From Deuterostichococcus epilithicus (lineage: Eukaryota > Chlorophyta > Trebouxiophyceae > Prasiolales > Stichococcaceae), in NCBI GenBank assembly GCA_033439295.1, contig JAVTLE010000015.1, positions 372,001-436,000 of the forward strand: a DNA stretch of 64,000 nucleotides. Reading direction: 5' to 3'. Shown piece after piece: positions 1 through 64,000 of this stretch. Position 1 is the stretch's first letter; each line of letters starts with the position of its first letter. The notes beneath the pieces are model-generated. The model was not told the DNA's origin. It saw only the letters and a program-made list of their open reading frames with translations, and made no database searches. The translations under genes and the position numbers were made by a program.

Positions 1-3000
1 CAGAAACGGAGATAGGGCTGTTATTCCACCACCAGCTGCCTGCGCATGCTGTTCGAGGTGCTGCACCAGCTCTTGCACCTGCAGTGTTGAATTGCGATCA
101 CTCGGTCCGCAAGGCGGGTTGCCGGTGATCTAAAGCTGCTTGGGAAACCAGGAGAAGAGCCAGCTCTGCCGCCTGCAGCATTTCAGGACGTACGGCCTGC
201 GGTTCGTGCCCCGAACTCTTGTGACAAAATCGACACGGAAAGGCACAGCCGTCAGCAGCCTGACCTGCCGTCCTTTCGACAATCCCAGATCGGGCACCAA
301 GCCAGCAACCAGCGGCTGAGTCACAGTGCAGAGGTAGTAGCCGGATGAAGGGTTGCAGGCGGAGGGCGCACCTCATATGATGCGCCGCTTGGTGCGATGC
401 CGCAGTCCTCCCTGATGGCTCGGATGGCCGCCTGCATGAAAGCAACATTGATGCTTGGTTCAGAGCTCGGTGCAGCAGATGTCCTCTACATTGGCTCAGC
501 AGCCATCACGAGATGACCAGCACCCCAGTAGCTGATTACATGAAGGGCCACAGCCTGTGTTGCGGGGAAGGCCACGCCTCCTGCAGCAGCCCCAACAGAG
601 GCGATCTGCAACATACGATAGCAGCTGCGTCTGTCATGCCGTTGAGAGGCAGACTGGTAGGCACAAGGGAAAGCGGCGGGGTTGGGGGCACACGAACAAA
701 CACAAGAGGCGTAAACCTTGATATCATTGCGTCGGCAGTCTGCCCGCCTTCTCCAGACGCAAGGATTAGGCAAACCACTCAAGTAGGAACGTCAGACGGA
801 CCTTGAAGTCGTTGCGCATCTGCACGCGGCGTTGCGAGATGCCTGCCATGTCGGGGTTGTCCACCGCCGCCGCTGCCGACAGTGGGCTGCTCCTCGCGGG
901 GCAGCACACCTGCAGGCAGGGGATGCCCATGTGTGTCAGGGCGACCCTTGCAAGACAGCGAACCTGCAGGCAGGCGTTCCACGCAAATGTCAGGAGGGCG
1001 CAGCCGAGCCAGCTGCAACAGGAGGTCCGAACAGCTGGAGCCTCCTCAAGACAGGCGCCTCAGTGCCTGGATCCGTCGCTAGTGGCAACTGCTGCCAAAC
1101 AAACAGACCAAGTCTGGCGAGAGTAGATTGCAAATCCAGGTGGGGATATCATCTCTATCGTCACAGAAAGCGCGCCTGGCCCATCTTGGCCGGGCTGTTG
1201 CGCAGGACCCAGAATAGAAACCACAGCAGCTCCGGCAGGTGGCGCAGGTTGGCGGCCTCGCTGTAGAGCAGGAAGTACAGCGCCAATTCTTCCAGCTGCC
1301 ACTCCCACACCTGCGGCCGCATCATTGGGCATCTGAGGGTGAGAGGCTGGCAGCGGAGACGGTAGGAAGCACAGCGCCGGCGCCTCCAGTCCAGCTGCCA
1401 CTGCTACGCCTGCGACTCCACACGTTCTCATAGGAACAGGGTGGGCAAGGCGCCAGTGGATGTACAGCAGAGTACAGCGGGTAAGTCAGCGCCAGTTGCA
1501 CAGTTGCCATTTCCACAGCTGCAGGCTGATTTGGGGTCCAGGGCTTAGGCAGGCGGCGCATCTTGGCGATCTCGCTGCACAGCGCTGAACCCTCCGCTGC
1601 CCACTCCCCGATGTAGATTACTGCTTGAGATGCAATGTCTGTGCAGGCTGGTTCGGAGCGCCGCGCTGTTCACGGCCACAGCTTCCAGATACCCGACCTC
1701 TGTCCCACGGCAAGTCCATCCTGCGGTGTCAGGAGACGACGCACCGGCGAGTGCGTCTTGCGCGACAGCGCGGCGTGCTGCACCGCCGGCAGCCGCGGCG
1801 GCAGCGCCACATGCTCGCACCAGTCCTCAAAGCCCTCCAGGATGCTGACGTGCAGCGCCTTGACGCACCGAGCAAAGCGCTCCACCTCCTTGCCTGCCGC
1901 GACAGCACAGTCGATTCTGACGCTGATTCATCTTGACTGAGACATCCTCCCTGGTGCACTGTCTCTTTAAGGCAGAAAGTCCAAGGGGGGGCGATAGCAA
2001 TAGGATATGCTGCCGCTGTCTGTGCAGCATTGCCAGACGCTTGCTCAAGGGGCGGAGAGACGGCAGTCCTGAACAGCGAGGCCGACAAGCACTCAGGGCT
2101 TGAATCCTGTACTCTTCAGCGGAAGGCGGCCAGGAAAGGCGGCCACTCAAGTGGGCAAGTTATGTACTGAACAGTGTTCAAGAAAACATACCGGATGTGC
2201 GAAGGTCGGGAAAGGCACGCACCGGGAATCTGGTCGCGGCGGAACATGTTCCGGACCAGCAGGTGATGGAGGTGCTCCGTCACCAAAAAGATGGTCGCCG
2301 GTGTCCACGCCTCCTCCTCCGTGCCCTGTTGGCATCGGTAATTTCGGGGGCTTGTACGGATATTTCAAACGCTTTTAAAGAAATCAGCAGCAGCAGCAGC
2401 AGCAGCAGCGGCGCACTCCAGGTGTTGCTGTGCCCCAAGCATCCCAGAATATGGCCTCGTGGGCGTTTTCGCAGTGCACGAAGCTTCTTCGTGACTGGCG
2501 CAGGTCAAAGGACGCTGTGCAGCACTCGCCTCCGTCGACGGCACCGCATTGAATGCCTGGAAGCCGAGATGGCGGCCCAGGCGGTGCACCGCGGTGTGGA
2601 TGGCCGCCTCAAAGCCGGCGGTGTTGGCGGCAGCGCCGAACAGCGTGCGTGCTTGCGCCGGCGGCCCCGACGGCCGCGAGGCTGCGAGCGGCACGAGCAG
2701 CAGAGCAGCTCAGCCCAGCATGCAGCAGCTATAACCGTGCAGGCAGGACAGTTTCCCGTCCGCTTGCCGAGCATCAAGGCTTCGCTACACTATACACAGC
2801 TACTGTCACATGCTCGGCTCTAGCACCAGAATCAAGTGCGCTGCTGGCAGCTTATCACCGGGGTGGAGTTGAGCACATGCCGTGCCTCTCAGCTGCACAG
2901 GGCCACAAGTGGCTGCAACCTCACCTGCCATGTACTGCGGGCCGCCGCTCTCGGACGGCGGCGGCGTCGCCGTCGGCAGCCCTGCATAGTCGGGCCCGCC

Positions 3001-3588
3001 GGCGGCGCCCGGCCGCGCAAAGGCCAGGTTCTGGTAGTCCTCCTCGATGGAGCCTCGACGAGTTGTTCTCCTTGCGCCGCCGCCGGTGGTGCCGCCGCCG
3101 GTTCCAGGAGTCCCGGCGGACTGAGCCGGCGTGCCCTCTATGGAGAAGGCGCTGACATTTGCAGCCGGCGTGGCGTATGTTTCGGCCTGCGTGTTGCGCT
3201 CCGCCGCAGCCGGGGTGCCGTACCCTGCGCCGCCAGCATAAGGCGAGGCGGCGTCGTGCGCTGGCCCATCGTCATGTGTCGAGCCAGCCGCCCCGCCATA
3301 GGGAGTGCCATAGGCTGTGTTCTCATACTGTGCGCCGTATGCTGCACTGCCGTAGCCGTCGCCATAGCCGCTGGCGACGTCATACGACGCCATGGGGTCA
3401 TAGGCGGGGTCGCCCACAAGGTATGCCGGCAGCGCATTAGCAGCCAGGGGGCTGAACTCCGGGTCCGACGGGTGGATCGGGTCATCTGACCGGCGCAGGT
3501 CGGACAGCAGGGAGCCGCCGCCGCCGACATTGCCGCCGCCATCATCGCCGCCCCCAGAAAACGGCTGGTCATGCGGATAGCCCGCCAT
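1..3588 (-). CDS. 1,3-beta-glucan (callose) synthase, 5' portion, runs off the left edge
   Basis: This is the N-terminal part of a membrane-bound glucan synthase that makes 1,3-beta-glucan from UDP-glucose at the plasma membrane. Exon 1 (3588-2925, starting MAGYPHDQPF) is a disordered Gly/Ala/Tyr/Pro-rich tail like that of fungal FKS1 proteins. Exon 2 (from 2681) carries AVHRLGRHLGFQ, matching the 'LTNRLGFQ' start of the FKS1 domain. An exon at 1893-1745 reads VKALHVSILEGFEDWCEHV, like the 'LH..ll..Y..WC' element. An exon near 1290-1180 reads ALYFLLYSEAANLRHLPELL, matching the FKS1/callose-synthase signature 'iaLYLLiWGEAanLRFmPE'. Further coding-like pieces lie near 880-782 (AGISQRRVQMRNDFKVRL) and 620-150 (membrane-like stretch, then YYLCTVTQPLVAG). 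The catalytic PF02364 domain would lie left of the window. Exon joins after exon 2 are not fully resolved and an exon may be missing between 2530 and 1893. Confidence 0.72.
2385..2409. repeat. (CAG)n trinucleotide repeat in a glucan synthase intron
   Basis: About eight consecutive CAG units lie in the second intron of the minus-strand glucan synthase gene. On the coding strand they read CTG and contribute no codons to the model. Confidence 0.85.
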
Positions 3589-4450
3589 GTCAGTAGCGCC
3601 GCTGCCGCAGGCTGCGGCTTGTGAGCCAGTGCCCCAGATCGTTGGCGGTGCTGCTGCGACGAGAACTGATCGATTTTGTTGTGTCTTACAGGCAGTGGTC
3701 CTTGCTGTCAGCGGCGCGCCTGTCAGCAGCTGTCAGGCCTGACACGGCAATGCGCAACCCTGCAGGCGCATGCGAGCGTATTAAGCAGCAGATCCAGCCC
3801 GCATCCCAGAGCGCACGATTGCGCACCACCAGACGTCAAAGCACGGCCACCACATGGCGCTGAGTGATTTGCTCCTTGTGCTCCAGGGCACATGCATTTT
3901 TTCGACCAGGGCAAGGAGGGTCCACAGCACAATGGACAGATCAGCTTGCAATCATGTCTGCGAAATCACGACACTCAGCCGAGATGCACTTCTCGCACAT
4001 AGACTCACCCCCTAGCTGGACCAGATCTTCGGATGGGCTGCGTTTTCAAGTTTGAAGTTCGGCTTGCGCTGGATATCTTCTGCACATCTTGTGCACGCCT
4101 GCGATGTTTAGTGCACAAAAAGGAAACAATCTTCGCGTTTGCGCGCTGCACAACAGCTACAGTCCACAGCCCGCGGCCTCGCAGTTGCGCTGAGCGTCCC
4201 AACCCAACTCTCGTCAGCGCTAATGGGAGCAAGCAAGCTGGGGACGCTGCTTGGGATCAGGTAGGACGCCCCGGGGCCCCCATTTGAGGCACATTGCAGG
4301 CGTTCGAGTGTACAAATTGCACAGCCTGCAGGCACCGTTGTCCACCCTCCTCTGGATCCGAAGCAGATTACGGTTGCCGTCTCGTCCCACAGGCATCAAC
4401 ACCTCTAGCATCGGCGCGCGGCAACGGCTCCTGTCAGCAGCTTGCACAAA
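3589..4450. promoter_or_regulatory. Divergent intergenic region, glucan synthase (-) / SET methyltransferase (+)
   Basis: Both flanking genes start here, so the 860-bp interval must hold two promoters and the 5' UTRs. It is less GC-rich in its middle (about 3880-4160). No convincing ORF, TATA box or repeat was recognised. Confidence 0.4.
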
Positions 4451-7400
4451 ATGCAAGCCGTAGAGCAGATGGCAGCGCTCCAGCGAAGCAGCAGCAGGTC
4501 ACATATCCCTCCGCACAGACAACAGCGCCAAGCAGATCGCTTGCACCCGCCGCCAGCACCACGGCCGTCGGTCGGCGGCGCAGCGCCGCGGCACACGGTG
4601 CTCAGTGCAGCGTTGTGTCGTATCCGCTGCCAGGCGTCAGGGCCAGCGACCGCACAAACAGCAGCTGTTGACACAGTGCAGCAGCAGCAATCGGCAGGCG
4701 ATGGTAGGCAAGACGCGGCCAATGCGCTGCTTGAGCTGCTGTCACCGGACCTAGGGGTGTCGCCGCCGCTGGCGGCACGGCGGCTGCCCGGCGGCGCCGG
4801 CGTGGGCCTCGTGGCGACGCGGAACGTGCGGCCAGATGAGGCGCTGCTGGCTGTTCCGCTGTCGCTGGTCCTGGAGACCGTTGAGGTGCGCCTGCCAAGA
4901 ACAATGCCACTGGCATTGTGTTGCTCGTGTCCCCTCGCGACCTGGCGGCGTCGATGCCACGCACCTCCGCCTGTGCCACTGCCGCTGGCCTGAGCCGGTT
5001 GCAGAGCTGCAGCGTCTCCACATGACCAAGTCTCTACGAACACTGCCCTGCCTGTCTCAAGTGCACGAGTCGTGATGCCTCAGGTGCCGGCTCTGCGCTG
5101 CAGGAGGATGGCAGCGGGGAGGCGCCACCCTGGAGCGCCAGGATGGCACGGCAGCTGCTGGACGCAGTTGCTCCCGGCGGCCGGTCCGGCGACGGAGCAG
5201 ATGCCGCAGGCCGGTGGCGGACGGCAGCATGGCGGCACTGGGCCGAGGCGCTGCCGCGCTTCGTGCCGCTGGCATTTGCGCATGCGTCGGAATCCGAGCT
5301 GCTTGGGATTGGCGATGAAGGCCTCACGGCAGAGGCTCTGGCGGTGCGGCGACTGATGCTCGACAGCCACCAGGTAGGGTCGCCGGCATTGCCACGGGGT
5401 CCTTCGTTCTTGTTCGCTCCACAGGCTCAGGCCTGAAAAGAACTCGCAGCCTGTGGGCGCTGCCTCTGGGCATGCTTGTCGTCAACTCCCGAATGGATCA
5501 CACCCAGTCAGTTCCCTGGGGTGCATCCACCACAAGTCTGCAGCTGCAGGCCGCACACACAGTCCATCTTCCTTCGTTCCGTCCGCCGACATGCACAGCA
5601 TTGTGCATGTGTCGATGTTGAGCAGGTGGCGGCGGGGCGGCATGGCCTTAATGCTTGGCGCTGGGCTTGGTCGCTGGTGCACAGCCGCAGTTTCCGCGAG
5701 GGCGACGGCCGCCACCTCATCGTGCCGGGCGTAGACATGTGCAACCACACGCTGCAGCCAAATGCCGCCGTGAGGCGTGTCACTCATCGCCAGCTTGGCT
5801 TGGCAGGAACCATCTGCAGCTCGTGCCGCTCCATCAGACACACCGTCACGCATGCCTAGGCCACGAAAGCCGCGCATGAGCTGTACATATATTCTCGTTA
5901 TTAATGAAAGAGATAGAATGTCCAGACCACACCATTTCTGCTTCATGGCAATAACTGCCCGCAGCCATTCGCGTACTCGTAGGCCCCAGGCTGCTGGCAG
6001 TCAGGCTAGATCCAGACGGTGCCATGGCCCTGTCCCTGCTGCAGTTCGTCTCGACAAACATGATTCTGAAGGGACAATGTGGCAGGCTGGTGCGGGACCC
6101 GGACCGGTGCCAGGGCTACACCGCGCTGGCGGACGTGTGCGAGCCTGGCACCGTGGCGCCGCAGGAGGCACGCGTGGAGCTCCGCGCCGGCGACGCCGGA
6201 ATCGGGTGGGTGCCAGCACAAAGGAACACGAAGGATGACTGGGAGGATGAATCTGTCGTTGCCAAACGCGAGCAGTGAGGATGGAGCAGCTGTGCATGTC
6301 GCGTGGTGGGGTTGTTGCACGTGTGATGCAGTGCTGAATTATTATGACACAGCAAGAAATTCAATTGGTGCAGGGAGGGAGAGGAGATTACAATTTCCTA
6401 TGGACCATGGCCGGACGACGTGTTTGCACTGTTTTACGGCTTCCTCCCCAGGGAGGCAGATGCATCGACAGCAGCTGCAGCGGCGGCGGCAGGCGAGCCT
6501 GGCGGCAACGGTGGCGGCGCCGCCCCGCACCCGATGCCCAACCCGCACGACAAAATAAGCCTGTTCGAAGACCTGGCACATGTGGCAGACTTTGCCGTCC
6601 AGCAGTTTGGGCCGCGCGGCGCAGATGGCAGCCAGCAGACGTCATGGGCGGCGGCAGTCATGGAGGAACTGACTACGGCGCTCGGCGGGGACGTCCAGAG
6701 GTGCGCCAGAGCTGCTGTAGGATCTGGAACTTCTGGATGATCCTGCAGCGACACGTTTCGGGTGGTGAATGATGGGCTGACCGTGGCTAGCACCTGGCTA
6801 GCACCCCCTGTGAGCCAGACTCACATGCGTGAACGACCTGTGGGTCCCAGCGATCGACCCCCGACCGCTGTTCAGCCGCACGCCCCTCGTCTTCCGGCCT
6901 TGCAGCATGGTTCGGCTCTGCGTTGCAGGCTGTTCATGACGCCAGTCGGCTTTGATGAACGCCTGGCCATGGCGGCGCAGCGGCTGCTGCGGACGCGCGT
7001 GCTGCCACTCGCCTGGCCGGCCGACGCATTTGGCAATGCAACCCAGCAGCAGCCTCTGCAGCCAAGTACGTTCATGTGCAAGAGCAAGCACTCGTTGCCT
7101 TGGGTTGTCGTGCCATCCGCCGCCGAGACTGTTCCCACGCAAACGTCAACGCTGTGGACCAAGGTCTCGCGGAAATTGCACCCTAGGTGCACCTGCAGCT
7201 GCTCTGGGTAGATGAGTCTCGAATGACGCTGCAAGAGGCACGAAAATGCAACTGCAGGCGACATCCTGGCGGCGCGCATCGCGCAGATGCGGCAGGCCAC
7301 CGACGGTGCATGCTGCAGTGGCGGCGACAGCAGCCACAAAGCAGTGGAAATGCCGGAGTACATGGCTGCGGTGTTGCAGTGCGCAGCACAGCGGCGAGCG

Positions 7401-7457
7401 CTGCTCGGCGCCGCCCTGCGGGCGCTGTGGGGCCCGTCAGCTGCGCCGCCTGCATGA
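4451..7457 (+). CDS. SET-domain protein lysine methyltransferase, Rubisco-LSMT/SETD3-like, probably plastid
   Basis: The model has seven exons: 4451-4885, 5104-5373, 5626-5769, 6045-6205, 6374-6700, 6929-7065 and 7258-7457. They close in frame to 557 aa. The first ~60 residues are Gln/Arg/Ser/Pro-rich with few acidic residues, like a plastid transit peptide. The SET core is split: LAARRLPGGAGVGLVATRNV (SET start) in exon 1, VPGVDMCNHTLQPNA in exon 3 (the NH pair, N275-H276, of the SAM-binding pseudoknot), and EEITISYGPWPDD in exon 5 (catalytic-type Tyr346). Exons 6-7 form the helical C-terminal substrate-binding region (DERLAMAAQRLL). An Ala/Gly-rich loop follows the SET core. Known members methylate Rubisco large subunit, plastid aldolase or actin; the substrate here cannot be told. 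A TGTAA motif at 7566 is a possible chlorophyte poly(A) signal. Confidence 0.85.
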
Positions 7458-8566
7458 AGAATTTGGGGCGCGCGCGCGCCGGCGGGGGGAAGAGGGGGGG
7501 TGCATCGAGCAAGCGCTTGGTTGTGATCCACCGACGCACAAGCTGACCCCCTACATCTTGACCGATGTAAACCCAACGAAATCGGAAGGACCCAGCACAC
7601 ACGACGATTCAATCAGCCACCGGTTGTGCCACATGTGCTACCATTGATGTTGTCAAGCCATTCCTCTGTCTGCCTATGTCCCTATCATCTGGTGCACTAT
7701 CCTGCTGTGCTGTCCACCACTCCTGCTATTGCGAATTTGCAAATATGATGCTTTGCTATGGCAGCGACTGCACCAAATCGACAACCATCGGGCGCATTGG
7801 CCCATCGATGTCCATCGGCTCAGATACAGCTCCGTTGCTACGCGTTTGCACCTCTCGCTGATGGCCGCGGGCCCGTCCCACGGGCGGCAACCCGCTACCA
7901 GAACCTATAGCCAGCCTGCCCTGCAGCAGGCTGTCGCTGGCGCTGCGGCGGCCCCACAGCGGCAGTGCGCGACCCACTGACATTGGCACCGGATTCGCCA
8001 GCCATGCCGGCATGGACATGCCCAGGTTGGCGACGGCTGCCGCCATCGCGCCTGCGTTCGGCACCTGGCTGCTGTGCCTGTGCTCGCTGCCTGGGGCGCT
8101 GTGAAGGGCGGCGGCCGGTGCTGTGGGCCCGTAGCCACGAGCACTGAGGCTTCTTGCGCTGCGCAACGAGCCTGTTGGCGCTGCGCGAGGCAGCAAGATG
8201 GGGGGCATGCCCGCGGCTGCATGGCGAGCACCTGCCTGCACCTGCAGTATGTCAAGCACATTTCCGATTAGATCTGACCGCATGTCCAGTGGCCTATGTT
8301 TAGGACTCTCTAGACCCGCTGCGCAAAAATTGTACTTGACGATTGGTCATGCAGGTCTTGCCTGCGCCAGGAAGACTGCTGTGTCATAAGCCTCCCAGCC
8401 ATCCATTGCCACGGTTGTGCCAGGGCCTGCATGTCAAGAAGCGCTAATTCGTGCGGCGCCAGTTCAATTATGACAAGACTTGGTGGCAGACACCATGCAT
8501 GCTGCAAGGAAAATTCGGAGCCTGACACAGCTGTAATTATGAAAACGAGCAGCACCACGCAGGACG
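7458..8566. other. Convergent intergenic region with an unassigned 175-codon ORF
   Basis: Two 3' UTRs face each other here. The AT-richer part at 7540-7790 has no gene-like content. On the minus strand, 8283-7756 is an uninterrupted 175-codon frame (starting MRSDLIGNVLDILQ, Ala/Ser/Gly/Arg-rich, ending MRPMVVDLVQSLP). It resembles no family known to me. It could be a single-exon gene, a 3' exon of the upstream RING gene, or chance in GC-rich DNA. Confidence 0.3.
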
Positions 8567-9433
8567 TCAGCAAGCCGCCAACATATTCACACCAATAGAT
8601 GGCACTAGCGAGTTGGCGCTCAGGCCTGCCCCTAGGGGCGGCTCAACGCAGTCGAAGGTCACCGACAAATCATCCGCTGGATGGATGTACAATGCGCTTC
8701 GCAGTGCCTCCTGGCGCACAAAGCAGCAAAGCATTAACGAAAACCAATTGCAGCGGCAGATTCCTTTTGCAGCCGCCTGACGACTCTGGCAGGCGCAGGA
8801 AGGGCAGGGCCACGCACATGCAGCCCGCCGGGCAAGGTCTCTCACCTGGAAGTCCTTCAGGCCGCGGGCGCCGGGAGAGACCTTCAGGTAGATGGTCTGG
8901 CTGTCGTTCATCACTACCTGACAGTACGGCACCAAATGTCAGCACAGCTGTCAGCATAGGAGGCCGCACCTGCAGCCGCATGGCAATGGCAAGATCCTCA
9001 TCCTTAATTTACCTTCATTGTTGGCTGTGCGCGTGGCAATCCGCTGACGAGTGCATTCCAAGGTCCCTGCCCGCAGAAGCGGCAGGCTGTCTCGGCACTG
9101 CAGGCAACCAAACTACAATATGGTGGCCGCAAATAGCCGTAAATCAAGCAGCAGATGGTGGCAAAAAAGTACTATAGCTGCCGCAAAGCAGTAAGTACTC
9201 TTCATGAGAGTGTCATAACCCTGTAGTTGCACACTTGATGGCGCTTGCGGCAAGGATCACCTGCGGTCGATCTGGGCCAACTGCCACCGGATGAGGCAGC
9301 TGGCGTGCGCCATCCGCATACTGCACCCACAGTAGCTTTGCAACGTGGCACCGTTGCGCCCGGGGCCGTCGAGGCAGATCCAGCACTCGCTGCACATCTC
9401 GTCGTCACCGCCCAGGCAACCGGTGCACGCCAT
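8567..9433 (-). CDS. Small RING-variant (RING-CH-like) zinc finger protein
   Basis: Four exons (9433-9261, 9097-9013, 8917-8846, 8710-8567) close in frame to 157 aa. Exon 1 holds MCSECWICLDGPG followed by SYCGCSMRMAHASCLIRWQ, which gives a C-W-I-C, C-x-C and H-x2-C-x3-W arrangement typical of RINGv/RING-CH fingers. Exon 2 supplies the last pair in ACRFCGQGPW. RINGv proteins (MARCH-like) are usually E3 ubiquitin ligases; activity here is inferred. The C-terminal 70 residues (VVMNDSQTIYLKVSPGARGL, then DDLSVTFDC) look like a small alpha/beta domain, perhaps ubiquitin- or PB1-like, but I do not recognise it firmly. There are no membrane segments, unlike MARCH ligases. The reading frame ends at a stop in exon 4; an alternative 3' splice into the downstream minus-strand ORF cannot be excluded. 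Confidence 0.7.
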
Positions 9434-9966
9434 GGTTTATTGTCCAATCGAATCAGCACACTGTTCTAAAGCTGATGATTATGGACCAATAAAGCTTTGC
9501 ATAGGCAAAAAATGCGACTGGCGATGCTGCACCAATGCTGCCCGTGTACCAGGCGGAAAACTGCCGTACACGGTGAGGTGCAGGTGCGGCGAACGCCTGC
9601 GGGGCGGTTGACAGAGAATTGCAAGGCAAACCTGATACGTTGAAATGCACTTGCGAAAATCTGCGTTCTTATCGGTACCTTCGTGCGTTCCAATGCATCC
9701 TCGTGCGGAGTCCCGACGCAGACAGGCAAGCTCGTAAAAACCCTAGCCGTGGCCCTGGGTCTGGGCGACGTCACGGTCACAGGGCTACCGTGCGGATAAA
9801 TGCGTTGTCGTCCATTCAAGGCAACACTGACTATGCCGGCAGCAGTCCCATGACATCCTGATCTCTCTCACTCGCTCACTCCTGAAATAAGAATGTTGGC
9901 AGTCGCTCACGCCATTGCGTCCGCAACTGTGCCTCAAATTGTGCACGAACTCCCTTGCCCTGCCTC
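9434..9966. other. Intergenic, nothing recognised
   Basis: This interval separates the 3' end of the plastid membrane protein gene from the start of the RING gene, both on the minus strand. It must contain the RING gene promoter. No repeat, RNA gene or supported ORF was seen. Confidence 0.4.
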
Positions 9967-12315
9967 TCAATCCTCATCCACCCCCTTTGATGTGTCGGCC
10001 GTGATGCGGCCGCCAGCAGTGCCGGACGCCGCGCCACTAAATGGGTCGATGCGCTGTCGGAGCGACACGCCCTGCACATGGCCCAGCATTCTGACGATGC
10101 AAATCAGACGTGGAAAGCCCAGGAATCAAGCAGCAAACTTCAGCAGGATTGTTACGATGCAGCTCTGTGTCATGCGGCACACCACGGAGACAGCAGATTC
10201 CAAACCACTCTTTGCCACGCACCTTGAAGAAGCCGTTGGGCGTGCGCTGGGAGTTGGGGTTCCAGTTGCGCAGGAAGTCGCGGATGCGGTCGTCGGGCAT
10301 GGCCTCTGGGCTGCGGTACCTGGCGGCAGACTGCCGGAAGGCGGAAGCGACCTCCGACTCGTGCACGCTGCCACTCCTCTGCAGCCGCTCCCGCGCAAAG
10401 CCCACTGCGGCCATGGAGGCGCATGGCTCTCACATGTTTGCGGCTGCAGGCTCTGAACGCCCAGCAATGAACCAGTGCCGACCCAGTGATGAAGGAATCT
10501 GGCTTGCAAGACCCACCGCGCCTCAAACCCTCCCAGCAGCATTTACGGTTCAGCAAACCGCACAGTGGGGACTCGGTCGCAGGGGCGCAGCCCTGGAACA
10601 CACAGCCGTCACGATGCGCGATGGCCCATGGGGGCACTTGAGTTGCAGGCACCGAGTCGCAACAGAAAGTGCTCACCAAAGTCCCGCCACTCCGCGTCCA
10701 CCTGTTCGGCCTCCTCCCGGCTGAAGCGCTTCGGGCGGCCCACCTCGTACACCGCCGCCGCCAGACAGGCGCCCAGGCCAGTGCTGACGGACCAGGTCGC
10801 GTCACCTGCAGGCAGGTGCGGAGAGGAGTTTACGGCGATTCAGGGCACAGGTGCGGCGAGTACGCCCTCCGTTGCCTCTGCCATCCGCCAGGCCTGTGAT
10901 GACAAGCTTGCGTCGCCTGAGGACGGATGTGAAGGGCGCGCTTCACCGAAAGGCGAGGCAGGAGACCAGCTTCCAGACTTCTGTTCTCGCCTTGACTGGG
11001 ATGCGAGGCGCTTCGACCCTGAGGTGCACCTGTCTTACTACCTGCCTGCGGCACTCGACAGTCTCGGAAGTTCACATCATTCAACAAACTTGCAGGGGAT
11101 TCAGCAGCACGGGGGCGTACCTAGGCCGGCCTCCAGCGACCAGGCGATGGCAGCGCCGCCTGCAGCGCAGATCGCGACAACCGCAGCTTGCAGCGCTGAT
11201 GGCGCGCTGTAATCAGGATCGTCCACCCTGCAGCAAAGAGGACGACAATTTCCGCCTGTCATACAGGCCACAAATCCGCAATGATGTTGAGTTTTCACGT
11301 GGCAGTGGGGTGGGATGCTGACAAGTCGGTTCGCATGGCGTCGGGTGGTGCAGTGGTGGGGCTAGCTTGCCACAGGATGCGGCACGGGATTGCAGGGCAT
11401 GCTGCGAAGCAGTTGCACTAGCTGCTCCCAGCCATACGCCATGAGGCAGCCACGTGAATGCAATCCGGCTCGCCTCTGGCCTGTCACAGAGCCCAGGACG
11501 CGCAGCAGCCAGTCGGACGGCCGCTCGGTGTTGATATCCCCTATGAACAGCAGCAGCAGCTGCAGCGGGCTGCAGTAGTAGAGCGATGCCGCCCACAGGC
11601 CGCCGCCAAGGAAGTCGCCCGGCGAGGGGCCGCTACTGGTGCTGGTGTCCAGGCCGTCACCATACAGGAGGTCCTGTCCAATGTTCCAGGATATGCGTCA
11701 CAACCATGATATGAACAGGTCGAGAGCGCTCATCCAGGGACGCCAGCAGGAGCGCAACACGCTGGAATGATGGTCCGATGCACTGCGTTCCTCATAAGCA
11801 TAGGGGTAGCCCGAGCAACAGGCAGCCATGTGATGGGTATGCGCTGCGCATCAGCTGCTGACCTGCAGGAAATCGCTGCCATATGTCAGACCCAGCGCGG
11901 CAACCGTCGCGACCGCAATCAGCGATGCGTACAGTTTCCACCGCTCCTGCCCCAACGCGGCTGTTTCTGAGCCGTTATCACCGCCGCCGTCCTTGCCGCT
12001 GGCGCGAGGGGTACGAAGCTGGCTGCGCAACCGTGGCGCCCAGCCGGCTGCCGGGAGACTGCCGCATCTGCACGATGATCTGTGGAAAGGGATGGATCTA
12101 CTCCTGACAGTCGGGGATGAGAGCTGCCAGTGACTAGACGCACAAGTCAGGGTGCAAGTCCTATGTACGAGCTGCGCAACCGCATGTCTGCGTCTGTGCA
12201 CCGGTCCTGCGCTGCTGCAACCCTGAGTGCAGCTCCGGCAGACCGTGTCGCAATGTGTTGCAGGCCTGCCAGTGCTGGCCGTTTGCCAGCGGAACATCGA
12301 CATCCTGCCCAGCAT
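9967..12315 (-). CDS. Conserved plastid-type membrane protein of unknown function
   Basis: Six exons (12315-11863, 11673-11474, 11227-11121, 10805-10677, 10404-10223, 10071-9967) close in frame to 391 aa. The N-terminus is Arg/Ser/Thr/Cys-rich, like a transit peptide; in-frame ATGs at 12315, 12303 and 12297 are all possible starts. Three hydrophobic segments are visible: LYASLIAVATVAALGLTYG, LYYCSPLQLLLLFIG and LQAAVVAICAAGGAAIAW. They are followed by a soluble region with VYEVGRPKRFSREEAEQVD, ERLQRSGSVHESEV and RIRDFLRNWNPNSQRTPNGF. The pattern recalls proteins shared by photosynthetic eukaryotes, but I cannot name the family, so function is unknown. The intron after exon 2 is GC-AG (AG|GCGAGC), the only join found there that keeps the frame. 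The gene is divergent from RTF2. Confidence 0.7.
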
Positions 12316-12704
12316 CAAGTGCACTGCCTGGGTGCAAGTGCCCAATCACAGAGCGTTTAGCGAGAAGCTTGTGTAGATGGATCGACGCGGGCTCTGCGTC
12401 AGCTGCGAAACCTGCAAGTCCTCGGTCACGAACGAAATGAAATCGGCAAAGTGCATGCGTGGCGCTGCTGCACATCATGTCTTGTTTGCACATCATGCAC
12501 GCACGTGCTTGGTGTATTTCTTCCCATTCACAGCCAAACAAGGCCAAACAAAGCAGACAGATAGAATGTCAAGAAATTCTCTTGACGGCAGCTGCATCAT
12601 CTAGTCCGCTCCACATCAGGACACCCAGTGGCCTGCTCACTTTGCCGCGTGAGCCTTCCAGAGGCTGCCAGCCGCACCACTCGGCGCCGCTGCGTTGCGT
12701 AGCA
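12316..12704. promoter_or_regulatory. Divergent intergenic region, plastid membrane protein (-) / RTF2 (+)
   Basis: This short shared upstream region is AT-richer at 12460-12600. It contains TAGAATGTCAAGAA near 12562 next to TTCTCTTGAC, a small imperfect inverted repeat. A related string (AGATAGAATGTC) is present near 5914, inside a SET-gene intron. No TATA box was recognised. Confidence 0.35.
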
Positions 12705-14628
12705 ATGGGCCTGGACGGCGGTACATACGTTACGCGCACCGACGTGCTGCGCAGACAGTCGTGGGCATATGCGCAGGCGGACTCCACCAGGAGCACCCGT
12801 GGCGGCGCAGTGGGGGCTTCCTCGGTGTACCGACCGCGGCAGATGGACCAGCAGGCTGAGAGGTGAGGCGCATGCGTTGTTGTCCCACCCGCAGACTCCG
12901 CGCTCCAGCAGTTCAAGGCGGCCGTGGCTGGGCAGGGGAGTCTGTGCAGAAGAGGTCCATGCCGCGCACTTCCGCCAGGTTCCGGGCCGATGACTCAAGA
13001 ACCACACATACACACAGCCTCGAACGACAAACAATTCCCCCACGGCAATCTGCAGGGCAGGCCGCGACCATGCGGTGCAAGCTGGCCGGAGAGGTTCACA
13101 ATGAACTGACGGCCTGGAATCGCCAACCACCCATATGTTGTGCTCGAAGGCACACAAAGTGGACGACGTGCGCGCTGAGTGGGCAGCCGCTGGAGGCGCC
13201 TCTCGCGGCGGACTGGCTGGGCCGGCTGTACAATCGCGAGGTGCGGCAATAATGATGGCGCCGTCCTGGATTCGTCTTGACCTGCTCCATGCACAGCATG
13301 TAGAGCATGTAGAGCATGTAGAGCATGTTTTCATGTGTTTATGTCGTCTCAGCTGCGGCGCGCTGTTGCACACTTCCCACCAGCAGAGGCCCCTCAAGCA
13401 CAGTTCTCGTGCACCGCCGCTGTGTGCTTTCATTAGCGGCTGATGCCCCGCAAGAGTCTGCCACAGGCGGTGCTGACATTCCTGCTGGCGCGCGCCGGCG
13501 TGTTTGCCGACGACGCGGCGCAGACGCTGTACACCAACCAGCTGCGCACCGGCGCCGCGCAGTTTGACAACCTGCAGTCCAAGCGGTATGCTGCGATGCT
13601 GCTGGACTTGCGGCACGTGTGCAAAGCAGTGTACCTCCGTGGTCTGCAGCACCTGTCGTCAGTTCCTGGATCGTATGGCTGCACGGGTTTAGCTGCTGGG
13701 TGTGGCATCGGAGGCAGGCACGGCTCTGTCCTGGTGCCTCAGGGCCCTGACACATATCGTTTTCATGGCGCAGGGACGTGTTCAAAGTGCACCTCACGGA
13801 GCGCCCAGCGGCGGCGGGCGGCGCCGCGGAGCGGGACGGTGCCGCCGGCGCCGCTGGCAGCCGCTTTGAGTGCCCGGCGACGCAGCTGCCGTGCGAGCGG
13901 TCGCCATTCGTGGCGCTGCCGGACTGCGGCCATGTTGTCAGTGACCGCGCCGTCCGCCAGGCGAGCATGGTTGGGACCGTTGATTCGGTCTTGACCTTGA
14001 AATGGCATTGTGCCTCACGGCCAGCATGCCACATGAGGTGCTGCTGGGTGCATCAGATTCTCCCAGGCATGAGTTACCATGTGTAGGGAGGTGCTCGCTT
14101 CCACTGAATCGCATGCCTGCCTTTGTGGTGGCAAGGGAGCAGCTGGCGTCATCACACTCGCCCAACATGCAACACGCGCCTTCGGCTCACCACAGCGCGT
14201 ATGCCGGGGACAGACAGTGTGAAAAATTATCTCACTTCACGCAGGCAGCGGAGGGCGCCTGTCCTGTGTGCAATAGTTCCTTTGAGCCGGAGTCAATTGT
14301 CTTCATCAATGGCACCCCAGAACAGGTGAAAGTGCGCTTCAGGGTTGCGTGACATCTGCAACCATTTGCTCGGAGAAGCAATGCGCGTTTGTTCTATGAC
14401 CAACATCAAAGTCAGCGTCGTTGTAGGTACGTGATGTTGAAAACTGCGATGCAGGTCGAGCGCCTGAGGGAGCTACTAGCCAGCAGGCCAAGCCAAAGCA
14501 GGTCTAAGAACCGGAAACGCAAAGCAGCCGCCAAGGCGTCAGAACCAGGACCAACTTTGGCGGATATGGTCTCACAGAATGTCAATGGAGCACAGATGAA
14601 GCGGCATGCAGGGTTGCTGAAGACCTGA
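12705..14628 (+). CDS. RTF2: Replication termination factor 2 (RTF2) homologue
   Basis: Six exons (12705-12862, 13150-13240, 13467-13585, 13774-13960, 14245-14325, 14455-14628) close in frame to 269 aa. The start MGLDGGTYVTRTDVLRR is the family's diagnostic 'MGcDGGTip.R.eLv'. It is followed by CALSGQPL and LGRLYNREAVLTFLL, then FECPATQLPC and LPDCGHVVSDRAVR, and ACPVCNSSFEPESIVFINGT. This is the RING-like C2HC2 zinc module of Rtf2. The tail is basic (SKNRKRKAAAK), a probable nuclear signal. RTF2 stabilises paused replication forks in fission yeast, is removed from stalled forks in animals, and affects splicing in plants. Exon 4 appears to end at a GC donor (CAG|GCGAGC); joining there gives AVRQ-AAEGACPVC, as expected from the family. 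Confidence 0.9.
13296..13327. repeat. 9-bp tandem repeat (TAGAGCATG) in an RTF2 intron
   Basis: Three perfect copies of TAGAGCATG follow a partial copy, inside RTF2 intron 2. They are non-coding in the model. Confidence 0.85.
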
Positions 14629-14966
14629 TGTCTCCATAATATTTCAGGCAGGTGATTGGTGGGTGTCCGATTTATCAAGCCACAGAGTTAGGTATGGGTT
14701 GCTCAGGACCATGGCTTGACCCATCGAGTTTGGCAACATGCGCACGATGTTACCACAACAAGCCTTAACAAATAGCAACTCGGTTTTGTCCTCTCATTGC
14801 AGTGGCATCCTCTAGCATGCGTCAAACGACAACACACGTATGAAACTGGTTCTCAAGATACAAGGCGGACTCCAGGCAGCGCTAACTGCCTTGGAACCGC
14901 CGCTGCCCCCCTGCCGTCAGCTGACAGCGCCTACTGGCCGAGCTGCACAGAAGCACACACTTGATG
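14629..14966. other. Convergent intergenic region, RTF2 / PsbR
   Basis: Two 3' ends face each other over about 340 bp. Nothing else was recognised. Confidence 0.4.
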
Positions 14967-16389
14967 TCAGCAAAGCAGCTTGGAAAATCTTGCACGGTAT
15001 CTGCAGCGCCTCAGGCGCCACGAGCTGGCCGCAAGCTGGAACGGCCAGGAGCTGTGAGGAGCGGCGAGATATTTCAGTCCAACATGTGGCACACACCTGG
15101 CTGGTGGAAACGACCAGGTTGATGCCGACACCCAGCAGCACGACGACGAGGCCAGCCCTACAAATGACCACAGAACAGAGTCTGTTCCACGTCTGCTAAG
15201 CACATCCGGTTTGATGGCTACATGCGCAACAGAGGTCATACAAAAATTGCCAGGGCATGGCCCCAGACTGAAGGCGATGATGTAGCCATGCGGCCACGAT
15301 GCAACAGACGCACCATGCGAGCAGACCCTTGGTGCCAGCCTTGTAGGAGTTGCCCGACTCCGACCATGTGTCAGGGGTCCAGATGGGCGAGTAGCCGTCG
15401 ACATTTGCGCCGTACTTCTTCGCAAAGCGGTACACGCCGTAGCCCTGCAAAGAGCCACAGGTATTGTTCGATGGGTGCAGCACACATCAGCAGGTGTGGC
15501 TGCGAAAGCACACTGCAAACAGACGCCGAACACGCCGCACATGCAGTGGCCCATCTGCGCATGTGCATGCAAAACATGGCATGGGCCGGATGCAAGATAA
15601 CACGAAATGGCTGAAGTGCGAGGATGCGGTCTGGTGGTGCGACGAGTCAGGACAGCAAATGTTGCGAGAGTGCCACGGCTTGGCACACGCGGCGCCGTGT
15701 TGGCACCGCCACAGCCGCATAGTGCTAGGCAGCAGGGGTTTCGAGGGAGCGCAGCGCAACAAAAGCAGAAAAAAAGCACCTTGCCGGAGCGGCCCTGCGA
15801 ATCCTTCCAGTCCTTCTTTGTCATGGACTCTGACACGCCCATGAGGTTCTTCTTCACGGTGGAGTTCTTCACACTGTTCATGCCCTGCTTGTTAATGTCG
15901 ATCTTCTTGATGCTGTTCGCCTGCACGGTCCTGTCGACCGTCTGGCGGCGGCTGCGAGCAGCAAAAGCACAGCGCCGTGAGCAGACGGTTTGCAGCACCA
16001 GATGCAATGTTACAATTCTGCTGCCCAGCCAGCATGTCGATGCCGAACCGGCATCAGACCGGCACTGCGTAGCTCGCGAGAGCTTTGAGACAGCAGTGTA
16101 AGTCCCGGCGCCTGGCCTCCAGCGCCCCGCAGGCAAGGGCGTAAAGCCCTGACGCTTGAAAAAGCTCCAGAGTGGTCGTCGCTGCCAGCCCCGGCCCGAT
16201 GCCATTCGACAGCATTTCGGCATGCCGCCACCACGAGCCGTAGCTCAGGCCTGCCCGCGCCCACGCTCGCTGCGGCCCGCCAACAAAACAGCGCTGCGTG
16301 TTGGGCCGCATCACGCGTCGAGCGCCTCCTTACCTGCTGGCCTTGAGGCTGAGGCCGGAGCCGACGAAGCTGGACGTCAGAGCTGCCAT
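14967..16389 (-). CDS. PSBR: Photosystem II 10 kDa subunit PsbR
   Basis: The four firm exons are 16389-16334, 15951-15780, 15444-15314 and 15157-15097 (140 codons). Exon 1 plus the start of exon 2 is a Ser/Ala-rich transit peptide (MAALTSSFVGSGLSLKAS). The mature part reads KKNLMGVSESMTKKDWKD, then GVYRFAKKYGANVDGYSPIW and WSESGNSYKAGTKGLLAW. It ends in one transmembrane helix, GLVVVLLGVGINLVVSTSQ. These are the hallmarks of PsbR, a thylakoid protein that helps attach PsbP/PsbQ and the oxygen-evolving complex to PSII. The last few codons are uncertain: after STSQ there is a GT donor and two candidate acceptors. The one at 15035 gives a 22-residue extension ending at 14967; the one at 15051 gives a different tail. 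The gene is divergent from the next gene over only about 260 bp. Confidence 0.9.
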
Positions 16390-16652
16390 TGCTGCTGGTT
16401 GTGAGTTTGCGGTGAGGTGGCGTGGGCAAGTGGAGCGTGAGGGGCAAGGTGGCGTGGCTTGCAGACTGGCGAACTTGATGGACACCCGATTGTGGATGAG
16501 GCCGGATTGCGTGACTGCGTCGAGAGTCGCTCCCGCCAGCTGCCCGTGGGGTCGATGATAGGCGCTTGAATGACCGACAGCTGAGATCGAACTTATACTG
16601 GCTGTATGACATGTAATCCTGTTTACTTTGTGATTGCACACAGCTTCACGAG
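16390..16652. promoter_or_regulatory. Compact bidirectional promoter, PsbR (-) / mTERF-like (+)
   Basis: Only 263 bp separate the two start codons, so transcription signals of both genes must overlap or abut here. The half next to the plus-strand gene is AT-richer (ACTTATACTGGCTGTATGAC at about 16590). No defined element could be assigned. Confidence 0.5.
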
Positions 16653-19600
16653 ATGCGCAGCCTAGCGTCGGCGCGGCGGCTGGCCGGCTCCGTCAACCTC
16701 AGGTGCCAACATCTTCAATCAAATCCAGCTCTGCTTGGTGTGCCGGTCGGAAAAGCTGACAGACGTAGTGTAGCAGCCCCAGCTCATGCTATTAATGTCT
16801 GCAGGGCTCTTGCCGTGGAAACCTCCACGCAGCAGCCAGTTGTAAGCGCAGCTGAAGCCGGCGGCGGCGGCGGCGATGGCCAGCTCCTGTTCGCTTCTGG
16901 ACGCCTGACATGGTGAGGCGCCCCCGAGATATACAGCCAGATGCAAATGAGGGCATCTCGAGAGGACATATGTTCGTTGGCTTCTTTAAGGCACAGACAG
17001 AGCTGTATGTGTGGCGGCTCGCACAGGTGGCACGGCTTTGCCTCGCTGGCAAGGCTGCCGCCCAACCCCGCAGTGGACCCGTCAGAGCACATTGAGCCAG
17101 TGGGCGCCGGCGGCAGCGACTATGCAGCCAGCCAGCAACCACCGGCGGCGGCAAACAGCACTCTACAGCACAGCCACGGGCAGCCTGTGAGCCATGCGAC
17201 GGCAGGCGGCCCAGCTGGTGCGCCACTGCCTGATGAGGTATCAGGCACAGCAGCAGAACTGACACTGAGAATGACGGCGGCAGCCCAAGACGCTGCAGCA
17301 GCAGTGCCGGATGTGCCTCCGGCGTCACTGGCGGCAGCCCTGGCGCCAGCGGCGGCAGGTATGGGACCGTCGCGAAGGAAGCCCGGCAGACGCGTGGCCG
17401 ACGCTAGCATCGAGTGGACGCCGCAGCTGGCTGCAGAGGCGCGCGCACTATGGCATCGGCGCGGGGCGACGTCGGTCGCCCAGCTGCGCCTCGTGGACAA
17501 GTGAGCATCCGAAAATGGTTTCTGATGTTGATTCTACAAATTGTTGATTCTATAATCTTTGTGGCGCCTGCCAAGCGGACTGCGTCTGTAATGGCGGGCG
17601 GACAGTGTCCCGCAATGCCGTGGCTGGTGCCGCGAGGACGCCCTCGTCTTGCTGTGTTGCACCCACTTGGGACTGGACGATGGTGGCCGCCCATGCCTGC
17701 AGTGGCATGGTGCTCATGCGGGGCTACCGCATGTCTTCTGCAGGTGGACCAAGTCATCGATCTGGTTCCGCAACCTGCCGCAGCTGGCGCTGTGGCTGGA
17801 CCACTGGGAGCAAGCCGCAAAGCAGCTGGGCCGGGGGGAGGATGAGATGCTCGAGATTATTCTTGCCGACCGGAACATCATCGAGACGGTACACTGCAAA
17901 CCCCTGTTGCCCACACGAATTCCCTGAGACCTGTCAACACGTGAGGCTCCTGCAAGCAATCGATGACGTGAAGGCCTTGGTAACAGCGACAACAGTGTCA
18001 TCGAGGGTGCTGTGAACGAAGCTCCCTCCGGTCTTGAAGCCGAGGCTGGAGCGTTGGACATGCCAGCGCATCCACCAATGGAGGCCAGCGCATCACCAGT
18101 GCAGCAGCAAGGCGCTGCACCAGGGGCACCCTGCACCAGGGGCACCCAGGTGACGCCGGCAGCTTCCAGCTGCCCTGCTGGAGCAACATGCATGCATCTG
18201 GCCTGCCCGCAGGGCGCCAACCCTTGGCGCATCTTCGAGAATCTGGCGGCATTCGAGGCCGCATTTGCCGCCCACGGCGTCTCCCCCCGCTATGTGCACC
18301 GCTCCCGCATGCTGCAGAATCGGTGCGCCCCGGGTTCCGGGCACCTCAGCTCCCGCAGAGGCGAGGCCCTGCACAGGGCGCTGCCTGCCCTGCGCAAGAC
18401 CTGCATTACCTGGCAGTCCAGACGCGCGCCCATGCATCCCCGAGCTGCATCTGCGAGTCACATCAATGCAACGAGCAGCGCTCGCGCCGCACCGTGCCGA
18501 CATGGTGCTGCTGACTGGCCATGGCCCTGACGTCGGCGGGGTTTGCTTGATGAAACCTGCGACCCCTGCCGCCGCCGAGTGACCCGCGCTGCTGCTGCCG
18601 CCCTGCAGCAAGGAAACGATCGTGAGGCGCCTCCCAGCGTTCCTGAAGGCAGCTGCCGAGTGGCCCATCCAGGTGTGCGCTCACAGGAGTTGCAGCCTGT
18701 AAAAGCCTGTTCCCCGTCAATCAGTGGTGCAGGCCCTCTCCCCAGCTCTGTGCACACACAAGCTGCTCCCACAGAGGACACGCCAATATGCAGTACCTCG
18801 CGCTGGACTCGAAGCTGAGCCATCAGACCCGAATTACGCCGCAGGCGGACCCAGGCATCGTGCTGCAGCGCTCCCCCGGGCTGCTGTCGGCGCACGCCGA
18901 CAACTTCGACGTCTACGGCAAGCGCATCGCGGACATCCTGGCCTGGGCGCCGCCCTCGCTCGATGTGGGCCGCATCATCGAGAACTCGCCGACGGTGCTG
19001 GACCTGGTCCCAGCCAAGCTTCAACACCGCTTCCGCACCCTGCAGGCATGCGGGCAATTATCTTGTGTGTGAAAGGAAGCAGTCATACGAGGGTTGAACG
19101 TGTTCTCTATGCATGACTGCCGGCCGTCACTGTTGCTGACGTGTTTGCGCTGTGGCCGGAGGTTTCCGCTCGCGAGGCAGGGGCTGCCATTGACATCAGG
19201 CTAACCCAAACAGGCAGGTTATCTCTCAGGTAATCCTGATCAGGTAATCGAGCAGCCGATGGCGGCGCAGGTGGCGCTGCAGCCGGGGCGCATTACAGCC
19301 TGGTGAGGTGTGCACCTGAATAAGCAACCCTGATCTGGTGTTTTGGTCCTGCGGCAAGAACGAAAACACATGCTGCGCAGGCGGTCTTCGGGCTGACTGA
19401 TGAGCGAGCGGCGGCAGCCGTCTCGTTTGCGCCGTCCCTGCTGATTCGCAGGACCGAGGCGGTCGCCTGGAAGGTGTGCTTCTATGGGGCTCCACCCCCG
19501 GGACTGTGCCCCGAGACTCTCCTGCTATTCTGCCGTCCCGCTCGCCTCCGCCCAGGCGCGTGTCCTCCCAGCCTGCCGTTTGCTTGACCGTCAACGCAGA

Positions 19601-20500
19601 TTGGGTTGGGCCGCAGACCAGCAGTGTCTGCCGCGGAGCCTGGGCTGCCGCGCAGGAGCCATCTGCCACCACAAAGAGTCGCCGCGCCTGTCCCAAGGCA
19701 TGCGCTGCAGTCAACGACATGTGACTCTTCCACTGCTGAGTCTGCTGGCGATGTTGCGCACAGACGGCCTGCTACAGGGCATACGTAGAGCGCCGGCGGT
19801 CGGCGGGCCACGGCGACGAAATGGAGGAATGGCTAAACCCTGAGGCTTGCGGCGCACGCGGGCGGCCAGGGCAATTCCCCTCGCGCCTGTGCAACCTGCT
19901 AACCCTGGTAAGGGCGCCGACTCTGGTGCGGCACGGTTCATGCGGCTGCGATGCGTCCGCAGATGTCCAGCGGCTCAGCGGCTCGGGGTGCCCTGCCCCT
20001 GCGGCACTGCGCTGTGCTGCGCCCGCACGTGGCTGGCTGCAGACGGGACCCTGCGCCTCTGGTGCGCCGCTGGGCGCACCCTCAGCGCTGTGGCAACCGC
20101 AAATGACGTTCCTGTCAAGTCTGAAATCGTGAAGAAAAAATTATTTCCGTCCGATCTGCAGAGCGTGGTGCGGACCCAGCGGCTGCGCTTCCTGCTGGAG
20201 CATCATGCGGGAGACGAGGAGGTGGTGCGGGAGACCGGCTACCGCTGGCTCCGCATGGCGGAGCCGCTATTCCTGAGGCGGTTCCCCGCCTTCCTTGCCT
20301 GGCTGGCCGAGCAGCCGCGTGACCCCGCGGCGGCCCACGCAGCGGCAGCTGCGGCGGCCGGCGCCGAAGGCGGCGTGGGCGTGCATGCTGATGGCGGCAC
20401 AGCTGCCGGCGCCGTCAGCCCGTCGGGCCAGGGTGCAGCGTTGCTACGGCACACCGACGCAGCAGGAAACGCGGCGGTGGTGGCGACTGGGGGACACTAG
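16653..20500 (+). CDS. Helical-repeat organelle protein, mTERF-like
   Basis: The proposed exons are 16653-16702, 16805-16912, 17027-17500, 17744-17888, 18006-18322, 18609-18672, 18794-19045, 19381-19473 and 20162-20500. They close in frame to about 613 aa. The start MRSLASARRLAGSVNLR is an organelle-targeting-like presequence. A long low-complexity Ala/Pro/Gln-rich stretch (exon 3) is followed by helical units such as DEMLEIILADRNIIE, ETIVRRLPAFLKAAAEW, PGIVLQRSPGLLSAHADNFD, VGRIIENSPTVLDLVPAKL, GLTDERAAAAVSFAPSLLIR and RLRFLLEHHAGDEEVV. Repeating 'll..sP.lL' helices about 30-35 residues apart are typical of mTERF proteins, which act in organelle gene expression. Family assignment is inferred from pattern. 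The start of exon 5 and the join 7-8 (a GC donor, CAG|GCATGC) are the weakest points; the C-terminal 50 residues are Ala/Gly-rich. Confidence 0.5.
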
Positions 20501-20987
20501 ACCTGCACTGCAGCGTGTCGTGGGGCGAGGAAGGATGTACAGCGGCAGCTAGCAGAACCATGCTGGGCACTATTAGCAACTTCACCCAGGTCGTAATTGG
20601 CGCTGCCGTTTGCAGTTTCCTTTCGAAGTAGACCGGCATGCGACGAGGACACACTGGCTCTTGCCATATATCGCAGGTTCCAACGGCGCATGGCGACCCC
20701 CTGCCTCATAAGCTGGCAACTGAATGCCGAACCCATCCCAGAAACCATGCAGCATCAGTAGGGTTTTGGGGGCCTGGTGAGCTGACCTCCAACGCCAGTT
20801 CATGCGTTGCGGGATGCACTGGAGTACCTATGACGAGCACCGATATCGAGCGTAATTGTGGAAGAGACGTACCGACAGTTTGAAGGGGTCTCGTTCTTGT
20901 CAAGGCAATGCATGCTTTAGTCATATGATCGCTATGCGCTGATCGATCCTCAGTAAGGTTGTACTTTACTTTGTCGCTGTCAGCTCC
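20501..20987. other. Intergenic, mTERF-like 3' end to amidohydrolase promoter
   Basis: Two plus-strand genes are separated here. The sequence becomes AT-richer from 20880. No gene, repeat or RNA was recognised. Confidence 0.4.
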
Positions 20988-23900
20988 ATGACGTCGAACA
21001 ATATGGGCACGACCGTCCGAACGGCCGCTGTGCTGCACATATTTGCGACCCTTGCACTGGCTCATCGCGCGCTTGGCACAGCCTCGTGCACTGATGTTGC
21101 ACTGGAGCAGCAGCTGCTGGCTGAAGCAAGAGACGGGAAAACAGCTGCCTGGATCGTCGATACCAGGAGGCAAGTCTCCTCCCTTTGCCGCATGCCGCCA
21201 AGCATGCCACTCAGGCCGTGGCGAAGGCGTCGGCCATGATCCTCAAGGTGGCTTTTGCATGGCAACACGCCAACAAGGTCGTCCGAGCAAGCTTTCTCTG
21301 CTGCATACCACGACGGCTGCCTCGGCAAAACGTCCGACAATGTGCCGGCAGCTCAGAGCCAGCGACCCAGTGCAAGCCGGCATGACATCCCACTGCAGGA
21401 CGCTGCACAGCGTGCCGGAGCTGGGGTTTCAGGAGCACCGCACCAGCGCCATCGTTCGCGAAGAGCTCGCCTCGTTGGGCATATCATACAGGCATGGCGC
21501 TCGCATGCACCATCTTGGAGCAACACTGCACAACCGGACCAAGAATTGCATGTTCTGCCATCTGGCTGCACAGCCAGGAGCGCAGCAGGTCCAGGTATTC
21601 GCTCCATGAACACTGCAAAATCCATGGTGGGTTTGCAGGCACCCTGTGGCAAAGACCGGCATCGTAGCAGACATCGGGCACGGCGAACCGATCTTTGCGC
21701 TGCGCTCAGACATGGACGCCCTGCCCATCCAAGTGTGCGGTTTGCTGAGCGGCATTTTTCCGCTGATCAAAACATGCATGGCGCCGTGAACGAGAGCTTC
21801 GATTTCGTGGATGTCTTGCGCGACCATTCGCGAAAGCCTGCCTGTGACCGGTTCTGCTCCTGTCATCCGCTGCACAGGAGCCAGAGGGGCGCGCGTACGG
21901 CAGCCGGAATGCCGGGGCGATGCACGCCTGCGGGCATGACGCCCACATGGCCATGCTGCTGGGAGGTGGGTGCTCGCATCAACACTGCCATCCTCCACGC
22001 CAGGGTCCCTGATGCCTCACATGGTGTGTTGCTGCGCCCTCGCTGCTAGCAGAATCTCCGAGACATTCCATACGCAAGCGTGCAGGCCGCAGCCCATGAG
22101 ACGCTCGCAGCTGCCCAGCGCCGGTCCAAGCACTGCCGGCGGTCGACTGCGCTGCATCGCAACAGACTGCAGATGGCGCGGCACCCTGCTGTCGACTGAG
22201 CTGGTCGAATTTGCCCGGCAGCCGCCAAGCTGCTGAAGGCTCGGGAGGGTCGGCTCCGCGGCACGGTGCGCCTCATATTCCAGCCGGCTGAGGAGGGCCC
22301 CGGCGGCGCAGTGGACGTCATTGCAGAGGGCGTATTGGACGGCGTCTCCGGCGTGGCGGGGTTGCACGTCTGGCCGATGACGCCGTCTGGCACCATCACC
22401 ACCAAGGTCGGCTGCTCACTGCTGAGAAATCACACAGCACAGCGGCGCCTGCGGCGCAGCAGCCGGCCCGAATGCCGGCAGAGCTCAGATTCGGATGCGC
22501 TTTGCTGGAGAATCCTCATCAAAGGAGGCCCAAGATGCTTCAAGCCCCGTCCGCTGGGGGTCAGAACCCCTCCTTTCGTCAGGCAGCAGCGAGCTGCCAG
22601 TCAGCTCACGCCGTGCAGGTCGCCTGAGCTGTCGAGCGCAGCCTCTCGCATGACAACACCCCAACGCCCACACACAAGCAACTTTTTGAAGCCTGCCGTG
22701 CAGGCCGGCACCATCATGGCAGCGCAGGACAGTTTCCGCATGGCCGTGGCCGGCCGCGGCGGCCATGGCGCGATGCCGCACCTGACGACGGACCCCGTCG
22801 TGGCGGCGGCGCTCATCGTCGTTGCACTGCAGCCGCTGGTGTCGCGGGAGACCAGCCCCACGGACGGCGCCGTGGTCACCGTGGCGCGCTTCAACACAGG
22901 TGCGAGCATGTGCAGCCGGCTGAGTCCTTGCCCTTGCAAGGAATCGTCGAATGGTGGGTCAAGGCGACAAGAGGGGCGAGGGGCAACTCACAGAAACGAC
23001 CTGCCTCGACAAGCTCCGGGCGTGCCTGGTGCAGACGAATGAATGCGGTCATCCTTGAACGAACCCCATCGGGCCCAGTCATTGCAGCTGCAGCACACCC
23101 AAGTCCCAGCCCGCGCTCGCCCGCAGGCGAAGGCGCTGCAAACGTCATCCCGGACGCTGTCGTGCTGACCGGCACCATCCGGGCGCTGATGCCGGACCGC
23201 TTTGCGCGGCTGCGGGCGCGGGTGCAGGCGGTGGCCGAGGCCACCGCCGCAGCGCACGGCTGCAACATTGAGATAGAGTGGGAGGCGCGACCCTACCCGC
23301 CAACGCGCAATGACCCTGCGCTGGTGGCGGCGGTGAGCGCTGGTCTCCATCCAGCTTTGGTTGCCTGCAATCTGCAGCTTGTATCTCCTCCGCAGAGCTT
23401 TGGTAATACAGTCATTAATTGCAGTGGTGACGTTTCATCAGGCGACACGACGTTAGACGACACGCTATTGCCGTGCCTGCCGGCAGCCGCATCGCTGTGC
23501 GCTGCCAAGCCTGGTCCAGGGCCCTGCCCCAAGCTAGACGTATGCACGAGCACATCCGCTGCGACTTGTCTTGCAGGTCCCAACCAGCGGGGTCAATCCG
23601 CTTTCGCTGCACTCTATGCAGGTGGCAGGCGTTGCGGGGCGGCTAGCGTCATATGCAGAGTTGGAGGAGCCGTCGATGGGCGCCGAGGACTTCTCCTTTC
23701 TTGCACGTGCGTGTCGGCATGCCAGCCTTACTGCTCCTGTCGCCTGCCTGATTCGTGCTGGCAGACACGCTGCTGTGCTACCGAGCCCACCGAGCATGCA
23801 TTTGCAAAGATTTCTTATCAGGTTGCAGTTGGGGTGGAGTAAGCCCGCAGAGAGGCATGCTATGTCGAGAGCGGTGGCCCGCTGCCCTTGTCTTTTATTT

Positions 23901-24181
23901 CTGCAGCTAATCCGCTGGCTGCATCGTCGCACCGCCTTTGACCCTGCATCCTGTACCTGTAACCTGGACCCACAGAGGTGGTGCCTGGCGTGTTCACCTT
24001 CCTTGGCATCCGCAATGACAGCGCCGGCAGCGTGCACGGCCTGCACACGCCGCGCTTCACCATGGACGAGGGCCAGCTGTCGGTGGGGGCTGCGCTGCAC
24101 GCTGCGACAGCGCTGCATTTCCTGGAAAGCAGTGGCGCAACGGCCAGAGAAGCTGGGGGCGGCGAAGCGGGGGAGCTGTGA
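20988..24181 (+). CDS. Secreted/ER M20 amidohydrolase, IAA-amino acid hydrolase (ILR1)-like
   Basis: Nine exons (20988-21169, 21399-21491, 21639-21732, 21878-21965, 22222-22406, 22704-22899, 23127-23332, 23577-23706, 23976-24181) close in frame to 459 aa, the usual size of the family. A signal peptide is visible ([19 protein letters not shown]). The M20D landmarks are in order: [41 protein letters not shown] (metal ligands at about C141/H143), [11 protein letters not shown] with the catalytic Glu pair, [10 protein letters not shown] (dimerisation lid), [23 protein letters not shown] and VHGLHTPRF. Plant members free auxin from amino-acid conjugates in the ER; bacterial relatives cleave hippurate or other N-acyl amino acids. 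Substrate here is unknown. Introns 1 and 2 both appear to be GC-AG (GAG|GCAAGT, CAG|GCATGG). The protein ends EAGEL, not a standard KDEL/HDEL signal. Confidence 0.92.
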
Positions 24182-24749
24182 GATTTTGCAGTCCTTGTCC
24201 TTGCAGCCATTTCTCAGAAACTGGTCACAACAGTGGCAAGGGACGCTGGCAATGTTCATTGATCCACAGACATGCAGCTGTTGGTCGCGGCACAATGCAG
24301 ACAGTGATCATGCAAGCTTGTTGCTGTTGACTTTGTTGCTGTACAGGTCTGCACCTATCAGCTAGATACAGAGGTTGCGTTCGACTCTCCTAGAAACTTG
24401 CAAACCAGCGGCATGATCAAGAGCAACAACACAATGACGCGGGATGCTGACACCAACTCAAACAAGCGTGAGAGTCGCGTCAATGAATTCTGATGCACAA
24501 CATACTGCTGAATCAGCTGACCAGACATCTCCAAGACCACCGGTCGAGGTATCTTTCGAGAGTATTCGTACTCGTGCAGCGCCGCTCTTGTGAGGATAGT
24601 GGCATCATGGTCTGCTTGCCGTAGCCTGGGGCGCCGACTGCTGCCAGGGCGCATACTCCCGAGCTGTTGGCCGCATATCGCTTGCAAACTCAGCTGCAAG
24701 GGGTTGCATGTGGCAGGAGGATCCACAGGAGTGCCGTGCAGGAACTCGC
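24182..24749. other. Convergent intergenic region, amidohydrolase / phosphofructokinase
   Basis: Two 3' ends face each other over about 570 bp. No supported ORF or repeat was seen. Confidence 0.4.
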
Positions 24750-27700
24750 TCACACCATGGCGGGCTGGTTGATGGCAGTGACCTGGACACAGCGGCAACA
24801 GCTGTCAGCTGCCAGACTCTTCGGTGCCGGGAGCGCTGGCGCTGGGTGCGACTGCAAGCAACGGGGTGAGCGAGCCACATTGGCGTGTAGCAATCGAGGA
24901 GAACGCACCAGCCGGTTGTACGATCGCCCAAGGGGATCCACGACCCGGGGTGCCTGCGCAGTGTCGGCACACATGCGTCGCATCAGACCTCAAGCCCAGC
25001 TAGCACCTCCACTGCATGCACCTATCACTTGTTTCAGCCACATCAACATCGAACACTGGGCTTTCACTCGCCTGAATGATAGTGGGTATCGGTAGGTACC
25101 TGCGCAGCATGCCAAACAGATTAGGGACTAGAAGTTGGGCAGGGGATGGGGACCAGCAACCTGTTCTGACGGCGATCGATGACCTGATGCAGGCAACGAC
25201 GACGGGCGCACATGGGCCCCACATTTCAAGGAGACTAGAAAGGTAAAGCAGAGACGTACACATAATGCGTGTTGACCAGGCCCACTGTGAAGCCGGTGTA
25301 CCCCGCAAAAGCGCCGTGCACTGCGCCCTGCCCTAGCACCTGCAAATGCAGCGAGGCGTCGAGCCCTGTTGAGCATGCTTAGAGGGCCAGCTCGCTCCTG
25401 GATCTGGCACAATGCAGGGTGGGCCTGCGCCGCAGTGGGCTGGAGAAGTGGCGCCGGGCGTTTGCTGGGCTGGCTGTACGCACTCGCACTGCAGCAGCCG
25501 ATGGCGGGGCCGGTCCTTGAGAACCAGAGAGGCGGGCATGCAGGCATGGAGCACTGGCAGTTGCCGGCATGCGGGGCGCATGGCAGTGCGTGCGGCGACG
25601 CGGCAGCAACCTTGCAGTAGATGCGGTCGGTGGTGATCGTGGCGCTGGCGCGGATCATGTAGCTGGGGTCTATGTATTTCAGGTCACACTGCGGGGGAAG
25701 CACAGCACGAGGGAAGACCATTAGCTCAGCAGGGAAACCCTTGTGTGTCAAGGGTCACCTTGCAGTAGATGCGGTCGGTGGTGATCGTGGGGCTGGCACG
25801 GACCATGTAGGAAGGGTCGATGTACTTCATGTAGCACTGCGCAGGCAGGAGGTGGTGCAGGGGGTGATGCAGGGGAGCGGCAGCGTGATGCACAAGGCGT
25901 GCGCCGCACTGGACGGACTGCTGTCTACGGCGTGCAGGCAGCCCGGCCAGCACGTTTGCGACATGGTCGAGGGGCGCATGCGCTGAAGTGGCAGCTGCCA
26001 AAAGGGCGGGATCTTGAAGGGGCCTCACGTCCACTTCCTTGCGGAAGATGCCGCGCAGGTAGAGCCCGATGTCCTTCAAGATGGGGTTGCCGCTCGCGTC
26101 CGTCTGCACATGGCCGTCCTCTGCCGCCATGTCCTGATGAGAACACGGATGCACAGTGTTGAAGCCTGAAGGCGGCGGCAGTCACCCCTTCACTGTGCAC
26201 GGCGCCGGAACGGACTCGCCGCTGCACTGCCGGACGAAACCCCAAACCCTACCTGCGCGAGGTTCTGGCCGGCGCCCTCCGCCACGCAGACAACGCAGTG
26301 CCCCTTGGCGTCCAGGATCTTGTTGACGTGCGCCAGTAGCTTCTCCAGCGTGAAGGGCACCTCCGGGATGAGGCAGATGTCCACAACGCCTGCAGCGCCA
26401 GAGTTTGTTGACTGACAAGCTGTTGATTCACGTGGCTAAAGCTGCATCATTGCAAAGTGTCCAGCATGAGCGGCACCTCCGGGATGAGGCAGATGTCCGC
26501 CCACGCCTGGCCATCCTGGGAGCGAGCTGTTTGATTGACGTCGGGCCACACGTTGGCCGTTCAGCTGTGCGTGCCAAACGCGGCCGGCGCGCTGGCATGG
26601 TTGATGTCCGCCGTATTTGCTGGCGGCACGCATGTCTTTTGTGTTCGACCCGGATACAAGCAGCAGTGTGATTTGCACTCAAGCTGTCAGTTGCACAGTC
26701 TCTTCAGATGGCAGAGGCAAGCACTGCTAAATCAGAGCGGGTAAGAGTCACCCCTGCTGGAAAGGTGCAGCCGCTGTGCTCGCCATCTCAAATGGGCCCG
26801 CAAACGCTGCAGATTCTCAAGGACCTCGATCGACCATGCACACTTGCTGCCTGGGCACGAGTCAGCATTCCCGGATGCGCAATGGTTCAACGGCAAGGGC
26901 AAGACCTCGTCGGAGCACCGAACCGCTTGCTGCGAGTATCAACAGGCGCACCCGAGGCCATGGACGCCTGCATGGCGATGAAGCCGGAGGAGCGGCCCAT
27001 GAGCTTGACAAGGCCGATGCCGCGGCGGGTGGACCGCGCCTCGACCTTGGCGGCCATCAGCGCTGTCTGGCTGCGCTCCACGCTCGTCTCGAAACCAAAG
27101 CACTTGTCGATCTGTGTGGTGACCGGTTTTTCAGGGTCAGGGACGGGGGCGAACGTGGGGGATTAGTGAGGACGCCTGGAGGTGTGGCTGGTGCCCGCCC
27201 GCTGCGGGGTGCAATGTCCAAGCTGGCGTTTCAGCACACACTAGATGCTGCCATGCCTCAAGAAAACGCGCACAGCATGGTCTGTGTCTGCAGTAGAGGC
27301 TGAGGTGCCGAGTGCGCAGGCTCTCAACACCCAGCTGCTCCCACATTCCGCGATGTACACGCCCTGCGCGGTCGAATGCATGCAACAGGCGGCCGCCAGG
27401 AGGGGCCGGTCGCGCACACACCAGCAGGATGTCGTTGTCGATATTCTTGGGGATGCCGACAGCACGGGATTGCCGACAAGGGATGCCGACACCTTGGGGA
27501 TGCCGGCACCAGAAGGGCCAGGCGCGCACACCAGCAGGATGTCGTTGTCGATGGACTTGGGGATGCCGACGACGGAGGCGATGACGCCCTGCACCTCGCA
27601 CTCCTTCTGGATGGCGTTGGCCGCCGCGTTGCCGCCGTTGCCGCCGACGACATACAGCTGGTTGACGCCCCACAGCTTGAGCCGCTTGACGATCTCCGTG

Positions 27701-29989
27701 ACGTCCGCGCCGCCACGCGACGTGCCCTGCGCCCAGCACCCGAATTGGTGGAGTGTCTTTCCTCGAGCCCGCCCCTGTGGTGCCCTGATCGTGGCTGCCA
27801 AAGCTGTGACTGTCACTGAGATGCTGGTTCGCGCGGGTCCCAGTTGTTGCAGGTCAACATCAAAGTTGGCTCTGCCGGCCTCCTTGCCTGTGTGCTGACA
27901 AGGGTGGCCAGCAGCGCGGCATCTGTTCATTTCACACCTTGCCACAGCTCACAGCAGACGTCTCGGCAGCTGCAATTCCGCTGCGCAAACCGTTGTGAAC
28001 AGCATGGCACAGGCTTTAAGGGTCGTTGTGGCGGTAAGGCGCACCAGGATGGTGCCGCCGCGCAGCTGGATGCCGTCCACGACCTCGGGCGTCAGATGCA
28101 CTGGCTTTGTCGCACGGTCGTAGAAGCCGCGCAGCCCGTACTTGATGCCGAAGATCTGCGCGGGCAGGTAAGACACACTATGTGGCGTTGCAGCAGGCAC
28201 ATCGGGAATGCACGACATTCTGCCGCCTTGGCAGCTCAACATGCTGACGTGGAGCCCTCAACCGGTGGAGAATTGACGACCATGCCTGCGGCTCGGCTGG
28301 CAATGCGTGCCTGGTCTCGTTTGCAATGAGAGGTGCCAGCTTGCTGCGCTGGCTGACCCTGCCAATGGCTGCTAGGTGCAGCTCAGCGGTAGGGGTATTT
28401 ATGGAACCTTACTGTAATGTCCCCATCGGTAGGCGGACAAACGCACCTGGTCCAGCGGCACGCCGTAGTCTGCCAGCGTGTACACGATGTTCTGCACCAC
28501 ATCGTTCAGGCCTGGGCACAGGCCGCCGCACGTCACGATCGCCGCCGTCACCTGCATGGTGAGCGGGGATGCACGGTTGGCCGTAGGTCATCAGAGGAGC
28601 AGCTGTTGCATGATGGATGCGGTAAGCATGTCCCTCAAAGCTTGACAAAAAGCCGTGAGGCACATGCTGTGAGGCCCGTGTTGTCTGCAGGCGATGGACT
28701 TGACAACTGTCAGACTGCAGGCAGGCTTGGCAACGTATCCCACCTTGTCGGGATCGAAGTAGATGTCTTGCCGCGGGCCCGACCGGATGGCGTACGGCGG
28801 CAGCGGGATGCAGACGCCCTCCTCCTGGTTATAGATCCCCCCCTGGCAGCTGCTGCCACTGGAGTCGGGGCTCTCGTATACCATGGTGTTCAGCAGGCAC
28901 AGGTCCCGGTCCCCCACTGCGTGCACACGCACACTAAGTGTGACGACAATCACCAGTGCTGCAGGGTGCACCGTGTCTGATGCATTCAGCTGCTCTCAAC
29001 GCCTGTGTGCCACGTGCAGCGGGCGACAACAGGTTGCGGCAGGCTCACCGAAGCCGCCCCCCGAGTTGTTCGTTGGCACGAAGGGGCTGTCCCTGCACAG
29101 CATGCACCACAACGTCTGCATGGGACCGTGCACCCTTGGCAGGTCGTAAAGCGGCGCCGAGCAAGGTTGCACCAAGCAAAGGTGAGGCGGTCCGTTGCTG
29201 CTCGTCGCGTTGAGAGCCGTGTGTCTCGCACCTCCGCTCCAGCTTCGGCCTGATGGACTTTAGAGTGAGGATGTCATCATCTGCGCAGCAAGCACATGAG
29301 TATGCTGCAAGCTTGTGAGCAAGACACCCCTACGAGAAGCGTTCGTTCGTGTCGCGCCTGCAGATTCGCAGTAGAGCTGCCGCAGTTGTGGCCACCAACA
29401 TCAGACAATCCCTGCAAGAATGCCTGCCGTCATTTGACTGCCGCAACACAAGCGCCGCAAGCTGGTCCAGCTGCTCGAAGCCGAAGCTTGTGTTCGAAAG
29501 TCAGGCAGCACAAATGTCCTATGAGCCTTTCCACAGTGTGTGAATCTTGCAGCCTTGGCAGCCTGGTTCTCTTGCAAGTGCGATCTGTTGCCCTAACCAC
29601 TCAGTGCTGCAACCCGCTCGCGCCTTGGATCGGGCCGCGTTTACAGATGTTCACAGCGCGTGCATCTGCATGAACCGCCATGATTTCACTTGTGCCCGTC
29701 GCAACTTACCCGACAGGTCGATCTCGTCCGTCTGAAAGGCGTCGCCCACTGGCAAGCTGAATCGGTGCGGCTGACCGACGGCCGTCTGACCACCACCGTT
29801 GCCGTCGCCGTCTGCTCTGCATGCCAGGCTGTGCCGTTGCCGCGTGGCAGGTTGCTGCGGAGAGCTGGCCAGGTGGCGTGCGGGGGCATGAGGGAGCTGG
29901 CCCCACCGCAACGACTGTGTGCTACTCCTGCCGACGCATTGTCGGGAATCTGCAGTCGACGTCAGCCGCATGGTCGTGTGCGCAGCCAT
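24750..29989 (-). CDS. PFK: 6-phosphofructokinase, plant ATP-dependent type, probably plastid
   Basis: The exons are 29989-29710, 29280-29232, 29134-29049, 28916-28744, 28551-28447, 28155-28045, 27726-27532, 27111-26952, 26389-26253, 26133-26029, one of 25836-25759 or 25688-25611, 25339-25260, 25099-25072 and 24953-24750. With one copy of the doubled exon they close in frame to 596 aa. The first ~60 residues are Arg/Ser/Thr/Gln-rich, a likely transit peptide. Landmarks: [54 protein letters not shown] (catalytic Asp pair), [38 protein letters not shown] and [15 protein letters not shown]. It phosphorylates fructose-6-phosphate in glycolysis. The GGNGG loop (residues 296-300) follows the plant-type GGNGT rather than bacterial GGDGT. 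The last intron is GC-AG (CAG|GCGAGT). Three exons have tandem copies. Confidence 0.93.
25611..25836 (-). repeat. Tandem whole-exon duplication in PFK (two 78-nt exons)
   Basis: 25836-25759 and 25688-25611 are both 26-codon, phase-0 exons flanked by AG and GT. They encode [20 protein letters not shown] and [20 protein letters not shown], and both end DRIYCK. A 70-bp intron lies between them; the repeat period is 148 bp. Using both would insert 26 residues into the substrate-binding region, so only one should be spliced into any mRNA. Confidence 0.9.
26343..26512 (-). repeat. Tandem copy of the PFK exon 9 acceptor edge
   Basis: The exon 9 start (26389 downward, [15 protein letters not shown]) has a partial copy 116 bp upstream, inside intron 8 (about 26512-26459, reading [16 protein letters not shown]). 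The shared core is CTCCGGGATGAGGCAGATGTCC on the plus strand. The copy has no matching downstream exon. Confidence 0.85.
27418..27565 (-). repeat. Tandem copies of the PFK exon 7 donor edge
   Basis: The end of exon 7 ([12 protein letters not shown]|gtgtgcgcg) recurs 110 bp downstream in intron 7 as [12 protein letters not shown]|gtgtgtgcg. A shorter GIPK-containing piece lies between them. The copy includes a usable-looking GT donor. Confidence 0.85.
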
Positions 29990-30863
29990 GGTTGTCTTCT
30001 CTTTCGGATGCTCGGCTCCGGGCCCAAGCGCGCGCCAATTGTAGAAATCGGTGAAGTGCTATAAACCCTATGTAGTCACGTGAGAATGTAATCACGTTAT
30101 GACACTTGGCAGCCGGAGAGACGCGCGGTAGCAGCGAGTGGAAGACAATCGACCGGCAGTTGCGTTGCGCGTCGGAGGCGGCCAGAGGGTTGCGTCGGTC
30201 GTCAGAAGCTGGTCGAAGAGAGCGTTGTGGGTCGTAAGCCAAAGCTTTGTCCATTCGCTCCCCCGAGGCGGCTCGCATATTCACTTTCAGACGGACATTC
30301 GACTGCGACCAGCCTGAGAGCAGCCGGCGGCACAAACAGCAGCTTTCTCGTGCTGAGATACAGCTGCGGCAGGGCACGGACGTAGGTGAGGCGGGCCGTC
30401 CAGTTCTCGCTGAACGCTCTCAACGAGCGGTCACAGTCACTCAGCTGCTGCGACCTCGTGGACCGCTGGGTATCCGTTATGTTTACAATTGTTTTCTCTG
30501 TTGGAATGTCGCTGAAGCTGCGGTAGCAACGTGCCTCTCACACGACCCCGCTTTTTGCGTGTTACTCCATCCTCGGTGACACAACATGAGCCACACAACG
30601 CTTATGGCACCGCAGTCGCCCGCAGATGCTGTTATATGCGTCAAAAGAAACATCTGCAATCCGCACTGCTGACCTCGTGGGCGTGCTCCCTGCAGGCACC
30701 TGCCAGCCAGGCGCTGTACGCTGCAGGCGGCGGCTGCTGAACAGCCAGCCCGGTGCAACAGGGCGGAGCTTGCACGCCGGAGCCAAGAGCTAAGGACTAC
30801 TAGAAGCAGAATCCTCTCCGCACACATCCCTCCAGTGCAGCCGGCCTCGTGGCAGCCACAGCC
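29990..30863. promoter_or_regulatory. Divergent intergenic region, PFK (-) / eEF3 (+)
   Basis: This 870-bp interval holds both promoters. An AT-richer patch at 30055-30110 contains TATAAACCCTATGTAGTCAC, and a TATA-like start at 30060 is possible. No gene was recognised. Confidence 0.4.
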
Positions 30864-33800
30864 ATGACGCTGGCGACGGCGACGGCGCCGACACCTGCGG
30901 TGGCGGACTGCTGGCACACGCTCACGGTAACGGCGCAGACCGACGCAGAGGCGCGCAAGGCCGCGGCAGAATGCGCACGCGCCATCAACACAGCCGGCGT
31001 GACATCCCTGCGGGTGCGTCCTCATGCCAGCCCCGCGGCTCCGCATTTAGTATGGAGCAGTTGGAAAATTCTCAAGGGTCACACGAACTGCTCTGCTCGT
31101 GAGTCACTCTTGCGCAGATGGCGCTGAAGGGATGTTCCGCTGCCATGTGAGTTTGTGGCATGGATTGCCCTCCAAAACCGACGAGTTTCAATGGGCTGCA
31201 GGGCTCTGGGCTGCTGGACCGCATCACCGCCGCGTGGGCGGACACCGCGGCGCCTCTGGTCCGTGAGGGCGCCATGCTGGCCTTCACTGCGTTGTGCAAC
31301 GACGTCGGGCCGCCCGCAGAGCCATTTCTGCTGCCGCTGCTGCCGACCCTGCTCACGCACTATGCAGACAAGGTCCGCCTCTCGTCCTTTCACCGGGTCC
31401 CACGTGTCTCAGCAAGTGCTCGTACATCTGGCTGTGCACGCATCAGGCTGCAGAGGCCCACGACAGTCTGGAAGTCAGGTGGCCCGCTACTCTGTCGCCC
31501 TGCGGGGTCCGGCAATGTCTGCCTTTTAGCATCCTGAAGCAAGTAAAACAAATCTCAGATAGTGCACGTATGCTCCGCTGATGGCATAGGCGCCGGCGGT
31601 GCGGAAACAGGCAGAGCAGTCAGGCCAGGCATTCATCGAGATGCTATGCCCGTACACCACGCGGCTGGTGCTTCCGCACCTGTACGCGGGCTTTGAGGGC
31701 CGTCGCAACTGGCAGGTGCGCGCCGGAAACTCCATCCAAACTCAGAGGCGCTGCCCTCTCACTGCTGATCTGTGGGCGTCGTACCTGGCCTCCGTACAAG
31801 CCTGGTCCCTTCCTGCATGCCGTGCTGTGCTGCTCTGCGCTATGATGCATATGTTTGGCGCAGTGCAGTGCATTCCGATGCAGTACAGCGCCGCGTGAAC
31901 GCCTGGTGTTTCCATCCCGCTGCTGCTGGCAGGCGCGCGAGTGTCATCTGATTGCCGGCGACACCCCGTGCGCAGATCAAGGTGGGCGCGCTGCGGCTGC
32001 TGGCGCTGCTGGCCAAGACGGCGCCGGAGCAGCTGGCGGGCGAGCTGCCCACCATCGTGCCCGCTGTCTCCGAATGCATGTACGATGCCAAGCAGCAGGT
32101 CAAGGTGAGCGGTGAACGCTCGTTCGATTTGGGCAGAGATGTGACACAGCATTCCGCGGGCAACGCAGACACTGATGCCTGATGCCTGATGCCTGATGCA
32201 TGGTGGCTCCTTGGCTCTTCTTTGCTTTGCCCCCCGCCCGTGACGCTGCGCAGCGGCGCACAGCCCACTGCACTGTGCAGCACACCATGTGACGCGCCTC
32301 CTGCCGCCCGCCGGACTTCAGTTCTGCGTGTCTGCTGCGCAGACCGCGGCGTCGGATGCGATGCTGGCGTGCTGCACCGTGGTGGGCAACCGGGACGTGG
32401 AGCCCTTCGTGCCGACGCTCATCAGCTGCATGGCGCGCCCCGCGGAGGTGGCGGAGGGCATCCACAAGCTGGGCGCCATCACCTTTGTCCAGGTCTGGCT
32501 TCCTGTGCTTTCAGCCAGATGTTCCGCCCGGTCGTTGCTCGGAAAGCAGGCATGTCCCCTGTGGTCTGCGCTGGCTCAGGTTCGAGCTGTGGGTCCAACC
32601 CTCTCCAGAGAGTGCCAGTTTGTTCCTTGGTTGCCCTTCCTGCAGCTGCAGTCATTGAGCTGCTTGCAGTTCCGCTCAAGCCTCTGTCAATTTCAGGGCC
32701 GTGCATTTTCGTTGCGGCCCCGTCACGACGCGATGCCACAGCAAGAGGAGCTTCAGCACCCTCTGGCGCTCAGTCAGTCGCCATGTGTGGTCTACAAAAC
32801 TTCGACAAAAACTTTCTGCCGTTTACACATGATAACTGGCGAGACACTGGCCATGGCGTTGCTGCAGGTACTGGACGGCGACACCACCTGACATGCTCAG
32901 TTTGTGCCATGCTGCAGATTGGGGTGCTCCTCGCTGCATAACAGCGCAGCAGGCGCATGTGTACTGCCTCAAACCCAGCAAATCCTACACCAGGCTTATG
33001 CGCCCTCTTTCCGCAATCTGCAGGCGGTGGAGTCGCCCTGCCTGTCGATCCTGGTGCCGCTGCTGGTGAAGGGGCTGCGGGAAAAGGCGCCCGTCGTGCG
33101 CAAGACCGCCGTCATCATCGACAACATGGTCAAGGTGCGTGCACCCGCGCTGTGCGTGCGCCTGCTACTGTTTACTCCCCCTTCCCCTGCCCTCCACTGC
33201 TGCCCAGCGCCGAGGCCGCACCGTCAGCGTTATTGCACCGGGAAGTGGCAGCCTGAGGAACGCAACAATTGGAGAGCACAGCCCATTCCTGCAAGCAGCT
33301 CCTTTAGACAAAAGGTTCAGGGAACATAGCCTCCGAGTCTCCATATGCCATCTGTTGGATCAATCAGGTGGTTTACAACCCGGAGGATGCGGAGGTGTTC
33401 CTGCCGCGCCTGCTGCCGGTGCTGGACTCCGCCTCGCAGAGCATCGCTGACCCGGAGGTGAGGCCGGCTCCGCAGTCAGCGCCGGCAGGCCAGCAGCCTG
33501 TGCACAGCCATCGGTCCACTTCTCGGCGCGCCTCCACTTGTCTTCAGTGCGCGCCTCCGCTGCATAGTCGTCTTATAGTCGTATAGGCGCCTCCAAGCAT
33601 GCACGCAGGAGCCTTACCGGCGGTCGACACGTGTTGAAACATGGGAATATGCCGGCTCCTGGCAGGTGCGGTCGGTGGTGGCGACGGCGCACGCGGCGCT
33701 GGACAAGCTGCACGCGGAGGCACAGGCCAAGCACCCCGACGCGGACAAGCCCCGCCTGGAGCAGCCGGTGCGGAAATAATGTGTTTGGGGTTCAGGGCAA

Positions 33801-36800
33801 ACTGCCTGCCCACCTTGCCTTGCTGCTCGAGCACTCGCATGTGGCATTGGCATCGATGCCGTCCCATGACTCAAACGGATTCAATGGTGTGAGCTTGGCC
33901 TGCCTGCCCAGCTGGGTGGTGCATAGGGTTCGAATAGAAGAAGCCATCCCCCTACTGTCGACCTTGACCCCTCCTGCGGCTCGCGACCTCTCCATTGAGG
34001 CTGCCAAGACTGAGGTGTGCCGATTTCCTTCGGTTTGCAGTCGGTGCTGGCGCTGCTGAAGGAGGTCGTGGAGCACGCCAATGGCGCGGCGGCGCCGGCC
34101 TCGTGTCTGCCGGCCCTGGAGCACATCGCGGCGCTTGTCACGCCGCTTGCTGCGGCCGACAACTTTGACGAGGACGCCTGGGACAAGGTGTGTCCCTCGC
34201 AGGAGACACTCATTCCAACCGTATCTCCTGGTCACCACCTTGAGGAGTTTGTGCATTCGCTGTTTCACCAACCATGACTTGCGCGTCCTGACGCCTGCGG
34301 GTGCCGTCTCCACACTGGTGCGTCTGGGTTTGACCCTCGAGCTGATGCAGCCGCCTGCGTCAGACTCCTTGAGCGCCCTCACGCGGAGCTGCCTGCACTC
34401 GTTTGGCCACTGGACAGCGACATTGAGATCTGCCGTCAAATGCAAGACCAACTGACCATTCTATTGAAACATCAATCATAAGTGCAAAGTTTGAACTGCC
34501 CGCAGTGCTCGCGCCCATACCTGGAGAGCGTGCTGCCGCGCCCGGCGGCCAAGGCGGCCGCAGCTGCGCTGCTGTCCAAGTGTGACCACCGCGAGCACTC
34601 TGACGAGTCATCGGACGACGACGAGGGCATCGACCTGTGCAACTGCGAGTTCAGCCTGGCCTACGGTGAGAGCACTCGTGCATGCCAGACAGCATGCCAG
34701 ATCCCAATGGCAAGATCCACAAGGACGAAGAGGAAAACGGCAGGAAGGGCAGGGAAGGGGAGGAATGACCGCACGGCTTGCAACAGCCTCGCAGCCATCT
34801 GCGCATGGCGAGGCAGTGAGGCCTGGCATGCAGCTCTGTGGCTGCCTGTTAAACCTGGAAATTGTGTGATGAATGCGAGAGACAGGGGTCCGAAAAAGAA
34901 GGGCACTTTTGCAGCGCAGAGAGCCGGGCTGCACTGCACCACTGCGGCCGACATCATGGTGCCGGGTGGCCAAGCCTGGTGGCACCACTCAGCGTGTGAC
35001 ACGGACCTTGGTGACCCCTGCGCAGGTGGCAAGATCCTGCTGAACAAGGCGACGCTGCACCTGAAGCGTGGCCGGCGGTACGGTCTTTGCGGCCCCAACG
35101 GCGCCGGCAAGGTGCGCTGCAGCTGCCTCTCAACATTTCTGAAGCCTGTATGAGCTCATGTGATCATCAAGTCTGCACACCAGTTGCGGCGCAACTGCAT
35201 ACCAGACTCATTGCCTCGGCTCATGCGCTGCATTGCCGGCAGCCCTCGACCGGTGACCCTGTGCGCTGTAACCCCGCTATTCCTGGAGATGCCCCCAGCA
35301 CAGTCAGCGCTCATGTGCAGCATTGCCGGCGGCAAGCTAGGTGCCTTCCTGTGGGTCTTGAACCCAAATCCAATTGCAATGTTCTGCCTGCAGTCGACGC
35401 TCATGCGCAGCATCGCCAGTGGCAAGCTGGACGGCTTCCCGCCCAAGGAGGTGCTGCGGACGGTGTATGTGGAGCACGACATCGACGCCTCGCAGGCGGA
35501 GACGTCCGTCCTCGACTTCGTGGTGCACGACCCCATGCTGCACGGTGAGCACCCTTGTTACTGGGCTACTGTGCGTGACTCTGACGGCTTCACGAGTCTT
35601 TGGAGCTGGTGCGTCATGGGCATCGGCCGCGCCCTCACTGGCAGCGGCCCCTGCCGCCGGGCGAGCCGGAACATCACCATGCCCGGAGGACCATCCAGCG
35701 CCGAGCAACCGGATCCTGCCTGGTCCGTATCTGAACACTGCAAACTGTCGTGCTGCTGGTCTGACGCCTGGCTGCACATTGCCACAGGCATGGGCATCCC
35801 GAGGGCGGAGGTGTCGCGGGTGCTGGAGTCGGTTGGGTTTGGCGACGAGATGCGGGGCGCTTCCATCTCCTCGCTGTCCGGCGGCTGGAAGATGAAGCTC
35901 GCGCTCGGTGAGTGAATACCCTTCCGACTCGATGTATCTGGCAGCTGGTGTTTTGATTGCTCTTTCAAGCACGCGACTGGCAGTTGAACTCAGGTAGCTG
36001 GACGCCCGCCCTGCATGCGGGCTGCCCCAGAGCGCTCGTGCACGTTGACCCACACCCCCTCTGTTCAATCTGCAAGACAGGTCGCAGGCGCTGTTCTTCG
36101 AGCTGTGCGCTTGCTCAGGCTCAATAACCCACACCCACTTGTTCCCCTCGTGCAGCACGCGCGATGCTGATGAAGGCGGACATCATGCTGCTGGACGAGC
36201 CGACCAACCACCTGGACGTCAAGAACGTGGCGTGGCTGCAGGGCTACCTGACAGGGCTGCCCGACGTGACGAGCGTCGTGGTGTCCCACGACTCTGGCTT
36301 CCTGGACGCCGTGTGCACCGACATCATCCACTATGAGAACAAGAAGCTGAAGCACTACAAGGTTTGCAAATCCAGCTGCCCTGGTGACCTCTGGCGCAGC
36401 TACCTGCTGGCATGTTGCGTGCGCTGTGCATCGGCAACCCTGAAGCACTTGTGCCACTGAATGCTTGGTTGCGGCCTTGCCAGACAGCCTGCGTCCTAAA
36501 ACTCATGTGGAGTCCTTTTTACAATGATGGCGCTTGCATCGGCTCATCCACAGCGCCCTGGTACCGCCACCCTGCAGGGGCGACGGTGGTGCTGGTCCAG
36601 ACCATGCCGGCGCTCTCATGCTCTGCCTAATCTGCGAATGCCCCAATTGGCTACAGGGCAACCTGTCCGAGTTTGTCAAGGTCAAGCCGGAGGCCAAGGC
36701 CTATTACGAGCTCGGCAGCGCGGCGCTCAAGTTCACGCTGCCCAAGCCGGGATTCCTGGACGGCGTCAAGAGCCGTGAGCTGGCCATCCTGCGCATGCTG

Positions 36801-39756
36801 GGCGTCGGCTTCACGTACCCGGGCACCCAGCGGCAGGTCCTGAAGGACGTAGTCGTGCGGTGCAACCTCAACAGCCGCGTCGCGGTGCTGGGGGTGCGTG
36901 CCTTTTGGGCCTCTTCTCCCCTCTGGAAAGTGGGGCCCCTGCAGCGATACTGCCTGCTGTGGCAGCGCGTTGCTCTGCTGCGGTTGCTGGCAAGCTCGTG
37001 GGAGGATGCACTGACTTTGGCGCTTGCTTTCCTTCTCTCTTGTCAGAAGGCACCCTGTTCGACCTGCTGAACTGCGCCCCATCCAGGGCGCCTCGTGTGG
37101 TCAACCTTCTGATCGTGGCCTCGCCTACCTCCGCCTTTGCTTCACTCTCTCGCCGATCCCTCATCTGCATGATGTTTGCTCGCCTGCAGGCCAATGGCGC
37201 GGGCAAGTCCACGCTGATCAAGCTGCTGACGGGGGAGATGCAGCCCAACGAGGGCTCCGTGTGGAAGCACCCCAACACGCGCGTAGCCTACGTCGCCCAG
37301 CATGCCTTCCACCACCTGGAGCAGGTGTGCACAGCCTGCTGGTCCGCTCTCCTACGATGCTGCAGGTGCCAGTATGCAGGGTAGCAGGTGCGAGTGTGTC
37401 CTGCACACACGGCAGTCCTCTGCAGCAGCAAGGTTAGTCATCATGTCCTGTCGCCGTCATTAGTGATATCTCCCCAAAAACTGCAAGCCGTGAAGGCTGC
37501 AACTATCGACGCTCCTGCTTTGCAGCACCTGGACTGGACGGCGCTGGAGTACATCCGGTGGCGGTACGAGATCGGTGAGGATCGCGAGGGCCTCGACAAG
37601 GTCGACCGTGCGGTGAGTCGGGCCCGAGCGCCCGCTCCCTGACATGACTGCCAGTGTTCGTGCGGCACGTTGAAGACACGTCACCCACTCACTCGCCGAG
37701 CTGCAGCAGTGTGCTGCGTCCCACCGGACCTGCCTCAGATCTGTAAAGGCAGCCGAGCCGTCCTGTGCCGTTCCCGTCCTAAACCCATAAACCTTGCACG
37801 CCGCAGCTCACCCCGGAGGAGAAGGCACACCTGGAACGTTTCTTCACCTGGGACGGCGAGTCGCGGCGCATCGAGTTCTTGAACTCGAGGCGCAAGTCCA
37901 AGAAGACCTACGAGTACGAGGTCAAGTGGATGGGGCTGCGCGACTCGCGCAACTCCTGGATCACCCGCGAATCGTGCGTCCTCCCCCTCTGCTCCTCTCC
38001 TTGGGAACACTCTCCCCCTGCCCCTGACCTGATGCAGTGCCGCCCCAGGTTCCCGCTGGCCATCGGACCTTGCTCACCGCAGCTGTCTCTGTATGTGTCA
38101 GGCAGCCTTGATGGCATGCCCACGGCCCGCGACCCGGCGCTGCAGCTTTGCGGCAGCCGCCTGCGCCAAGCCCGTGATCGAGATGGACCTGAAGGACAGC
38201 CTCTCAACTCTGCTCGTGCGATGCTCACGTGCAGGCTGGTGGGGCTGGGCACCGCCTCAGCTCCACCAAGCTGGTGAACGAGGCGGAGATGAGGGAGGCG
38301 CAACTGAAACTGAAGCGAAACCGACCGTTTGCTTGCAGGCTGGCGGAGCTCGGCTTCACGAAGCTGGTGAACGAGGTGGACATGAAGGAGGCGGCGCGGC
38401 AGGGGCTGCTGGGCCTGGGCTCCAAGCCACTCGACAGCGACCACATCCAGGCGCACCTGGCGGACTTTGGGCTCGACCCAGAGTTCTCCACGCACTCGCG
38501 CATGCGCGGCCTGTCGGGTGGGTGCACTTGCAAGCTCCTGATCCGGCTGGCGCCGACGCGCTGGGGGTAGCGCCGCGGCGCCTGCGGCCGTGCGCCGTGC
38601 GCAGACGCAGGATGGCACGGCGGCGGGCGGCATGTGTGTTGATCTCGCGAGGCGCCGCTTGATGCTACCTGATTTGCGGCGCCTCCCGGGCAGCGATCCG
38701 AGGACGGGCGGCACTCAGAGAGCGACATGGGACCGACCTGCAGCTCGAGAGCTGCTCCGCTCCATGGACGCTGAGCTGTGGCGCTGCTCCTGGGACACAG
38801 GCGGCCAGAAGGTCAAGGTGGTGCTGGCGGCGGCGATGTGGAACTGCCCCCACCTGCTGGTCCTCGACGAGCCGACCAACTACCTGGATCGGGACTCGCT
38901 GGGCGCGCTGGCCGACGCCATCAAGGTCTTCGAGGGCGGAGTCGTCATGATCAGCCACAACACAGGTGCGCGGCGGCGCTGGCAAGCTGGCAGCTTGGAC
39001 ATGCAGGCAGGGGCCGACGCTGCAGAGGCGCTGCGTGCCTGACTGGTCAGGCACGCGGAGTGCAAGTCTCCTGTGCTGATTGCAGGGGGGCTTGCCTACG
39101 CCAGTGTCTGTCAGTGCTGCTGGCCAGTGGATGTGCAGAGCTGCAATGCGCATTGTGTCTTGTTCTCCTGTGAAGAGATGCCATGCGCTGACTTGCGCTC
39201 GCCACCCGCTGCGCGCAGAGTTCACCAGCGAGCTGTGCGCGGAGACGTGGGTGGTCAAGGACGGCACCGTGACGGCGCTGCTGAAGGGCGTCAAGCTGGA
39301 GGGGCAGGGCGAGGAGCACTCGGAGGCCGTCCAGGCGCAGCTGGCGGAGGCGTTGAAAGAGAAGGCGAAGCAGAAGGCTGAAAAGGCCAAGTCGCTGGCG
39401 GAGAAGAAGGCCAAGAAGGAGGAGGAGCGGCGGCGCAAGTTCGCCAAGAAGGTGAGCGCCGGCGGGACAACAACGGCGTGACAAGCATGAAAGTACACGT
39501 ATGCTGTTCTACAACGGCGCTGGCGGAGTCAGGGGGGAAAGCTGCGGTGGGATGGGTTGCGGCATCGCCAGGATCGTGCGCTGTCAGCATGCTGCTTCGG
39601 ATCCCAGCCAGTCAGATTCATCGCCCAGCGTAGCGTGTTAGTGTGAACGACCATGTGTCAAATGTCAGTCTGAGGTGCTCCCCCTGTTGTGTTGCGCAGG
39701 GCGGCAGCCTCATCACTGCAGGCGGCGCGACATGGCAGAACATTGGCGTCAAGTGA
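30864..39756 (+). CDS. Translation elongation factor 3 (eEF3), HEAT-ABC-ABC ATPase with chromodomain
   Basis: There are 23 exons: 30864-31013, 31118-31146, 31186-31372, 31590-31715, 31976-32104, 32343-32492, 33024-33134, 33368-33457, 33666-33767, 34041-34187, 34506-34665, 35026-35111, 35394-35544, 35788-35907, 36156-36361, 36657-36893, 37190-37324, 37526-37612, 37807-37973, 38339-38517, 38801-38965, 39219-39451 and 39700-39756. They close in frame to 1067 aa (yeast eEF3 is 1044). Domains: HEAT repeats 1-~405 ([14 protein letters not shown]), [14 protein letters not shown]1 (GPNGAGKST ~482-491, [21 protein letters not shown]), ABC2 (ANGAGKST ~728, LSGGQKVK ~915, [17 protein letters not shown]) with the eEF3-specific chromodomain between them ([16 protein letters not shown] ~840), and a Lys/Glu coiled tail. 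eEF3 uses ATP to help release E-site tRNA. Introns cut the ABC1 Walker A and ABC2 signature codons. Confidence 0.95.
35220..35442 (+). repeat. Triple 90-bp tandem repeat at the eEF3 exon 13 acceptor
   Basis: CTCATGCGC-like blocks start at 35220, 35310 and 35400, exactly 90 bp apart. The third is real exon 13 ([15 protein letters not shown]). The second, preceded by its own cag, reads [15 protein letters not shown]. The first is shorter and more decayed (LMRCIAGS). Confidence 0.9.
38231..38400 (+). repeat. 104-bp tandem copy of the eEF3 exon 20 acceptor edge
   Basis: Real exon 20 starts at 38339 (gcag|GCTGGCGGAGCTCGGC, encoding [17 protein letters not shown]). A copy starts at 38235 (gcag|GCTGGTGGGGCTGGGC) and contains [12 protein letters not shown] in a shifted context. 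It lies in intron 19. Confidence 0.9.
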
Positions 39757-40391
39757 GGTGGCAACACTGGTTGCCGCATCGCGTCACACGGCGTGGGCCC
39801 CTAACATATGGTGATCTGCACGGTTTTTTTTTCGGCGGCTGCTGGTGCCGCAAGTCTGGAAAGGGAACAACAGTTTCGGTCATGAGGACCGCCAGTTGGT
39901 TGTCGGATACGTTCTTAGGACACGGCGTAGTGTTTGGACATCAGGAGGGTCTCTCACCAAGTAGAATCACAGTGCGCGGCGCATTGAATTGAGGTTTGCA
40001 GGAAGGTCTGACTTGGTTTGTGCCATTGCTCTGTTTTCCAGACATCTGGGGTATGCCTCTCTAGTGGAGCACGATTCTTTGGAAATGCTAGGGCCCGCTT
40101 TCGTGCCGTTCGCCACTTAAAAGTCTGCGGGTTGCACCCGCCGTACCTCGAACTTCCCAAGCTGTACCAGACCGTATTTCTGGCAACACCGTCTGCACAG
40201 TTTGTGCATTTCACGCATGCAGATCGTCTCCGTCATCGCCATCGCCATCGCATCTTCTCTTGTCCGCACGTCATCATTGCTTAGTGTTGGTAGGAACACC
40301 CGCTGCTGTTGATGCATGGCACATATTCTCGGGGCATCGGCACTTTGACTCGAGCTGTAAGCGGCTCTGCGGAGCTTCATCACCAGCAGAA
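39757..40391. other. Intergenic, eEF3 3' end to P450 promoter
   Basis: About 630 bp, AT-richer than the genes. It contains an 8-T run near 39825 and a CATCGCCATCGCCATCGCATC microrepeat near 40234. No gene was recognised. Confidence 0.4.
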
Positions 40392-42938
40392 ATGCACCTC
40401 ATGTGGACCACTACACTAGTCTCCGGCATCGCATTGTGCTTGCTCGTGCTCGTGCTACGGGTGATCCACCAGGTGCTGCAGCTGAGCGCTGGCGGCGCGG
40501 CATTTCTGGCGCACAAGCGAGCGCAGCATGGCGACGCCTTTCAGATCGGCGCCTTCCCGCCGCGCCTGGTGTTTCTGTTCCACCCGGCGGCGATTCGGCA
40601 GTTCTTCACGGCGCCCATCGACGAAATCGACTTCCGCATGGCGGTCGAGCACTTTACGAAGCGCGTCTTCCAGGTGTCCGCCCGTGACTTGCACGCCGCA
40701 TCCGAGGGCAGAACCAGAGAACCATGCACCGATGTGGCGCTGGCAGGCTGCATGTACCTGGGTTGAGCGGGAGGGCTCGCGGCACGCTTCCATTCATGCA
40801 ACTTTCCATAGCTGTAGACTGCCTCATGGGCTGCACTCAATTCCCCTTCGCAGCTGTCGAACGAGGGCTTTTTCCCGCGGCACCAGCGTCTGTGGCGTGG
40901 CCTGCGCAACCTGCTCACGGGCTCCTGCGTGCCGCTGCGGGCGGCGCAGCTGTCGCGCGGGCTGCAGGACACGCTGCTGACGGCCTGGCCTCCTGTGGGG
41001 CAGGAGGTGCGACTACATTCGAGCTTGAATCCGTCGGAAATTTACACTCGAGGAAGCATCTGAGAGAAGCATCTGAGAGAAGAAGTCCTCGAACTTTTCT
41101 CCTCAAACAGCAGTGACAGTGGCCCTGTGCAGGGCATGCTTCTGATAGCTCGGCGCCCATCATTGGATGGGCTGCGACACCCAGCTGCCGGGCGGAGCAC
41201 AGAATCCATCTACACACACACCTGCAATATGTCACCGGCCGCAGTGCTCCCAACCGGCACTGGGCATTGCCACACACACTGCCAGCCCTGTGTGCAGGTC
41301 GACCTGCTGGACACGGTGAAGGCGCTGCTGTTCGGCTGCGTGGCGGAGCTCCTGTTCGGGCGCGACTTCCTCGAGGCGCATGGGCGGGTGCCGCTGCAGC
41401 GGGCCTTCTTCGAGTTCGAGGAGGGCTTCGAGCTGGCGGCCAGCCCGCTGCCGCACGTTCTGCAGCCGCGCTTCTGTGCCGCTCGGCGGACGCTGCTTCA
41501 AGCCTTCAGGTGGGTGCGCAAGAGGTTCTTTGCTCATCAGGCGGTCATCTCGTGGAGCGTCTGTGCATACACAGGATAGCGGCACCACAAGATATCGGCA
41601 CCTCGCCTCCATGCACGGTCGCTCGCTGCAACTCTGCTCATGTTCTGGGCGTGCGACCCGCGGCGCAGCTGCTGGCAGACGCAGTGGGGCCTCTAGGACG
41701 GGTGCATGGGGCCAGCCAAACGTTTCTGCAGCCGCAGTAGCCGAGCGCTCCATGTCTTGCAGGGAGTCAGTCTCCGCCACACGCTTCACGGGGTCCGTCG
41801 TGGCGGAGCTGCTGGCGGAGGCAGACATCTCCGACGCCGAGGCCCCGCACATCCTGCTGGCCGTGCTGTGGGCTGCCATGGTGAGGCGCCGTCTTTGAAT
41901 GCGCTGTTGAGTCATCTGACCTACCGCAAATGCAGGCTCCTGCTCCAGAGCTGCACGCTAGAGGTCTGCTGCTGTGCGCACACGCTGACGGCGCACAGCC
42001 TCAATTTTGCTGTATCTCCAGGTTATATTCTGTGGTGCACGCAGGCAAACTCGGTGCCGGCTGCCTTCTGGACGCTCGCCGTGCTGCTACTGCCGTCGCA
42101 GCGACGACTGCTGGCAGACATTCGGGCGGCGGCGCCGGAGTCAGACGACCAGCTGGCACAGCATGCAGTCCAGGTGAATAGTCATACATGCAGCGAATCT
42201 CAAAAGTGGAGGGTGGGATCGCCTCGCGACGAGATTCAACGTCTCACCCACCGAGGGCAGGCACGCTGCTGCACTTCCAGCATCAGAGTTGTGACGGCGT
42301 CTGAGCGCCCAAGTCCATTGGCTGGTTCGCACAGATGGCGCTGGATGCCCGCAGCACAGTGCGGCTGTGTGGCGACGAGGCCATCAGGCTGTTCAGCCCC
42401 AGCATCGACGTCAGGTGAGGTTGAGCAGGGCAGCACAGGACCTGCTTCCCTCCGCCTCGCTGCCTGAGGCACCTGCTCAGTAGACAACCGAAGCACCTGA
42501 GGCCGCTGCTCGGCCTTGCATCTCTGCTGCCAGGTGCTCCGCCCGTGCACAACACAGCTCGGTAGGCCCTGCAACCATCACTTGGGCCGATTTCGCTGGC
42601 ATTTTGGACTGATGGCAGTATATCGCTGCAGGGTGGCTGCGCGGGACCTGGTGTTGCCGGCTGGCCCGGCGGGGCGCGGCCTGCGCATTCAGCGTGGCTC
42701 CATCCTCGCCGTCAGCCCCTTCCTCAGCCACCGGGACGAGCGGCTGTTCCCGGACGCGCCTGGCGCCTTCCATCCGCACCGCTTTGCCGGCGGCGGCCCG
42801 AACTCGGGCCCCGTGGCGACAACGGCGGAAACGGCAGAGGTCCGGCCAAAGGGCGGCCAACGTCGATCAGACGGCAGCGGCGAGGCTTTTGAGGCGGCTG
42901 TCGACAGCCGTGGTGGTGCTGCCTCTGCGGATGGGGCT

Positions 42939-42969
<31 letters not shown>

Positions 42970-43561
42970 ACACTGCAGCGGCTGTGGGCAGCGGCCGGGG
43001 CGAGGTGGCAGACGAACTCGGCGCCATCCCGGGCGTGTCACAGACGGGCATGGCGTTTGGCGGCGGCCGCTTCAGGTAACGCCGCTGGCGCACTGCCGTG
43101 CGAAACTTGTTATTTAGCAACTCTCGTGGCTTGAATGCAGGAATGCATGCTGCTGCAGGTCCTGCTGGACGATCACATGCTCCTGAGAACATTCCGGTAG
43201 TGCCATCATGAAAGGCATTCTGTAGGCACACAGCTGCTGTCATTCAGCATGAATGACGCCTGGCTGAAGGTGCCCCGGGCGCGCTTTTGCGGAGATGGAG
43301 GTGGCCCTCTTCGTCGCCAATGTGCTGCTGCGCTACGACCTGCAGCTGCAGCCGCCGCCGCCGGTTCCAGCTGCCGCCGCTGTGCCGGAGCCCTGGTGGC
43401 AGCGGCTGCTGTGCCCTGCCGCGGGGCTGCAGGCCGGCTGGAAGGCGGACTTGGCGCCGGATGCTGCGCAGTATCTGCCCGACATACAGCACCGGCGGCT
43501 GGTGGGCATGAAGTGGCCGGCGACGCCCTGCATCGTGAGGGTGGCCGCCCTGCGAGGCTGA
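40392..43561 (+). CDS. Cytochrome P450
   Basis: Eight exons (40392-40673, 40854-41006, 41298-41509, 41763-41880, 42045-42173, 42335-42414, 42632-43075, 43270-43561) close in frame to 569 aa. The N-terminal anchor is TLVSGIALCLLVLVLRVIHQ (ER membrane). VFLFHPAAIRQFFTAP follows, then helix C-like RHQRLWRGLRNLL. The I-helix is ANSVPAAFWTLAVLL, with Asn-Ser-Val replacing the usual oxygen-activating Thr. The heme loop is AFGGGRFRCPGRAFAEMEVA with ligand Cys474; the loop is split by the last intron. About 80 residues of Gly/Ala/Asp-rich sequence are inserted just before the heme loop, making the protein longer than the ~500 aa norm. The lack of the I-helix Thr is shared with some non-monooxygenase P450s (isomerase, dehydratase or CYP7/8-clan types), but clan and substrate cannot be fixed by eye. 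Confidence 0.88.
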
Positions 43562-44167
43562 GGCCTCGCGGCTGGGCGGACTTGGACAGCACCACTTGGT
43601 GCTGGCAGCAGGAAGCACCGTCCTCGCCTGGTAACGGATGACGGGCTGTTTCTCCAGTTGGGATGAGCCAGTTTGCCCCTTTGTTTTTCCTACCAAATAC
43701 TTCGGCGGCCGGAGGCAGGGGAGCTCAGGGAACGACAGCAGTGCACAACTACACAGCTGGCGGCAGCACTTGAGGAAGTCCATCTGCGAACAGGAGTGCA
43801 AGTCAAATCGCTGGCAGGGTACATCTCGTTTCGGCAGAGAGTTGAAACCCACAGCTCATCGTCTTGAAGCCGCAATGGAAACGAGCGCCAATAGTACACG
43901 TGTTCATCATCTCAAAACTGGCGCAATGCCTAGAACGGAATCAGATTTCCGCTACAGAACCTACGACAAAACACAGCAGACCCCGGTGCATTCCCGACAA
44001 CGCAGAGCCTGCTGCAAAGCTGCACCTGTCACTGCAAGCGGCCCAGGCCGCGCTGGCATGACATGTTCTGAGATCCCCTGGCAACCGCAGCAGCAGCCAC
44101 AACCACTCTCAACGAGCTGTTGTCGCCCCCATATGGCGGCAATGCCATGTCAACGGGCTGGTGCTCA
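43562..44167. other. Convergent intergenic region, P450 / F-box
   Basis: A plus-strand open frame at 43638-44222 has no family resemblance and overlaps the F-box 3' exon antisense, so it is not called a gene. Nothing else was recognised. Confidence 0.35.
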
Positions 44168-45634
44168 TTATTTTCCCCTGTGCAGCATCGGGCGGCACCA
44201 CATCTTGCCTTCCTCACGATAGATGCCCAGGTCCAACACGGAGCATTGCGCGGCGTCAAGGCCAGGTCCACGATACGGCCGCATCTGCAGCAGAAGACAA
44301 ACTGCGCTTGCCGAAATGCAACTTGATTGATGTCGGCCAAGCGACTGGTGGTCAGGCGCAGCCAGCTTTATGTGTCTTGCTGAGATCCTGATGATGCAAA
44401 CCTGCCGCTGTGTCGGCGCAGTGCTGCAGTCGAGGCCAATGCTGCACTGCCCCACCCTCCCGCTCATCTGCGTGTCTCAGTGGATGCAGCTGGAAGTTGT
44501 TCGACGCACGTTCTTTAGCATGCCAGCGATGCCGCCCCAGCGCCGCATCGCAGCTCGCACGATATCTGGCCGCCGGAACAGTTGCATCGCTTGGAAGCTG
44601 GGGTTCACCGGGTTGGTGTCTGCTGCATGTGGCAACGTGTCCAGATCCGCGGCGCGCAGCTTGTACCTGCAAGTCAGAGGCATTCCATGTCTGCTTTTGA
44701 CAGGCCAGCAGTGCACGCCTGAAAGCCGTGTCGACATGCCAATCTGATAGCCACAACGAGTAGCATGTCGACGTGCAAGCTGGAGCTATGGCGTGCTGCA
44801 CAGTGCCACTGCACGCCCCCTGCAGCAGCCACCTGTGCATGGCCTCCGACTTCGAGAGCATGCGATGCGATGCGCGCGCCAGCTGGTAGTCCTCGGAGCA
44901 GCCTCGGCACAGCAGCGGCCTGATGTTGCCCACAGGCGGGCGACGCCGCGTGGCACGGCCGCACTGGTAGCAGCGTGCTGCACACACCTCGCCAATATAT
45001 CTGCACCACGAAGGAGACGAGGAGTGTCCTTGCGAATGCATCAGTGGAGCAAAAGGTTGTAAGTCTGCCGGCTGTCGCCTTGCTGCATGCTGATGCAGTG
45101 GACATCCGTGTGCCGCGTTTGCTTGCAGGCGTTTGCAGGCAGATTAAGGAAGTCACACTCACATCTGGCGCCACTGCTGCGGCGTGCGTGATGGAAATGG
45201 ACGCCTCTTGCCGTCCAAACTCCCCAGCAACCCCGCTCGAGCCGCAAGGCACGCCCATATAATCGAGTTCGCCGCTGCTGCGTGCCTGAGCAAACAGCAA
45301 CGACGGTCACAAATTGGCGCAGCACAAGAGACTAGGTATCCATCACCGTGGCACGGTCATGCGAGCTCGCACCATAGAAATGTACCCCTTGCACGAGCGG
45401 CTTTTGGCAAGCTGCTGAGCAGCACGTTCAGCGAGGAGAAACGCACCATGCGCGACTGGTCATCAGCGCGTGCACCAGGCTCTCGTGGTCCGGCAGCATG
45501 GCAAGGATGCGCTGCAGCAGCTCCGCTGGTAGCGCTGCTGAGGTCGGTGCCGGCCGCTCGCGGCGTTCGGCGGCATGTTCTGGCGCCTCTATAGGCAGAT
45601 CAAGCCACGGCGGGCTGAGCCTGGAAACAGACAT
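44168..45634 (-). CDS. F-box protein with zinc-binding and XPA-C-like region
   Basis: Five exons (45634-45447, 45285-45163, 45000-44833, 44666-44510, 44284-44168) close in frame to 250 aa. Residues ~32-65 are an F-box: ALPAELLQRILAMLPDHESL, then VHALMTSRAW. PQQWRQIY follows, then a four-Cys unit CYQCGRATRR ... LLCRGC. Next comes a segment MLSKSEAMHRYKLRAADLD, echoing the 'LTKTEAK..YLLkD.DL' linker of XPA C-terminal domains and of many fungal F-box proteins. The end, RAAMRRWGGIAGMLKN, is helical. F-box proteins recruit substrates to SCF ubiquitin ligases; the zinc module may be the substrate or nucleic-acid reader (inferred). Exon 5 (MRPYRGPGL...) is the least certain part. Confidence 0.72.
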
Positions 45635-46319
45635 TGCCGCGCGTAAGAAATGAGAGACGATGCAGCAGAGCCTGTTACCAGCTCAGGCGTTTTCAAAGGC
45701 AGTGGCGCTGACATCCGATGCCTACATGGATCCAAGGCACCTCAACAAGAGTGCCCTCAGAATGCATGCCTCTCATGTCACTGCACTCCTGGTGCAGTTG
45801 AAGAGTTGGATCTTTGTTGATCTTCCAGATTCCACGTGATTTGTGACTAAGTGGACTCCGCTGCTTGACAATTGGTAGCTGCAGCACACTGATCTTGAAT
45901 GCTGATCATGCGCGCTTTCCATGACACGAGTGCCTCGCCGCAGCGGGCCATTGCCAGCGCAGGTTGCCACAGGATCGCCAGGCCAGTGCAACAGATCACA
46001 GGCAAGCAGCACTGGGGCCAAACGACAGCAAAATAATCAATGTTGATCGGTTGATTCATCAGAAAAATGTTGAATGCATCATTTTTTCGCCTGCTGCACT
46101 CTGCATCTAACGCGATCAAGCATGTGCGAGCCTCAGCAGCAGCATGTGCATGGCTCTGTGGTGCGTGGCGCTGTGCTTTATATGCGTAGGTTCATCTTGC
46201 ACCGCCTGCACACGTCAGTGCAGCACTTGCAATGATGCGCGGGCATCAACGCTGCCCTCACAGAAGTTCCATCTGCCTATTGCTTGACACCACAAAGCCT
46301 ACGTCAAGCGCAGGCCGCC
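45635..46319. promoter_or_regulatory. Divergent intergenic region, F-box (-) / aminotransferase (+)
   Basis: About 690 bp holding two promoters. AT-rich at 46025-46100 (ATTTTTTCGCC, GTTGATCGGTTGATTCATC). TTTATATGCGTAGG near 46177 is a TATA-like string about 145 bp upstream of the aminotransferase ATG. Confidence 0.4.
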
Positions 46320-49300
46320 ATGACGGCCCCGCCCCAACGCTTCCAGCCGTTTGAGCTTGAGGAGTGGCAGTCCCGCCACGAGACGGAGGTCAAATACAAC
46401 CTGGCGGACTCTGGCGTCAGCCCGGTGCGCCTGGAGGAGCTGGTCACCACGCCAGAGAAGGTGCAGGCGCTGCTGGCCACAGAGCTGCACTATCCGCCGG
46501 TGGGTGGCACCCCGGGGCTGCGGGCGGCCATCGCCGACTGGCATGGCGCGGCGGCCGACAATGTGCTGGTCACTGTTGGCGCCGCTGAGGTGGGCTTCTT
46601 CGGCTCGTGCAAGTGATGCCATTCTTGAAAACCGTCCTGTGGCAATCAGCTGGTTGTCAACTCTTGTCTGTAATATACATGCTTGTGCGCCAACGGAAAT
46701 GGTCAGCGTCCCAGGCCGGCCTACAAAACGAGCCGTAGCGCCAGCGAGCTCGTGTGGTCTGGTGTCCCCACCTCCTCTTATTGTGTGAGCGCACGCAACC
46801 GGGCTCCACGGCCTACGGCTGGCTTTCCATGGCAGGCAAACGCCATTACGGTGGCGACGCTGGTACGACCGGGCGATCATGTGGTCGTCATGGAGCCTGG
46901 GTATCGGCAGGTGCGCAGCCTAACACGTTCCCCTTGGCTATATCTTCGCGGCCTGCGGCATCATCCACTGCACTACCCTGAACGTCTGAATGCCTCGGGC
47001 TCGAGCAAAAGTGTTTACTGCAGCATTGGTTGCGGCTCCCTGGGGCGGCAGCGGCTGGCGGCCGGTGCCTTTGCTGCAGGCTGCTACGTTCCAGTACCGG
47101 ACAGCCCACAACGCCGTGTGACTGTCGCTTCGCGCTCGGAGATGCTATGGAAAGCTGCGAACGAGTCACATAATGCTGCAACAAATGCATTGCTGCCCGC
47201 ACTCACAGGTGTGGGGCTGCGCAGTCAATGCTGGCGCCAGAGTGGACGCATTCTCGCTCGATGCGCAGCGCGGCTGGCGGCCTGATCTGGCGGCGCTCGA
47301 GCAGGTGGTGACAGCAGAAACGAAGCTCATTGCGGTAAGGCCTACACTGTTACCCTATCTGCACTGGTGCCATATTGGGCCTTTCCTCAAAGGTGCTGCG
47401 AAGGTGCTATGACACAGGTCGTGCAGCAGTTAGGAAGACACAACCTAGTAGCAAGCGCGCTCTGTGGCAGTTAAGGAGACGAAACCTAGTAACAGCATGC
47501 TCCCGCTGTTGGCAGGTTCGGCTTGATCCCCTGTGTGTCTCGGACCAGGAAGACTGTCAAGGGCTCTGTGGCATGTGCACTACCGGCTGCGGCCTGCTTG
47601 CCACCTCACCCACAGGTCACCTCGCCCAACAACCCCGTGGGCGTGGTGCTGACCCCGGAGGAGATGGATGCGGTGGTCGCGGCGGCAAAGCGCGTCGGCG
47701 CCTGGTTGCTGGCAGACGAGGTGCACGTCCGCTTCCGGTATCGTCCGTCTGTCCAGACGTGTGCAGACGCCATGCTGCATCTGTGGCTGCCTGGTGCCAG
47801 CCTGCAGGCGCCTGGTGCCAGCCTGCGGCAGGGGCCCACCTCGCAGCTTGTGAGCTGGACCTTCACCCGGCTGCGGATGCGAGCGACACGACTTGGGTGC
47901 TGCCTGCTGACCTCCGCCCTGGACACAAGTTCATCTTCTGCACACATTGCTCTCCCACACCCAGAGTCATTTCCCAACAGGTGTACCGGGGAACGGAGCG
48001 GCTGACAGACGAGGTCACGCCCTCCTTTTGGGGCCGCGGCGGCTACGACCGCATCGTGTGCGTCGGCAGCCTCAGCAAGGCGTTTGGCCTGTCAGGCCTG
48101 CGTCTCGGCTGGCTCGTCGCGCCGCCGGCGATGCTGCAGGTTGGGACCCATACACGTACAGAATCAGGAGTCCTTCATGCCTCATGCCGTTCTTCCTTCC
48201 GTTCTCGAGACGCCATCACCCTGTTCCAGAGCGGCAGGCGGCGCTGCGGCCAGTAGTCCACTCGCATCGTCCCCGCAGGCGCTGGCTATCGATTTATCTC
48301 GTCTGACAGCGCCTTTGATACACATGCTTCCGCTACAGCTCAGGCTGAAGCTCCGGCGGACCCTGAGATGCTGTCTGACAGCACACTTGCGCTGACGGAT
48401 CGCAATCATGCAAAACATCGTTTGTGCTTGGATCCAAGCTCTGCAACGGTTGCCCTGCATCAGGACGCCTGGCGGCGGCACGAGTACGCCACCATATCCG
48501 CCAGCACCCTGTCCATGGCGCTGGGCGAGGCGGCGCTGCAGCCGGCCCAGCGGACAGCGCTGCTGGCGCGCAACAGGAAGCTCATCCGTGAGGGGTATGC
48601 CAGGATCCGGGCCTGGGTCGACGCTTCGGACGGCCTGCTGTCGCTGGCGGCGCCGGACGCAACCGCGCTGGCGTTCGTCAGGTGATGCGCCCCATGGTGC
48701 GACCTCTCAGCGTCCTGGGTGACAAGGAAGCGGGTGCAAACCGCAGGGACGAGTCGTGCGCAGTGTCTCGTCGTGTCAGCAGGCCACACGTGGGGCTGGT
48801 GAAGCAGGGGCCACCCAGGCTTTCATTCCTGCGCAACCGCTTGCAGCCACCTCTGTCCTCTGCTCGTGATTCTAGATTCCACAGTGCCATGCCGAGCATG
48901 CTAGCAGACACGCAACAATCACGGTTCAGTGATCTGAACCGTGATTCTGTGGTTATGAATGTGCAAAGCTCCAGGCGCTGCTTGGCTGCCTGCAAGGGCG
49001 TCTACAAAGCAAACTCGCGCAGAGGCGCTGCTTCACCACGCCTTCTTCCAGATTGTCACACTGGGCCAGATTGCATCATCGGCATCAAGCTCGCCGCTGA
49101 TGGACAGGTACCACCTGGACGTGCCAAGCGAGGAGGTGGCACACGCCATCCGGACGTGGCAGAGCGTGCTGGTGGCGCCGGGCTCGCACTTTGGCGTGGA
49201 GCACCACCTGCGCGTCACTTTCGGACTGGAGCCAGCGTATCTGGACGCCGCCTTCGAGGGCGTCAGCGCCGCACTGGGTGCGCAGTTGTTGTGCGGCGGT

Positions 49301-49327
49301 TACATGCGTAGTTTGAGATTCAGTTGA
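46320..49327 (+). CDS. PLP-dependent aminotransferase, class I/II
   Basis: Seven exons (46320-46589, 46836-46910, 47209-47334, 47616-47720, 47981-48139, 48464-48681, 49108-49327) close in frame to 390 aa, the typical length. Fold-type I landmarks: YPPVGGTPGLRAAIADWHGA, VRPGDHVVVMEPGYRQ, VTSPNNPVGVVLTPEEM (cofactor Asn), GAWLLADEVYRG (Asp191 and Tyr) and SLSKAFGLSGLRLGWLVAP (Schiff-base Lys225). The C-terminal HHLRVTFG carries the carboxylate-binding Arg. It transfers an amino group between an amino acid and a 2-oxo acid. The short form, without a targeting peptide, looks closer to bacterial-type subgroup I aminotransferases than to plant aspartate or alanine enzymes; substrate unknown, and bacterial ancestry is only a guess. 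Confidence 0.88.
47428..47516 (+). repeat. 42-bp tandem duplication in an aminotransferase intron
   Basis: Two diverged units beginning GCAGTTAGGAAGACACAACC and GCAGTTAAGGAGACGAAACC lie in intron 3, upstream of exon 4. They carry no exon-like sequence. Confidence 0.7.
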
Positions 49328-49940
49328 TGCACCGGCAGGGCCGCCGTAGCGAGCTGGAGGGACGTGGAGATGTGCTTACGCAGCGCCATTAACAACAGCA
49401 GGACAACATAAAAATGATTGACCATAAATTCGTTCTCGCACCGTTGTGTGCAGGCGAGCTCTCCAATGGAACACGCGCCTAAATGAAACGGACTCACGTG
49501 CCACCAACCAGGGCAAGCGAGAGGCAGGGCACAAGCGTGACACGTGTCATTAAGCTTCGGCACGAAGACATCCGAATCCAGTTGCCGCAAGGCAGAAGTA
49601 ACAGAAGTTTGCTCACACCACCTCCACTCTCATCACAATCAGCTGCCCTCCCGCATTGCAGCCGTGTCTGCAGCATCAAGGTGATGCCGCTACGAGTCTC
49701 GCCACCTCTTTGCTCTGAGGCTCCCACTGAATGAGACAGGCGCGCCGTGTCGCACACGTTGCTTTCCTGGCCATCACCTTCACGTCGACTCCCCACAACT
49801 CCAGCTCTCTCATGAAAGCATGCCGGCCAGCGTCCCGCCACACAACAGCGAGAGGATTCGCAGCTGCCATCTGCGATGGCAACTCGCCTGTGCCGCCTGC
49901 CTCCGCTCTGCCGCAGCAGCCGACAAGAATGTGGCCCCCA
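49328..49940. other. Convergent intergenic region, aminotransferase / channel
   Basis: Two 3' UTRs face each other. A 68-codon minus frame at 49882-49676 (VVWRDAGRHAFMRELELWGV...) lies beyond the channel stop codon; without a plausible splice link it is not called. Confidence 0.35.
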
Positions 49941-52900
49941 TCAGTGGCTGGCGGCGGCGGCGGTGCCGTCGACCGTCGCAGCGCCCTGGCCCACCTTGAA
50001 TGACAGAGAGGAAGAGATGCAGGCTCAGGGAGCTTCAGAGAACGTCAGCAGGAGTCGGGTGCCGTGCAGCTCTGCTCTGCACAGGGTGGGGTGGGCAACG
50101 CAGCCATGCCGCCGGCGGTGCTGCAGCTGCGATCCAGGGCGCACGCTCCCAATATGCCCGTCGCTGGCTCGGCATCACCAGGCTGCAGCACAGCAGCAGA
50201 CATACAGACGCCCTCGGCTGCACGGTACCCTTTGATGCTGCCTGCGACATGGCGGCCACTCCCTGCTTGCGCCGGCATCCGCCCAGCGGGTGCTGCACAT
50301 GTCGCTCCCAGTCAAGTATCCAGAAGACAGCCCCCTTGTTGTAAAAGAGAAACAGCTGCCGGAGGTAATATAACGAAAGGAACGCACCACGATGACCCGG
50401 TCGCCGTCCTCGTAGGCGTGCTTCTGCAGCGCAGGCGGCGCCAAGTGCAGCGGGCCGTCGCCCGATAGGAAGCCGATGGCCGTCTCGCCGCGAGCTCGCG
50501 CCTTCTCCATCACCTGTTTCGAATGGAAGCAAGCGGGAATATGCACCGATCTTCGTATGTTTTCATACCTTCGTACGACTAGAAGGTAGCCAATGGCCGC
50601 CTCGCGGTGCGCCGGTGCCGCACATACCATCTGTCTAAAGCAAGGGACAGTTGTACGTTTTGACACACACCATTGAGGCAGGTGGCCAATGGCCGTCTCG
50701 CCAGCGCCTCAGTCAACAGAGGCTTCACTGGTTAGCTGGGCAGGCAGACAGGAAGCTGACGAGCTATCGCGCAGGGAGTCCACACACATGGCGCTCTAGT
50801 GCGAAGGGTGTAGGCTGAGGGTTTGGCATTCCATCTACGCACTGGGGCAATACATGATCCGTAATGCACAGGAGGAGGGGCAGAGGCGCATCAGGGAACA
50901 TGAATCTGCACACGGCAGGGAGTCCCCCCTGAGGGCGCACCTCCAGGAAAGGCACTGGGTCACGGCCCCACAGGCCGTACACCGAGGGCCGCTGCAGCGA
51001 GATGCCCTGGCCTGCGACGTGGAATGCAGGCTCCCTTTACAGCTTTTCATTGAGCTGTTCTGGACGACTCATGCGGCGTGCCAGGGGAACTGCAGCCAGG
51101 TGGCCGGCAGCCGTCAAGGCGGGGCCAGCCTGGGCCCATCTTGGTCATCTGAGAACGGTGGCCTGCTCTGCGACCCGTGCGGCCCTGCAGGCGGCCACCC
51201 AGGCGGGTTGCTTGACCAGCTTGAAGAGCGCCAGAAGCTGGGGCTTGACCCGGGTGAAGACCTCCCATTCTGTGCAGGGCGTCGGCACGGCGTGGAGGCT
51301 CTGAAGGCAAGTACACTCCGCGTATCCCCAAACCCTTTCGGCTTGCTGTGGAACTGAGCGTCTCGAGCACCCCCGCCCGCGGGCACGCGGCGGCCGGACC
51401 GCCAGTCAGGGACCCGGGGCAGGCAGCGAGCGGCGGGAGGCGGGCTTTTGCGAGTTTGCTTTTGCGGTTTTGCTTTTTTACATGGAGACGATGAGGGCGC
51501 ACCCTCGTTTGAGTACAGGAAGTTGGCGAGCAGAGCGGCGAGATCGGGCTCCGCCGCCACCTGGCAGATGACGCCCGACACCAGCTCCGCCGGCTGCAGC
51601 AGCTCCGCCGAGATGGCGTCGCGCCCCAGCTTGCCTGCGAATCATACCAGCACGTCTAAACCATGGCTCGTTTCGTGTGACCAGCCAGCCCTGCCGGCCG
51701 CAGCAGCTCCGCCGAGATGGCGTCGCGCCCCCCAGCTTGCCTGCGACAGTGTCAGTGACTCTGGTTCATGGCTTGGTTGGCATGGCCAGCCAGCTCCGCC
51801 AGCTGCAGTGCCTCCGCGGGAACCGCAGTGCGCCTTGCAGCTTGCCTGCAGCGCGATCAAGGGTGCGATTTGCCCGAGAATGTGGTTGGACAGGTCGTGT
51901 GCACAGGGCCACGACGCTTGACTTGCAGCCACTCCCAGGCGGCCCAGCACGGCGCGCCAGGAGGATGCCGCTCCGTCACGGCTCGCAACGCTGGCCTGAC
52001 CAAGCGCGCTGGTCGAGGCTGCCAGTGTCGAATCGCAGACGCATGCGACGAATGCCTCAGGGCTGGATCCAATCGCACGGCGCCAATGGACTGCCGTGCC
52101 TGTCAAACCAGCCTTCCCGACTGTGCATGCGGGCATCTCCAGCTCGCCAAGGGAGGGATGTATCCGCACCGACGAGGTAGTTGGCGACATCGACGGTCTC
52201 GGGGCGGCGGACCATGCCCACGATGTGCAGAGGGGGCCGCTCCTTCTCCCGCCCGCCCGTCACGACTGCATGCTGCAGCACCACCAGCGTCGACAGCACC
52301 AGTGCGTCCGCCTGCATGTTGCCGAATGACATCGCTTTCTGTTGGATATTGGATGTCAGATGAAGATTGGCTATCGCTTGACAGTCGGTTTTGCGATTGT
52401 GACCTCACATGCTGCAAGGTTGTCGCACGCATAGACGCCAATCGCAGCCAGATGCGCTGCAGCGTCGCCGGCACGGGCAGCACTGGCGAAGCACTAGCTC
52501 TTGATTTTTCTTATCAACAGACGCAGCTAGTCGTGGGTCTGAGGGTGGCAGGCGCTGCAACGCAGCGCACAAGCCATGCCTCGACACGATGCCAGACGGT
52601 TTCGGCAGCTGCTCCGGCGGATGCAATTGGGCTCGGCGCACGGAGGGACAGCGCCGTCCTCGCCCAGACCCATCCTACCACTCAGTATTCCCATATCGAG
52701 AAATTTCAACATGTCGAGAGCCAGAGAACCGAACCTCCTTGGGCGGCCGGGAGTCGGCGGCGCCGAGGATGACGGCGTCGGCATGCGCCACGCCCGCCTT
52801 GGCCAGGCTGTCGGCGTCGGCCGGGTCGCCCTGCACCCAGTACATCTTGCAGCGCAGGATGGGGCCCGCGGCGCCCTCCGGAAAGCCCTGCAGGCCACCG

Positions 52901-55900
52901 GGACGAGTTCAGTGCAGGGGCTGAGGAGTTGAGGCTGTGGGCGGGGCCGCGGAAGCTGGAAGGCACGCCCGCGGGAGGCCGGAATGCCGCTCTGGGGTGC
53001 GTGGGGTGCGTAAACAAGGCTGCCGCCAGGAGTGCCGCTGGCTTTCGTGCGCCCTATGCCGGCAACCCTGCAAGCCCCTGCCAGCAATGCGCGGCGCAAG
53101 CCGCAGTCGGGGGAGCCGGAGGCCGCTCAGGCGGCACAGGAGCCACTTCCGGAGCTTCCAGAGGTTCCGCATCAACCAATGCCCAAGCCACCGTCCGCCC
53201 ACCTCAGGCTCAGCAAAACCCCGCTGCTCTACCGCCTCCGTCGGTAAACAACCTTGAATCCGGAAGAGGCCTCTCGACTCTCGTACAGATCTCCTACCTC
53301 GGGCTCCTCGTTGGCAACGATGGTGACGGTGGAGCCGCGCGGCGTGAAGCGCTGCAGGCTCGCGGCCAGGTCCGCGATGGACCCCTCGTGCCAGGCCACC
53401 ACCACGTGCTGCGCCTGCGGCATGGCCAGGACACACAACATTCACTCTATTGATGGGCCAAGGGTGCATGGCGCACTGGAGAGCACGCTTGGTGGCCTCG
53501 TGCTGGGCCAACGAGATGTGACCTGCCTGTGTCGTCTGCGGTGGATCGCTGAGAATGGACGGTCAAAGCAGACGTGGCGTTTAGGCGAGAACAAGGAAAG
53601 AGCATCGGATGCATTTCGGATAGGGCGAGCCGGACGCGAATGGTCTGGCCGGCACAACCGCCCATGATGGCGTGTGCTCATCGTCCTGCACACGGGCTTG
53701 GGTGCGAACTGACACCGCTGGCGTTGGCAGCGTGAGGCGGCAGCGCACACCTTGAGCTGGGTGGCTTGCGTGCCGTCCGGCGGCGGCGGCCTCCCCGGGT
53801 TGCGCGAGGTCTTGATGTGCGTAGCGCCCGCCGCCGACGCGGACTTTGCCGCTTTGAAGTAGCCTGCGGGGCCGGGAGCAAACGGTTGCCGACACCCAGC
53901 CAGCAGTCCTTGCCCGCGCCCCACGCTTCGCAAACCCCTGTGGAACAGAGGCCTGGGGGAAGGAAAACAAGTGTGCACCGCATCCCGCAAGTGGCCACAG
54001 CGATGCCACAGCACTGACGACATCAGGGCGCTTCTGTGAAGCAGGCTGCCTGATCCAACAGGACGGGGTGCGCCGCGGGTGCACAGCAGTCGTATGTGGG
54101 GTGTGGAGGTAGCAGAGACAGCCAGGGGAACGCACTGGTGCGCGCGAGCGCCACGACGCGGTCTTTTTCCTGGATGACGGCTGTGTCCGGCGGGTTGGCC
54201 CTCAGCACCTTGTCCTTCTTGCTGATGTACCTTCAGGTGCGGCACATCACGAGCATGAGGGCATGGATGTCCCAAGGCTTGTTTGTGTCGGATGGCGGCG
54301 TCTGTCTCCGGGGGGCTGGCCTGGCCCTCATCACCTGGCCTCTGCTGATGTCCCTGCACCGGCGCCCTTGAATTCCGAGCCTTTCAATACTTACTTTGAG
54401 ACCTCATCAGCCCCCGTGCAGCGTGCTTTCCCGCTGTTCCCGCTGTTCCCTCAGCAGCACAACGTCTTGGGTTGTCTTCAGATCCTTGCAGCATGCTTCC
54501 CTGGATCCAACGCCCTACTGTGTGCCGTAGGCCCCCCCTTGCTGCTCCGGCAGTCGTCCAAACGCGCGACGTCGCGCATACCTCACGCTGTACTGCCAGG
54601 TTCTGAGTTCACAGGCAGATGGCAGAACTGCGTTCCGGAACAGCCACCGCAGCTGTTTTCCATTACCCGAACCGATGCACAACTCCAGGGCAGAGGGCGC
54701 GAGGCGCACCCATAAAGCACCGCGTCCGGCAGCCGGCGGCGAGCCTCACGGTAGGTGCAGCCCGCCAGCTCGGGGAAGTCCTTGATGTAGAACTCGCAGC
54801 CGTCGCGTGTCTGCTGCACGATGGCGCAGTAGACGGAGGCAACGCCCGGCTGCACATGGGCAAAGAAGACGGTGACTCTTGATATGGATAGGCATAAGAC
54901 AACAGGATCCGTATGGAGGTGTTGTCTGCTGCATGATGGCACAGTAGGCCCACGCCACACCCGAATGAGGGGGATTGGGAGGCACACAACAGGGGTGACC
55001 AATCCTGCACTTGGAATCCAAAAAGGAGACATCGGAAATGAGGAATCAGAGCAAAGACGACAGAGCGATGCCGGCTTGCATGGCGACAAGCGTGCACGGG
55101 AAGCATGGTGGGTGGAGCGCAGAGACTGCGCAGAGTCGCTGCGACTGGCTGATGCTTCGTCACGAACCACCTCGCTTCTGGCCTCAAAGGTCGGTGAAGG
55201 AGCCAGCAGCGCGACGTGGGCAGTTCATGACATATCTCATGCGCACCGCGACACGAAGCACGCGAGCCAGGCCAAACTTTGGCGACCACGGCCAAGTCAC
55301 CCGCTGCAGGCCCCAGCTCAAGCTCGCACTGGGAGAGCGGCAGCCCTGTGGCGCCGGGAGGGGCCCCGATCCATTGCGGCGCCTCCTGATGCATAGGTGT
55401 GCACCGATGGTGATCCTGGTTGGGCGCACCGCAACTGCGCACCTGGCAGGCCGACAGCGCGAGAAGCAGCGACATGTCGCGCCGCCCCGACAGGTTCGTC
55501 ATGCTGACCTTCTGGTTTGACGATTCAAATGCGCTCCGCGCTGTCTCCAGCACCTGTGCGGGGTCGCATTTGCTGTCAAGACTGCCAAGGCCGGCGCAGG
55601 GCCCCCAGCACAAGTCCCCAAATTCTGAACCCAGCAGGAGGCGGCTCTGCCTGCGGTGGGTCGTCAATGGCGAACCAGTGCAGGCGCTGCATCAGACAGC
55701 ACGTGGGGCCGCCGACTTTGCCATGCGGCAGCTCACACACAGCCTGAGGCGAGAACAGCCCCCCCCCCAACCGGTGCTGTGCATTCTTGATGTCTAACTC
55801 GAGTCTGACCGAAACAAACCTCATTCGGCTAAATACAACCTTGCTGCAAACTGAGAGGGTGCGGTGTTTAGAGGGGACCCACCTCAGCGTCAGCAGGGTC

Positions 55901-58900
55901 GAGGGGGACCTGCACCGCAATGTTCTGCGGCTTCAGGCGCATGAAGGGACGTGCCACCGTGGTCGACCGCGCCGTCTGCACGCCCATGACGGCAGCCACC
56001 TGCTTCTTGCCCGCGCCCTGCGTCAGTGGAATGAAGGCCCGTGAATGCAAGGCGCATTCACCCACAGTCTGCACGCTCTTGACGGTAACCGCCAGACTCT
56101 TGCCTGCATACTGCATTTCCGCAACTGATGCTGCCTCTGACTCGCCCCGCATGGGCACTCGTCCTGCCTTGGGAATCGCCCTGTAGGAGCGGTTCCGATC
56201 CACAGGTGTCAGCCTGGTGCAGTCCCAACATGTGCAGCTGCTAAGTGTCTGTGAACACGGCTCCACTACACGCAGCAGGGCTTTGGATCAGCTGAATGGC
56301 GCCCGAACATGCCGCAGCACGTGGCTAGTACCCTCTGGGCGCTGCCCTCAATCGCAACCCGGGTTCACAGGCTTAAGTTTTCTCGGACCTCCTCCGAGGC
56401 GCAAGTCCTCCACATCCACGCTTGGAATAATCAAAACCTGCCATCATGTCGGCTGACCCCAGCACACGGGGCGCAGACATGGATGCGCTGGGGCCAGCCG
56501 ACATTCTGGCAAAGGTTTATCAAGCCCAGGCATCTACCATCACACTTCAGGCTGCAACCACCAAGACAAAAATCGTGTTCGACGCAAATGCCTACATCAG
56601 CTGTGGGGGAAGCAGGATGATAATCTGCGCCCGTAATTGTGGTGCGACCTGCCCCTTGCCAGGGGTTGGTGCCGCCCTCTTGACTTCAAAGCCAACAAAC
56701 CGGCAGAATGCACGCGCCTGTGCCAGCTCCGGGTGCAGCAGGATGATGGTCTGCGCCTGCCCCGCCGCGACGCTCTCCAGGTCGGTCACGCAGTGCGGCG
56801 CGCCGGTGCGGGTGTGCCACTGCAGGTTCTTGAACCCTGCCAGCGCCCGCCGAACCTCCTCATCCATCTGCGCCTTGTCCGCCTCCGCCATGACCACCAC
56901 GTCCCTGAGACGAGGGTGAACAAAAGGGGTAGAAACTGAACATGCAACTCAACGCAACTCCGTATTTTGGTACCACGCCTGTCTGGCGTCTGATGCACAT
57001 CGTCAGCAAGCATGGCAGGGACGTGCGGCTGCAGGCTCCGCCATGACCACCACCTTGCCTCAGCAGCCAGCCTGTCGAGCCCAAAGGGAGACGGGTGCTG
57101 TGGGTGCCCGACAACACCAAGGGTACATGAGGTCGGCACAGGAGAAGATTTGTAAATGCTGCAGTTGAGAGCTGCAGATGGTGGAGAGTGCGCACCCCTG
57201 GAAGGCGTCAGAGCCGCGCTCCAGCTGGCAGATGGCGATTTGACGCAGCAGCGGGATGGTCTCCCGGTTCCAGTTCAAGATCACGGTGTGGTTCACCGCC
57301 ACCACAGGATGGTTGCCGCTGATCAGTTTCTGCATGGCATGCAATCGTCCTGTCACAGCCCTGTCCATACACCGGACGCAGCCTCAGGTTGCAGAGCTGC
57401 ATGCTAGGTGGAAAAGGATGGTGCACTGGCAGCATCTGGGGGCTGCATGAGTGGGCGCAGTGGCGCATGCCGCGGTGATAGCATGCGCGTCTTCCGGCGC
57501 TTTCAAGTACTCCCAACTGCAGGCACACCTCTTTCTTGAGAAGGCTCGAAGGATGGAAATAGAAGACCGTTTCAACCTCGAAAATTCTGCCTCACCTGGA
57601 CTCGCTCCATGATGTCGCCAGTGATGACACCCAGCACCGCCGCAAAGAGGTAGGTGCCCACCAGCCACACCAGGTTCATAAACAGCTGCCGAGGGAGGGA
57701 GCCCTCCCCCAGCACCACCACGCCTGGAGGCCACAGGTCATATTCGACAAACTGGTTTGAAAGAAGTATCTTCAAATGTGCTCCGCCAGCCATGCCAGGT
57801 TCATGGACAGCTGCCAGAGAAAGCTCGCTTCATCCTTAATTTACGATGCAAAAGGATGTCAACATGCAACTGCTCACCTGGCATGTGGTACGGGCTGCTG
57901 TAGATGCCCGGGAAGCCAGCCGCGGTGCAAACTGGTTTTCAGGAGATGCCAGGGCACAGTTTGGGCTCTCACCAGGGATGTGGTACAGGCCGCCGTAGAT
58001 GGCGAGGAAGCCGGCCATGATGGACTCCTTGGCAATGAGGGAGTACAGGACGCCACCCATGACCACCAGCGGGATGCCCGCAATGAAGACCGCCACCAGC
58101 TTCTGGAACAGCCCGCCGAGCGCCACCTGCTGGATCTGCGGTGGAGGCGGGGCAGAGACAGGTGTGGGCCAGGGGCGGGTTTCCAAGGGGCATGATTTCT
58201 GGGGCGAGGCTCGGCACCGACCGGGACAACGAGCACTGCTTGCGGCCGCCGTAAGACGTCGTCGCCGTCTGCAGCGGGCCCGCGGCACATTTCCCGTAAG
58301 TGCACAGATCCGCGCACTTGGCCAGACAAAATTGTGCTTCAAATCCAGCAGGCGGCCCAAAGGCCGGCGACCATGCAAACAAGCGCAAGGCGCAACGACC
58401 TTGAAGCCCAGTTGGGACATGAGGTACATGGAGCGGCAAAACCAAACCTCCACGCTCGTTCAGCTGTGCAGTAGATACCATTACATGGACCAAACACTGC
58501 TGCCTGGGTGGGCTGCTTGAGCTGACGCTGAGAAATGCATGTACCTTGAAGCCCAGCTGGGAGATGAGGTAGCTGGGGCCGCTCCGCGTCCACCGGAACA
58601 TGCGGCTGAGGCGGTGCGCCGCCATGCGCCAGTGAGACTCCCGCCGCTGCTGCGACGCCCGCAGCTCATGGTCCCGCTGCGCGTGCGGAAAGAACGGCAG
58701 GCGTCAGCCAGCAGCGCGGCATCACAGAAACTGACAAATGCTCCAGAACACTGACTAGTTCGCAAACTGCCTTGAGACAGGGGAAATGCCTAAATCCTCA
58801 ACCCTGCCACCCGGCCTGTCTGCACTGCGCTTGCAGGCGCAACATGCTGCGAGCCGCTGTCGAGCTGCACCTCATGCACAGCGCGGGCGCAAGCACGGTG

Positions 58901-60171
58901 GCGGCCTAAAACCCTAACAAACCCTGACTCCGTCGCCACCCACCTTTTTCTCGGAGGCAGTCCTGAAGGGCAGCCACACGGACGCCGGCGCCTGCACACC
59001 GGCGTTGGTCGTCGACTCCCCCTCGTCCTCCGCCGCGTCGGGCTGATGGTCGTCGTCCGCCGCCTCGGCGGTCGCAGTCTCCGCCACGCGCGCCGGCCCG
59101 CTGCGGCGGCGCGGCGCCCCACCGCCTGCGGCAGGAGCGATTTGCATAACGCCAGGATGCAGGATGCAGGATGCAGGCAAGATTTTCGGGTGCCAGCCTG
59201 AGCCTGACTCGGCCGGAGCGTGCGGCAGGATGGGCATGGACGCATGACGAGAAAGCGGGATCGTCAGACGCATTGGGTACAGATGCACCAGGCCCCACAC
59301 CAGGAAGCCTTGGGGTTTTGCAGGCGGCGCCAACGACCGTACGGGGGCGCACAGGAGCTGCAGGCTGGAGGCGGCATCGCAGTCAGCGCGTGAGTTTGGC
59401 GCTTGCGCCCGGAAGGAGCAACTCACCAAAGAAGCGCCTTGCGGTTGCCGAGGACAGCTGCCGCCGCAGGCTCGGAGCCAGCAGCAGCGCCGCCGCCGCG
59501 ACGCCTGCGGCGGCGCCGCCGCCGAGGCCCAGGCCCCGCAGCAGCGCCGCCGCAAACGTCTGCAGCACGCCGGTGCGCAGCACCAGCGCTGTGGCGAGTG
59601 CCATCAGGGCCATGCCCATAACGGCGGTTGCCACCTGCTGCGCCTGTGCGGCCCGCCGCGCCTGGTCATCTGCAGCACAGTAGAGGTTGGTTTTTCCAGA
59701 GATGTGACGTTTTTCAGAGGGTGAGCTGCTGAGAGGCACGCAGTCCATTCCATGGCAGCAAGACAGATGCCGCCAGCTACAGCAGCACTCCGACTGGAGA
59801 GTCTCCAAAGAAGCAACATCAGGCAGCAGCAACACTGCTGCAGGCATTCGTTGTGACGCTGGCCGCAGCATGCACCAACCTGAGGAGTCTGGCTGAGCCG
59901 CTTCGGCGGCAGCCGCCACCGCTACTGCTCTGTGCAGCCGCCGACACGATGGCACGCTGAAGGCGCCTGGCTGCAGCCTGCTAATCTGCTGGCCCTGACC
60001 GCGGCTGTGTCGATGCGGCACGCTGCCAGGGCTGAGCAGACGCTGGCGCTGGGTGTGCGCCGGCGCTGTGCCCCTGCTGATGCCCCTGCTGGTGCCGCCA
60101 TGATGGCGGCTGGATGCGAGCTGACACAGCCGCCCCGCGCTGCCAATCAGGCAGCTGCTGAGGGCCGCCAT
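49941..60171 (-). CDS. CASTOR/POLLUX-type ion channel (RCK-like domains), probably plastid envelope
   Basis: There are 20 exons: 60171-59880, 59669-59427, 59125-58944, 58676-58545, 58135-57973, 57723-57596, 57329-57196, 56904-56718, 56017-55883, 55553-55443, 54849-54710, 54230-54136, 53863-53751, 53414-53298, 52887-52735, 52311-52170, 51634-51503, 51011-50941, 50513-50388 and 49994-49941. They close in frame to 949 aa. The first ~95 residues are Ser/Arg/His-rich, a transit peptide. Membrane segments: QVATAVMGMALMALATALVL, LVAVFIAGIPLVVMGGVLYS and NLVWLVGTYLFAAVLGVITG. RCK-like parts: VAVNHTVILNWNRETIPLL, VVVMAEADKAQMDEEVRRAL, SACQPGVASVYCAIVQQ, CEFYIKDFPELAGCTYREA, HVVVAWHEGSIADLAASL and ARGETAIGFLSGDG. 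CASTOR/POLLUX are nuclear-envelope cation channels in symbiosis; PEC1/PEC2 relatives sit in the plastid envelope, fitting the N-terminus. Intron 8 appears GC-AG (CAG|GCGCGT). Confidence 0.9.
50462..50705 (-). repeat. Tandem copies of channel exon 19 sequence
   Basis: The exon 19 core (ARGETAIGFLSG at about 50475) recurs in intron 18 near 50592 (HREAAIGYLLVV) and 50688 (GETAIGHLP). Spacing is 117 and 96 bp. The copies are open only over short stretches. Confidence 0.8.
51570..51870 (-). repeat. Triple ~105-bp tandem repeat at the channel exon 17 acceptor
   Basis: Real exon 17 begins at 51634 (gcag|GCAAGCTGGGGCGCGAC). A second copy begins at 51740 with the same acceptor and nearly the same exon start but extra G residues that break the frame. 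A third, more decayed copy begins at about 51845. Each unit also carries about 55 bp of upstream intron. Confidence 0.9.
54805..54990 (-). repeat. 115-bp tandem copy of the channel exon 11 acceptor edge
   Basis: Exon 11 starts at 54849 with PGVASVYCAIVQQ. A copy in intron 10 reads SGVAWAYCAIMQQT, shared over about 45 bp. Confidence 0.85.
56605..56765 (-). repeat. 126-bp tandem copy of the channel exon 8 donor edge
   Basis: The end of exon 8 (AQTIILLHPELAQ) has a copy downstream in intron 8 reading AQIIILLPPQLM. The shared block includes the segment just after the putative GC donor. Confidence 0.8.
57660..57990 (-). repeat. Two exon-edge copies inside channel intron 5
   Basis: Near 57880-57910 a copy of the exon 5 end (AIYGGLYHIPG) reads GIYSSPYHMPG. 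Near 57780-57825 a copy of exon 6 interior (RQLFMNLVWLVG) reads WQLSMNLAWLAE. Both sit in the same intron, about 90 and 120 bp from their sources. Confidence 0.8.
58398..58575 (-). repeat. 145-bp tandem copy of the channel exon 4 donor edge
   Basis: The exon 4 end (SYLISQLGFK|gtacat, 58545) recurs in intron 4 as MYLMSQLGFK|gtcgtt at about 58400, with the GT retained. Confidence 0.88.
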
Positions 60172-61850
60172 CGACGCCTGTGTCTCTGCGAGTTCCTAGT
60201 ACGACTGCATCGCCGCCGGTCCTCAGGGGGCAGGCGATCTAACTGAGATCCTGCACGGCAGGAAGGCGTGGTCAGTCATCTTGGAGGCGCTCAAGAGCCT
60301 GATGGATGGTATCGAAAGGCAACAGACATGCGATGGTCATTTTCAAACCAGCCGCTCCCCTCTGGTCTGTTCCCAGCAATCATGCGGCGCCCATGCGGCA
60401 TGGGCGCCGCATTGAGCAAATATCACACTGAATGTCAAGCGATCAAGGGACAAGCAGATCTTTTCTTTTCCGAGAGTGCGCAGTGCAAATAGGGCTGGCT
60501 GCTGTGCGCTGAGGCAAGTTGCACAGCAGTCCAGCGCCGGTGGACCAGGCTGTTGCTTTCTGGCAAACTCGCTAACAAGTGTACGAACGAGTGCAGACTC
60601 CGCGCAAGGATTTGAGTCCGACAGTCAGTACATTGAGGTCGGCGCCTACCGTCTGCGCTACTCCAACCCAGCGTTCGAGCCTCACGAAAAGGAGCACCCC
60701 TCAAAGCAAGCTGGCAACTGCGCCGTAGCCTGAGCCTTCGCGAGATTTCCCTTGTCGACAGCCCAGAAGTCAGCACTGGTTCATGAGTGATGAAGTGGGC
60801 AAGACAGCACACTTCCTAATCGCTGGCGAGCCACGAGCTGTCCGGTCACAACCAGTACGCACGTGCAGATTTTGCATACTCACCACTTAGCCCCGCCGGA
60901 TGGTCGGTCATTGTAACGTTTGCAAGGTGCGAGAGGAAGTAAGTCAGTCTGCTCTACCGCATGCGCACACCAGGCGGACACAACCCCGACTCGTCTTGCC
61001 GGATGTTCTGCAGCAGGGCGCCAAATACAAAGCCTTGGCGAGGTCCAGCACTGAATTTGAGATAGCAATACATGCGCAGTGCTATCTTTCAGTCGTGGTA
61101 CAGGTTCGAGCAACACACCCTTCATTGTGCCAGGCGCACTGTGGCAGTAGTGCGCAGCCAGCGCGCTGTCATGTGCAGCCGCGTCTGAAGCACCGACCAG
61201 CGGCGATACTGTACCGATGCGAATGAATGAAGCGGCAATGCATCCGCCGGCGAGCCGCTGGCGTCGCCCCTGCTGGTGTCTGGTGGCGGCAATGGCTGGC
61301 TTGTTCAACCGGCAACACATCAGCGCCGCATGAGCTAACGTTGCGTTGATTGGCGCACAGCATTGCCTGTTGCGGCACCTGCCACGAGGTTGAGGCTGGT
61401 ACTCCCATCTGCATCAAGGCTGCTCAGGCGGCGCCTCGGCAGCACCGACGCTGATGCCGAGCAGGCAATCTACCAGGCGCCTGCAGAGTGGCAGAGACAC
61501 TGGCGCAATCTGGCTGCTGCCATCTTGCAAGGTCAATTGACCTTGAAACCCAAGGTAGGCGGCAGCTTGCGTCTCTGCATGTCGTGGTGGGCGGGGTGGC
61601 ATGGTGACACATCCTTCAGCCACTGCTGCACTGAGGACTGGTGGTCGGGCCTGGTCATTCTGTGAGGAAGTGACGTCTTTGAGCCGGCAATGTCAATGGT
61701 GTGGTCAGGCTAGACGTGATGATTGCTGTTCTACTGCGGCTGTTGCAGCACCAGCACCGGGCTCCACTTAACTCACAACTGCTCCAGTTTGCACCCTCCT
61801 TGGATGCACAGGCCATAAGAGTATGTATATCACCGTTTCCTTTGCATTGA
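60172..61850. other. Region with no confident gene
   Basis: The channel promoter lies at the left end. A plus-strand piece at about 60605-60733 (SQYIEVGAYRLRYSNPAFEP...) and a minus-strand piece near 61540-61414 (RRLVDCLLGISVGAAEAPPE) are short open frames without recognised homology or joinable neighbours. They may be exons of an unrecognised gene or chance. Confidence 0.3.
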
Positions 61851-61858
61851 GGCGTAAC
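61851..61858 (+). repeat. Left 8-bp target-site duplication of the hAT MITE
   Basis: GGCGTAAC, identical to the copy at 62381-62388. Confidence 0.85.
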
Positions 61859-62380
61859 CAGGGTTGGCAACCAACCGGTAACCGGGGTTGGTCCTAACCG
61901 GGTAACCGGGGTTGCCAACCACCAACCGGGGCCTGAAATCCGGTTGATTTGCGGTTGGCTACCGTTTCCCATTCTAAGCCGAGCGGATTCTAGCTGCCGC
62001 CAGGGGATATGGCGGCGGCTGGGGGGAGTGGGGCAGAAATCGGCTTTCTGTGCCACTTCGTAGCCTTAACACTTCCGAAGATAATGTGCAGCAGTCCCCA
62101 GACGGCTGCGCATCACCAGCTGCACCTTGCAGCCCATCTGGGAGTCCAGTGTTGTCAGGTGCACGCCAATCAGTGCCAATTCGCACGAGCAATTTGGTAA
62201 CCTGCAAAACGGCCCCGAGAGGCTCGAAACACAGACAGGAACGTTCAGCGAGGCGAGAAACGTCCATATCCGAAGGATTTGGGAAAAAAGGCGAGGTAAC
62301 CAGCAGAATCCGGTTGGCAACCCCGGTTGGGTCAACCGCCAACCTCAACCGGACCTAACATCCGGTTACTGCCAACCCTG
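61859..62380. mobile_element. Non-autonomous hAT-type MITE, 522 bp
   Basis: The element begins CAGGGTTGGCA and ends TGCCAACCCTG, perfect 11-bp terminal inverted repeats. It is flanked by the identical 8-bp direct repeat GGCGTAAC (61851-61858 and 62381-62388), the target-site duplication size of hAT transposons, whose ends typically start CAGGG. Each end holds a cluster of AACCGGGGTTGG-like subterminal repeats in opposing orientation (61859-61960 and 62305-62380), as expected for transposase binding sites. There is no transposase ORF, so it would need a full-length hAT element elsewhere. The perfect target duplication suggests a fairly recent insertion. Confidence 0.88.
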
Positions 62381-62388
62381 GGCGTAAC
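62381..62388 (+). repeat. Right 8-bp target-site duplication of the hAT MITE
   Basis: GGCGTAAC, identical to the copy at 61851-61858. Confidence 0.85.
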
Positions 62389-63695
62389 TTGAACACATAC
62401 CTGGTAACTGGTATGTTAACGCCCATACACATGTGCCTAACACGCTGACATGGCCTTGGCAACATGTCTGTTGGCCAGGCTGCAGCATGTGCAGACAGGC
62501 AGATGTTGGCCTACCCACGATGAACCCATCTGTCTGTCATGACCCGCAATCACAGCATTGTAGCTGCAGCCACGCGACGGCATGCACGAGCGGACGAAAA
62601 TCGAATGACGGCAGTGTTTGAGCCACCGACATCACAGTAACGCCAAGTGCATAACCATCTGGACCGCGTGACTTGATGAAGCAAGTCGCAAAGGATGTCA
62701 CAGACACTCTGCGCGGCACACAATGTGCGTCAGGCAGCAGCAGAGGCATGCACGCAGCAAGCAGCAGCGGCATGCATTTTGCAAGACCGCCAATCAGCAC
62801 AACGCAAGATGCGATGGGGCATGTGATGCAAAGGGTCGCAGCAGACGCTGCAAGATGTTCAGCACCTGCGTGATAGGACAGCACATCAGGCACTTCAGCT
62901 GGGCTCCCAGCAGGCACTCTGCAGCGTTTGGATGCGGTGTCGATGCTGACCATGCGGCGGCGCCCATAACACTACTGGCAGGCCCTGCCGCATTTGCCAC
63001 TGCCCCATCAACGGCGATGCGGCCGGGCTGCCGCTGCAGAGGAGGCTCCACAGCTGCTGCGTCAGTGGGCACTACTGCGGCCACGGCGGCCGCACCTGCG
63101 GCTGGGACCGCCCGCAACCAGCTGCCGGTGCGCTGGCCTGCAGTCGTTCGCGGCGGCGTGCGGCTTGTGCAGCGGCCTTGGCCTGCCGCCGACCAGCTGC
63201 TGGCTGCTGCGCCTCTCCCTGCTCCTGTGCATCACGTCAGCCAAGGTTTTCGTCACTTTTCTGCTAGCCCATACATCAGTCTGTCATGGCACTGTCCTCG
63301 GCAACGTTAGGTTCACTTACGCATGAGTCTGAACATTCTACTTTTGAAACACGCTGCCTTCCACTACCTGACCTGGCATACGAGAGGAATACGAATAGAA
63401 ACAAAATAATTGAAGTGGGAACTGCTTAGTTGTTCACTCTAATGTTCCAGCTGCATGCGTACTCATAATCAACTTGGCAGCGCGGTATAACCATCAATGG
63501 CTGGGCAAATGAGTATTGCGGCGCTGAAAGCAGCATTATGTTCAAAGGACATGCCCGTCTCGTCCAGCTCCCACGAGCAGAGACAGTGGAACTAGCTACG
63601 GTGACCGTCATGCGAGATAGGTGAGCCATTTAGCATGATATACGCCTCTCATACAAAATTGCACTGCCGGCAACTGCTAGGGCGCCGCTGTTTTT
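62389..63695. other. Region with no confident gene
   Basis: Two overlapping open frames exist: plus 62723-63310 (Ala/Pro-rich) and minus 62953-62537 (with a hydrophobic CVVLIGGLAKCMPLLLAACM). Neither shows a known family or convincing splice links, and GC-rich DNA gives such frames by chance. 63310-63690 is AT-richer and may be 3' UTR of the gene to the right. Confidence 0.3.
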
Positions 63696-64000
63696 CTAGC
63701 CGCCAAACATGGGCATCTTCTTTGGCTGCTTTTCCGATGCGCCATGAATTGCAAAGAGCCCATCCAGCGGCCTCGATGCCACCTCCGAGGGATTGTTGGG
63801 CATGTCCAGAAACATGAGGCCCTTTCAGCCGGTGCAGCACAGTGGCGTCAACTGCGGCGACGGTTGCGGTGAGGCACACCAGGCTGCACAGCGCTCCGAG
63901 ATCAGCAAGCATGCGGCGGCCACAGGCTGCTGAGGCACTGCACCCTTCAAGATGATCAGCTGCGTGAGCCGCATGAGCTTGCCGACGTCCGCCGGCAGGC
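63696..64000 (-). CDS. Leucine-rich-repeat protein, 3' end, runs off the right edge
   Basis: At the edge, minus strand, LPADVGKLMRLTQLIILK is a plant-type leucine-rich-repeat unit ('LP..ig.L..L..L.l'), ending at a GT donor near 63950. A terminal exon from about 63815 to 63696 reads LMFLDMPNNPSEVASRPLDG and ends KKMPMFGG then stop; 'L.fLDmpnN' is again LRR-like. The exact acceptor and any exon between are not resolved. Such proteins serve as protein-interaction scaffolds; the rest of the gene is outside the window. Confidence 0.55.

Follow-up and report, generated by a model that had tools for sequence, protein, structure and literature searches.

Why do introns of apparently unrelated genes in the green alga Deuterostichococcus epilithicus hold decayed copies of the edge of the neighboring exon, and what process placed them there? 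The question is raised by a stretch of 64,000 nucleotides (the window), and it touches on a wider one, as long introns in compact green-algal genomes have no agreed cause. A comparative study of Chlamydomonas states that the advantage of keeping introns long is unknown and that the mechanism driving intron length is likely ancient (PMC8226300). Our analysis indicates that the exon-edge copies are most likely scars of tandem duplication. Such scars hint at how the introns of D. epilithicus lengthened and, occurring at about 4% of the tested exon edges, they can be counted, dated and compared across relatives, thus providing an entry point to intron length.

Intronic copies of adjoining exon edges are a real phenomenon in this species. 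In a scan of 282 kb at a score of at least 14, covering exons of at least 45 nt and stretches free of N, 39 of 942 exon/adjacent-intron combinations held an exon copy, compared to 0/1884 with introns from other records, 3/920 with non-adjacent introns of the same strand and 4/942 with reverse complements. The initial annotation had proposed one recurrent process with a narrow period centered on exon edges, and this is supported outside the window as well: 31 of the 39 offsets fell between 85 and 155 bp, and the exon segment was located at most 41 nt from the facing edge in 38 matches. Only seven offsets exceeded 155 bp, so that longer units are rarer than predicted from detection, which should increase with unit size. 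All ten distances listed previously (90, 104, 105, 110, 115, 116, 117, 126, 145 and 148 bp) were recovered by self-comparison of the window, together with others (Table 1). Across the window and 17 further stretches (234 kb), direct repeats at offsets of 10-600 yielded 95 merged matches, 40 of them at offsets of 90-149 (including three coding repeats in L015), whereas inverted repeats at score 16 numbered six, none with arms 85-170 apart. Short-range copies are therefore chiefly in direct orientation, which fits local tandem duplication. A single dinucleotide shuffle gave no ungapped match at score 17; with gapped BLAST on a single shuffle, seven matches at 28 bits dropped to zero at 34. The proposed check by tandem-repeat detection turned out to be blind to these structures, as TRF at score 30 reported none of the exon-edge repeats and the longest period it listed was 24. 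An introner or transposon would be expected to recur elsewhere in the genome; four DNA queries (window positions 51500-52175, 24700-39800 and 16600-24200, and the whole of L022, with the spacers inside longer queries) recovered the query locus itself, exons that look paralogous, or short matches.

Exon coordinates are ab initio HMM predictions made in this analysis without transcripts, and some exon edges are misplaced for this reason; the predicted PFK exon 27493-27726 probably has its true donor end near 27532, as judged from a PFK motif. Tabulation of offsets of 85-170, with the coding repeats at L015 6400-7200 excluded, gave 39 rows, seven of which had no facing edge and were set aside, leaving 32 pairs. 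These seven comprised six intron-intron matches and an eEF3 copy (38256) for which the gene prediction had run copy and exon together. The figure of about 33 exon-intron pairs used below is the 32 tabulated pairs, among them the PFK whole-exon pair, plus the 38256 case, and counts on 31 pairs (codon position, intron half) omit one pair of L007. The gene at about 50-58 kb is presumably a channel, as named in the initial annotation; Pfam gave no match on a 325-residue fragment of it. The glucan-synthase assignment likewise stems in part from the initial annotation, and is accompanied by a weak FKS1_dom1 match (24.5 bits vs a cut-off of 27). The exon at 41763-41880 we take to be P450-like on the basis of a motif.

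Table 1. Exon copies in the window. Offsets and spacings in bp, with paired start positions in brackets; "additional" marks offsets beyond those of the initial annotation.
Gene	Feature	Position	Strand	Offset or spacing
Glucan-synthase type	Three decayed copies, acceptor part of exon 1176-1310	1390-1414, ~1472-1522, 1548-1583	-	99/110/105; offsets 99, 209, 314 at 1234-1583 in self-comparison, additional
PFK	Exon copy B, 78 nt, open frame, AG and GT retained	25611-25688	-	
PFK	Exon copy A, 78 nt, open frame	25759-25836	-	148
PFK	Acceptor-edge copy of exon 26253-26389, 1-nt insertion, CAG kept	26460-26509	-	116 (26344/26460)
PFK	Copy of exon end and donor (exon seed 27522-27570)	27412-27460	-	110 (27412/27522)
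eEF3	Two acceptor-edge copies of exon 35394-35544	35219-35243, 35301-35349	+	90/90 (35301/35391)
eEF3	Two copies of exon starting at 38339 (start by our reading)	from 38146, from 38235, to 38300	+	similarity offsets 193, 93 (38256/38349; 93 additional)
P450-like	Weak copy of segment 36-62 nt inside exon 41763-41880, score 16	41659-41684	+	140
Channel	Two copies, segment of exon 50388-50513	50584-50605, 50680-50701	-	117/96 (50467/50584)
Channel	Two acceptor-edge copies of exon 51503-51634	51685-51849	-	104/105 (51581/51685; 209 minus 104)
Channel	Acceptor-edge copy of exon 54710-54849	54923-54963	-	115 (54808/54923)
Channel	Acceptor-edge copy of exon 55883-56017	56067-56107	-	93 (55974/56067), additional
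Channel	Donor-end copy of exon 56718-56904	56598-56631	-	126 (56598/56724)
Channel	18-nt acceptor-edge copy of exon 56718-56904	57036-57053	-	153 (56883/57036), additional
Channel	Copy of segment 33-66 nt inside predicted exon 57596-57723	57783-57815	-	~125 (57658/57783), additional
Channel	Donor-edge copy of exon 57973-58135, with GTGAG	57873-57921	-	95 (57873/57968), additional
Channel	Donor-edge copy of exon 58545-58676, with GT	58398-58437	-	145 (58398/58543)

Commonly, the similarity extends into the exon (median 46 nt in the 32 pairs) and ends at the splice junction, with a median intron-side extension of -1 nt. Several copies form near-regular arrays with spacings of 90/90, 93/100, 104/105, 99/110/105, 120/123 and 117/96, and intron halves were homologous in 5/31 pairs at p<0.05, most clearly at L007 7187, L022 4956 and 51634 of the window. 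The regular three- and four-copy arrays together with the few matching intron halves suggest tandem duplication of an intron end plus the exon edge, mostly of old date; local tandem duplication had already been offered in the initial annotation, and these are the features that back it. We thus consider it fairly probable that short tandem duplications of about 85-155 bp occurred across exon-intron junctions long ago, the exon-side copy being preserved and the intronic copy decaying. Units straddling the junction would have been duplicated head to tail, probably when staggered breaks or paired nicks were repaired by end joining. The exon copy attached to the exon body would remain in the mRNA, while the second copy would come to reside within the lengthened intron, where splicing would skip it and decay would be roughly neutral. 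With mostly old events the intron-intron parts would largely have faded, and coding constraint on the exon arm would keep its intronic copy recognizable. The process had been suggested to be ongoing, which is not supported, as none of the 32 pairs is at least 95% identical over at least 40 nt. In a light-harvesting gene pair, sought as alignable recent paralogues, BLAST aligned exon pieces only.

It had also been suggested that only exon-overlapping repeats are still visible, and this explains much of the pattern. Taken alone, it would mean that random tandem duplication proceeds anywhere at a steady rate and is detected only when one arm is exonic: exon-only duplications should be purged by selection, and intron-intron pairs should decay faster than exon-intron pairs. 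However, steady-rate neutral simulations, in which rates and indel settings were assumed and events placed uniformly, gave 0.69 exon-intron pairs per intron-intron pair, while about 33 to 6 were observed, all six intron-intron matches sitting, by our reading, within exon-edge arrays. The simulated similarity extended more than 10 nt into the intron in 41-50% of cases (3/32 observed), and intron-half homology was expected in 76-79% (5/31 observed). A steady rate was rejected, and visibility as the sole explanation is improbable. Also discarded was the idea that intron halves fade neutrally at the same pace as the copy itself, which would leave 23-26 of 31 visible; five were found.

Simulations of an old burst, with 0.2-0.3 substitutions per site, came near the observed identity, the junction stop and the sparse intron-half homology (9-28% at T=0.3). 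When the results were scaled to 35 strong exon-intron matches, the two indel settings at T=0.2 gave 459 and 512 exon-intron 6-mers, similar to the excess of about 449 observed at offsets of 85-155 (165 masked), but 28 and 14 strong intron-intron matches against the six observed. The intron-intron 6-mers numbered 666 and 581 at T=0.2 and 544 and 676 at T=0.3, against an observed excess of about 219 (105 masked); the observed excesses are interpolated, with a Poisson error of about 60 each and more with clustering. In this threshold-free test every neutral simulation, once scaled to the exon-intron matches, exceeds the intron-intron signal by a factor of about 2.5 or more, and the burst, too, overpredicts it. 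The masked intron-intron value alone fits a young burst (T=0.1), which, however, far overpredicts the unmasked signal. Accordingly, under the assumed settings no single neutral age among those simulated fits all observations. The deficit, which depends on the assumed rates, differs from what would be expected if exon edges were not preferred beyond visibility. As the intron-intron signal is low and units above 155 bp are scarce, a preference for exon edges may still exist, and if so, splicing or junction chromatin would shape where DNA duplicates. Only tentatively might it be speculated that duplication coupled to splice junctions, in units mostly of up to about 150 bp, has copied exon edges genome-wide and supplied a sizeable share of intron length.

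The same deficit would be accounted for by a junction-tied process that copies the exon edge and splice site only, for example break repair that uses fully or partly spliced RNA as its template, or junction-focused breaks. Such copying would also account for the sharp junction stop and for the 26/31 pairs with intron halves of no detectable relation. However, the intron half is duplicated too at the three clearest loci, including the nearer unit of the channel array at exon 51503-51634, and near-constant array spacing at several loci is unexpected from independent edge-only insertions. We know of no tested mechanism for copying of this kind, and regard it as unlikely.

Alternatively, selection might retain the copies because they serve as decoys for splicing or as regulatory pseudo-exons. 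By eye, AG or GT is retained in many copies, even in old array members: TGCAG precedes both copies of the eEF3 exon at 38339, that of the copy starting at 38146 lying at 38141-38145. At the exact offset, however, the dinucleotide is kept in only 6/24 acceptor and 6/14 donor copies, a count blurred by mispredicted edges and gaps. Codon differences between copy and exon look neutral, with 51 of 185 synonymous and 134 nonsynonymous (stops excluded). Mismatches at codon positions 1 to 3 amount to 12.2, 15.1 and 21.8% (31 pairs), a gradient that would arise from drift of the copy combined with exon changes chiefly at third positions. Thus, judged by codons, the copies decay at a roughly neutral pace. 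The paralogues argue in the same direction, as no exon-intron repeat was found in the eEF3 paralogue L035 at score 14 or in the PFK paralogue at the thresholds used; the matching introns measure 176 and 168 nt in L035 vs 282 and 365 nt in eEF3, the last value following from our reading of the exon start. The eEF3 comparison also speaks for the duplication reading. Selection for decoys, proposed in the initial annotation, gains little and no positive support from these data and appears highly improbable.

Duplication across exon-intron junctions, which we favor, resembles several known systems. Intron gain and growth through tandem genomic duplication (potato RdRp; the Rogers/Hellsten model) involves a local tandem duplication over an intron end and exon start that copies the splice signals, as is proposed for the alga (PMC4974935). 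There, one event yields a new intron and an extra exon, whereas in the alga dozens of copies, some arrayed, reside within existing introns at many sampled places. Tandem duplication of an exonic AGGT, creating a new intron with a length equal to the period, belongs to the same broad family as portrayed in that source, but is extremely improbable here. In 23/31 pairs the copy, not itself called as an exon, is 20-733 nt from the far exon (more than 100 in 20/23), and copy-bearing introns have a median of 280 nt compared to a median offset of 120. The corresponding geometry, copies at both ends of an intron as long as the repeat period, was not observed. Daphnia neointrons similarly carry direct repeats near splice sites that are ascribed to repair of staggered double-strand breaks, repeated bouts of which may lengthen introns (PMC4202315); these repeats are 4-17 bases long and occur in young introns with a mean length of 77.7 bp, whereas the alga shows similarity of 18 to more than 90 nt, offsets of 90-153 and introns of about 250 nt. 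Short-unit tandem duplications also arise when protruding ends are filled in by CST, Pol alpha-primase and NHEJ, their size being set by the priming start on the overhang; an exon-edge preference does not feature in the sections concerned (PMC8355091). Our literature search recognized no earlier description of exon-edge copies in introns. Exon-like intronic repeats may already have been noted in Chlorella, which leaves priority uncertain.

One exception to the edge-only pattern is the 148-bp PFK case at 25609/25757, previously listed as an exon edge, which is in fact a whole 78-nt exon. The two copies are identical at 74 of 85 aligned bases, and both are open, in the same phase and flanked by intact splice sites, as expected of mutually exclusive exons. 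The layout is that of tandem exon duplication, whereas the remaining tabulated cases mostly copy the exon edge only. Judged from its sequence, the PFK pair is a candidate for mutually exclusive exons.

The exon-edge repeats exist both in the window, which covers positions 372001-436000 of contig C13, and in the stretches sampled elsewhere in the 46.8-Mb genome (21 contigs). An ungapped self-scan of 234 kb at offsets of 10-600 yielded 95 merged direct repeats, 40 of which lay at offsets of 90-149, compared with 6 inverted repeats; a single dinucleotide shuffle gave no direct repeat at score 17. Almost all pairs within the offset peak had one arm in an exon and the other in the next intron. In a second test, 471 internal exons were each aligned to both adjoining introns, and 39 of the 942 combinations matched at a score of at least 14, as opposed to none of 1884 with introns from other records, 3 of 920 with non-adjacent introns of the same strand and 4 of 942 with reverse-complemented adjacent introns. 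The contrast was weaker at score 12 (69/942 adjacent versus 23/1884 from other records). Apart from one 18-nt segment, the tabulated copies diverged from their exons by 4-31%, a level of difference that neither read collapse nor misassembly would produce; an assembly artefact is thus an unlikely source of the copies.

The comparison set comprised 17 stretches of 10 kb, taken at the same coordinate on one contig each (three of 20 intended contigs were too short and were left out), and was later enlarged by four further stretches and the region of the eEF3 paralogue, eEF3b. Gene models were obtained with a self-trained HMM, in which individual exon edges may be wrong (491 introns, median 251 nt, acceptor TGCAG/G). 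The gene finder is supported by the hand-edited PFK protein derived from it, whose match to the PFK family covers 274 of its 277 positions, and by the eEF3 paralogue, whose model translates through as a single protein. The window has a GC content of 62%, and a light-harvesting gene family was found in the genome, in keeping with a green alga. Among donors between longer predicted exons in the window and the sampled stretches, 31 of 298 were predicted to be GC, which the gene finder permits; this would be far above the usual share of 1-2%.

In 38 of the 39 matches the exon segment lay no more than 41 nt from the intron-facing edge, with 25 matches on the acceptor and 14 on the donor side. Offsets fell at 85-155 in 31 cases, at 72 in one and at 193 to 314 in seven, those of 193, 213 and 314 belonging to multi-copy arrays. 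The window contributed 15 matches, and the sampled stretches L022, L016, L024, L013 and L018 contributed 7, 5, 3, 2 and 2, respectively, with single matches in L006, L009, L012, L014 and L021. Judged from their translations, the dense loci in L022 and L016 resemble a chromodomain DNA methyltransferase and an SNF2-type helicase, respectively. At score 14, 12 of 23 records gave no match in the exon/adjacent-intron test; in L007 and L020, pairs were seen in the self-scan where the gene finder had labelled the copy an exon. Of the 32 pairs that were tabulated, 22 lie at acceptors and 10 at donors, with offsets of 90-153. The median extent of similarity was 46 nt on the exon side and -1 nt on the intron side, the spacer separating copy from exon had a median of 65 nt, and 12 of the 32 offsets were divisible by three, about the chance share. 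Arrays of three or four copies with near-regular spacing occurred at several loci.

Multi-copy arrays and the duplicated PFK exon
Feature	Position	Spacing (nt)	Remark
Glucan synthase array	1310	99/110/105	
PFK whole-exon tandem duplication	25611-25688 (copy B) and 25759-25836		both frames open
eEF3 array	35394	90/90	
eEF3 array	38339	93/100	
Channel array	50513	117/96	
Channel array	51634	104/105	
L007 array		120/123	

Codon differences between copy and exon were 51 synonymous and 134 nonsynonymous, stops excluded, and mismatches at codon positions 1, 2 and 3 numbered 54/444, 67/444 and 96/440, a pattern that fits drift in the copy and constraint on the exon. Although 35 of 39 aligned segments were open and in frame, they do not speak for a coding role of the copies, since the segments are short and were picked for high similarity.

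If the whole unit of intron end and exon edge had been duplicated, the intron halves should match as well; they did so in 5 of 31 pairs, against 23-26 expected at the copy's own divergence rate. Duplication at a steady rate was rejected by full simulations including detection. A simulated burst of old age (0.2-0.3 substitutions per site) came near the observed identity, junction-stop and intron-half values. However, a threshold-free 6-mer count at offsets of 85-155 showed a clear exon-intron excess and only a weak intron-intron excess: the observed intron-intron excess was about 219 6-mers (interpolated), to which the exon-edge arrays themselves contribute, versus at least 544 in simulations at all ages of 0.05-0.4 and at a steady rate, scaled to 35 exon-intron matches. 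In simulated size spectra, units larger than the 85-155 class were easier to detect, yet few were observed. Thus, the copies most likely originate by tandem duplication, with exon constraint accounting for their persistence, and an apparent exon-edge preference and a size limit are left as a residue beyond both.

Published work describes a single duplication of intron end and exon start in potato RdRp (PMC4974935), Drosophila intron gain via exon duplication (PMC2891723), 4-17-base repeats at Daphnia neointrons, ascribed to staggered breaks (PMC4202315), small tandem duplications produced by fill-in of protruding ends (PMC8355091) and 4-30 bp repeats near splice sites (PMC11782384). Work on Auxenochlorella reports a heterozygosity of 4.02% in introns versus 3.44% at four-fold sites (PMC12636532); thus, algal introns need not be hypermutable. 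No mention of exon-edge copies in introns was found in three passages of the Coccomyxa genome paper (PMC3446292).

The eEF3b region (L035) contained no exon-intron repeat at score 14; the introns before the two matching exons measure 176 and 168 nt in eEF3b and 282 and 365 nt in the window eEF3, the last read by eye in a region split by the gene finder. The PFK paralogue on contig C19 has a single copy of the exon doubled in the window PFK and no exon-edge-type repeat at score 13. The two window copies, 78 nt each, are open and in phase with AG and GT present; 74 of 85 aligned bases match, the final 32 exon bases are identical, and the segment containing copy B aligns with two PFK sequences of solved structure (E 5e-8). 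These exons could form a mutually exclusive pair.

Other repeats were also seen. Telomere-type 8-mers (TTTAGGG family) gave 21 matches at 16 places in 282 kb, against a shuffle mean of 3.2; they are spread across L006-L026 (e.g. L016 4697, L020 1780, L021 705), with none in the window, and two places fall in spacers adjoining exon-edge copies. Such motifs could stem from insertions during repair or could act as telo-box elements of promoters. A 102-bp (34-codon) tandem repeat in coding sequence at L015 6413-7100 was omitted from the exon-edge counts, and an intronic repeat at L013 1299-1401, 94% identical at a 51-bp offset, is one of few intron-only duplications that look recent.
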